A stretch of 40,906 nucleotides of DNA from a bacterium (GCA_016934595.1 JAFGSM010000104.1:1-40906); one strand, 5' to 3'. Shown: positions 1-40,906, numbered from the stretch's first letter. Made by a program: numbers and translations. The notes: generated by a model not told the origin, from the sequence alone.

Positions 1-450
1 AAATATATTTCCTATTAAGTTAATATATGCATCTATTTTTCTATTATTGTGATTGTATAATTAATTCAATATCTTATGCAAACTATCGCCTTGATTTATG
101 TGACTATATACCCGCCGAGCACACGGATTTTTCATTCAATCACAAAACCTGTGATAATTTTAAGTTATTATTTTTCAATAAGTTATATCCTTATAATAAG
201 ATTTCCTCCAAAATGGCATATATATTGCTTTCTATTTATACCAATCGTGAAGAAGCGAATTGATTGGCAAAAAATTTTAGGAAAAATTTTAGGATAGAAG
301 GTGGAAGAAAGATGATCGATTAAAATATTATCTCCTTTGCGGGTATGAGTCGGTTCGGAAGAAAAGGCGGCGAGTTAGGCTATTGAAATGGCAAAGATGA
401 TATAAAGCTTGTTAAAGAAAATAATATAACTCGTGAAAGGAGAATACCTT
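1..450. other. AT-rich leader region without a convincing gene
   Basis: This stretch precedes the first real gene. It is strongly AT-rich in its first 300 bases. Two short overlapping plus-strand open frames (27-263 and 76-297) lack a ribosome-binding site and look like chance frames in AT-rich DNA. A perfect 12-bp tandem duplication, AAAAATTTTAGG, occupies 270-281 and 282-293. The part from about 300 to 430 is less AT-rich and could carry the promoter and 5' leader of the Tyr-rich protein gene, but I could not identify a confident -35/-10 pair or a known riboswitch motif. Confidence 0.5.
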
Positions 451-1617
451 ATGATGTCCAAAAGATTTTGTTTGCTCTTCCTTATGGTTCTTTTTCTTGT
501 AATATTTCTAGTGCTACAACCTTATTCCCTGTGTTTTGCTCAATACACCTATTACCCGACTGCGGCCTCGGCATATCCTTATAACCAATACAGCGCTTAT
601 CCGGCTTATCAGACGTCCTCCTATTGGCCGAATGCCGTAGGTAGCTACTCAGATCCATACTCGCAGGCATCACTGTATGGCGCATCCACATTGGGCTCAA
701 TTCCTTATCTTGCCTCATCTTATAATCCATACGCATATCAGTCCCTGTATTCCGGGGCATTTAATTACGGCTACAACCCGCTATATACCTATGCCTCCAG
801 CGCCTATGGTTATAACCCGTACAGCGCCTATGGATCGACTCTTAATCCATATACCTATAATTCCGGAACAGGAACAACAAATAGCGGGACAACCAGCTCC
901 AGCTCCAGCTCGGGCACAACATATACGGCTCAGGCATATAGTTACTACCCGGGCACATACAGCTATTATCCAAACTCATACACGGGCGCTGCTTCGCCGT
1001 ATCTGGCTAACCCTTACTCATTGCCCAGTATCTATAATACAGCGATATATCAAAACCCTTATAGCGCTGCTTATCTGCCGGCCCAGAGTTATTATCAGAA
1101 TCCTTATGCATCTTATCCTTATGGTTACGCATCTGCGATAAATCCATATCAGCCAGCATATACAGGATATACGACGAGTTCAACCACACAGCAGCCGACT
1201 TATACGCAGCCGCTGCCATACTATCAGACTAATGCCACCACTGCCAACGCCACTGCCAACGCCACTACGGCGCAAGCTACCCTGACCGGAAACTGGGCAG
1301 GGACATGGTTCTCAACCCTGGCAAGCGGAACGGTAAACAACGGCCAGGTAAATCTCTTCCTGAATCAGAATGGGACCGAGATAAACGGCACAGTGACGTT
1401 TTTACTCAACGGTTACACAAAACTTTCAACGGATTTGAATGGTACATTTACGTCAGGCAGCCTTATACTGGCGGGGTCGCTTTTCAATGGATCTAATGTT
1501 TACAGCATGACCATCAACGGCAGCATCTCAGGCACAAATCTAAGCGGCACATATACCATTAAGAACAACAGCGGCTCAGTGATAGAGTCCGGCACTTACA
1601 GCGTCACGCACATATAA
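451..1617 (+). CDS. Secreted Tyr-rich low-complexity protein with C-terminal beta-type domain
   Basis: I do not recognise a named family. From ATG 451 the protein has 388 residues. Residues 1-31 form a clear Sec signal peptide (basic start, long Leu/Phe/Val core, end at SLCFAQ). The next ~230 residues are low complexity, roughly a quarter Tyr with Ser, Ala, Pro and Asn, built from irregular copies of NPYSAY, YPYGYAS and SSYNPYAY. A Thr/Ser-rich patch lies in the middle and an NATTANATANATT linker follows. The last ~110 residues (from LTGNWAGTW) alternate hydrophobic and Gly/Asn/Thr residues in short strands, suggesting a small beta-barrel or sandwich. The longer frame opens at GTG 433, but AAAGGAGA at 436-443 sits about seven bases before ATG 451, which decides the start. 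It is probably a surface or matrix protein; Tyr repeats could cross-link or adhere (inference). It stands alone, facing the polysaccharide cluster. Confidence 0.85.
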   Translation: MMSKRFCLLFLMVLFLVIFLVLQPYSLCFAQYTYYPTAASAYPYNQYSAYPAYQTSSYWPNAVGSYSDPYSQASLYGASTLGSIPYLASSYNPYAYQSLYSGAFNYGYNPLYTYASSAYGYNPYSAYGSTLNPYTYNSGTGTTNSGTTSSSSSSGTTYTAQAYSYYPGTYSYYPNSYTGAASPYLANPYSLPSIYNTAIYQNPYSAAYLPAQSYYQNPYASYPYGYASAINPYQPAYTGYTTSSTTQQPTYTQPLPYYQTNATTANATANATTAQATLTGNWAGTWFSTLASGTVNNGQVNLFLNQNGTEINGTVTFLLNGYTKLSTDLNGTFTSGSLILAGSLFNGSNVYSMTINGSISGTNLSGTYTIKNNSGSVIESGTYSVTHI

Positions 1618-1650
1618 CAAACTGTTTATATAAATAACAGTATATAAATA

Positions 1651-1790
1651 AAGGAGAGTCTGCCTATCGAGAATTATACCAGCCCATTTGGGGGGAGATA
1701 TTCTGGCATGTTTTGATATGAAGGCCCATGCGGATATAGCCGTGCATGGGCCTTCTTTGATTATTAGGCAAACGTAGACTCTTTATTTTT
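1651..1790. ncRNA. Candidate structured RNA / terminator between convergent genes
   Basis: The gap between the Tyr-rich gene (+) and the GT2 gene (-) can fold as a three-way junction. Outer helix: AGAGTCT 1655-1661 pairs with AGACTCT 1776-1782, and GCCTA 1662-1666 pairs with TAGGC 1765-1769, leaving a six-base bulge. Second arm: CCAG 1679-1682 with CTGG 1703-1706. Third arm: a perfect 11-bp stem, AAGGCCCATGC 1721-1731 with GCATGGGCCTT 1744-1754. On the plus strand the outer helix is followed by TTATTTTT (1783-1790), as in an intrinsic terminator. It may simply end transcription of one or both genes. Three separate helices in 130 bases are more than a terminator needs, so an independent small RNA is possible. 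Confidence 0.35.
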
Positions 1791-1805
1791 CCCCAATTAC
1801 GCAGG

Positions 1806-2897
1806 TTATTTCCTGCGGCTGAACAAACAGCGAAATCCTCCCGAAAGGCTGCCTGCCGCAAAGACGATTGACCTCAGGAAAACTATCAACGGAGATATCA
1901 ATCCAACTGCCCTGTCTTTTTTGAATGTCTTAAAGGAAAACGGGAAAGACAGCGCTATTATGATCAGCCAGAGGAGGACTGCCAAAAGGATTAAAAGTTC
2001 ATGGACAAACATGCATCGGCCGCCCCCGTGAACGAAAATGTATTTCCACGGCAAACCTTTCGCAATCACGGAAAAGGCGAGAAGGGGGAAGGATATGGCC
2101 ATAAACGTGGCCTGCATCTTTATGACAGCAGGCGTATATGTGTCTTTTATAGCCTTGCCGGGATATCGCCTGTAAACTACGATCCGCCAATACCCCCTCC
2201 AGAATTTGACGAGCAGATATTTTCTCAATGTATCCGGATGGGTGTGATATACAACAGCCCTTGGATTAAAGACCATCTTGCATCCGGCTGAGGCCAACCT
2301 GTATGACAACTCCGTATCCTCATTATTGGCTACAGGGAATCCCTTATCAAATCCGCCTGCTTCCAGGAATTTATCCCTCCTGAATGCAGCAGAATAGGTA
2401 TCTATCATGTCGATATAGGGAAATCTTCTGAGCCTGTCGTATCTGTCTTCGAATTCCGCCTGGGCAAACCTTGCAGTCAGTTGCCTCTGCCTTGTCTTGT
2501 ATATGCCCTTAACCCCTATGATTTCAGGGCGGCCTTCGAAAGGTTTGGTCATCTCCTCAATCCAGGAATGCTGCGGCACGCAATCAGAATCGGTAAATAA
2601 AATAATTTGGCCTCTTGCTGCATTTGCCCCCCTATTCCTGGCTGAGGCAGGTCCCTTATTCAACTGGTATATATAACCTGCCCTGAACCTTCTTACCACC
2701 TTTGCGGTTTCATCAGTGGATCCGTCGTCCACAACGATAATCTCGTAATCCGCCCCGGGAAATGTCTGATCGGAAAGAGCTTCAAGGCAAAACGGGAGTG
2801 TCTTTTCTGCATTATATGCGGGGATGATAACGGAAAAGCGTATATTGCAGCCATCGCGCTCAACCGGAATGTGTATATCGAATCTATCGGATTTCAA
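1806..2897 (-). CDS. Family 2 glycosyltransferase with C-terminal membrane segments
   Basis: A 363-residue GT-A fold enzyme expected to move a sugar from a nucleotide donor to a lipid-linked or other acceptor at the cytoplasmic membrane. Seen: the N-terminal FSVIIPAYNAEKTL opening of GT2 enzymes, VVDDGSTDET near residue 57, the metal-binding FTDSDCVP near residue 105, and a NNEDTELSYRL motif near 190 matching the ED acid/base position of the family. After residue ~255 there are two or three hydrophobic stretches, so it is probably membrane-anchored. The start is TTG at 2897, preceded by AGGAG at good spacing (TCAGGAGCGTAAAAG before the TTG). It is the last gene of the long minus-strand polysaccharide block. 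The sugar specificity cannot be told from sequence. Confidence 0.9.
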   Translation of the reverse strand: MKSDRFDIHIPVERDGCNIRFSVIIPAYNAEKTLPFCLEALSDQTFPGADYEIIVVDDGSTDETAKVVRRFRAGYIYQLNKGPASARNRGANAARGQIILFTDSDCVPQHSWIEEMTKPFEGRPEIIGVKGIYKTRQRQLTARFAQAEFEDRYDRLRRFPYIDMIDTYSAAFRRDKFLEAGGFDKGFPVANNEDTELSYRLASAGCKMVFNPRAVVYHTHPDTLRKYLLVKFWRGYWRIVVYRRYPGKAIKDTYTPAVIKMQATFMAISFPLLAFSVIAKGLPWKYIFVHGGGRCMFVHELLILLAVLLWLIIIALSFPFSFKTFKKDRAVGLISPLIVFLRSIVFAAGSLSGGFRCLFSRRK

Positions 2898-3006
2898 CTT
2901 TTACGCTCCTGACCCGGACAAACCGGAACCAAAACTGCGACGAAGGGTTTTTCAAGGCGCTTAACCGGCATAGAAAACCTCGACTGATAGTTGAAACAAA
3001 ACTGTT

Positions 3007-4485
3007 TTAAGAAGGCACGCCCGATCCGAAGATTAGGTGTCTGAAAAAGGTCCTTGCAGCCTTTACTGTGCGAATTATCTCAGACGGCCTTTTGATCATT
3101 TGAGACAGCTTGTAAAAGATATATCCAGGACGCAGGTAAAACCTCCTGCGCGCATGATCGCACAACCTCACAAGTTCGGAAGATGTCAATGACTCGTTCC
3201 TCACAACGCAATTGTGAAGCCCTTCAGGGGTAAGCCACTGGGTATAATCCTTTGCCGTTATCCATCCCCTTTTCCTGTAATCCTCGTATGCCTCCGTGCC
3301 GGGATACACCATTACAGGGTAGAACTGAACCGTGTCAGGTCTTAGGCTGATGGCAAGGTCAATCGTCTCTTTTATACTGTCCGGGGTCTCCCCTGGAAAT
3401 CCAATGATAAAACAGCCATGAATCAAAATTCCGGCTGCCCTGGCATCCTTCATGAATTGAAACATCCTGTCACGGCTTATCCCTTTTTTCATGGAATCGA
3501 GCACCTTTTGATCCCCGCTTTCAAATCCAACGCACAACTCCCTGCAACCCGCGGCCTTCATCCTTGACATTGTATCGAGGTCAAGGTTTATGCGGGAGTT
3601 GGCCGTCCATGGCATCTTCAGCCCCCTTTTTATAATCTCACCGGCAAATCCCATGCATCTTTTTTTATCGGCCGTCAAGGTGTCGTCCTCAAAAAAGATG
3701 GACCTCGCATCAGGAAATTCCCTGCATACGAACTCCATCTCATCGACTACGTCCCCGATGCTGCGAAAGCGGTATCTCCTGCCTGTGAGGGTCTGTGGAT
3801 ACACGCAAAAACTGCACCTGAAAGGGCAGCCCCTGCTTGTGATAAGCGTAACCATAGGGTAAAGCGCATTGGGATTGAAATAATCGCCTATCCGAAGGTG
3901 TCTTTTATATACCTTGCTAACCCACGGAAGGGCATCGAGGTCTTCAATATGCTGGCGGTCCTGGTTATGAATAATATTGCCGTTCGATCTAAAGGAAAGC
4001 CCTGAAATCTTCCTCAAATCATCTTCAGACGGAGGCGCTGATCCTTTTGCAGCCAGTAAGGATGCAAGCTCCAGGACAGTATATTCGTATTCCTTCCTGC
4101 ACACGGCGTCTATGGCTGATGCCTTCATTAATGTCTCATCAGGGAGGGCCGACACATGTGTGCCGACAAACACGACAAAGGATTCTGGAAGGATTCCCTT
4201 GAGTTTTTCAACTACACATATATCATTTTCAACGCTTGGGGTGCTTGTGTCCAGGACACAAAGCCCGGGCTGGAAATACCCTGCATAGTCAAGGACATCA
4301 TCCATATCCAGCCCCAGTGCAGGGGCATCTATAAAAGACACATCAAATCCTTTGTTTTCAAGAACCCCTGTACAATAGGCAAGCCATATCGGAAAATACA
4401 GGGTGCCGCTCTTTGTAACCGCAGGGCTTCTCTGAGGGCGTGAAAATCTCTTTAAAAAAGGGGGGTTGAGCACCAGAACATTCAT
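3007..4485 (-). CDS. B12-binding-domain radical SAM protein (BchE/P-methylase class)
   Basis: A 492-residue protein with two regions. The N-terminal ~170 residues resemble a cobalamin-binding Rossmann domain (start MNVLVLNPPF; VVFVGTHVSALPDE; KEYEYTVLELASLL). The radical-SAM core carries the cluster motif CPFRCSFC, then FFEDDTLT, CVGFESGDQ and GCFIIGFPGET, all typical of the class that methylates or rearranges unactivated carbons. The longer frame begins at 4542, but that extension runs through a hairpin repeat. ATG 4485 has AGGAAG about nine bases upstream, so I chose it. It is one of three such proteins in the block. In this setting it may modify a sugar, lipid or glycan (inference). The substrate is unknown. 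Confidence 0.88.
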   Translation of the reverse strand: MNVLVLNPPFLKRFSRPQRSPAVTKSGTLYFPIWLAYCTGVLENKGFDVSFIDAPALGLDMDDVLDYAGYFQPGLCVLDTSTPSVENDICVVEKLKGILPESFVVFVGTHVSALPDETLMKASAIDAVCRKEYEYTVLELASLLAAKGSAPPSEDDLRKISGLSFRSNGNIIHNQDRQHIEDLDALPWVSKVYKRHLRIGDYFNPNALYPMVTLITSRGCPFRCSFCVYPQTLTGRRYRFRSIGDVVDEMEFVCREFPDARSIFFEDDTLTADKKRCMGFAGEIIKRGLKMPWTANSRINLDLDTMSRMKAAGCRELCVGFESGDQKVLDSMKKGISRDRMFQFMKDARAAGILIHGCFIIGFPGETPDSIKETIDLAISLRPDTVQFYPVMVYPGTEAYEDYRKRGWITAKDYTQWLTPEGLHNCVVRNESLTSSELVRLCDHARRRFYLRPGYIFYKLSQMIKRPSEIIRTVKAARTFFRHLIFGSGVPS

Positions 4486-4507
4486 AAAATCGGTCTTCCT
4501 CTCATTT

Positions 4508-4579
4508 TGCTTCGTTTGAAAATCCCCTCTGGGGATTTTCATTCTTATTTGTGAATCAAAGATTCATGTGTGTTTCATT
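4508..4579. repeat. Family A mosaic palindromic repeat, copy A1
   Basis: Two perfect hairpins are joined by linkers seen in other copies. Hairpin 1 has 10-bp arms GAAAATCCCC 4518-4527 and GGGGATTTTC 4531-4540. Hairpin 2 is TGAATC, AAA, GATTCA at 4552-4566. The flanking words TTCGTTTGAAAAT, ATTCTTATTTGTG and ATGTGTGTTTCATT recur with small changes in copies A3 and A5. It lies between the GT9 and radical-SAM genes. Confidence 0.8.
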
Positions 4580-4584
4580 GATTA

Positions 4585-5760
4585 TTAATTCGATGATCCC
4601 TCTATAAGCTCCCTTGCAGCGGTGTAAACATCATCAGGTGTTATGGCCTTCATGCACCCATGATGGATCCTGTTTTTACAGACATCCTCGTCACAATCAA
4701 ACCGGCATGGGAAATCCTTTTCCACAACCCTGCAAAACCTTCCATATGGCCCTGTCTCCCTGGACTTGGACGGGCCGAATATAGCCACAACAGGCGTTCC
4801 TGTCGCGGATGCGATATGCATAGGGGCGCTGTCTCCGGTTATAAAAAGACGAAAACCCTTTATCAATGACGATAGCTCCTTCAAACCGGTCTTCCCGCAA
4901 AGGGAAATGGCCCTGTTCTTGTCTATCCGGGATAATATCGCCCCGGCAACCCCTTCATCCTCAGAAGATCCTGTTATAATGATCTTTGCAGAAAAATCCT
5001 TCATCAATCTCTCCAAAACATTTATATACCCTTCAGGATCCCATCGCTTTAGCAATTTTCTTCCTCCGGGGTGCACACCGATAACCATATCGGAGTCCTT
5101 TATCCCGTTGGACCCGAATATCCGGTTCCTGAAGACCTCTTCTGCCCTGGAAAGATGGATTTCCGGCATGGGTTCATTTATTTTTATATCCAGCGATCTT
5201 AATATGTCAAGATGATATGATATCTTGTGTTTTATCTTGTCAAAAGGTATTACATAGGTCAAAAGATACCCCCCTCCGCCTGATCCATAACTTATTCTAT
5301 AATATGCCCTGCTTGCAAACAAAACAAAAAGGATATTCCTTATGTCCCCCCTGAAATCGATAGCCATGTCGAACCCTTCCCCTTTGATCCTCTTGACCAT
5401 ATTTAGATATCCTCTTACAGTCTCCTTTATGCCGGCAGGGTAAAACCAAAAAGCGTCATAGGTTATTATATGATCTATATAAGGATTTCCTTCAATGATC
5501 TTTGCCTCCTTTTCCCCTGTCAAGAAATATATCTTCGCCCTGGGGAACTCATCTCTAATCGGCCTCAAAACAGGGAGGGTCATTATGACATCGCCTATAT
5601 ACGCCAGTCTTACTACCAGGATCTTCTTTATCCTGTCCTTATTGATCCGCCTTTTCCCTCTCAAAAAAAGGAAGGGCCTTATGAACAGAAATCCTATGGC
5701 ATCGATCAGGATCACACAGACCAGCTTTTTCTTATTTATTATTTTATAACGCTTCAACAT
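4585..5760 (-). CDS. Family 9 glycosyltransferase (LPS heptosyltransferase-like)
   Basis: A 391-residue GT-B enzyme. The family's opening motif KKILVVRLAYIGDVIMTLP lies near residue 45. The second Rossmann half carries VIGVHPGGRKLLKRW, and the sugar-nucleotide loop ITGDSAPMHIASATGTPVVA follows, then FGPSKSRETGPYG. A Cys-rich tail (CRFDCDEDVCKNR) is common in this family. The first ~40 residues include a hydrophobic stretch (VCVILIDAIGFLFIRPFLFL) that could anchor it to the inner membrane. Family members add heptose or related sugars to LPS core or to lipid-linked glycans. With no other core-oligosaccharide genes nearby, it more likely acts on the glycan of this cluster. The ribosome site at 5760 is weak (AGG touching the ATG), so the exact start is less certain. 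Confidence 0.9.
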   Translation of the reverse strand: MLKRYKIINKKKLVCVILIDAIGFLFIRPFLFLRGKRRINKDRIKKILVVRLAYIGDVIMTLPVLRPIRDEFPRAKIYFLTGEKEAKIIEGNPYIDHIITYDAFWFYPAGIKETVRGYLNMVKRIKGEGFDMAIDFRGDIRNILFVLFASRAYYRISYGSGGGGYLLTYVIPFDKIKHKISYHLDILRSLDIKINEPMPEIHLSRAEEVFRNRIFGSNGIKDSDMVIGVHPGGRKLLKRWDPEGYINVLERLMKDFSAKIIITGSSEDEGVAGAILSRIDKNRAISLCGKTGLKELSSLIKGFRLFITGDSAPMHIASATGTPVVAIFGPSKSRETGPYGRFCRVVEKDFPCRFDCDEDVCKNRIHHGCMKAITPDDVYTAARELIEGSSN

Positions 5761-5775
5761 CCTGTTTTTTTATAT

Positions 5776-5830
5776 TGAGAACACAGAGTTATTAATTTTC
5801 TCTGTGCGATCTGTGATCTCCGTGGTGAAC
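5776..5830 (-). repeat. Family R dispersed repeat, truncated copy R1
   Basis: On the minus strand this reads GTTCACCACGGAGATCACAG and so on to CTCTGTGTTCTCA. It nearly duplicates the first two-thirds of copy R2 (19250-19327) in the opposite orientation. It lacks the terminal part ending CTCTGTGGTTAATTGAAAA. Its end runs directly into family A copy A2, sharing the AAC at 5828-5830, so the two families form a composite here. Confidence 0.75.
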
Positions 5831-5889
5831 GCCCATGCCGCTTTTTAGCGGCGACAAGAATCATGAAAATAGAATCTATTTTCGTATCA
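5828..5889 (+). repeat. Family A mosaic palindromic repeat, copy A2
   Basis: It starts AACGCCCAT, then hairpin GCCGCT-TTTT-AGCGGC (5837-5852), the linker GACAAGAATCAT, then the palindrome GAAAATAGAATCTATTTTC (5865-5883) and CGTATCAAA. It matches copy A4 (16127-16185, opposite orientation) almost base for base, including both stems. Confidence 0.8.
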
Positions 5890-5904
5890 AACTATTACAA
5901 AAAA

Positions 5905-6840
5905 TTAAACAAGGAGTTTACCTCCCGAGAATTCATCCCAGAAATGCCATAACCAGGGATACTGTTTTATATACATTTCAAGCAAGGAGATAAATCCCAT
6001 AGTAAGCGCCGCCTCATCCTGAGATCCTTCCATATCAGGATCAAACAGGGGAGGTTCGATGATGGTCCTGAATGTCAGTCTCTCCTTATCCGGAACGGTA
6101 AACACCGGCAAAAGGCTCGATCCGGTTTTAATGGCAAGCAGGCCTGGCCCAATGGGAAAGAGCATGCTCTTCCCCAGAAATGGGAATGCCTTAAACCTGC
6201 CGAGAAATTCCCCCCCACCTGTTCCGTCTCCTGTTATCATAAGCGTACCTTTGGATTTGAGATGACGGAATACCTGCCGTAAAAAACGGCTGCCATCAAT
6301 GATCCTGGCAGGTATGATACTTTCGTATTCCTCCCGCAGCCTGAACGCCACCGTTTCGCCTATGCGGCTCAGGCCCTTTGGCTTTCTTAAGTAACCAAGC
6401 TGCCATATGTTATACCCCAGAAGCCCGAGATGAAAAAGGGGGAGATGGACAGGCCCGAAATGGGGATGGATAAGTATGCATCCATTGCCCTTAGCAAGCG
6501 CCTTTTCCAGATTTTCCAGACCTGAAAATCTGTGGACCCTCTTGATACTGTCCCTGTTTAATCCCGGGAATGAAAATATAAGAAGCTGGCTTATGTAATG
6601 GGTCTCAAAATATCCCCTTGCCAGACAGCCCATGCCTGTCGTATGGAATCTTGAGGATACCGGAAGGATATTTTTAAGGACCTGCCTCCTCTTTCCCCTG
6701 GACATCATATAATGTGTCCTGCCCATAATCGAAAACAGTCTTAAGGCACAGGAAAGAGGCAGTATGGAGACAAACCACCTGAACGGATACCAGACAACAA
6801 GTCTCGCTATGTCTCTTAAAGGGCTTTCAGAGGTTAACAC
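5905..6840 (-). CDS. Lysophospholipid/lipid A-type acyltransferase (LPLAT, LpxL-like)
   Basis: A 311-residue member of the LpxL/HtrB-like acyltransferase superfamily, which moves a fatty acyl chain to a glycolipid or lysolipid at the inner membrane. Seen: N-terminal hydrophobic segments (IARLVVWYPFRWFVSILPL), a catalytic-block region near residue 124 reading ILIHPHFGPVH, a later RFLRQVFRHLKSKGTLMITGDGTGGG block, and FPIGPGLLAIKTGSSLLPVF near residue 225, all in family order. Oddity: the canonical motif is HX4D/E, but the position after HFGPV is His. The start is GTG 6840, which lies 34 bp downstream of the radical-SAM gene's stop. No lpx genes are nearby, so the acceptor is unlikely to be plain lipid A precursor. 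It has a paralog at 13312-14394. Confidence 0.82.
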   Translation of the reverse strand: MLTSESPLRDIARLVVWYPFRWFVSILPLSCALRLFSIMGRTHYMMSRGKRRQVLKNILPVSSRFHTTGMGCLARGYFETHYISQLLIFSFPGLNRDSIKRVHRFSGLENLEKALAKGNGCILIHPHFGPVHLPLFHLGLLGYNIWQLGYLRKPKGLSRIGETVAFRLREEYESIIPARIIDGSRFLRQVFRHLKSKGTLMITGDGTGGGEFLGRFKAFPFLGKSMLFPIGPGLLAIKTGSSLLPVFTVPDKERLTFRTIIEPPLFDPDMEGSQDEAALTMGFISLLEMYIKQYPWLWHFWDEFSGGKLLV

Positions 6841-6874
6841 AAAATCTCTCTTGGATTGCTCGTATGCGCTTTAT

Positions 6875-8392
6875 TTAAAACCTTGACTTAAAGCCAAAAG
6901 ATGCGCTCTTTACGCATGACTTTAATCTTTTCAATGGAGCCAAACCGATTGCGCCCCAGATCAAGGGGGCTAAATTTTTTCTGAAAAATCTCATCCGGCA
7001 GAATATCTTCAAAAATGCCCTGGGCATGTAATTTTTCGAGGCAAAAAATATCAGGCAGGCATAGTATCCATCCCTGTCAAAGCGGAGGTTGTTTATAGCC
7101 GATTTCCATATAAACCTATGGTTGCGGCCTTTTCCGTCAACATCATCGACACTGATCAGTCCTCTTTCAATGGCTATATCCGTCACCCTGGTCTTCGGAT
7201 AAAACTTGAGATTATATAAATTGAGGATTTTGGGCCTTGGCAATATCATGATCAGATCAAAGGTCTCTTTTCTATTATCATCATCCTCAAAGGGGTTGTC
7301 CATGAGAAAATTATATCTTAATTGCACGCCCTGCGCCTTGAAATATCGTGTTACCTCTAAAAGCTGGCTGTTTGTTCCGCCTTGCATAAATATCCCTGAA
7401 CGTATTGCCTCGGATCCGCTCTCGATTCCTATAACCAGCCGCTTAAGCCCTGCCCTGACAAGCATGGACGCAACATCAAAGTCAAATGCGGATGAGGCGG
7501 GGCGCCATTCCGTTTCCATAGGCAGACCGATCTCTTTTTTATACCTGCGGGCGAATTCTTCCAGCCAGGGGTCCCTGCCGGCAAATGGAAATACCTCATC
7601 TATCTTGACCATTTTGAGGCCGCCTATACACCCGACTGCCATCTTTAATTCCTGAATGATATTCCCTGGGCTCCTCCTTCTAAAAAATCCCTTCCGGTCA
7701 GGGGAGGCATCCCTCAATGCCTGATTTGAACAATAACCGCATGAGAAGGCGCAACCTCTTGCTGCACGCGCTACATACATCCTGCTTTTTCTGGCAGGGT
7801 CTCCCTGAATCAGCTTGTTATTAAACAGGATATATTTGTCTTCATCCCCAAGGTCATTAAAGGGCAGGCTGTCCACATCTCTCAGAAGGGGTCTCTGGGG
7901 ATTTTTGCTTATACGGCCGCCTGACCTCACCCACAGGTTTGATATGGAGGTAAAATCTTCCGATCTGCGCAAAGATGCCGCCAGTTCTGTCAATGCCTCT
8001 TCCCCTTCCCCCAAACAGACGATATCCGCCGATTTGAGACATTCCTCAGGACACAGGGTCGGATAGGCGCCACCCCAAATCACAGGGGCTCCGGTTCTCT
8101 CCCTTATGATCCCTGTCAGGTAAACTGCCCATTGAGACAATGGGGCGACGACGCTAATGCCGGCAAGCCCAACATCAAGTTCCTTTAATAACCCGCAAAA
8201 ATGGGCCTCCTCTTTTTTGGTAAGCCTTTGCCTTCCGGACGGGGAAAGAAAGATGATAGAGGCCCTGATGCCTTTTGCCTTTAAATAGGCATGAAGGGAT
8301 CTTACGCCAAATCCAATAGGTCCGAACGAGATAAGGACTATGCCTCTATCCCGATTGGAGTCTATGTCTTTCATTGCATTAGTTGTTTTCAC
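6875..8392 (-). CDS. B12-binding-domain radical SAM protein
   Basis: A 505-residue protein. The N-terminal domain (to ~170) is cobalamin-binding-like: ISFGPIGFGVRSLHAYL, then GISVVAPLSQWAVYL, VIWGGAYPTLCPE and IVCLGEGEEALTEL. The radical-SAM core has CAFSCGYC in ARGCAFSCGYCSNQAL, then KIDEVFPF, KRLVIGIESGSEAI and YNFLMDNPFEDDD. The start is GTG 8392 with AGGA about eight bases upstream; that ribosome site falls inside repeat copy A3. A later ATG (8374) has no ribosome site. Transcription continues into the LPLAT gene after a 34-bp gap. The reaction is unknown; C-methylation or rearrangement of a cluster-specific sugar or lipid is possible. Confidence 0.87.
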   Translation of the reverse strand: MKTTNAMKDIDSNRDRGIVLISFGPIGFGVRSLHAYLKAKGIRASIIFLSPSGRQRLTKKEEAHFCGLLKELDVGLAGISVVAPLSQWAVYLTGIIRERTGAPVIWGGAYPTLCPEECLKSADIVCLGEGEEALTELAASLRRSEDFTSISNLWVRSGGRISKNPQRPLLRDVDSLPFNDLGDEDKYILFNNKLIQGDPARKSRMYVARAARGCAFSCGYCSNQALRDASPDRKGFFRRRSPGNIIQELKMAVGCIGGLKMVKIDEVFPFAGRDPWLEEFARRYKKEIGLPMETEWRPASSAFDFDVASMLVRAGLKRLVIGIESGSEAIRSGIFMQGGTNSQLLEVTRYFKAQGVQLRYNFLMDNPFEDDDNRKETFDLIMILPRPKILNLYNLKFYPKTRVTDIAIERGLISVDDVDGKGRNHRFIWKSAINNLRFDRDGYYACLIFFASKNYMPRAFLKIFCRMRFFRKNLAPLIWGAIGLAPLKRLKSCVKSASFGFKSRF

Positions 8393-8395
8393 TTG

Positions 8396-8492
8396 AAAAT
8401 CCTGGATTCCGGCCTTCGCCGGGATGACAAAAAATGTTATTTTTCATCCCCCTTTGTGAATCAAAGATTCATGGGCGTTTCATTTGAAAATC
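8396..8492. repeat. Family A mosaic palindromic repeat, copy A3, with REP-like arm
   Basis: It begins GAAAATCCTGGATTCCGG and carries three hairpins: CCGGC-CTTC-GCCGG (8409-8422), an A/T hairpin with AAAAAT and ATTTTT arms (about 8431-8445), and TGAATC-AAA-GATTCA (8457-8471). It then reads ATGGGCGTTTCATTTGAAAATC. The last hairpin and linker match copy A1. The first part looks like the common bacterial REP-type word TTCCGGCCTTCGCCGG. It supplies the ribosome-binding region of the radical-SAM gene that starts at 8392. Confidence 0.75.
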
Positions 8493-8522
8493 TTTTTTAT
8501 TCTCTGTCTTCACGCTAAATTA

Positions 8523-10241
8523 TTACAGGTATCCCAGATTCTTTAACCTCTCCTTTATTTGTTTCTGATCATCCTGGGAATAATCGCACCCTCCTTCTGT
8601 TTTTATTCTTCCGTAATCATCAGGGCAACTCTCATATTCGACAGGATTCCCCCTGATAAAGGCTTCATCTATCGCCTCAGTCAGCACACGGCCATCGATA
8701 TCGGCGCTTACCGGCAACCCCGCAAGGAAAAGGCATGTAGGTGCAACATCTGTTACGTCCGCATCTTTAAGTGTTACCCCTTTGCGAATGTTCTTTCCGC
8801 TCAAAATGATTATCCCATCCGGGCGGTGTGTGCCTGTAATCTGCAAAAACTCCTTCCCATCCTTTACCCTGCCCATAAAATCCCCATCCTTGAACAACAT
8901 GGATGAACCCCTGTTTTCAGGAAAGGAGAAAGCGCCGCTATATGAAAAAACGATATCAGGGGACTCGGACAAAAACGGCCCTGAGTAGACATCCTGTTTT
9001 TTGCATACACACTGAAAGACTGGAAGCCCTGTGTCAGGGTCATTTATCCCTTTAAGAAGGGCTACAATGTCATCGCATACCTTTTCATATTCCTCCCCTG
9101 CCTCCACAATCCCTGTTCCAAAACGGTACTTTCTGTTTATCCATACAAGTCCCATAGGCTCATCTGCAAACGCCTTTGTCTTTTCCCAATCGATATTCGA
9201 AAAATGGAGGCATGAGAATGCCTTCCCCCTCAAAAACGGAAAAAGGGCCTTCAACCTTTGCTGATGCTTAGGGGACAACCGCCTCCTTGAAAGATCAGAT
9301 GCAATACGCCTTATCGAACCGAGCCTCGAGGCCATCCCTTTTCCGCCTTGATGGGTTTTATATTTCAGCAGTCCATGAATATTGAGCAATCTGTTGACAG
9401 ATATGACATTAGGGCTTCGGGGGCCGAAACCGTGATCCGAGACAACAGCGAGACTGGCGTCCGCTGAAAGCCCTGCGGCTATTTCGCCTGCCAGTGAATC
9501 TATCAGCCTGTATGTATCCAAAACGGCATTTCGTATCCTATGATGGGTGTTTTTTGGGAAAAAAGGATAGCCGCTGTCCATATCCCCCCAGAATTTGTGC
9601 TGAATGCGGTCAGCAGCGACAAAGACGACCATGAAAAAATCCCATGGATATTTCTTTAGAAGATATGAAGCCACCCGGCACCTGAGCCTTGCAATCTCGT
9701 GGACTTCGGCGATATATTCCATCTTCCCTTTTTCGCTCAGCTCCGTCCATGTGGTGGCAGTCTCCGGTTCGATCCTGTATCTCCCAAACCTTTCATTCAG
9801 CTCCTTTTTCAGTGATTCAGGATATGTAAACCCCTTGTCTGCATTAGGGGTGTCCATCCCTGATATCATAATGCCGTCCACCTCTTCAGGGGGGTAGGTT
9901 AGGGGGACGTTTATCACGCAAACCTTTCGCCCATGCCTTCCAAAGACATCCCATATTGAGGAAGAAGCCTTTGTGAGGCTGTTTGTGATCCTTATCCTTG
10001 CTATATCTGTGCCGGGGGAAGTAAAACCGAAGACCCTGTGTTTTCCGGGATTCTTCCCTGTCACTATGGATGTCCAGGCTGGGGCGCTGTTGTCAGGGAT
10101 AGATGATTTTAAAATGCCATGAGAGCCATTGAATATAATGCCCTGAATATTCGGAAGATATCCCCGTGCTGCCCAGGGTTTTATGAGATCGAAGGTAGCG
10201 CCGTCTATGCCGATGATACAGATCCTGTTCTTTTCCTTCAT
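8523..10241 (-). CDS. AP-superfamily phosphohydrolase/phosphomutase-like protein (COG3379 type), paralog 1
   Basis: A 572-residue member of the alkaline phosphatase superfamily, related to type I phosphodiesterases and cofactor-independent phosphoglycerate mutases. All expected active-site positions are present: Asp13 in GIDGATFD, the nucleophile region NSAPAWTSIVTG (Ser52 aligns with the NPP nucleophile Thr), a D-x-x-x-H pair in AADRIQHKFW, the DH pair in VVSDHGFGP, and the late His in GTHRPDGIIILSG. There is no signal peptide, so it should act in the cytosol. It ends with IKERLKNLGYL, a tail shared by all four paralogs here. Its ATG overlaps the previous gene's TAA by one base (TAATG), implying translational coupling. 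The substrate is unknown; a sugar-phosphate, nucleotide-sugar or polyprenyl-phosphate ester would fit the context (inference). Confidence 0.88.
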   Translation of the reverse strand: MKEKNRICIIGIDGATFDLIKPWAARGYLPNIQGIIFNGSHGILKSSIPDNSAPAWTSIVTGKNPGKHRVFGFTSPGTDIARIRITNSLTKASSSIWDVFGRHGRKVCVINVPLTYPPEEVDGIMISGMDTPNADKGFTYPESLKKELNERFGRYRIEPETATTWTELSEKGKMEYIAEVHEIARLRCRVASYLLKKYPWDFFMVVFVAADRIQHKFWGDMDSGYPFFPKNTHHRIRNAVLDTYRLIDSLAGEIAAGLSADASLAVVSDHGFGPRSPNVISVNRLLNIHGLLKYKTHQGGKGMASRLGSIRRIASDLSRRRLSPKHQQRLKALFPFLRGKAFSCLHFSNIDWEKTKAFADEPMGLVWINRKYRFGTGIVEAGEEYEKVCDDIVALLKGINDPDTGLPVFQCVCKKQDVYSGPFLSESPDIVFSYSGAFSFPENRGSSMLFKDGDFMGRVKDGKEFLQITGTHRPDGIIILSGKNIRKGVTLKDADVTDVAPTCLFLAGLPVSADIDGRVLTEAIDEAFIRGNPVEYESCPDDYGRIKTEGGCDYSQDDQKQIKERLKNLGYL

Positions 10242-11953
10242 TAAATATACCCCAGGGATTTAAGCCTGTCTTTGAGATCTTCCTCATCCCCGGGAGATAC
10301 TTCGACCTCCCTCGGCCTGTAACTATCCTGTTTGTCAGAGGAAAATCTGATCTCATTAGCCTTCAGGAAATCAGCGGTAAATATCTCCTTCAACACCCTT
10401 CCGTCCATATCCTCAGGGATTTCTTCGCCCATCGCATAAAGGATCGTAGGCGCCATATCTATAATGCTGGCGTTCTCCACATGATTTCCACTTTTTATCC
10501 CGCGGCCTAAGGCAATGAGTATCCCGTCAGGCTTATGGTCCCCTGAATTCTGGGACATGGCGGCCCTTGAAGTCTCCTCAGGGGTCAACCTTGACAAAAA
10601 TTGTCCCGCCTCTTTTCTGCTAAACAGTGGAGATACCTGGGGATTATAGTTATTCCATTCAATTACCAGATCAGGGGCCTTTCCAATCTCGCTTCCATGA
10701 TATATCTCATCCCTCTTATAGACCCTTTTTACAATCGATTCCCCTGACTCGGGATCCCTTGTTTCTTTTAGCCCCTGTGCGATCTCATCGCACAGGTCAT
10801 CATACTCCTTGCCAGGATCCACTGTCCCCAGAGGTTCCCTCCCTTTCAGGTTGACCCATACCGCATTCATAAGCTCATTTGAATATGCCTGTGTGGCGGC
10901 CCAGTCAATGTTTTTTATATCCAGCATGAGATTGCCCTGCTGCATTGCCTTATGAAGATAACGGCGAATAAACCTCCTCTGATTGAGCGACATCCCCCTT
11001 TTTATCCTGTCCAGAAATCTCTTTAATCCCTTTATCAAAATCCCTTTTATACGTTCGGACATTCCGGAATCTTCATTGAGATTAAGATACCCTTTTGCCA
11101 GCAGCCATCTGTTAAGATAAACGGTTTTGACACTCCTTATCCCCATGCCATGGTCAGACATCACAAACAGGGTGGTGTCCTCATCCATTTGACCGAGTAT
11201 CTCTCCAAGCCTCTGATCAAGGTCCATATATACATCATAGATGGCGTCCTTGAAAGGCTCAGCCTCTTCAGGGTTGTAATGGGGATGGTTGCGGTCCATA
11301 TATTTCCAGAAACGGTGCTGAATCCTGTCTGTAGCAGTAAATACAAGGATAAAAAGGTCAGGCGGGAGCTTGTCAAAAAGGTATTTCGCGCACATCCATC
11401 TTGTCTGGATCACATCACGTACGGCCTTGACAAACCTGGCCCTTTCCTGGTCATTTCTGAACCCGACAATCCTTGCCTCCTCGCTTTCAATTACATATTC
11501 AGCTACATTTTTCTTAAGCTCCTGGGCCAAATCCTCAGGCCATGTGAAGGGGCAGCCTGAGCTTGGGGTATCCAAACCGGATATCATAAAACCATTCACC
11601 ATGTCAGGAGGAAACGTGCCTGGCACATTTATAACGCCTGCCTTCCTTCCCTTGTCACTCAATATCATCCACAGGGGCTTGCCTGTCCGCGTTATGCTGT
11701 GTGTAAACCTGACCCTGTAAGAGCCAGGGGCCCTCTCTGTAAAAAAATAGACCCCGTGTTTTCCGGGATTCATGCCTGTTGAAAAAGAGCTCCATGCAGG
11801 GGCGCTGTTGGCAGGTATGACACTGGCCAGGGTTCCGTGCGATCCCTTTTTTATCATACTTGCAAGGTGTGGGAGTTTCCCTTTATCAATCAACGGATTT
11901 ATTACATCAAACGTCGCACCGTCCCAGCCTATCACAATAACCTTTTTTGCCAT
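10241..11953 (-). CDS. AP-superfamily phosphohydrolase/phosphomutase-like protein, paralog 2
   Basis: A 570-residue protein, homologous end to end with its neighbour at 8523. Active-site signatures: GWDGATFDVINP near the N-terminus, NSAPAWSSFSTGMNPGKHG, ATDRIQHRFW, FVMSDHGMGIRS and GDHKPDGILIALG. The middle (about residues 300-400) has the same WVNLKGREPLG block seen in paralogs 3 and 4, where paralog 1 has WINRKYRFGTG. No signal peptide or membrane segment is seen. The C-terminal tail is LKDRLKSLGYI. The gene starts with ATG 11953 exactly abutting the stop of the radical-SAM gene, with AGGAAAGG inside that gene's end, and its own stop overlaps the next ATG. Two adjacent paralogs, both with complete active sites, suggest different substrates or a heteromeric enzyme rather than redundancy. 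Confidence 0.88.
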   Translation of the reverse strand: MAKKVIVIGWDGATFDVINPLIDKGKLPHLASMIKKGSHGTLASVIPANSAPAWSSFSTGMNPGKHGVYFFTERAPGSYRVRFTHSITRTGKPLWMILSDKGRKAGVINVPGTFPPDMVNGFMISGLDTPSSGCPFTWPEDLAQELKKNVAEYVIESEEARIVGFRNDQERARFVKAVRDVIQTRWMCAKYLFDKLPPDLFILVFTATDRIQHRFWKYMDRNHPHYNPEEAEPFKDAIYDVYMDLDQRLGEILGQMDEDTTLFVMSDHGMGIRSVKTVYLNRWLLAKGYLNLNEDSGMSERIKGILIKGLKRFLDRIKRGMSLNQRRFIRRYLHKAMQQGNLMLDIKNIDWAATQAYSNELMNAVWVNLKGREPLGTVDPGKEYDDLCDEIAQGLKETRDPESGESIVKRVYKRDEIYHGSEIGKAPDLVIEWNNYNPQVSPLFSRKEAGQFLSRLTPEETSRAAMSQNSGDHKPDGILIALGRGIKSGNHVENASIIDMAPTILYAMGEEIPEDMDGRVLKEIFTADFLKANEIRFSSDKQDSYRPREVEVSPGDEEDLKDRLKSLGYI

Positions 11954-13315
11954 TCAGACCGACCTTTCCTCAGCGTGTATGGCCGCTTCGTGCGGCCTTT
12001 TTCTCCCGAACCCCATTATCATCTGAGCGATGTTTCTTGTCCTGACCAATCCGCTCAATACCGTCTCTATATACATGGCCGGCCTATACTGGTAAAATAC
12101 CGGCCTGACCAGATCGGTATTTTTATCGCAGGCATTTTCGGATATCGCAATTTTAAGGATCTTTGTGTAAGGCTCTATCCTTATAGGCACAAGTCCGAAT
12201 CCGATCAATCTCTTTCCTAATGCCGCCTTTGCCCTCAAATAAAGCATAAGTATCCTGAAAAATGTCCAAAGGTCCTGGCCAGGCGGGGTCCTGAAAAAAC
12301 TGACCCCTATCCTTGCGCCTTTCACCTTTCTAATGATGCGGAAGGCGTTGTTTATATCCTCTACGGAGACCGTTTTACCCAATGATTTCAATGTGGTTTC
12401 GGAATAGCCATCGGGCGAGAACAGAAAATTTTCGCACCCTGCGTTATAGGCCAGCCTTATAAAATCCTCGGATATATGCTTCTCATTGAAATATGCGAAC
12501 CATTTGATATGAAGCCCCCTTCGGATCATTTCACGGCAAATATCCTCTGCATGCCCCAGCGGGATGTTAAAGACGGAATCCACAAACATGAATTTGTCAA
12601 AATGCCACCTGTCCTGGATCTCCTGAATCTCATCCACCACCTTCACATGATCCCTGCTCCTGATTGTCCGGCCATTCAGAAAGGGATATGTGCAATATGC
12701 GCAATCAAGCACGCACCCCCTTTTCGCCTGAACACCCATACTGGCCTTCCCGTGTATCATATACCGGTCGACTGGGAAATAATCCCGTTTTGGAGAAGGC
12801 AGACTGCCGAAATCGGGCATCTCACGTTTCTCCGTAAAAAAAACCCGGCCGCCTTTGCGGTAAAAAATTCCACGCACATTCTCAGGATGGTTAAGGTTTT
12901 TTAATAATTCAGGGAATGTCTCCTCCGCCTCAAGATAGACCCCGTAATCAAATTCAGGAAACATCTCCATGATATCCTTCGCAAAGATGGAAAAACCTGA
13001 GCCTCCTATCACCATCCTTTTCCCAGGGGCAATCCTTTTTATCAGATCTATTTGAGGCCTTAAAAATTCCAGATAGAAAACAAGCTTCCTTGTATGCTGT
13101 GAATCTATATTCCGCAAAGATACGCCGATCAGGTCAGGATCAAATGTCTTGAGCCTTTTCTCAAGGGAGGCTGCCGCATCCTTCTCTACATTAGGATCAA
13201 ACGCCTCGACTTTATGTCCATGAGCCTCGGCAGCAGTAGCCACGTAGCAGATGCCTATGGGGAATACCCTTTCTGCTTGTCCTTTCTGGTCTGCCTGTAT
13301 AAAAAATATCTTCAT
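11954..13315 (-). CDS. B12-binding-domain radical SAM protein
   Basis: A 453-residue protein. The N-terminal region MKIFFIQADQ, GICYVATAAEAHGHKVEAFDP and MVIGGSGFSIFAKDIMEM is a cobalamin-binding-like Rossmann domain, closing with GVYLEAEETFPELL. The cluster motif is CVLDCAYC in KRGCVLDCAYCTYPF. The TIM-barrel core continues with DKFMFVDSVFNIP and CENFLFSPDGYSETTL. Length and order are normal for the class. Its ATG lies within a 4-bp ATGA overlap with the upstream acyltransferase gene and its stop abuts the next AP gene, so it is in the middle of a coupled five-gene block. That tight coupling is the best hint that it acts in one pathway with the AP and LPLAT enzymes. Substrate unknown. Confidence 0.87.
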   Translation of the reverse strand: MKIFFIQADQKGQAERVFPIGICYVATAAEAHGHKVEAFDPNVEKDAAASLEKRLKTFDPDLIGVSLRNIDSQHTRKLVFYLEFLRPQIDLIKRIAPGKRMVIGGSGFSIFAKDIMEMFPEFDYGVYLEAEETFPELLKNLNHPENVRGIFYRKGGRVFFTEKREMPDFGSLPSPKRDYFPVDRYMIHGKASMGVQAKRGCVLDCAYCTYPFLNGRTIRSRDHVKVVDEIQEIQDRWHFDKFMFVDSVFNIPLGHAEDICREMIRRGLHIKWFAYFNEKHISEDFIRLAYNAGCENFLFSPDGYSETTLKSLGKTVSVEDINNAFRIIRKVKGARIGVSFFRTPPGQDLWTFFRILMLYLRAKAALGKRLIGFGLVPIRIEPYTKILKIAISENACDKNTDLVRPVFYQYRPAMYIETVLSGLVRTRNIAQMIMGFGRKRPHEAAIHAEERSV

Positions 13316-14394
13316 TTTATTCCGTCCTCTTCAATAAACATAGGGATATCTCCCTTCCTGACCCCCAGGCTCATCTGCCAGAGGTATTTTGCATAATTGG
13401 CCGGATATCTTTTTATATAACCTTCAAGCGCCGCAACATAGGCGGACAGGCAACCCCTTATCCTTGCCTCTTCTGTGGAGTCCACATCTCCATCCATATC
13501 AATCCGGTTCATTATCACTATCCGGCTTGTATTGTCTTTATTCCTCAGTGTAAATACAGGAAATATCGGAGAACCGTTCCTTATGCCCATTTTTACAGGC
13601 CCTGTCAAAAACCTGGCCATTAAACCAAGAAAGGGAAATTCCATAAACCTCTTCCCTATCCTTCCATCCCCTGTCACCATTAATATCCCATTATCCCGAA
13701 GGGTCCGGACTGCATCCCTTGCCGGACCTCTCGCAGGGATAAACCTGCACGGCAGGGCATCCTGCCGATTAAAGCGCATCGACATATTCCTTATGCGCAA
13801 TGGAGATGTTGGTCTTGCGGCATCCTTCAAATCCCCCGGAGGATGACGGTCTGCGATCTGACTTATCCTGAACCCCCTGTAGCCTAAAGCGGGCATTATA
13901 ATCTCATTATTCCCGAAATGAGACAACAGCAGTATCGCCCCTTTTCCATCCTCAAGCACCCTCTTCAAACGATCTATTCCGGCAATAGCAGTCATCTCCT
14001 CGATATTCCTCTTGTTTAGATGGGGATAAAGCAAAGTCTCCATCTGAAACCTGCAATTTTCAATAAAACTCTCCTTGACGATCCTTCTCAAATAGTCTCC
14101 GGATAAAGAAAGACCAGGAAACCTTTTCAATGCATACTCTGTTTGCCTTCTTCTTTTCCTGCCAGTGAAATAAAGCATCCTGCCCAGTATCCCGGAGACA
14201 TAATACAGCAGGGAAACCGGTGCCAAAGGCACAAAGAATTGAGTCAGCCTCCAAAAAAGGTATTCATTTAGATCCAGACAAAAATCAAAAAGACCGTTTA
14301 TGTTTTCAAACAAGGATCTCTTCAATGCCTCCATAGAAAATCCGAGGCATCCTCCAAACTTGGGGCAGGCCGCCGGATCACAGGTTAGGTTCAT
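13312..14394 (-). CDS. Lysophospholipid/lipid A-type acyltransferase (LPLAT), second copy
   Basis: A 360-residue LpxL-like acyltransferase. The catalytic motif is intact: LLLSHFGNNE gives HX4E near residue 158. Other family blocks follow: the DAVRTLRDNGILMVTGDGRIG block, FLTGPVKMGIRNGSPIFPVFTL, and a C-terminal YIKRYPANYAKYLWQM. An N-terminal extension carries three Cys (CDPAACPKFGGC) ahead of the first amphipathic segment, which is unusual for the family. ATG 14394 overlaps the preceding AP gene's stop as ATGA and has GGGG at good spacing, supporting the long start. It probably attaches an acyl chain to a lipid or glycolipid at the inner membrane. Unlike its paralog at 5905, its acidic catalytic residue is present. 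Confidence 0.84.
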   Translation of the reverse strand: MNLTCDPAACPKFGGCLGFSMEALKRSLFENINGLFDFCLDLNEYLFWRLTQFFVPLAPVSLLYYVSGILGRMLYFTGRKRRRQTEYALKRFPGLSLSGDYLRRIVKESFIENCRFQMETLLYPHLNKRNIEEMTAIAGIDRLKRVLEDGKGAILLLSHFGNNEIIMPALGYRGFRISQIADRHPPGDLKDAARPTSPLRIRNMSMRFNRQDALPCRFIPARGPARDAVRTLRDNGILMVTGDGRIGKRFMEFPFLGLMARFLTGPVKMGIRNGSPIFPVFTLRNKDNTSRIVIMNRIDMDGDVDSTEEARIRGCLSAYVAALEGYIKRYPANYAKYLWQMSLGVRKGDIPMFIEEDGIK

Positions 14395-16106
14395 TCTATA
14401 TACCCCAGGCCCTTCAGCCTTTCCTTTATCGCCTCTGACTCGGATATGGTGAAATCTCCTTTTTTAGAAATTGTCTCAGCCTCATTGTCTTTATCCGATA
14501 TCCTTTCAGGATTCTGGCTGATAAATCCTTTTTTTATGATGCCTTTAAGAATTTTACCATCAAGTCCTCCAGGCAATTCCAATCCCATTAAATATAATAT
14601 AGTTGGGGTAATATCCATGATGTCTGTATCTTCGATCCCGAGCCCTGAATTAATATCAGGCCCTGATGCTATGATGATGCCGTTATCAGCATGTTTGCCG
14701 AAGATAAACCCCTTATAGTCCCTCACAGGATCAAATATCTCTTTGGTCTGCCTAACCTCAAACTCCTTTGGAAGGCCGACCCCTGTGACAAAATGATCAT
14801 CAAAACTGACTATGATATCCGCAGATCTATCAACAAAAGGCCCATGATAAACATCGCTTCGTTTCATAGCCCTCTTCACAACCTTTCTCCCTGTTTTTGG
14901 ATCATACCAGGCATTAAGCCTGCAGATGATCTCTTCGCAAATCCTCTCATATTCCTCTTCATCCACTATGCCGAGCGGTTCCCTCCCCTTTAGATTGATC
15001 CAAATCTCAGGTCTTGCGTGAGGGCTGTATGCCCTGCTTTTACCCCATTCTATGTCGGGATAATACCTTTCAGACGCAATATTTCCGAGGGCCTTGAAAA
15101 AATGCCTTTTCAAAAAATGCCGAAAACATCCGCCCGTATAGGTATCTGCAATATCGATCATGCCTTTTCCCAGCTTTTTTATATGGTGTTTGAACCTGGA
15201 CGATACGCTTATACCCTCATCCCTGCGGGACAGATATCCTGTCTTCTCTAAAAAAAGGTTCAGAAACCTTGGCCCTAACTCGGCAGGCGCAGAACCATGA
15301 TCGGATACAACAAAGACATTGGTATTCCTATGTATTGAATCCATTATTTGTCCGACAGAGCTATCGATCTCGTCATATATCTTAAAGATGGCGCCGCCGT
15401 ATTTTTCGGCAAGCCTTTTATCAAAAAAGGGATATTCAGGGTCAAGATATCTCCAATAGTGGTGCTGGACATTATCTATGACACGGAAAACCGCCATGAA
15501 GAAATCCCAGGGGCGGTTATTCAGCAGATATTTTACTGCCTTTGTACGCTGTTTGACCGTATCTATGCCTGCTTCTATCCCGCCTTGCAAATCCCCCCTC
15601 CTGATCTTTCTTCCCATATCACACTCGATCGTATATGCCCCTGTGTATCTGATCAGCTCCTGGTACAGGCCAGGAGGATAAGAAAAGCCCTCGCTAAGAG
15701 GACTAGGTGTATCAAGCCCGGCAAGCATAAAGCCGTTCACCTTTTTGCTCGGAAAGGTCATGGGCACGTTTATCACTCCCACTATCCTGCCTGAGCTGCC
15801 CAGGATATCCCAGATTTCCCTGCCATGCCTGTGGGCCGCATTGAGAAATTTCAGCCTGAAGCTCCCTTTTATATGTTCGTGAAAGAAAAAAAGCCCGTGC
15901 CTTCCAGGGTTCAAACCTGTCACCATGGACGACCACGCAGCCGCGCTGTTCAGGTTGGGCACGGATTTTAATACCCCAAAGCAGCCTTTGTCTATGAGAT
16001 TTTTAAGATTAGGGAGACTGCCCTCGCTTGTCCATTTTGCGATTAGGTCATAAGTGGCCCCATCCAATCCTATGACAATGGCCTTATTGAATCCCTTTCT
16101 GTTCAT
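14391..16106 (-). CDS. AP-superfamily phosphohydrolase/phosphomutase-like protein, paralog 3
   Basis: A 571-residue paralog of the 8523 and 10241 genes. Signatures: IGLDGATYDLIAKW, LNSAAAWSSMVTGLNPGRHG, VIDNVQHHYW, FVVSDHGSAPAE and GKHADNGIIIASG. All metal and nucleophile positions are kept. The C-terminal tail is IKERLKGLGYIE. No signal peptide is seen, so it should be cytosolic. It heads the coupled block of five genes that runs from 16106 down to 8523, each junction overlapping or abutting. ATG 16106 has AAAGG about eleven bases upstream. Upstream of it is repeat copy A4, so the block probably has its own promoter or a processing point there (inference). Confidence 0.88.
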   Translation of the reverse strand: MNRKGFNKAIVIGLDGATYDLIAKWTSEGSLPNLKNLIDKGCFGVLKSVPNLNSAAAWSSMVTGLNPGRHGLFFFHEHIKGSFRLKFLNAAHRHGREIWDILGSSGRIVGVINVPMTFPSKKVNGFMLAGLDTPSPLSEGFSYPPGLYQELIRYTGAYTIECDMGRKIRRGDLQGGIEAGIDTVKQRTKAVKYLLNNRPWDFFMAVFRVIDNVQHHYWRYLDPEYPFFDKRLAEKYGGAIFKIYDEIDSSVGQIMDSIHRNTNVFVVSDHGSAPAELGPRFLNLFLEKTGYLSRRDEGISVSSRFKHHIKKLGKGMIDIADTYTGGCFRHFLKRHFFKALGNIASERYYPDIEWGKSRAYSPHARPEIWINLKGREPLGIVDEEEYERICEEIICRLNAWYDPKTGRKVVKRAMKRSDVYHGPFVDRSADIIVSFDDHFVTGVGLPKEFEVRQTKEIFDPVRDYKGFIFGKHADNGIIIASGPDINSGLGIEDTDIMDITPTILYLMGLELPGGLDGKILKGIIKKGFISQNPERISDKDNEAETISKKGDFTISESEAIKERLKGLGYIE

Positions 16107-16126
16107 TCGCTTAAAACCTTTTTGGT

Positions 16127-16245
16127 ACGAAAATAGATTCTATTTTCATAATTCGTGGTGCCGCTAAAAAGCGGCATGGGCGTTTACCATAAAAAGACTT
16201 TTTCGTCCCCGTGGGTGAACTACTTGTTCACGAGCATTTAGGAGA
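16127..16245. repeat. Family A mosaic palindromic repeat, tandem double copy A4
   Basis: Unit 1: palindrome GAAAATAGATTCTATTTTC (16129-16147), linker ATAATTCGTGGT, hairpin GCCGCT-AAAA-AGCGGC (16160-16175), then ATGGGCGTTTACC. Unit 2 follows directly with different stems: AAAAAG-A-CTTTTT (16191-16203), linker CGTCCCCGTGG, hairpin GTGAAC-TACTT-GTTCAC (16215-16231), then GAGCATTTAGG. The architecture of hairpin, CGTGG-like linker, hairpin and GGGCGTTT-like linker is repeated while the stem sequences have changed. Confidence 0.8.
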
Positions 16246-16272
16246 AGATTTGCCATCTCGGCCCCAGGCCGT

Positions 16273-17817
16273 CTATTGCTCTATAATCAACACAGGTGTC
16301 TGGCCCAGCTCGAATAAAAGCTCGCCTCCTTTTGTGTCTTTGATCGCTTCCTTCCCGCTAAGGGAGTCGATTGTCCGAACCGATTCAGCATCGCCTGTCT
16401 TCATGACAACCCCTTGGGGAAACCTGTGCGTTTTCTTCCTGATCCTCAAATCCCTTGCGGTCATGCCATCCGCAGTTTCATAAAGCAGTGGGCAAAAGGC
16501 GATCCACATCCTCTTCCCGACGCTGTTTTTGAATTCTTCGACCCAGTATCCCTCGGAATTGATATCACCGGCAACACGTCCCGAATATACAGGATATTCA
16601 TTCAATGACCTGATAAGGTTCCTTAACACTGTAAACTGACTTGTTTTGTCCTTGGTCCTTTCATTCATCAAGGCGATCTTCTTGTTGCTGATCAGACCAT
16701 TGCTGATTATCCTGCCGATGACCCGATTTTTATCTGCATTAGATCTGGCCATAACAAAACTTGCCACATATTGAATGGCGGCATCGACATCGGAAATATC
16801 CTGTTTTTCCTCATTCCCCTCGCTTATCAAAATAGGCTTATCACTGTATCCATAATGATCCAATAAGCCTCGATATGTCTCAAAGGTGTGATATTGCGAC
16901 GACAGGTCCCCAGGCATTGTCCCCTGCGTATATGATATATTCTTTGGATAGTCATGGATCATAAATACATCAAACTTCGGTTTTGCCTTGAAATATGCCT
17001 CATAAAACCTGTTGGTATATCTCTCTATCATCTTCCTGCTGCCGCTAATAAATCCTGCCGTACCTATCATGACATCCGGATACTCAGGCTTGACTTTCTC
17101 ATACGCTGCAGTGTTTACCCTGGCAAGATCCGCCGCAGTTCCGCTCCAGTGCTTGCCCCCTCCCCTTCCATCATTCTCGGCATTTGGTTCATTCTGAAAC
17201 TCGACAAATCTGATATTCATGCCCTCATGATATCTTTTGATAAAGGCGTGGACGTATTCGGCAAATTCATCAGGATTTGTCGCCCTATCTCGCATCTTTG
17301 ACGTCAGAAACATCGGTATTACCGAAAGGCTGTACCTTTTTGATAAATCAGCGACTTTGTCGTAATCAAAGTTGCCTTCATTCCCTTTTTTACCCTTTGC
17401 CCTTGGCAATCCTCCCCTGCCGCGCCATGTCCACTTGTCATCCTCAGGTTCGACATAATCCCACAAAATGCCTATCTTGATGTAACCCATGCCGAGGTCT
17501 CTGGCAAGTTTGAAATATACCTCGATATCCGTCATATCCCTTTCAACCGGAGGATCTACCCTCAGGCCATAGATAAACTGGCTATCAGTTTGCCGTTCAA
17601 GCGCATAACCTTCTACCATACCCTGCTGATCGTCTATATCCTTCCGCTCATCTAATGCCTTTCTTTTTGGCATATTTTGCCGTTTTGGCAGGCCCTGCCT
17701 TTCTTCTAAGTCATGGGGTTTCTGTATATTCTGAGCACAGGAAAGTGTCCAGGAAAGGCAAAAGACAAAAAAACCTGCCGATAATAACCCGAATATTGCC
17801 CTTTTATATTCTAACAT
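16273..17817 (-). CDS. Exported clan GH-A-like glycoside hydrolase, probable lipoprotein
   Basis: A 514-residue exported protein. The first ~28 residues form a signal sequence ending SWTLSCAQN; the Cys suggests lipid attachment, although the lipobox is not canonical. A charged Lys/Arg/Asp/Gln-rich linker follows (about residues 30-75). The remainder resembles a (beta/alpha)8 glycosidase of the GH5/GH39 type: KIGILWDYVEPEDDKWTW, the acid/base Glu in FVEFQNEPN, DVFMIHDYP and ILISEGNEE, where the Glu is a candidate nucleophile. Polysaccharide loci often carry such an enzyme to trim or release polymer. ATG 17817 has AAAGGGG at eight bases and overlaps the polymerase gene's end by 14 bp, so the two are probably co-translated. 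I cannot assign a GH family with certainty. Confidence 0.8.
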   Translation of the reverse strand: MLEYKRAIFGLLSAGFFVFCLSWTLSCAQNIQKPHDLEERQGLPKRQNMPKRKALDERKDIDDQQGMVEGYALERQTDSQFIYGLRVDPPVERDMTDIEVYFKLARDLGMGYIKIGILWDYVEPEDDKWTWRGRGGLPRAKGKKGNEGNFDYDKVADLSKRYSLSVIPMFLTSKMRDRATNPDEFAEYVHAFIKRYHEGMNIRFVEFQNEPNAENDGRGGGKHWSGTAADLARVNTAAYEKVKPEYPDVMIGTAGFISGSRKMIERYTNRFYEAYFKAKPKFDVFMIHDYPKNISYTQGTMPGDLSSQYHTFETYRGLLDHYGYSDKPILISEGNEEKQDISDVDAAIQYVASFVMARSNADKNRVIGRIISNGLISNKKIALMNERTKDKTSQFTVLRNLIRSLNEYPVYSGRVAGDINSEGYWVEEFKNSVGKRMWIAFCPLLYETADGMTARDLRIRKKTHRFPQGVVMKTGDAESVRTIDSLSGKEAIKDTKGGELLFELGQTPVLIIEQ

Positions 17818-19228
17818 CTTTTATACCCCTTTCTAACTGGCTGTGATAAAGGGTTGACATGGCAAATCCCAAAAAGAGCCATAATACCCCTTTTGCGTAA
17901 CTATGGTCAACAAGCCCGTGTATGCTTATACATACTATTCCGCCCAAAAAGGCCAGCGCCATAATGTCAAAATATGTCCTCTGGGAAAAAAGCATCCCGT
18001 TCCATTCCTTCACGAAAAATTCCATAAAAAGTATGATCATGATCAAACATATGCAAATGATGCCAACTATTCCGAAATCAAAAAAAAATGAAAGATAAAG
18101 GCTGTGTGAATGAGGGAATTGGGTGTTAAGGTCGAATCCTCCGGCACCTAATCCAAAAGGGGTCATGGACTTTTTCTGCATGGCCCTTAGTCCGGCCTTC
18201 CATATCTCCATTCTGCTCCCTACGGATGTGGCATAGCCACCCTTTTCACTCACCTTCAGAATCCTCGGGGATGATTGTTTTGAAAAAATAACCGAGATGA
18301 TAAAGATCAAGACAAATAATGTATTGAACAATATAACGTTCCTTATCATGTTTTTCCTCAACGAGGAACTGAACAAAATAATAAAATGCATCATGGCCCA
18401 GAGTGATCCAATTCCTGCCTTTGACATGGTAAGAAAATTGGCAAACACGCAAAAACCCAGGGATATCAGCAGGAATTTTTTTCTATATCCATCCTTCTCA
18501 TAGATAAACATGCCGAGCATAACACAGGAGGCCATATTCAGAAGCAGGGATGTATGATTGGGATGCCCGATGGCATATCCGCGGATCTGGACATGAGGGG
18601 CATAGTTTACTACAAGGTCCAGCCAGTCGAATATCTTGAAATAGCGCAGGATCAACGGATGGACCAGAATGGAGACTACGACCAGCATGCTCAGGATATT
18701 CCCGCCCAGGATAAAAAACCACATCAGACGTCTGTGAAACCCTTCATTATCGGCTATGCTAACAACAAAATAGTATATGCCTATATTCAGGAATAAAAGA
18801 AACCACATGATCAGATAGTACCCTGTAAAAGAAAATATGATGGTTAACAGGCTATAAAACAGCAGGATATATATTGGGATATCAAGCGGGTTTTTGGCCT
18901 TGAATGGATCCCTGGTCCTGGCCACTTTATGGGCTATAAAGGCGGCTACAACAGAGAAATAAATGAGCACATAAAAGGGGATGAGCGACCTGACAGTTGC
19001 GCCTTCGGTATTGATAGCAAAACCTATATAATTCCCAAAAACGAAAACAAAAAAAATCAGAAGATATGCGCCTATCTCAAGCCTCGCTAAAAAGATTATG
19101 GCCATTAAACTGAAAATGCCAATGGATATGACGTAATACCAGGGCAGCACAGCGCTGCATAAGCCAAAAAATATTTCAAAGGATATTAGGCATATAATAA
19201 ATATCGCCTTAAAATAGCCTTCTTCCAT
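17804..19228 (-). CDS. O-antigen ligase / polysaccharide polymerase family membrane protein
   Basis: A 474-residue integral membrane protein with about twelve hydrophobic segments along its full length. Near residue 365 lies GLGAGGFDLNTQFPHSHSLYLS, the periplasmic loop signature of the Wzy_C/O-antigen ligase family, where His and Arg residues act on polyprenyl-linked glycan. Family members either polymerise repeat units or ligate finished chains to lipid A core. Since the locus also has Wzz-kinase and Wza components, the polymerase role is more likely (inference). No partner flippase (Wzx) is visible in this window. It starts at ATG 19228 with GGGGAAG very close, and its 3' end overlaps the glycosidase gene. 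Confidence 0.87.
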   Translation of the reverse strand: MEEGYFKAIFIICLISFEIFFGLCSAVLPWYYVISIGIFSLMAIIFLARLEIGAYLLIFFVFVFGNYIGFAINTEGATVRSLIPFYVLIYFSVVAAFIAHKVARTRDPFKAKNPLDIPIYILLFYSLLTIIFSFTGYYLIMWFLLFLNIGIYYFVVSIADNEGFHRRLMWFFILGGNILSMLVVVSILVHPLILRYFKIFDWLDLVVNYAPHVQIRGYAIGHPNHTSLLLNMASCVMLGMFIYEKDGYRKKFLLISLGFCVFANFLTMSKAGIGSLWAMMHFIILFSSSLRKNMIRNVILFNTLFVLIFIISVIFSKQSSPRILKVSEKGGYATSVGSRMEIWKAGLRAMQKKSMTPFGLGAGGFDLNTQFPHSHSLYLSFFFDFGIVGIICICLIMIILFMEFFVKEWNGMLFSQRTYFDIMALAFLGGIVCISIHGLVDHSYAKGVLWLFLGFAMSTLYHSQLERGIKDVRI

Positions 19229-19249
19229 TTCTTCCCCATTTTGTTTTAA

Positions 19250-19327
19250 TTCACCACGGAGATCACAGAGCGCCCAGAGAAAATTAATAACTCTGTGTTC
19301 TCAGTGTCCTCTGTGGTTAATTGAAAA
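19250..19327 (+). repeat. Family R dispersed repeat, full copy R2
   Basis: About 78 bp, from TTCACCACGGAGATCACAGA to CTCTGTGGTTAATTGAAAA. It is an imperfect palindrome, since ACCACGGAG at one end pairs with CTCTGTGGT at the other. The core reads GAGAAAATTAATAACTCTG. The inverse of copy R4 (39868-39948) matches it over its whole length with scattered differences. It fills most of the 133-bp gap between an AP gene and the polymerase gene. Confidence 0.85.
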
Positions 19328-19361
19328 CGTAATTATCCTTTTCAATCCATAAACCCGATTG

Positions 19362-21059
19362 TCAATCAAGATAACCCAAGGATTTAAGATGCTCCATTAC
19401 AATGGCTTCTTCCTCATCGTTTAACTCATTACGACCCGAAGGGGATAGAGAAAATATATCTGTCGAGGACGATTTCTTCTCATCTATTGTCCTTACAAAA
19501 CATTCCTTTATGGCCCGTCCATCCAAACCGGCAGACAGGGGCAATCCCATTGAATATAAAATTGTCGGGGTTACATCATACAGCTTAATGCCTTCAAGCC
19601 TTACCCCTTTTCTGGTCTCTGGTCCGCTTATGATAAAAACCCCATCCATGACATGGTGACCTGACCAGTTATGATTAATAAAGAAACTGTCTTTTTTATA
19701 GTGAAGCCGCCTCTTTAACCTTGCCTTATCCGAAACAGCACCGTATCCCCTCTCCCATACCACCAAAATATCAGGGACACTTCTAATGCAGTCTCCGCTA
19801 TAGATATCCTCCTTAAAGAAAACCTCATGCACCATGCCCCTGCCATTTTCAGGGTCCTTCAGCCCGAGCAAGCCATCCTTTATCTCTTTCTTTAACCGTT
19901 CCAGGTCAGGGCCCTCTTCTATAATGCCCTGAGGCTCCCTCCCCTTGAGATTGATGAATATGCTTCCGCAGTCATCCATTGAGTATGCCTTTGTCGCAGA
20001 CCAGTCTATATTTACAAGGGATTGATAATCGTAAGAAGTTTTGACCTTATCTGTCATGTCATCGTTACCCATCAGATGATACAGTTTTTGCAAAATGTTT
20101 CTCTTTTTTTTCCTGACGTAAAGATTAACATTCGTTCGAAACCTGTTGATTCCGGCAACCATACCGTTTGATGGATGATTGAATCTAAGATACCCCAGTT
20201 TTTCAAATAAGAGATTTATGGAAACAGCTTTTCTTAATGGCCCGAACCCATGGTCTGACACGATGACAACAGTTGCGTCATCCCCAAATGCCTTTATCAA
20301 TTCCCCTGCCTTGAGATCCAATGCCCTGTATATATCCTGGATAGCATGGCCAAACCTCTCAGCATCCATCTTGTTATAAGAAGGGTGTTCCTTGTCCATA
20401 CATGACCATAAAAGATGGGACGCCTCATCTGCAGGCATAAAAACGGCCATGAAAAAATCATAACCGTATTCGGACATGCAATAGGATGCTGTGTGGAAAT
20501 GATTCTGGATGGTATTGTGAAGCTCTTTGATATAGACATCCTTTGTACTTCCTTTATAATTGTGCCATCCAAATCTGAAGCCGCCCATCCTTTCCATAAG
20601 ATCTTTCTTCAGTTCAGCAGGATATGTAAAAGGGCTGCCTTCTCCAGGTGTCCCCAGCCCCGAGATCATTATTCCGTTGACATGATCGGGGGGATAAGTC
20701 ATAGGTACATTAATAACCCCAACTTTCTTCCCCGTCTCACTGAGCACCATCCATACAGGCTTGACCCTGCGAAGTCTCGAACTGAAAAGTTCAGTTCTGT
20801 AACTGCCTTCCATCCTTTGGTTAAATCCAGTGATCCCGTGTTTCGCAGGGGTGACGCCTGTGGACAAAGAAGTCCATGCAACAGGGCTCAAAAATGGCAG
20901 GGCAGATCTTATATGCCCATAGGCGCCCTGTTCCATAAGCCTTTTTATTGTCGGGAGTTCATTATTTTCTACCATCGGCTCAAGGATCTCGGGTGTCACA
21001 CCATCCAGCCCGATGACCAGATATCTTGAGCTCAACGGCCTATTAGATTCATATTCCAT
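19362..21059 (-). CDS. AP-superfamily phosphohydrolase/phosphomutase-like protein, paralog 4
   Basis: A 565-residue protein and the most divergent of the four paralogs. Signatures: VIGLDGVTPEILEP, LPFLSPVAWTSLSTGVTPAKHG (the Asn before the nucleophile Ser of the other three is Leu here), MPADEASHLLW, VVIVSDHGFGPL and NWSGHHVMDGVFIISG. All metal-ligand positions are still present. A basic segment (YVRKKKRNILQKL) near residue 315 could touch the membrane. The tail is VMEHLKSLGYLD. It stands apart from the coupled block, flanked by repeats R2 and R3, next to the polymerase and the BY-kinase genes. ATG 21059 has an excellent GGGAGGAA ribosome site. The N-to-L change and the different location suggest a different substrate from paralogs 1-3. 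Confidence 0.87.
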   Translation of the reverse strand: MEYESNRPLSSRYLVIGLDGVTPEILEPMVENNELPTIKRLMEQGAYGHIRSALPFLSPVAWTSLSTGVTPAKHGITGFNQRMEGSYRTELFSSRLRRVKPVWMVLSETGKKVGVINVPMTYPPDHVNGIMISGLGTPGEGSPFTYPAELKKDLMERMGGFRFGWHNYKGSTKDVYIKELHNTIQNHFHTASYCMSEYGYDFFMAVFMPADEASHLLWSCMDKEHPSYNKMDAERFGHAIQDIYRALDLKAGELIKAFGDDATVVIVSDHGFGPLRKAVSINLLFEKLGYLRFNHPSNGMVAGINRFRTNVNLYVRKKKRNILQKLYHLMGNDDMTDKVKTSYDYQSLVNIDWSATKAYSMDDCGSIFINLKGREPQGIIEEGPDLERLKKEIKDGLLGLKDPENGRGMVHEVFFKEDIYSGDCIRSVPDILVVWERGYGAVSDKARLKRRLHYKKDSFFINHNWSGHHVMDGVFIISGPETRKGVRLEGIKLYDVTPTILYSMGLPLSAGLDGRAIKECFVRTIDEKKSSSTDIFSLSPSGRNELNDEEEAIVMEHLKSLGYLD

Positions 21060-21131
21060 TGATTCCTCCCATTTTCATTCCGGGTAACCGTTCACCCCGT
21101 GAGCCGAATAAATTATGTCAACACAGGATTT

Positions 21132-21201
21132 TACCACGGAAGTACACGTAATATCACGGAAAATAATTGTCCAGTGCAATTCAGTGAAAATCCGTGGTTA
21201 A
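21132..21201. repeat. Family R-like degenerate repeat R3
   Basis: It begins TTACCACGGAAGTACACG and ends ATCCGTGGTTAAC, so ACCACGGA and TCCGTGGT form the outer inverted arms. Inside are further CACGGA and CAGTG words. The ends resemble family R but the core differs from R1, R2 and R4, so it is either a diverged copy or a sister family. It lies in the gap between the BY-kinase and AP genes. Confidence 0.6.
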
Positions 21202-21216
21202 CTGTTACCATTCCGG

Positions 21217-23286
21217 CTATTTGTAATGGTAATTGTAATAATATGTGATTTTTCCAATTGCCAGTTTATTAAGAAGCATTCCCAGAGGCCTTATATTGGC
21301 CTGCTTTAAAAATTCAAGCGCCTGTGAAAAGGCACGGTGGGTCACCTTCCTGCTTTCAAGCACCAGAACCAGGGCATCTGTATAACCCGCCAGTATTCTG
21401 GCATCATTTGCCGCCAGGATCGGGGGGGTATCCAGTATAACGAAGTCAAACCTGTCTTTTAGCCCCTTCACCAATTCTTTCATCTTATCAGACTCTGTCA
21501 GAAGCCCCGGGTCAGGGGGGATAGGCCCGCTGCAAAGCAGATTAAGCCCCTCCACCTCTGTTTTTTTGACGGCCTCATCTATATCCGCATCTCCGGCCAA
21601 TACATTCACTATCCCAGTGGTATTCGGTTTTTTGAATATCCTGTGCATATCGGGTTTTCGCAAGTCCGTATCGACGATGAGAACCTTTTTACCCTCACGG
21701 CAGATAAAAATACCCAGATCTATGACGGTAGTCGTCTTTCCCTCCCCTTGAAAAGAACTGCTTATAACCAGGGTTTTTACCGGTTTATCAAGGCTGGCGA
21801 ATCTTATGCTGTTAAGCACTGTCCTGTAAGCCTCACAGAATGGATCCTTGGGGTCCCTTTTTAGGATTATCGGGCTCTCTCTCCTTTTGGATCTTGGGAT
21901 GACCCCCAGGAAGGTCACATTGTGCTGTTTTGCCTCTTCCTGGGACTTTATTGTGTCATCAAGATAATCAATCAAAAAGGCCATGCCGAACCCGAATATA
22001 ACGCCCAGAAAGGCGCCCACTATCCCATTAAGAACCATATTGGGGCTTTCAGGTTTGTTGATATTGGGCTCTGCTGCGGGTTCCACCAGCCTTATGTCGG
22101 AAAGTGTCATGGCCTCAGCCACTCCCACCTTGTAAAGATATTCAAGGAGCGAGCTATAGAGTTTCTGGCTTGCTGACAGTTTCAATTCCAACTGTGACTG
22201 GGTTAATGTCTTGTCCGGAAAGGTGTACAGGTCGGATAAATATTTATCTATATCCGTCTGGACGCACTTCAGATGCGCCTCCATCCCGGAAATCTCCCTC
22301 TCAAAGGTCTCCAGATCCTGAGAGGATTTCTGGAAAACGCCCACCTCATATGCCAGCTCTTCTTTGGCCTTCTTGATCTTTTCCTGAATAATCCTGGCAT
22401 CCGGATGATCAGGTGTATTTTCTGTCAATATCTCGGCCAGATTCAGCTCCAGATCGGTGATCATTTTTTTTAGGTGATCTATCTGCGGGTTCTCTGAGAT
22501 CGCGGAGCTGGATACAGTTATGCCGGTTTGCCTGCCGAGCTGATCCTTTAATGTGTCCAGCTTGGCCCTGGTCTTGTTGATCTCGATAATACCCTTTTCC
22601 TTTTCATTCAAAAGATCGGTCACTTTCCGGATGGCTTCATTTATCTCGGTATTCAGATCGACCGTTCCCTCCTTGATCTTGAACCTTTTTATCTCCTCAA
22701 GCGCATCAAGATAGGCAGCCTTTGAGACCTCGATCTGCCCCTCTATAAAACTTTTGGCATTGGCAAACTCTATCCTTCTTTGACGCAGGTTTTCTTCAAT
22801 ATAGACATCCACCAGGGTGTTGGCGATCATAGCCGCTGTTTTCGGGTCTGCAGCGCTTGCTTCTATCTTGAATATATCCGTATCATTTACCTGTGTTACC
22901 TCCAGATACGGCTTTGTAAATATCCTGGAAGATATAATCCCTGATGTCTTTAATTCACTATGCCTCAACAAATCGCCATTTCCGGACTTCAATTGCAGCC
23001 TCGATATCACCTTATCAAGAATAGGAGACGAGGTGGCCAGTTCAATCCGGTTCTCTATCTCTGTGCCCGATTTGGTTAGCCTTGACTGAGCAAGATTCGT
23101 CAGATCAAGGCTTGATAAGATAGACGACGCTGTCGTTGATGTCTCCATAATCACCTTTGCAGAGCTGCTATATCTTGAGGGAAGAAAAAAACTGCAAAGG
23201 ATCGCGCTAAGCAGTATTATCAAAAATGCCTGGATTATGATCCATCTTCTGCGAAGGATAATCTCTAATATCTTTCTAAGGTCCAT
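21217..23286 (-). CDS. Wzz-type chain-length regulator fused to BY-kinase (Wzc-like)
   Basis: A 689-residue inner-membrane protein that controls polymer length and export through tyrosine autophosphorylation. Membrane segment 1 lies near residues 15-35 and segment 2 near 400-425, with a long coiled-coil-rich periplasmic domain between them. The cytosolic kinase half has Walker A in SSSFQGEGKTTTVIDLG, Walker A' in VLIVDTDLRKPDMHRIF and Walker B in FVILDTPPILAAND. The C-terminus is a short Tyr cluster, ITYYYNYHYK, the autophosphorylation tail. Both halves are in one chain, as in Proteobacterial Wzc rather than the split Firmicutes form. Its presence with the Wza-like and initiating transferase genes defines this as a Wzy-dependent exopolysaccharide locus. 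The ribosome site is weak. Confidence 0.93.
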   Translation of the reverse strand: MDLRKILEIILRRRWIIIQAFLIILLSAILCSFFLPSRYSSSAKVIMETSTTASSILSSLDLTNLAQSRLTKSGTEIENRIELATSSPILDKVISRLQLKSGNGDLLRHSELKTSGIISSRIFTKPYLEVTQVNDTDIFKIEASAADPKTAAMIANTLVDVYIEENLRQRRIEFANAKSFIEGQIEVSKAAYLDALEEIKRFKIKEGTVDLNTEINEAIRKVTDLLNEKEKGIIEINKTRAKLDTLKDQLGRQTGITVSSSAISENPQIDHLKKMITDLELNLAEILTENTPDHPDARIIQEKIKKAKEELAYEVGVFQKSSQDLETFEREISGMEAHLKCVQTDIDKYLSDLYTFPDKTLTQSQLELKLSASQKLYSSLLEYLYKVGVAEAMTLSDIRLVEPAAEPNINKPESPNMVLNGIVGAFLGVIFGFGMAFLIDYLDDTIKSQEEAKQHNVTFLGVIPRSKRRESPIILKRDPKDPFCEAYRTVLNSIRFASLDKPVKTLVISSSFQGEGKTTTVIDLGIFICREGKKVLIVDTDLRKPDMHRIFKKPNTTGIVNVLAGDADIDEAVKKTEVEGLNLLCSGPIPPDPGLLTESDKMKELVKGLKDRFDFVILDTPPILAANDARILAGYTDALVLVLESRKVTHRAFSQALEFLKQANIRPLGMLLNKLAIGKITYYYNYHYK

Positions 23287-23367
23287 AGTTTAATAAATCC
23301 ATATAAAATCCGAGCGGTTCCTGGTATGACCACTTTATTTAAAATCTTTTCCTTCTCCTCCTTATGA

Positions 23368-23958
23368 TCATGTGCTTTTATCTCCTATCTTTTTTAGGGA
23401 TTGACCGGCATTAAACCTGATATATTTATCCTGGCTGTCTAAAAGCCTTGTCAGTGCAGGCACTGCCCTTTTATCCCCGATATTTCCAAGCGACCAGATC
23501 ACAAAGATTTGGAGGTCATTATCTTCCAAAAGGCCAATTAACGGTAAGGTAGACCTGTCATCCTTTATCTTTCCGAGCGACTCGACCGATTTCCGCTGTA
23601 TCTCTTTATCATTTTCAGCCAAAACCGCTATCAAATCATCAACACATCCGCTGTCCCCTATCTTTCCTAATGCCTCTATGGCCTTAATTCTGATCTCTTT
23701 TGATTTATCATTTAGGAATCTGGCCAGCCTTGGAACTGCGCTTTTTTCCCGTATCTCTCCAAGTCGGTAAATGGCATCGCTTATCACTACAGGATTACCG
23801 CTTTCCAGGCTTTTTATATACTCTTCTTTATCATCCGAAAAGCGCCTGAACAGACCTATAATAACAAGGATCATGAGGAGGCATATAATCCCTTTCAACA
23901 AAACCGATATTATTAATGATCCTGCTCCTGTTCTATAGGCCGACCAAAATCTTTCCAT
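23368..23958 (-). CDS. Membrane-anchored HEAT-repeat protein
   Basis: A protein of about 196 residues with one N-terminal membrane segment (SLIISVLLKGIICLLMILVI) followed by about five HEAT-type repeats. Each repeat carries AVPxLxxxL...IRxxAxEALGKIGD-like spacing, for example DAIYRLGEIREKSAVPRL, KAIEALGKIGDSG, KSVESLGKIKDDRS and FVIWSLGNIGDKRAVPAL. Such repeats make protein-protein scaffolds; a role in assembling the cluster's enzymes at the membrane is a reasonable guess. ATG 23958 follows GGAGAGGA and gives a 26-bp overlap with the upstream dehydrogenase gene. ATG 23988, with AGGA at six bases, is equally possible. It has no catalytic motif. Confidence 0.82.
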   Translation of the reverse strand: MERFWSAYRTGAGSLIISVLLKGIICLLMILVIIGLFRRFSDDKEEYIKSLESGNPVVISDAIYRLGEIREKSAVPRLARFLNDKSKEIRIKAIEALGKIGDSGCVDDLIAVLAENDKEIQRKSVESLGKIKDDRSTLPLIGLLEDNDLQIFVIWSLGNIGDKRAVPALTRLLDSQDKYIRFNAGQSLKKIGDKST

Positions 23959-25099
23959 CCGTCCTCTCCGTGGAAACCTTGAGTGCATCCATAATCCTGC
24001 TGAATGGATAACATGCCGTGACCATCGGTATGATATCCAGTTTTTTCCCTGCGATAAGCCTTATGATATTATGAAATATCTTGTATCCGGAATGACCCCT
24101 TGAGCCTACGATCCTGTTTGCCCCGGATACAAGGGAATCCAGAAACATGGGCGTTGATGTGGCGGCCCTACCCAGATATACTATCTTGCCTCCAGGGGCC
24201 ATCGCCTTTTCCATCTCAGGTATGGTATTTGGGGCTGCTCCGGCAGCCTCAACCGAGATATCAGCCCCCTCGCCGCCTGTTATATCCAGAACCTTTTCAT
24301 GCGGCCTTATGCCATCATCTTTCAGCCTGTTGCTGTTAAAAACGAAATCCGCCCCCATAGCCCTTGCCAATTCCAGACGTTTATCTTTTATGTCAAATGC
24401 TATTATCTTGCTTGCGCCTGTTATCCTGGCCAGCGCCACCGCCCCCAGGCCTATAGGACCGGCTCCATAAACCACAAAGGTATCTCCTGGCCTGACTCCA
24501 TCCCCGCTTATAAACATGCCATTATAAGCGCATCCGACCGGCTCGACAAGGGCGCCTAATTTAAAGAGGTCATCATCCCCGTAATTATCCTTTAAGCTGT
24601 TAAGTTCCCAGCAATATCTCTCTTTTGATTTTATAAAGTCCGCAAATGCCCCGTCCGCGCTGAGTCCTGTCAACTCTATATTTTTACACTGATTGGGCGC
24701 CCCGCTGCGGCAAGGGGTGCATACGCCGCACCACTGTATGCTTTCCACAGCAACAGGGTCACCAATCTTCAAAGTCGTGACCTTCCTGCCGGCCTTCTCA
24801 ACAACGCCTGAAAACTCATGACCAATGATGCAAGGCAGCCTCAACAGGCCGGAAAAAATGGTGTAGCCTTCGTCATCCATCTCATATACATGGGTATCGG
24901 ATCCGCATATCCCGCAAAACTTGACCCTGATCAGCACCTCATCATCGTCTATGTCCGGTGTAGGAACATCCTTAATCTCAAAACAGGAATTTCTCCAGAC
25001 CTGACTGCCGATCAGTGCCCTCCTGTTTTTCCTTTCCCCTTCGCTCAATGGATAGCCTGGTCTAGGCGCCCATTCAGCGTTAGCTATCAATGCCCTCAT
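23933..25099 (-). CDS. Zinc-dependent MDR alcohol/polyol dehydrogenase (scyllo-inosose dehydrogenase-like)
   Basis: A 388-residue medium-chain dehydrogenase, predicted cytosolic. Catalytic zinc residues sit in FCGICGSD and CIIGHEFSG; the structural zinc has four Cys in WCGVCTPCRSGAPNQC; the NAD(P) fold is YGAGPIGLGAVALA. Extra features such as SQVWRNSCF, HVYEMDDEGY and IVGSRGHSG recall, from memory, the Thermotoga scyllo-inosose 3-dehydrogenase type, so a cyclitol or sugar alcohol substrate is plausible. The open frame extends to 25423, but that extension is a Gly/Arg/Lys-rich shadow of the ligase gene. ATG 25099 has GGAGGAGAG directly upstream and gives a 4-bp ATGA overlap with the ligase, so this is the true start. 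The neighbours (tungsten AOR and ligase) suggest acid/aldehyde/alcohol interconversion. Confidence 0.88.
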   Translation of the reverse strand: MRALIANAEWAPRPGYPLSEGERKNRRALIGSQVWRNSCFEIKDVPTPDIDDDEVLIRVKFCGICGSDTHVYEMDDEGYTIFSGLLRLPCIIGHEFSGVVEKAGRKVTTLKIGDPVAVESIQWCGVCTPCRSGAPNQCKNIELTGLSADGAFADFIKSKERYCWELNSLKDNYGDDDLFKLGALVEPVGCAYNGMFISGDGVRPGDTFVVYGAGPIGLGAVALARITGASKIIAFDIKDKRLELARAMGADFVFNSNRLKDDGIRPHEKVLDITGGEGADISVEAAGAAPNTIPEMEKAMAPGGKIVYLGRAATSTPMFLDSLVSGANRIVGSRGHSGYKIFHNIIRLIAGKKLDIIPMVTACYPFSRIMDALKVSTERTDGKILVGL

Positions 25100-26601
25100 C
25101 TCTCCTCCAATTGTAACAATGCCTTCATGTCGATCTTTCCCATCCCTATCCTGGGCAAACTCTCCCTGAATTCGACCACTTTGGGGACCTTGTAGTGGGC
25201 AAGATGATCGCTGCAAAACCGGATTATCCCCCTTTCTGTCATCTTCTGCCCATCCTTTAAAACTACAATAGCCTTTGGCACCTGCCCCCTGAGCCTGTCC
25301 TCCACGCCTATGACAGCCGCCTCTTTTATACAAGGGTGACTCATGAGCTGAATTTCTATCTCCAAAGGATATACCATAAGACCTGCCACCTTCATCATAC
25401 CGCTTTTTCTGCCTGCAAACCAAAAATGGCCATCCGTATCCATTTTCCCCAAGTCTCCGCTATAATACCATCCGTCCCTGAAACCCTTGACGTCATTATG
25501 GCAATCTTCATAATACCCACTGACTACGGCAGGCCCCTTGAAGACCATCTCGCCTACATTATCAGGGGGGAGTTCCCTCCCTTCATCGTCAACGATCTTG
25601 ACATCATAAAACATACAAGCCTTTCCGACCGAACCATATTTCTGATTCTCTCCCGGCGAATTGGCTATGGCTATACCTGTAGTCTCGGTGCTTCCCCATA
25701 CTGGCAGGAGAGGAATTCCTATTGACTGTTCAAACCTCTTTATAAGATCTACCCTTGTGAACATCCCGCCGCTTTCAGCGACCCTTAGTGAACCAAGTAT
25801 ATAGGGCCTTTTTCTGCAAGCATCCAGTAAAGTCTCATACATAGGCGCCAAACCCATGAAACACGTGACCTTATTTTGCATGATGGATTTGATTATGGCC
25901 TTTGGATATATACTTTCAAGAAGCACTGTAGTACCGCCCGAATAGAGGGATCTTGAAAATATCTCATGCGGATGTGCAAACGGGGCAAACATGCAAAGAT
26001 GTACGTCAAAGCGGTTGATCTTCAATGCCTCTATCGCGGCAACTGTATTCCAGAAGATGTTCGAATATGTTGTGACAGCGCCTTTCGGGTTTCCTGTAGA
26101 TCCGGATGTATAATTGAGGTATACAACGCTATCCTCAGAAACATCCAGGGAAGGATTCTTTGTCTTCCTGCCTTTCAGTACATCATGCCATGAATAATCC
26201 CCATCCATGGAACACTCTCCGGCAACGATGAAAGTCACCTTTGATCCTTCGGGTACTGATCTTCTTGCAAGGCTTACAAATCTGTCCTGAACTATCATAA
26301 AACGCAACCCTGTTGTCTCTATCACCCCTTTAATCATCCCGGGCAGCAGTTCAAAATTGACAGGGACAACTATACCCCGACATTTTGCAACAGCAAGAAA
26401 GGTAACTATAAGCTCAGGAGCCCTGGGCAGCATAAAACCGACCCTTTCCCCTGGCATGATGCCAAAAGCCATCAGGGCGAAGACAAGTTTATTCACCTCT
26501 TCGTTCAATTCCCTGTAGGTTATGTTTATGTCCTGATACACAACGGCGGCCTTGTCTGGCATATCCTTTGCGTTTCTCTCCAGTATCTCTATCAATGTCA
26601 T
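25096..26601 (-). CDS. AMP-forming acyl-CoA synthetase / acyl-adenylate ligase
   Basis: A 501-residue member of the ANL superfamily, which activates a carboxylic acid with ATP and usually transfers it to CoA or a carrier. Motifs in order: the phosphate-binding loop YTSGSTGNPKGA near residue 165, WGSTETTG near 285, YYSGDLGKMDTDGHFWFAGR near 380, and the C-terminal catalytic Lys region GMGKIDMK. All are intact and the length is typical. No carrier domain or thiolation partner is visible, so CoA is the likely acceptor. ATG 26601 follows GAGG at nine bases. The gene overlaps the dehydrogenase by 4 bp and lies 40 bp after the tungsten enzyme. The acid it activates may be an acyl substituent for the glycan or for the LPLAT enzymes (inference). 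Confidence 0.88.
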   Translation of the reverse strand: MTLIEILERNAKDMPDKAAVVYQDINITYRELNEEVNKLVFALMAFGIMPGERVGFMLPRAPELIVTFLAVAKCRGIVVPVNFELLPGMIKGVIETTGLRFMIVQDRFVSLARRSVPEGSKVTFIVAGECSMDGDYSWHDVLKGRKTKNPSLDVSEDSVVYLNYTSGSTGNPKGAVTTYSNIFWNTVAAIEALKINRFDVHLCMFAPFAHPHEIFSRSLYSGGTTVLLESIYPKAIIKSIMQNKVTCFMGLAPMYETLLDACRKRPYILGSLRVAESGGMFTRVDLIKRFEQSIGIPLLPVWGSTETTGIAIANSPGENQKYGSVGKACMFYDVKIVDDEGRELPPDNVGEMVFKGPAVVSGYYEDCHNDVKGFRDGWYYSGDLGKMDTDGHFWFAGRKSGMMKVAGLMVYPLEIEIQLMSHPCIKEAAVIGVEDRLRGQVPKAIVVLKDGQKMTERGIIRFCSDHLAHYKVPKVVEFRESLPRIGMGKIDMKALLQLEER

Positions 26602-26641
26602 ATAATCTGCCTCATAATAAAATTAATGCTTAGCTGTTCCT

Positions 26642-28585
26642 TTATAAAACCTTGGGCATTATACAACACACGTCTCCTATGTTTAAAAGGCTATCCATAT
26701 TTGTATCCAGCCCGAGGCCTTTTATCGTTTCTTCAGACGGCATGCCGGTTTCTATTTCCCAGTTGTGCAGGCTATAATAATCATCCAGCATTTTATTGAA
26801 ACGATCCCTGTCTATCAATTCACCCTTATATCTGCCCGATGGCAGCGGTTCATCGAAGTATCTTGCAGGAAGAGTGTCGCACGTCCGGTCAAGCCCCTCC
26901 CTTTTAAGAAACATCCTCTCAAGGGTAACTATCCTTTCCCCTATCTTAAACAAATCTTCCTGAGAAAGACTCATGCCTGTTGAATATAATATAAGTCTTG
27001 AGAATTCGGATATTCCCAAATGATCTATGTTATTGAATTTTTGAGCGAAACGGCATATCCCCAGCGCATCCGCAATCGCATAATTGATCTCGGACCACCA
27101 TACCATCCTTGGCTTTCCTATATAAGAAGCAGGATCGCTTGATACATCCTTGTCGCCCAATATACGGCTGATAGTCCCTTCGCTCAAATTCAGGGCCTCT
27201 ATTGTGGGGCGCGACCTCAAATGGTCAGCCCCTCTTGACGCTGTAGCGACACCAAGTGCAAAACCCTTGTATGCCCTTACATCCACAGAGTCCGATTGCG
27301 GAAGGTTCTTTGACCATATAAGATATCTCTCAGAACCCCTTCCTATCCTCCCGGAAGCCGCCTTTGCCCCGTCTGCAAGCAATGCCCCGAAACCCTCCCT
27401 GCAGACGATCTGATTAATAAGGGATATTATAACCTCCTCATCTCCCCAGTCCAATGACAGCCCGCAGGTATCCTTTTCATCGATTATTCCCCTTTGAAAA
27501 AGCTCAGTCGCCCAGGCAATGATATTCCCAGCGGAGCTGCAATCCATGCCGTATCTGTTCAGGATATCATTGATGACCAGAATGACCTCAGGGTCCTTGA
27601 TCCCGCAGACAGGTCCAAAGGCGGCCAGCATGCCGAATTCTGGCCCCTCGGATTGAAGCCCCTTGCCTTTACCGTCCATGATCTCATATGTATGGCTGCA
27701 GGCGATAGGGCAGGAAAAGCATGCCTTTGTATTTTTATAATATCTCTTTTTAAGGTTGGCTGCCCTTAGATATCTTCCCTCCTCAAATCTCGTTTCCTGT
27801 CCGTTTCTTGTCCTTATAACCCCTGTATGATTATGAAGATCATACAGAAAAGGGGTCCCATATCTATGCAAAGCAACGCTTGTCCTTGACCTTCTCAGAT
27901 TGGAATTGAGCCCTCTTACATAATCGGTTAGTGCCTTGGATGTTTTTTGGCCGGTTCTGACCTGGCCTTTTACTACTATAGCCTTGATCTTCTTAGAGCC
28001 CATGAGACAGCCCATCCCTGTCCTGCCTGCCATCCTTTTTTGTCCATGCCTCACACCCGCAAAACGCACAAGGTTTTCACCGGCCTGACCGATGCATAAC
28101 GACTCGCTTGATGAGCCATAAAGGTTCTCAAGATACTGCATGCAACCAATAGTATCCATACCCCATAGACCGGAGGCATCCTTTATTTCAACCCTTCCGT
28201 CCTCCAGAAAAAGATATACAGGGATTTCTGACCTTCCCTTTATAATCAAATGGTCAAATCCTGTCTGCCTCAAGACAGCAGCAAAATGACCGCCTATGCT
28301 GGAATCACCCAGAAGCCCTGTCTCAGGGGACTTTCCTGATATAGAACACCTTGAAGCAGCCGGCACAGTAAGCCCGGAAAGCAAGCCTGCGCCGACAATC
28401 AGGGGATTTTCAGGAGAAAGCGGATCTGTAGTTTTGGAGGTCAGATGATACAAAAGAAACATATTTATCCCGCGGCCGCCCAGAAATTTACGCCTGATTT
28501 CCTCCGGGATATCTATAAAGTCTGTCTTTGATGCATCCAAATCTATAATGGCGATCTTGTTATTATCAAACATAAAAAAAGGCAT
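26642..28585 (-). CDS. Tungsten-dependent aldehyde:ferredoxin oxidoreductase family protein (AOR)
   Basis: A 647-residue AOR-family enzyme, cytosolic and oxygen-sensitive, which interconverts aldehydes and carboxylic acids using ferredoxin. N-terminal family blocks: RRKFLGGRGINMFLLY, NPLIVGAGLLSGLTVPAASR, and GGHFAAVLRQTGFDHLIIKG. The 4Fe-4S ligands are CFSCPIAC near residue 288, plus the late Cys in ADALGICRF near 490, so the cluster set is complete. The pterin-contacting DxxG-type blocks and SRGADHLRSRP are also present. Its stop is 40 bp upstream of the ligase start, and its ATG abuts the stop of the Wza-like gene. Inside a polysaccharide operon this is unusual. It may supply or remove an aldehyde or acid building block, or be a diverged AOR with another role. 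A second ATG (28573) is an alternative start. Confidence 0.9.
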   Translation of the reverse strand: MPFFMFDNNKIAIIDLDASKTDFIDIPEEIRRKFLGGRGINMFLLYHLTSKTTDPLSPENPLIVGAGLLSGLTVPAASRCSISGKSPETGLLGDSSIGGHFAAVLRQTGFDHLIIKGRSEIPVYLFLEDGRVEIKDASGLWGMDTIGCMQYLENLYGSSSESLCIGQAGENLVRFAGVRHGQKRMAGRTGMGCLMGSKKIKAIVVKGQVRTGQKTSKALTDYVRGLNSNLRRSRTSVALHRYGTPFLYDLHNHTGVIRTRNGQETRFEEGRYLRAANLKKRYYKNTKACFSCPIACSHTYEIMDGKGKGLQSEGPEFGMLAAFGPVCGIKDPEVILVINDILNRYGMDCSSAGNIIAWATELFQRGIIDEKDTCGLSLDWGDEEVIISLINQIVCREGFGALLADGAKAASGRIGRGSERYLIWSKNLPQSDSVDVRAYKGFALGVATASRGADHLRSRPTIEALNLSEGTISRILGDKDVSSDPASYIGKPRMVWWSEINYAIADALGICRFAQKFNNIDHLGISEFSRLILYSTGMSLSQEDLFKIGERIVTLERMFLKREGLDRTCDTLPARYFDEPLPSGRYKGELIDRDRFNKMLDDYYSLHNWEIETGMPSEETIKGLGLDTNMDSLLNIGDVCCIMPKVL

Positions 28586-29275
28586 CTATAATAAGCTTTC
28601 AGGGACACAAATGATATCGCCATTTTGCAAGGCTACGTTAGAGGTTATATCCCCCTGTTTTATGGCCTTTTTTAGATTCAGGGTCTTTAGATCAGGTTTT
28701 TCCAAACCTTTCCTGATAAGCAATATATTATTCTGGTTTGCCTTTACCGTAAAACCCCCGGCCATAGAAATCGCATCCAGTATAGTCAACGGGCGATCCA
28801 GGGGATAAAACCCGGGTTTGTTTACCTCTCCCAAAACAGTCACTGTCTGGCTTTGAACGGAGATCACATTGACCCCCGCCTTTGGATCTATAATATATCT
28901 TGAAAGCCCCTCTTTTATCTTTTCAGTAAGCGCAGAGATACTAAGGCCTGCCGCCGTTACCTCTCCCAGTAAGGGATAAATTATCTTGCCGGATGGCCCT
29001 ATCAAAATAGTCTTGGTCAACTCATCATGGCGGTAGACAGTTATTTCTATGGTATCCCCAGGGCCAAGTATATATTCAGGGCTTTTTGTCTCATCATTTC
29101 CCCAAATGCCTTTTACAGCCCCTTCCACCTGGGCTGGTCTATTACTTTCCGTTTCCTGGACAGGGGCAATATCAGCAGATTTGCCAAAAGGCATGATCCC
29201 CTTGCATCCGCATATCAAAAAAATAATGCAGATAATCCAATAAATATAATGAATATTTAGTGGGCGCCTGAGCAT
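28586..29275 (-). CDS. Wza-type polysaccharide export outer-membrane lipoprotein
   Basis: A 229-residue export protein. A signal peptide with lipid-attachment site (ICIIFLICGCKG) is followed by the poly_export domain, EYILGPGDTIEITVYRHDEL, and one SLBB-type domain, TVTVLGEVNKPGFYPLDR, with AISMAGGFT. It is shorter than E. coli Wza (about 380 residues) and lacks the extra SLBB copy and the membrane-crossing C-terminal helix, so it matches the shorter periplasmic/outer-membrane export proteins of EPS loci. It probably forms a ring receiving polymer from the BY-kinase/Wzz complex. It overlaps the upstream sugar transferase gene by 19 bp and abuts the AOR gene downstream. Confidence 0.9.
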   Translation of the reverse strand: MLRRPLNIHYIYWIICIIFLICGCKGIMPFGKSADIAPVQETESNRPAQVEGAVKGIWGNDETKSPEYILGPGDTIEITVYRHDELTKTILIGPSGKIIYPLLGEVTAAGLSISALTEKIKEGLSRYIIDPKAGVNVISVQSQTVTVLGEVNKPGFYPLDRPLTILDAISMAGGFTVKANQNNILLIRKGLEKPDLKTLNLKKAIKQGDITSNVALQNGDIICVPESLL

Positions 29276-30705
29276 TTCAATACCACAGGTACCGTCTTTA
29301 TGAGTATCTTCAAATCCAATAATAGCGACCAGTTGTCAATATATTCCATATCAAGCTCCATCCATTTATGAAAAGGGACCTCGTGCCTCCCGTTAATCTG
29401 CCAGAGGCATGTCAGTCCAGGCCTGACGCTGAAGCGCCGCTTATGCCATTCCTTGTCAAAACCATTATAATCGCGCTCAGGAAGCGGTCTGGGGCCTACC
29501 ATGCTCATATCGCCTTTCAGGACGCTTATCAATTGAGGCAGTTCATCCAGGCTTGTGCGTCTCAATATCCTTCCTGTTCGGGTGATCCTGGGGTCATTTT
29601 TGATCTTGAATACAGGTCCGCTTGCCTCATTCAGGTGTTCCAGTTCTGACTGCCTCTTTTCCGCCCCGTCAATCATCGTGCGAAACTTATAAAGTTTAAA
29701 ACGCCTCTTATTGTAGCCAACCCTTTCCTGAACAAAAAACACCGGTCCAGGGGAGTCAATCTTGATTAAAATTCCAATGATTATAAAGACAGGAAATAAA
29801 AATAACAACCCGGCCGTGGTCAAGACTATATCCACAGCCCTTTTCACAACAAAAGACCAGTTTTCTTCCGGCCCTTTGTAAATCGTGAGAATGGGCAATC
29901 CATGAAAATCGTCCACAGTCGATTTTGCAAATTGCGTATCAAAAAGGTCCGCAAGATAGCGCACCAAAATCCCATGGTCCATGCAAAGGCTTACGATCTT
30001 TTTTATCTGTTCATAGGAAGACATAAAAGGCAGGCCTATAATGACCTCGTCCACCACATATCTGTTCAGAACATCAGAGAAATTGTCAAGGCAGGCAAGC
30101 ATATCTTTTTGATCGCATGTATCAGGCAATTTATTGTCTACAAAACCGGTCAGCTTGTATCCCAAAACCCTGCTTTGGGTTATCTCTCTCGCAAACTCCA
30201 TTGCCCTTTCATTCATGCCTATAACCACTACATGACGCAGATTCATACCCATGTTGCGGATCACCATGAGGAAGAGGCGCATAAATAGCCTCGCCATGAT
30301 GGTCAAGAAGGTGCTGGATGCCCAGAATAACAATATATAAACTATGTTTAAAGAGGAAGGATAGAAGAAAAAGGCAAATCCTCCGATTATAAAACTCCCG
30401 AAGGTAGTTGCCTTCAGGATATCAAAAGATTCCTGCAACCTGCTTCCAAAACGTCTCGATCTATAGAGATTGAGGTGCTCAAAAATGATATGCCACAATT
30501 CGATAAGGACAATCAGCAGTATCAGATGTTGGAATTTAAACCGGATTGATGTAAAATCACAAAAATCCATGGACAGGATACCATGGACAACAAGATAATT
30601 TCCTGCAATGGCCGACAAGGCCAGGCTGCAAATCAGGATGGCTATATCGGATAATTTATATAAAGTCAGCAGCAGGCTGCGACGAAAAAACATACGGTTT
30701 TGCAT
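29257..30705 (-). CDS. Undecaprenyl-phosphate sugar-1-phosphate transferase (WbaP/EpsE-like initiator)
   Basis: A 482-residue initiating enzyme that places the first sugar-1-phosphate on undecaprenyl phosphate at the inner membrane. There are about four N-terminal membrane segments, a soluble CoA-binding-like Rossmann middle (VVVIGMNERAMEFAREI), then membrane helix IVLTTAGLLFLFPVFIIIGI leading into the bacterial sugar transferase domain. That domain has KLYKFRTMIDGAEKR, NDPRITRTGRILRRTSLDELP, GDMSMVGPRPLPERDY and RPGLTCLWQINGR. It is the first gene of the 29-kb minus-strand block and so is a good anchor for the main promoter. Which sugar it uses cannot be told. GGGGGG sits directly before ATG 30705; ATG 30693 is another possible start. 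Confidence 0.93.
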   Translation of the reverse strand: MQNRMFFRRSLLLTLYKLSDIAILICSLALSAIAGNYLVVHGILSMDFCDFTSIRFKFQHLILLIVLIELWHIIFEHLNLYRSRRFGSRLQESFDILKATTFGSFIIGGFAFFFYPSSLNIVYILLFWASSTFLTIMARLFMRLFLMVIRNMGMNLRHVVVIGMNERAMEFAREITQSRVLGYKLTGFVDNKLPDTCDQKDMLACLDNFSDVLNRYVVDEVIIGLPFMSSYEQIKKIVSLCMDHGILVRYLADLFDTQFAKSTVDDFHGLPILTIYKGPEENWSFVVKRAVDIVLTTAGLLFLFPVFIIIGILIKIDSPGPVFFVQERVGYNKRRFKLYKFRTMIDGAEKRQSELEHLNEASGPVFKIKNDPRITRTGRILRRTSLDELPQLISVLKGDMSMVGPRPLPERDYNGFDKEWHKRRFSVRPGLTCLWQINGRHEVPFHKWMELDMEYIDNWSLLLDLKILIKTVPVVLKCSGAH

Positions 30706-30883
30706 CCCCCCTATAAATCTTAAAAAAATATTATGGTGTCATTCTTTAAAATTATAGATATTAATATTATAAAGATATGTATAAACCAATCCTATTATTG
30801 AATTAGAAATCTAACATATTATCATTAGTTTTGCAAACAACTTAATACACATTAATATACAAGCAAGGAGAAAATACTGCGGT
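30706..30883. promoter_or_regulatory. AT-rich divergent intergenic region, likely holds promoters for both directions
   Basis: A 178-bp, strongly AT-rich spacer lies between the minus-strand polysaccharide block and the plus-strand phosphoribosyltransferase. On the minus strand, TATAAT-like boxes lie at 30756-30751 and 30771-30766. On the plus strand, TTGCAA (30831-30836) is followed after 16 bp by TAATAT (30853-30858), though that would leave almost no leader before the ribosome site. No box pair is good enough to name with confidence and no operator palindrome was seen. Confidence 0.4.
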
Positions 30884-31435
30884 ATGGAACCAAAAATATT
30901 TATAGATGCCAATACACTGCTGACCGATTCTTTCATGCTGGCCAGAAAGGTCTATGAAAGCGGCTATCGTCCGGATTTCCTTTTAGGTGTCTGGAGGGGC
31001 GGCACCCCGCCAGGCATAGCGATCCACGAATTCCTTGTATTCAAAAAGGCAAGCCCTAAATACCATACTGCAATTAAGGCAGAATCCTATAGCGGGATTG
31101 GGCAACGCTGCGATAATGTTATAATCGAAAACCTGGATAAGGTTGCTTCCATGCTGAATGAGGGAGACAGGATACTGATAGTGGACGACATCTTCGACAC
31201 GGGAAAAAGCATGGAGGCCATCAAACATTGTCTTTACAAGGCCGTCAAATTCCATACCCAGATAAAGGTAGCCACTGTCTATTATAAACCTGACAATAAC
31301 CTTACGGATTTCATGCCTGATTATTACTTAAAAACCGTCAAGGGATGGGTGGTCTTCCCCCACGAACTGAACGGGCTGTCTATGGAAGAATTAAGGAAAA
31401 AGGGACAAGGTATCTGCGGAATCCTTATGGTTTAA
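30884..31435 (+). CDS. Hypoxanthine/xanthine-type phosphoribosyltransferase
   Basis: A 183-residue type I phosphoribosyltransferase that joins a purine base to PRPP for salvage. The PRPP motif is RILIVDDIFDTGKSMEA near residue 105, and the N-terminal loop is GVWRGGTPPGIAIHEF near residue 42, as in the COG2236 group. No signal peptide is present. AAGGAG (30865-30870) precedes the ATG by 13 bases, slightly long. It is divergent from the polysaccharide block and convergent with the peptidase gene, overlapping its stop by 4 bp (31432-31435). Its placement looks like ordinary housekeeping, with no clear link to either neighbour. The base specificity is uncertain. Confidence 0.86.
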   Translation: MEPKIFIDANTLLTDSFMLARKVYESGYRPDFLLGVWRGGTPPGIAIHEFLVFKKASPKYHTAIKAESYSGIGQRCDNVIIENLDKVASMLNEGDRILIVDDIFDTGKSMEAIKHCLYKAVKFHTQIKVATVYYKPDNNLTDFMPDYYLKTVKGWVVFPHELNGLSMEELRKKGQGICGILMV

Positions 31436-34400
31436 TGTTCACAAGCACTGATAAAGCATGTGACCCCCTGGGTGAAACCTGCCTCGCCTGCCTCCGAATC
31501 CCATCCTGTGCCCGTGGTCCCCGTTTCTGTCCCACCTGTTTGAGAGCCTGAACCTGGGATTGGGATTGAACCTGAACCAGTAATAATCGCCTCCTCCGAA
31601 GGCGAACTCTCCACGCCATAGATGTTGTAAGCAGTGACCTGGACCTTATAGGTTATTGCCGGGTCCAGCCCTGTCAAATAATAAGAATTGGTGTTTCCCA
31701 CGTCCAGTTTTGAGCTTGTTACAATACTCCCTGTATTAGAGGACGTTCCGGAACTTGTTGAGCTTCCTGTATTACTGGATGTCTGTGACGATGTATTTTG
31801 ACTCGAGGATGAGCCTCCGCCGCTTCCGCTCATGCCTCCGCCTTCCTCCTTTTCTTCAGAACTGGAACTCCCGCCATCCTGCATGTAGAAGGCAGACCGT
31901 TCATCCTGATCCTCGCTTAAAGACCATGTGGTCTTGCTGGAGGTGTTAGGACCATAATACAGATAATAGCCTTTGGCGTCAGGGCTTCCGCTCCATACAA
32001 GGCTGGCAATCTGATTTTGTATGTTTACAACCAGGGAACTGGGCGGGGCAGGGGCCTGGCTTATCCCCCTTTGCCCAAAAATTTCTTTTATCAATTCGCC
32101 ATGTATGCTGCCATATCTCACCTGGTCAATAATCAGACAATCTATAAGAAAATCAAGATATGTTGCAGGCTGTGCCAGAGCCGCAAAATAAAACAGTGTG
32201 TCCGCAACTCTGATCCCTTCATCCCCGACTTCCTGTCTCAATGCCTGCCTCAAATCCCACATTGCGCCGGACAGGATCTGACTGCTCTGATAAAGCTCCT
32301 GTCCGTAGTTGGTAAGGTAATTCAGGCCGTTCTCCAGTGTCCTGACGTAATCATGACCAATCCAGAAGCCGCCCTCGGCAATCTGGGGATCGTTGTTTAT
32401 CGTGCATGCCCAGTAATCTGAGAATGCCTCATGCATGGCGTCAAACTCTGTAAACCTGCTCAAGGCGGCATAGCCGCCTGCATCCCCTATCCCTTTGCCC
32501 AGACCTTCCAATTGGCCATAGATGCTGTCAGTGACCGCATGGGCGCATTCATGATATATGATATCCGAAAAGTGGGCGAAATTGGAGTACTCATACTTAT
32601 CCCCTTCGCCAAAAAATATCCCCTCGCCAGGCATCCAGAACGAATTCATATACTCCTTTTGATAACGAACCGTAATCCTAATGGGGAATGCATCAGAGGT
32701 CTCAGCCCAAAACTCAGGATCGATCTCCTGAATATGCCTCACAAGAAGATTGGCATGGTAATATACGTTAATTTCGTCGATATTGGAAAGGGAATTGACA
32801 GTACCCGTTTTGGTGCTGACATCATAATCCGTGATCCTCTTAAAATTTATCGCCTCGCCGGTCGCACCTGACGCCACATTGCTCTTTGTATAAACGGCAT
32901 CCGCGCCGTCTTCATTGATCACCTTAAAATAAGAACCTTCAAGACATGAGCACAATATGTTCTTTTGCGCCTCCCCTGTAATCTGATAACAGCCTTCATG
33001 ATCCGTAATCCCAAAGACGCTCGAATATACGCCTATATCATCTATATTCCATCCGCAGTAACTGACATAACCGTTTGTAGGACCTATGCCCCATCTGAAA
33101 AATATGTTTTCGCGGCCTTCCGCCCATTTTGATATATCATAAAGGACAAGCCTCCATCCTCCATCATATATGTCTTCTTCAGGGTTTTCCCATATCTTCC
33201 ACCATGTGGAGGTCGGTCCATCCGATATCTCAATTGATGCGTGATCCGATTTTGAATTTTCTATCCCAAGCCATCTCCAGAATCTGAGATAGACATTCTT
33301 ACCCGAAGTGCAGTTCACCGGATTTGAGGTTGTAAGATATTGTGGCGACCACATATTAAGCGGGTAATAGCCGTTCAGGTTATAAGCATAAAAGGTCAGG
33401 CCTGTATGCCCTTTGTCCGGACCTGGACCTCCTGCGCTGCTCACAGGATATACAGGCTGCCCGAACTCCCATCCATAGGGGGTTGTCCCCAGCCACCCCG
33501 GGTCTGTATCAAGCGAATTGTACATCAGCGGAGAGTCATCACGCAGACAGATCACTTTAAGTTTGGGCAAAGCTGCGTCGACCGGGTTGTCATTTGAATA
33601 CCTGGGAAGCACCTGTCCCTTGGCCTGTCCGGATATGAGATGACGGCCAAGAACCTTTCTGTCCAAAATGGTGCTTGTATCCGCTTCGATAATATACAGC
33701 CACTTTTGTAATGGATCACGGCACCTTAATTCAATCAACCACGCCCATACAAACCGGGCGCTGCCCTTATCCTCAAAGGGATATACGAATAAAAGCCCTG
33801 CTGAGGCATCAAAATGTGCACCTGGATAAATGGCCGCAAGATCAGATATTGCAGCGGCAATAGCCTCCTCTGACTCCGATGCCTTCCGTTCTTGGATTTC
33901 TGGCAGGACAACACCCGGGAAATGGTTCATGGTTATGGACATAACATCGCCGTTTTCAGAGACGATAAACGATATCTTGCTCCCGTATACAGGAATGCCT
34001 TTATATATCTGTCCAAAATCCATGAACCATATCCCCCCCCTATGGGTATATCTTAAAGGTTTGATCTCATCCGTTGAGATGCCGAACAATTCCTTGTTCT
34101 GATTAATAAAACCCTTGCATGCATCAACTATGGCCGCCCCGGATTCCACAGCAAGCCTCCTCGGGATATCCATTTTTATATCCCCTCCGAATATACGGTA
34201 AATACCATCTGAATCAGCCCTGCCGATGATCTTTACATCTTTTCCATAGCGCTCGAAAAATGCCTTGGCGCCATCGGATCTTTCCATAAGCTTATCTGCC
34301 CTGAGGGAGACAAATCTATCAGGCGCTTGATTATCATCACCCGTAATCCTTCCCCTTTGCCTTGTATCCTCTCTAATGAGCCCATGTACCACCACGCTTG

Positions 34401-34479
34401 GCGCGAATATGATACAGACTGATATCAGCAGCAAGACAAGCCACCTTATATCCTGCCACCTCTTATGATACAGGTCCAT
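31432..34479 (-). CDS. Secreted M4/thermolysin-like metallopeptidase with FTP, jelly-roll and FN3 domains
   Basis: A 1015-residue exported gluzincin protease. Signal peptide residues 1-33; FTP-type propeptide region roughly 100-275 with FGQIYKGIPVYGSKISF; a carbohydrate-binding-like jelly-roll about 390-490 (YLRFWRWLGIEN, WNIDDIGVYS); a catalytic zinc domain with HECAH at 643-647 and the third ligand Glu684 in DAMHEAFSDYW; an FN3 domain from about 810; and a Ser/Gly/Thr-rich linker inserted in or near it. The Cys in HECAH is unusual for the xx of HExxH. The C-terminus ends FTQGVTCFISACEH, with two Cys. It resembles the next peptidase in all domains except the linker, so the two arose by duplication. 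It probably degrades extracellular protein or matures surface proteins. Confidence 0.9.
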   Translation of the reverse strand: MDLYHKRWQDIRWLVLLLISVCIIFAPSVVVHGLIREDTRQRGRITGDDNQAPDRFVSLRADKLMERSDGAKAFFERYGKDVKIIGRADSDGIYRIFGGDIKMDIPRRLAVESGAAIVDACKGFINQNKELFGISTDEIKPLRYTHRGGIWFMDFGQIYKGIPVYGSKISFIVSENGDVMSITMNHFPGVVLPEIQERKASESEEAIAAAISDLAAIYPGAHFDASAGLLFVYPFEDKGSARFVWAWLIELRCRDPLQKWLYIIEADTSTILDRKVLGRHLISGQAKGQVLPRYSNDNPVDAALPKLKVICLRDDSPLMYNSLDTDPGWLGTTPYGWEFGQPVYPVSSAGGPGPDKGHTGLTFYAYNLNGYYPLNMWSPQYLTTSNPVNCTSGKNVYLRFWRWLGIENSKSDHASIEISDGPTSTWWKIWENPEEDIYDGGWRLVLYDISKWAEGRENIFFRWGIGPTNGYVSYCGWNIDDIGVYSSVFGITDHEGCYQITGEAQKNILCSCLEGSYFKVINEDGADAVYTKSNVASGATGEAINFKRITDYDVSTKTGTVNSLSNIDEINVYYHANLLVRHIQEIDPEFWAETSDAFPIRITVRYQKEYMNSFWMPGEGIFFGEGDKYEYSNFAHFSDIIYHECAHAVTDSIYGQLEGLGKGIGDAGGYAALSRFTEFDAMHEAFSDYWACTINNDPQIAEGGFWIGHDYVRTLENGLNYLTNYGQELYQSSQILSGAMWDLRQALRQEVGDEGIRVADTLFYFAALAQPATYLDFLIDCLIIDQVRYGSIHGELIKEIFGQRGISQAPAPPSSLVVNIQNQIASLVWSGSPDAKGYYLYYGPNTSSKTTWSLSEDQDERSAFYMQDGGSSSSEEKEEGGGMSGSGGGSSSSQNTSSQTSSNTGSSTSSGTSSNTGSIVTSSKLDVGNTNSYYLTGLDPAITYKVQVTAYNIYGVESSPSEEAIITGSGSIPIPGSGSQTGGTETGTTGTGWDSEAGEAGFTQGVTCFISACEH

Positions 34480-34800
34480 TTGATATCACCCCTGCTGAAA
34501 ATATGCCTTTATAGAAGGCTTCATGAATTGCTTTAATTTCTGTTTAATCTGTAAGTGTTTAAAAACCCTTCTTTTAATCTATGAGTATTCAAGAATCGAC
34601 TATGCATATTGAATACCATACGGCATGATGGAATGCTAATATAAAGACTTTGTTTTTATTGACATTATCTATACAGGAAGGAAGCTTTACGTTATAAGGA
34701 AGGGTTTTATGTTTAAAAAATGCCCTGGCATGTTTAATAATAAAACAGGATGGCCGTGCATACATGCTGATTTAAAAGACGAAATAAATCCTAAAAAACC
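34480..34800. other. Intergenic region between the two peptidase genes
   Basis: AT-rich, 321 bp. On the minus strand it should contain the promoter and ribosome site (GGGGTGAT before ATG 34479) of the downstream peptidase gene. No clear -35/-10 pair was identified. On the plus strand a TTGACA word occurs at 34659-34664 without a matching -10, and a short open frame starts at 34709 (listed separately). No repeat or structured RNA was recognised. Confidence 0.5.
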
Positions 34801-34876
34801 CTACCGGCAAAGCGCTCCAAGAAAGCAAAAGACCTTGTACTCGCTCCCTGATGAATCCTTGCTGGATTCCCTGTAG
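34709..34876 (+). CDS. Possible small ORF, 55 residues, unknown
   Basis: A short open frame beginning MFKKCPGMFNNK and ending DESLLDSL. A strong Shine-Dalgarno-like AAGGAAGGG (34696-34704) lies four bases before the ATG, which is why it is listed. It has two Cys, no signal peptide and no known motif. Its 3' third overlaps the end of the downstream-strand peptidase gene in antisense, which argues against a conserved protein. It may be a chance frame. Confidence 0.2.
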   Translation: MFKKCPGMFNNKTGWPCIHADLKDEINPKKPYRQSAPRKQKTLYSLPDESLLDSL

Positions 34877-37641
34877 GGAGTAGCATAGACATAATCGGAT
34901 GCGCTGCTTTCCGCATAATATTCATTGTATGCAGAGACCTTCAAAACATAGGTCGTCCCGTTTGTCAGGCCAGTCAATTTATATGCAGTGGCCAAACTGG
35001 CGTCCCGCCTTACGCTCGGGTCCTCCTTGTCGGTCACGATGTCATTTTCCGTGCGGAAATACACGTAATATCCCTTTACCTCGTCTATATCGGAATTTTG
35101 CCGCCAGCTCAGTTCCACAAATGTATCGCCTGCCACAGCCGTAAGTCCCCCAGGCGATTGCGGAGGCCTGCTTATCCCTCTCAGGCCGAAGATATCCTTT
35201 ATAAACACCACATGCTCCCCGTCATACGTGATTTCGTCCTGCATCAAGACATCCACCAAAAAGTCATCGAATGTGGTTGCCCCGCCATAGCGGGCAAAGT
35301 GAAAAAGCGTGTCTGCGACCTCTTTACCCACCAATTCCCTTGTCTCCCACATCGCTCCGGAAAGTATGAGGCTGTTGGCGTATACGTCGTCTCCATAATC
35401 ATCCGGATATTTGAATTCATTGTCCAGATTTCGCACATAATTGCGGCCTATCCAAAAATCGCCATCCCCGACCCTGGCGTCTCCATTCATGGTGCAGGCC
35501 CAGTAGTCGGAAAAGGATTCATGCATCGCATCAAATTCCGTGATAAAAACCGGCCCTGTTTGCTCACCGTCCGTTGTCCTTCGAATAGATGTCAAAGGCG
35601 GCATAAAGAAGGAATAAAAGCTGTTAGTAATGGCATGGGTATATTCATGATAGATGATATCGGAAAACTGCGCAAAATTTCTGTATCCGCCTGTACGCGA
35701 ATCGCCTTCTCCGAAGCAGATCTTGTGCTCAGGAGACCAGAAGGCGTTCTTGTAATTATCGCCAAACCGGACGACCACACTTATAGGGTCCTTTTTGTCC
35801 ATGGCGTTGTAGAAAGGATCTATCTGTTTGACATAACTTAGCAGCAGATTAATATGATAAAAAACGTTGAATTCATCAAAACTGTTAAGCGTGGTTTTAT
35901 CTGTATCCCAGTTAATTGCAACAGGGGGTTGGGTGTCTCCATCTATTCCCTCCATATAACATATGGCCGAAGCCCCGTCCTCATTGATCACATCTACATA
36001 AGTCCCCTCAAGCCTGCACAAAAGCATGTTGGCGGGTACGCCTCCGGTCTCTGCCAGGTCAAAAAATCCATTCGGATCCGTCAGGGTGTTTGTGCTTTCA
36101 TATATCCCTATGTCATCCAGATTCCATCCGCAGAATGTCCCAGATCCATCCGTTGGCCCCATTCCCCACCGTATGGCTATGTCTTTTCCATCCGCCCATT
36201 TTGATATATCAAAGAACTGGAGGTTCCAGCCTCCCCATGTATTATTAAAGGAGTCATAAATGCCATCCTCGATCTGGCTTGTGCCGTTTGACCAGATAAC
36301 GGTCCAGGTCTGTCCGCCATCGTTTGATACCTCTACCGTAGCCCTGTCATAATCCGTCCTTTGTCCGGAATCCGTCTCCCAATATTCCGCCTGTACACCC
36401 AGCCATCGCCAGAACGTCAGGACAACGCCTGTTTTGTTGGCGCAGTATATCGTATTGGTGGTCAGGTATTTTGTCTTCATGAGGTTCGTGTAATCACCAA
36501 GTAGATTATATCCAAAGACGTTCAAACCTGTTACACCACTGATAGGATCAGGGCATCCTGCATGACCGTATATATTGATATCCTGAGGCACGGGCACCCC
36601 TAATCCCCATGCGCCCTCTCGTGCCCAGCCAGGATCTATATCCAGGCTATATTCACATACAGGGATAGTCTGATTAAGGGCGTAGATTTTTTGATTCCTG
36701 AAAGGCTGCCACTGCGGTGGATCATTAAAGTATTCCGGAAGGATCAATCCGCCGACCCTCCCCTTGATGCCCATCCTGTTTAAACTGTAGTCAAGGATGA
36801 ATCTCCCTGTTTGGGAGTCGATAAAGATAAGGCTGCTTCCTTTTGAAGCAGAACCCGTAAATACAGGGACCTGCCACGCAAGGCGGTATTCCATTCCTTC
36901 CCTGAAAGGCACGGGCAAAACAAACAGGCTTGTTTCACCAAGCCTCCCTCCATCCTCAGCAATGCGCATATGCCGCCTTGCGATATTTGCCGCATCGTTG
37001 CCTTTGACAGATGGAACGGGATCTATTCCGATGCCGGGATATGTATCGCCTGCCATCAAAAGGAGGTTTCCTTTTAAGTCAAACCTGAACTGAACACCGC
37101 CTCCATAGACCCTCACCCCTTTATAAAACTGCGCAAATTGGCAATAAAAAATCCCCCCCCGCAGTTTTATATCCTCTAAGACAAGGTCATCCTGCCCGAC
37201 CTTTAAAAATTCTGAATACTCTTCGATCAGCCCCTTGGATCTGGCTATAATCCCTGACTCGTTTATGTTGTCTCCTGTTTTGAGCCTCGCCGTTTGAGAA
37301 ATATTCCTGTTATATAGACGGTGTACCGTCCCCCATGAGTTCCAGTGGCCTGCCCAGTCCCCTTCATTGTTATACCTGAATCTTTCCAGTCCGGTCTGCC
37401 CTGAGCCATCATATCGAGGGTTTTCTGATTCAGGCTGCGGGGAAGGCCCTTGATTTGCGTTTTCAACCTTAATCGGATTCGCTGCGAGCGGCCTTTCAAC
37501 ATTGTTTTGAAGGCCGGAAGATGGTGGACCCAAAAAAGACCAGGCCATGGGCGGCAGAACAAGGATCAAACCTACGCCTAAGGTGCATGCCAGAAAATAC
37601 ATGAACCGCCTTTTGTCTTGAAAATAGATTCTATTTTTCAT
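34801..37641 (-). CDS. Secreted M4/thermolysin-like metallopeptidase, paralog
   Basis: A 946-residue exported protease from ATG 37641. The basic n-region KNRIYFQDKRR and core FLACTLGVGLILVLPPMAWS form a signal peptide whose layout matches the paralog's MDLYHKRWQDIRW start. The FTP-like propeptide includes FAQFYKGVRVYGGGVQF, followed by a jelly-roll region (FWRWLGVQAEYW, GWNLDDIGIYE), the zinc motif HEYTH at 665-669, Glu708 in DAMHESFSDYW, and one FN3 domain. The last residues are EYKVFCFLGALCR. The frame stays open to ATG 37761, but residues added by that extension come from in-frame family A repeats. ATG 37602 has the best ribosome site (AAAAGG) but would leave a signal peptide without positive charge. 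ATG 37641 itself lies in a repeat linker, so the repeat has shaped the gene's 5' end. Confidence 0.88.
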   Translation of the reverse strand: MKNRIYFQDKRRFMYFLACTLGVGLILVLPPMAWSFLGPPSSGLQNNVERPLAANPIKVENANQGPSPQPESENPRYDGSGQTGLERFRYNNEGDWAGHWNSWGTVHRLYNRNISQTARLKTGDNINESGIIARSKGLIEEYSEFLKVGQDDLVLEDIKLRGGIFYCQFAQFYKGVRVYGGGVQFRFDLKGNLLLMAGDTYPGIGIDPVPSVKGNDAANIARRHMRIAEDGGRLGETSLFVLPVPFREGMEYRLAWQVPVFTGSASKGSSLIFIDSQTGRFILDYSLNRMGIKGRVGGLILPEYFNDPPQWQPFRNQKIYALNQTIPVCEYSLDIDPGWAREGAWGLGVPVPQDINIYGHAGCPDPISGVTGLNVFGYNLLGDYTNLMKTKYLTTNTIYCANKTGVVLTFWRWLGVQAEYWETDSGQRTDYDRATVEVSNDGGQTWTVIWSNGTSQIEDGIYDSFNNTWGGWNLQFFDISKWADGKDIAIRWGMGPTDGSGTFCGWNLDDIGIYESTNTLTDPNGFFDLAETGGVPANMLLCRLEGTYVDVINEDGASAICYMEGIDGDTQPPVAINWDTDKTTLNSFDEFNVFYHINLLLSYVKQIDPFYNAMDKKDPISVVVRFGDNYKNAFWSPEHKICFGEGDSRTGGYRNFAQFSDIIYHEYTHAITNSFYSFFMPPLTSIRRTTDGEQTGPVFITEFDAMHESFSDYWACTMNGDARVGDGDFWIGRNYVRNLDNEFKYPDDYGDDVYANSLILSGAMWETRELVGKEVADTLFHFARYGGATTFDDFLVDVLMQDEITYDGEHVVFIKDIFGLRGISRPPQSPGGLTAVAGDTFVELSWRQNSDIDEVKGYYVYFRTENDIVTDKEDPSVRRDASLATAYKLTGLTNGTTYVLKVSAYNEYYAESSASDYVYATPYRESSKDSSGSEYKVFCFLGALCR

Positions 37642-37761
37642 TCTTCGTGGCGGCCTGAAAGGCCATGGGTGTTTGTCTCGAAAATAAACCTCGTTGTTTA
37701 TTTTCATGCTTCGTGGCGCCGCAAAGCGGCATGAGCGTTTGTTCCGAAAATAGATATTCAT
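37617..37761 (-). repeat. Family A mosaic palindromic repeat, in-frame tandem copy A5
   Basis: Two full units and part of a third run through the open 5' end of the peptidase frame. Stems: AAAATAGA/TCTATTTT (37621-37637), GGCCT-GAA-AGGCC (37652-37664), GAAAATAAAC/GTTTATTTTC (37680-37705), GCCGC-AAA-GCGGC (37718-37730), then a partial GAAAATAGAT. Linkers CTTCGTGG and ATGGGTGTTT or ATGAGCGTTT recur. On the minus strand the units are 66 and 60 bases long, multiples of three, and read as repeated KR/KH...PR(R/S)MK...YFRD peptide units. Confidence 0.85.
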
Positions 37762-37989
37762 GATTCCCGAAAATCTTAAAAATTGAACATGTTTAAACTT
37801 TGCGGGTCTTAAAATATACGGTACCCATCTATATTATTCGGTAAAAATGTCTTTGTAGAACGGGAAAAACGGAGGCTTCATTCAAAATAAAAAAAGGAAG
37901 GGTCGCAATGGTTCACCTTGAGTTTAAATAGTGCGTTAAATAGAAATTTTTTCCGAAAACGGAAAGTATCGGAGACTGTCGAAGCTTTT
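37762..37989. other. Intergenic region upstream of the peptidase gene
   Basis: An AT-rich spacer of 228 bp between the MetE/UROD-like gene and the peptidase. The hairpin TTTCCG-AAAA-CGGAAA occupies 37950-37965; on the minus strand it follows the MetE-like gene's stop but is not followed by a T-run, so it is not a convincing terminator. The part from 37762 to 37900 probably contains the peptidase promoter, which I could not place. No gene was recognised. Confidence 0.5.
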
Positions 37990-39027
37990 TTATTTTAAAT
38001 GGAAGGAATCCCGGATATGCTCCGATATCCGGCTTGTTATGCGGAATGCCTCTTTGGCGGCATCAACGGATAATGTGCCCAGACCGCATGCAGGTGTGAC
38101 AATGGACTGGGCGCTTATGGTATTCTGATCAAAACCCAGGCCGGCCAGCCTGTCCCATGCCGTTTCCAGCCTTGGCATTAAACCCTCCATGCCTTTTCCA
38201 AATATATCAGATTCATTGGTTGGAACTATCCCCCATGCGATGATCCCGCCACGGTCTATGAACCTTTTAAGACCTTCCTCGTAAATAAACAGGGAATCCA
38301 TGTAGGAATAGGCATCAAACGAGAGTATGTCTATGCCGGTATCCAAAACCAGCGACCAGTCGGTATTTCCGCAGCAATGTATGCCTTTAAGGCAGTCTAT
38401 GCCCGACAATATCTCGTCAAAGACGGACAGCACAGTGGTTCTATCGATGTTGGTAAATGCCGACCCAAAGGCGGAAAGGTAAGGCTCGTCCAGAAAGATT
38501 ATGGGAACAGGGTGTATCTTTTTCATAAGCCCCAACTGCCATTGTGCCTTTCGCAATAGCTGTTTCACGATTACATCCCTGAGTGTGTCATTATACAGTA
38601 TAGACCTTTTGTCTGACTGGGTTACCTGCAGGCCAAAACTGACAGGACCTGTTATCTGCCCTTTTATCGCCTTGGCGGATCTCAGATGCCCTGCGGCCTC
38701 AAGCCATTTGTAAAGCCCTGCCGCGTATCCCTCAGAGATCCTGAAGGCATCCAGGTCTTCGGAAAGGTATGCATTATAGAACCTCTCCAGATCATCGCAG
38801 AAGCCGGCAGCATCCTCCTGGATATAAAATCCGCCATCCTCTTTTGCGGCAATGGCAGGCATTGCCTCGGAATACTGGCGGTACATATTTTCAAACGGCG
38901 ATCTTTTGGGGAGTTGAGGCCAAAACGGGATATCCGAAAAAAAATCCAGGATGAGACGGCATGCCTCATCAGGGTCTTTGTGAGGAAGGCTTCCTATGCC
39001 GGTAGCCATTGCATTGGGTTTAAACAT
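37990..39027 (-). CDS. MetE/UROD-superfamily methyltransferase-like protein
   Basis: A 345-residue single-barrel protein of the cobalamin-independent methionine synthase C-domain / uroporphyrinogen decarboxylase superfamily. Seen: MATGIGSLPHKDP at the N-terminus, GQITGPVSFGLQV, FLDEPYLSAFG, and likely zinc ligands in KGIHCCGNTDWS and TPACGLGTL. The short length, without the MetE N-terminal half, matches core-MetE or corrinoid-linked methyltransferases that act on B12- or small-molecule-bound methyl groups. It could therefore make methionine from methylcobalamin or serve another methyl transfer. The frame extends to 39066, but AAAGGA lies a few bases before ATG 39027, leaving a 19-bp gap after the upstream gene. 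It is probably co-transcribed with the FAH-family gene. Confidence 0.84.
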   Translation of the reverse strand: MFKPNAMATGIGSLPHKDPDEACRLILDFFSDIPFWPQLPKRSPFENMYRQYSEAMPAIAAKEDGGFYIQEDAAGFCDDLERFYNAYLSEDLDAFRISEGYAAGLYKWLEAAGHLRSAKAIKGQITGPVSFGLQVTQSDKRSILYNDTLRDVIVKQLLRKAQWQLGLMKKIHPVPIIFLDEPYLSAFGSAFTNIDRTTVLSVFDEILSGIDCLKGIHCCGNTDWSLVLDTGIDILSFDAYSYMDSLFIYEEGLKRFIDRGGIIAWGIVPTNESDIFGKGMEGLMPRLETAWDRLAGLGFDQNTISAQSIVTPACGLGTLSVDAAKEAFRITSRISEHIRDSFHLK

Positions 39028-39046
39028 CCCATTCCTTTCTCTTTTA

Positions 39047-39811
39047 TTATTCATATTCAGCGACACGATTTCTCAATCTCCCAATGCCTTCAACGACTAC
39101 CTCTATCTCATCCCCTGCCTTCATTGGGCCTACTCCATGCGGTGTGCCTGTGGCAATCACATCGCCTGGAAGGAGGGTCATCACACTGCTTATAAAACTG
39201 ATCAGAAAGAATGGAGAGAATATCTGATTGGCTGTGGATGAACTCTGTTTGAGTTCTTTGTTTAAAAAAGACTCCACCCTCAAGTTTGTGGGATCGAGCT
39301 CCGTTTCAATACAAGGGCCTATGGGACAAAACGTGTCAAAGGACTTCGATCTTGTCCACTGCCCGTCCCTTTTCTGTAAATCCCTGGCAGTCACGTCATT
39401 CAGGCATGTATATCCCAGCACATATCCAGGGGCATCCGATATATCTATTGCCTTTGCCCGCCTTCCTATTACAATGCCAAGCTCGGCCTCATAGTCCAGT
39501 TGCCTTGCGGATGGAGGGAAAAAGATAGGATCCTCATGCCCGCATATACTTGTGCCGGGTTTGATGAACAATATCGGCTCTTTGGGCATCTTCATCCCGA
39601 GCTCCCGTGCATGGTCTGTATAATTCAGGCCCACAGCAACTATCTTGGAAGGAAGGCAGGGTGAGAGCAGCCTCACCCCGGATAAAGGCAAAAAATCCTT
39701 TTGTCTTTCCCACAGGTCAAAAGGGCTCCCGGATATCTTCCAGACCCTTTCGCCCTCTATAACGCCATGGCATATCACATAATCGTGCTCAAATCTTACA
39801 ATCTTTGCCAT
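39047..39811 (-). CDS. Fumarylacetoacetate hydrolase (FAH) family protein
   Basis: A 254-residue member of the FAH superfamily (FAA hydrolase, 2-hydroxyhepta-2,4-diene-1,7-dioate isomerase, oxaloacetate decarboxylase group). Family blocks: VGLNYTDHARELG, PILFIKPGTSICGHEDPI, the metal-binding ExE in DYEAELGIVIG, the third acidic ligand in CLNDVTARDLQKRDGQW, and LLPGDVIATGTPHGVG. The longer frame starts at 39874, but AAGGGGT before ATG 39811 and the family's usual start support this one. It is cytosolic, cleaving or decarboxylating a 2-keto acid. Position between dapB and the MetE-like gene gives no specific pathway. A repeat (R4) separates it from dapB. Confidence 0.9.
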   Translation of the reverse strand: MAKIVRFEHDYVICHGVIEGERVWKISGSPFDLWERQKDFLPLSGVRLLSPCLPSKIVAVGLNYTDHARELGMKMPKEPILFIKPGTSICGHEDPIFFPPSARQLDYEAELGIVIGRRAKAIDISDAPGYVLGYTCLNDVTARDLQKRDGQWTRSKSFDTFCPIGPCIETELDPTNLRVESFLNKELKQSSSTANQIFSPFFLISFISSVMTLLPGDVIATGTPHGVGPMKAGDEIEVVVEGIGRLRNRVAEYE

Positions 39812-39867
39812 TATAACCCCTTGCCTCAACGATCCCCATTTATACTCAAAGCGGACACAAACTACGC

Positions 39868-39948
39868 TTTTCAATTAACCACAGAGGACACAGAGAACCC
39901 AGAGTCATTAATTTTCTCCGTACGTTCTGCGATCTCATTGGTGAAAAA
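39868..39948 (-). repeat. Family R dispersed repeat, full copy R4
   Basis: On the minus strand this reads TTTTTCACCAATGAGATCGC and so on to CTCTGTGGTTAATTGAAAA. Aligned with R2, the core GAGAAAATTAATGACTCTG and both ends match with scattered substitutions. It lies in the 162-bp gap between dapB and the FAH-family gene. Confidence 0.85.
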
Positions 39949-39973
39949 AACTCATTAATTTAATATAAGCCTA

Positions 39974-40798
39974 TTATACCCTCAAACCCAGGACATCCTG
40001 CATGTTATAAAGGCCAGGGCCGGCTTCTGCAATAAACAAGGCTGCCTTCACAGCCCCGAACGCGAATGTATCCCTGCTGTGGGCGCGATGCGTCAGCTCT
40101 ATTCGCTCCCCCGGACCACCAAATATCACTGTATGCTCGCCTACCACATCCCCCGTCCTTACGGCATGAATCCCGATCTCATCCGTCTTTCTCTGCCCGA
40201 CCATCCCCTGCCTTCCATAGACCCCTGTCTTTTCCAATGCCCAACCCCTGGCCTCCGAAAGAATACGAGCCAATTGCATTGCCGTTCCGCTGGGCGCATC
40301 CTTTTTTAAACGGTGATGTATCTCCACTATCTCCGGATCATATGATTCACCCAATATCCCGGCCACCTTCCCCACAATGGAAAAAAGGACGTTTACGCCG
40401 ATGCTCATATTCGGAGAAAGACAGATGGGGATGTCACGCCCCGCCTCTTTGAACCTTTCCTTTTGTTTTTCATCAAAACCGGTTGTCCCTGTCACCAGTC
40501 CCTTCCCCTTTTCCCTTGCAATCTTAAGATGAGCAATACCTGCATCAGGGCTGGTAAAATCGATGATCATATCACTTCGATCTATAACCTCATTCAGGTC
40601 AGAGGCAACAGGAGCGGATAGATCAGGAATTCCTATATACTGCCCCATGCCTTTCTCCAGTATTGGGTGTCCAGGCATCTCAACCCCCGCCGCCAAATCC
40701 AGATCGGGGTTTTGCAGTATAGCATGGATGATCCTGCCCCCCATCCTGCCGCCGGCTCCGCAGACAATTATCCGAATCCGATCCTTAGATTTGTCCAT
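39974..40798 (-). CDS. dapB: 4-hydroxy-tetrahydrodipicolinate reductase
   Basis: A 274-residue cytosolic enzyme that reduces the product of DapA with NAD(P)H to tetrahydrodipicolinate, for lysine and meso-diaminopimelate synthesis. Seen: the nucleotide loop IIVCGAGGRMGGRI, DFTSPDAG, LVTGTTGF, CLSPNMSIGVNV, and the catalytic block EIHHRLKKDAPSGTA, with its HH and Lys, near residue 155. Length is normal. ATG 40798 has a strong GGGAGGAT ribosome site. There is no other dap gene in this window. It sits at the upstream end of a minus-strand group with the FAH-family and MetE-like genes, separated from them by repeat R4. Confidence 0.96.
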   Translation of the reverse strand: MDKSKDRIRIIVCGAGGRMGGRIIHAILQNPDLDLAAGVEMPGHPILEKGMGQYIGIPDLSAPVASDLNEVIDRSDMIIDFTSPDAGIAHLKIAREKGKGLVTGTTGFDEKQKERFKEAGRDIPICLSPNMSIGVNVLFSIVGKVAGILGESYDPEIVEIHHRLKKDAPSGTAMQLARILSEARGWALEKTGVYGRQGMVGQRKTDEIGIHAVRTGDVVGEHTVIFGGPGERIELTHRAHSRDTFAFGAVKAALFIAEAGPGLYNMQDVLGLRV

Positions 40799-40906
40799 TC
40801 CCTTATCCTCCCAATAATTCTATATTCAGAAATTTGGAAACTCGATAATTGGTATAGATTTATGGGCTCTCTATCGCATTTTAGACTATCTGTGAAATCG
40901 AATATT
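40799..40906. promoter_or_regulatory. Upstream region of dapB
   Basis: The last 108 bases contain the dapB ribosome site (GGGAGG, 5' of ATG 40798 on the minus strand). A TATAGAAT-like box a little further upstream may be a -10 element, but no matching -35 is clear. The window ends here, so an upstream gene cannot be excluded. Confidence 0.35.

Follow-up and report, generated by a model that had tools for sequence, protein, structure and literature searches.

Five loci in a 40,906-nt stretch of bacterial DNA (GCA_016934595.1 JAFGSM010000104.1:1-40906; hereafter the window) raise the question of what keeps the sequences that join a pair of hairpins while the hairpins themselves change. The initial annotation had described these loci as following one plan, read on the minus strand at four of them, and direct reading of the DNA agrees, placing the plus-strand locus at positions 5827–5891. 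The parent genome (3.16 Mb in 272 contigs) belongs to the same class as a Schekmanbacteria genome. The reading that we consider reasonably probable is that the units are very small non-autonomous mobile repeats of one superfamily, mobilised in trans.

Units in the window and their copies elsewhere

Read 5' to 3' on the unit strand, the grammar runs AAACNCYCAT, hairpin 1, RCCACGAANCAT, GAAAA..slot..TTTTC and NNNN(T/C), followed by the AAA of the next unit. Units are 59–69 bp long and contain two direct hairpins, each preceded by CAT. Hairpin 1 combines a fixed G-C base pair with a variable stem of about 5–6 bp; in nearly all aligned units its tag is YCAT and the G of CATG is paired, and the tail that follows it is RCCACGAA, which includes CCA. 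The right end, made of 4–5 loosely kept bases after TTTTC of which the last is T or C, is weakly conserved across the aligned units, an uncommon trait for the end of a transposon. The linker that follows hairpin 1 is the main difference between subtypes: it is CCACGAA in A/B units, CCCCCG in C/D units and CACAAAG in the 66-bp E units, and different subtypes adjoin one another within head-to-tail arrays.

The array near the right of the window contains a complete A/B-type unit at 37672–37740 on the minus strand, composed of AAACGCTCAT, hairpin 1 GCCGCTTTGCGGC, GCCACGAAGCAT, hairpin 2 GAAAATAAACAACGAGGTTTATTTTC, GAGAC and AAA, which scores 64.4 bits against the covariance model. A second tandem unit (37612–37674, minus strand; hairpin 1 GGCCTTTCAGGCC, hairpin 2 GAAAAATAGAATCTATTTTC) has its AAA in common with this neighbour, and the 3' remnant of a third (ATGAATATCTATTTTCGGAAC; 37741–37763, minus strand) stands at the head of the array. 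On the same strand, an A-type unit at 16121–16185 (hairpin 1 GCCGCTTTTTAGCGGC, hairpin 2 GAAAATAGAATCTATTTTC) lies directly downstream of a C-type unit at 16183–16239 (hairpin 1 GAACAAGTAGTTC, linker ACCCACGGGG, hairpin 2 AAAAAGTCTTTTT), and this two-unit composite (16121–16239) recurs elsewhere in the parent genome at 86–92% identity. The plus-strand unit at 5827–5891, identified by direct reading, is also of A type. The E subtype is represented by a 66-bp unit at 4510–4575 on the minus strand (hairpin 1 GAATCTTTGATTC, linker ACAAATAAGAAT, hairpin 2 GAAAATCCCCAGAGGGGATTTTC), an intergenic copy with an in-frame stop, and by a minus-strand unit read directly at 8390–8480, whose hairpin 2 slot holds another repeat. 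This guest (8403–8429, minus strand) is a CGTC-type REP by the definition of Di Nocera et al. (2013; PMC3733652), with a TGTC tag, a ATCCCGGC-GAAG-GCCGGAAT stem-loop and a CCA tail. When units were folded as single-stranded DNA both hairpins formed in every case, with z scores of −5.1 for 16121–16185, −2.5 for 37672–37740 and −6.0 for 4510–4575 (all minus strand), where 0, 3 and 0 of 200 shuffles, respectively, folded as well.

Two features of the window had been overlooked in the initial annotation. One is a 63-bp D-type unit on the plus strand (1993–2055), identical to a composite D-type sequence at 56 of 63 positions, which lies antisense in a glycosyltransferase family 2 coding region and leaves the gene frame intact; the other is an unfilled insertion site at 21132/21133, described below.

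The linkers are kept well beyond these loci. Within the parent genome a 171-base query from the window found 46 places, and an exact pattern of the linkers only gave 66 matches while its reversal gave none; the covariance-model search that had been proposed, run with the left half of the unit, retrieved 128 units. The E unit as query found 42 places, its own locus included, and this second subtype adds at least 41 further places to the 128 covariance-model units. Among GTDB genomes the linker pattern occurs on at least 104 contig stretches. In a broad sample of 384 genomes the exact pattern was present in seven and the reversed pattern in none, which, together with 66 exact and 128 model matches in a single 3.16-Mb genome, leaves only a negligible probability that the units are chance palindromes or an annotation artefact.

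Four of ten genomes from the parent's own phylum were positive, and one positive genome of the same class contains both unit sequences of a Schekmanbacteria record. The GTDB labels among the matches listed include Desulfobacteraceae, Deltaproteobacteria, Syntrophaceae, Scalindua, Brocadia, Latescibacterota, Schekmanbacteria and Nitrospinae, and at least four phyla are firm: Desulfobacterota in the broad sense, Planctomycetota, Latescibacterota and the Schekmanbacteria group. Between phyla the joining sequences are almost identical, and the hairpin 1 stems differ with matching arms. Matches labelled Bacillota, Acidobacteriota, Chloroflexi, Nitrospirota and Paludibacter may be binning errors, because they lie on single or short contigs and because two contigs (L084 and L130) differ in phylum name and share a gene neighbourhood. 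The linker pattern had no match in viral contigs and a two-unit query none among phages or plasmids, and a viral, phage or plasmid origin was rejected on these grounds. Rfam covariance models gave no family match to the units, and a search of the open-access literature for the linker sequence, for double-hairpin elements and for Schekmanbacteria repeats found nothing relevant; the family is real, widespread and apparently undescribed.

Covariation of hairpin 1 and the hairpin 2 slot

The initial annotation had stated that both arms of the stems always change together, and for hairpin 1 such covariation exceeds chance. In an unselected set of 92 distinct hairpin 1 stems from 30 genomes, pairs 2–5 are Watson-Crick in 293 of 368 cells, against 254 ± 5.7 when arms were shuffled within each genome 5000 times (maximum 275 in 5000). 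Because the arms were exchanged within each genome, genome-level composition is removed as a cause. Among 29 diverse units 95.2% of hairpin 1 cells pair, 27 cells carry changes in both arms where shuffles give 4.9, and the signal is lost when the partner is slid by one base; since these units were hand-picked, the 92-stem set is the fairer test. Hairpin 1 covaries strongly, both across genomes and within them.

For the second hairpin the statement does not extend past the window, within which the arms match. Across all genomes the bases inside GAAAA/TTTTC show no covariation (pairing of 205 against 202 ± 5.7 shuffled), and the interval between GAAAA and TTTTC varies from 5 to 211 nt and often contains a further palindromic repeat such as the CGTC-type REP GTCATTCCCGCGAAAGCGGGAATCCAG. 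The hairpin 2 interval is a variable slot that hosts other repeats. Given the missing covariation and the guest repeats, what had been described as a second set of covarying stems is an interval whose contents change.

Published work contradicts the idea that stems are kept in normal REP families. Most GTAG families comprise sub-families with alternative complementary stem residues, CGTC families show stem heterogeneity equal to that of GTAG families (Di Nocera et al., 2013; PMC3733652), and compensatory changes are common in the spacer hairpin of REPINs (Bertels and Rainey, 2011; PMC3116915). Covarying stems thus have precedents among REP families.

Compensatory change in hairpin 1 is what selection on a structured RNA or mRNA element, such as a terminator, a processing signal or a regulatory hairpin, would produce, and most placed copies in the parent genome lie between co-directional genes, in the sense orientation in 20 of 26 cases. 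In the other genomes, however, units show no preferred orientation with respect to co-directional genes (20 against 23) and 2 of 72 fall within ORFs, as would be expected of a DNA element more than of an mRNA signal; the units are mainly extragenic. Hairpin 1 mismatches comprise 14 G.T against 26 A.C, so classed they favour neither folded RNA on the unit strand nor one particular strand, and G.U-type intermediates are not in excess on the unit strand. With no Rfam family, no recurrent downstream gene and empty paralogous sites also counting against it, an RNA element appears very unlikely.

Imperfect palindromes are known to mutate by template switching, and arm-copying of this kind, by which replication perfects palindromes in otherwise passive repeats, might by itself account for the covariation. 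Many copies have decayed stems, as this account would allow, and selection on individual copies must for that reason be weak. Yet arm-copying leaves unexplained the near-identical linkers over phyla, the dispersal and the precise insertion of the units, and the occurrence in one genome of GCCGC/GCGGC alongside GCCAC/GTGGC, a single compensated pair difference, is also expected from mutation plus selection. As a sufficient explanation we regard it as distinctly unlikely.

Insertion sites, arrays and the search for an enzyme

The superfamily of mobile repeats that we favour is supported by pairs of empty and filled paralogous sites, which are evolutionary records of mobility rather than observed movement events. 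When a unit is cut out, starting with AAAC and ending with the T/C that precedes the following AA(A), contiguous related sequence is restored. Positions 21061–21240 of the window (minus strand) are the unfilled member of a three-copy genomic repeat, with its empty site at 21132/21133, and the two filled paralogues, L025 (contig C86) and L028 (contig C267), are interrupted at one identical base, GTGGT|AAAATC, which corresponds to the junction of 21133 and 21132 in the window. The two paralogues hold different units with different hairpin 1 stems. Junctions agree likewise in other genomes (L073 against L098 and L093 against L133). Each insertion is a net gain of three As; either AAA is part of the unit and no target is duplicated, or 2–3 As are duplicated, and the A runs leave either reading, with a target duplication of at most AA/AAA. 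Insertion is precise, in front of AA(A).

Adjacent units, at most 200 bases apart, have the same orientation in 28 of 28 pairs and opposite orientation in none, and are spaced by 53–68 bases with peaks at 59–60 and 66. Such arrays could form by insertion at the AAA of an existing unit end, or by replication slippage.

We propose that an enzyme encoded elsewhere moves the units in trans, reading the linkers and, of hairpin 1, only the shape, and that its substrate would be the hairpins on single-stranded DNA, by analogy with REP and IS200/IS605-type systems. New stems may arise through template switching, compensatory mutation or both, and would be tolerated because only shape is read. We advance more tentatively, as a possibility, that the units form a distinct cross-phylum palindrome superfamily with its own putative recombinase or transposase, which would recognise single-stranded linkers and hairpin shape rather than stem sequence, and that this superfamily includes a translated, 22-codon genic lineage.

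The units could instead be a REP superfamily with a YCAT tag, moved in trans by host Y1/HUH transposases (RAYT or IS200/IS605 TnpA). The short unpaired tag before the hairpins, the lack of a long target duplication, the high copy number and the extragenic placement are all consistent with this, and Y1_Tnp was present in 12 of 12 element genomes searched. It is, however, found just as often in those genomes of the parent's phylum that lack the element (9 of 10 in the phylum have it, units present or not), and the parent genome contains one only, partial and at a contig end. GTAG REPs usually lie on either side of RAYT genes (PMC3733652); here just one of 30 Y1_Tnp loci in element-bearing genomes has a unit, itself degenerate, within about 1.5 kb. 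No units were found at the ends of these loci, and inspection by eye revealed no IS608-style complementarity between tags and flanks. A linked Y1 transposase, neither adjacent to the units nor correlated with them, was rejected, and the TnpA-REP-like partner that the initial annotation had envisaged is not supported; movement by host Y1/HUH enzymes in trans seems to us rather unlikely.

Other candidates were also set aside. An IS91/Helitron-like one-ended element was rejected because its Y2 HUH transposase (Y2_Tnp) is missing in 6 of 13 element genomes, the parent included. An IS200/IS605-derived MITE (PATE) was rejected since the units have no ends in common with an autonomous tnpA/tnpB element and no ORF-bearing copy was seen, and a classical MITE with terminal inverted repeats because the termini, AAAC and NNN(T/C), are not inverted repeats and any duplication is at most AA/AAA. 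Long copies bearing ORFs were likewise not seen, the nearest right end lying usually within about 235 nt; one locus, L135, with a right end at 3612 nt, was not accepted as an element. No recurrent gene family was found within 3 kb of the units, and close unit pairs in the parent genome flank ordinary housekeeping genes. CGTC REPs and RPEs likewise pose the question of how REP-like repeats spread with no linked transposase; here the cross-phylum recognition sequences, the filled and empty sites and the well over 100 copies in one genome make the recognised bases, and the enzyme, directly searchable.

Known repeat families and the E subtype inside genes

Prokaryotic REPs fall into the GTAG and CGTC superfamilies; the latter, to which the Neisseria dRS3 repeat belongs, occurs in five phyla and has no dedicated transposase (Di Nocera et al., 2013; PMC3733652). 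Like CGTC REPs, the present units are short palindromes with a 4-nt unpaired tag and heterogeneous stems and occur in several phyla. Their tail includes CCA and a search for a dedicated transposase found none, although such an absence does not by itself make them CGTC REPs. They differ in their YCAT tag (CGTC, TGTC or CCTC in CGTC REPs), the fixed G-C base in hairpin 1, the conserved RCCACGAANCAT tail and their direct head-to-tail arrays, which are negligible in CGTC REPs; CGTC REPs occur in the slot of these units as separate guests. With GTAG REPs, BIMEs and REPINs they have in common high copy number, extragenic location, precise dispersal and compensatory hairpin changes (as in the REPIN spacer). 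Unlike GTAG REPs and REPINs, they show no unpaired GTAG (GYRG) tag, the foot of hairpin 1 being YCAT, no inverted (HH/TT) dimers in place of the 28 same-orientation pairs, and no adjacent RAYT, the one nearby unit among the 30 Y1_Tnp loci being degenerate. The conserved linkers are also longer than a REP tag.

The Nostoc repeats SDR4–6 described by Elhai and colleagues in 2008 are reportedly very small mobile repeats that fold alike, show compensatory changes and insert into one another; they are said to measure 21–27 nt, to be confined to one cyanobacterial subgroup and to have no fixed linkers between phyla, whereas fixed linkers are common to several phyla here. What distinguishes the present family is its YCAT tag, much longer fixed cross-phylum linkers, strictly direct arrays and a slot hosting CGTC REPs. 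It is best filed as a REP/MITE-like superfamily, one subtype of which is coding and recalls the Rickettsia palindromic elements (RPEs).

That subtype is E. Many copies of E are translated within real genes as (E)TPMNLRFTKxNENTQRGFSDE, adding about 22 amino acids to the protein. The genes include those for PriA (two in tandem), BirA, a GT4 glycosyltransferase, a UvrD-type helicase (two copies), a BadF-type ATPase, a soluble lytic transglycosylase (SLT), a GNAT protein, a DciA-like protein and the start region of a response regulator. Among 47 distinct E units, the 14 sense genic copies that have a long frame on either side all share one phase, and the four antisense genic cases probably reflect ORFs that arose by chance. 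Of 116 matches in a translated search, 40 lay within open frames of at least 200 amino acids with no stop, all of them in the parent genome and none in nine relatives. For the E subtype only, a palindromic repeat stands in frame and on the sense strand in unrelated genes, which is the mark of a coding element. A length of 66 bp, a multiple of three, together with one open frame may be what allowed E to spread into genes.

RPEs are likewise palindromic and translated in frame within unrelated metabolic genes (Ogata et al., 2000, 2002; summarised in PMC10969869). By that description RPEs are about 150 bp long against 66 bp for E, and E differs further in belonging to a candidate-phylum genome and in having sister subtypes that are mostly intergenic. 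PARCELs are also palindromic DNA encoding a repeated peptide, with a punctate wide distribution, but consist of 25-residue tandem domains in ORFs with no assigned function, many of them membrane-targeted (PMC2996958), whereas E is present as single or few insertions in housekeeping enzymes. The E subtype offers a further natural setting, outside Rickettsiales, for the tolerance of housekeeping enzymes to a recurring 22-residue insert.

In structure-based alignments against solved structures the insert is unmatched in PriA (63 residues against 16), in the GT4 protein (27 residues against none, between its two domains) and in an oxidoreductase gamma subunit (39 residues against 19). In several genes a CGTC REP occupies the slot of the unit and is likewise in frame (FCHSGEGRNPGF).

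Hairpin 1 decay and the Y1 transposase gene

Among the hairpin 1 stems of all genomes, C-G pairs decay lopsidedly, with C.A (24) and C.T (18) mismatches exceeding T.G (8), such that the G of the 3' arm is altered more often. This asymmetry may be due to strand-biased damage, or to wobble on the opposite strand. The sole Y1_Tnp gene of the parent genome lies at G000 C27:1-830 (L046), encodes 276 aa and is truncated by the contig end; no unit adjoins it.

Repeats within the slot

In Desulfobacteraceae CSMAG genomes (L072, L093, and L165), the slot between GAAAA and TTTTC is occupied in some units by an inverted-repeat insert of ~180 nt flanked by TTAATT, while sister units carry a bare TTAATT at this position. 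The insert looks as if it were a MITE inserted with TTAATT target duplication. In Latescibacterota (L071, L104, and L120), the palindrome AACCTCCCGCAGGTTTGGAACCTGCGGGAGGTT recurs in the slot.

Taxonomic labels and linker-like copies

The contigs of L084 and L130 have the same gene neighborhood, yet are labeled Deltaproteobacteria and Thermodesulfovibrionia, so a binning error is likely, which bears on phylum counts. Linker-like sequence with the hairpin GGCTTATCAGCC occurs three times at contig ends in Terrihalobacillus insolitus (L099, L106, and L108), embedded in a longer conserved repeat, possibly the end of an insertion sequence.

Other genes in the window

Two adjacent genes at 31432-37761 both contain thermolysin-like M4 peptidase domains. 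Because the ORF of the second extends through the unit array, the true start of this gene may lie downstream of the apparent one. At 8523-21059, four long type I phosphodiesterase-like genes share a common start motif, and the one tested matched PF01663; radical-SAM-like, acyltransferase-like, and exopolysaccharide-like genes are interspersed among them.
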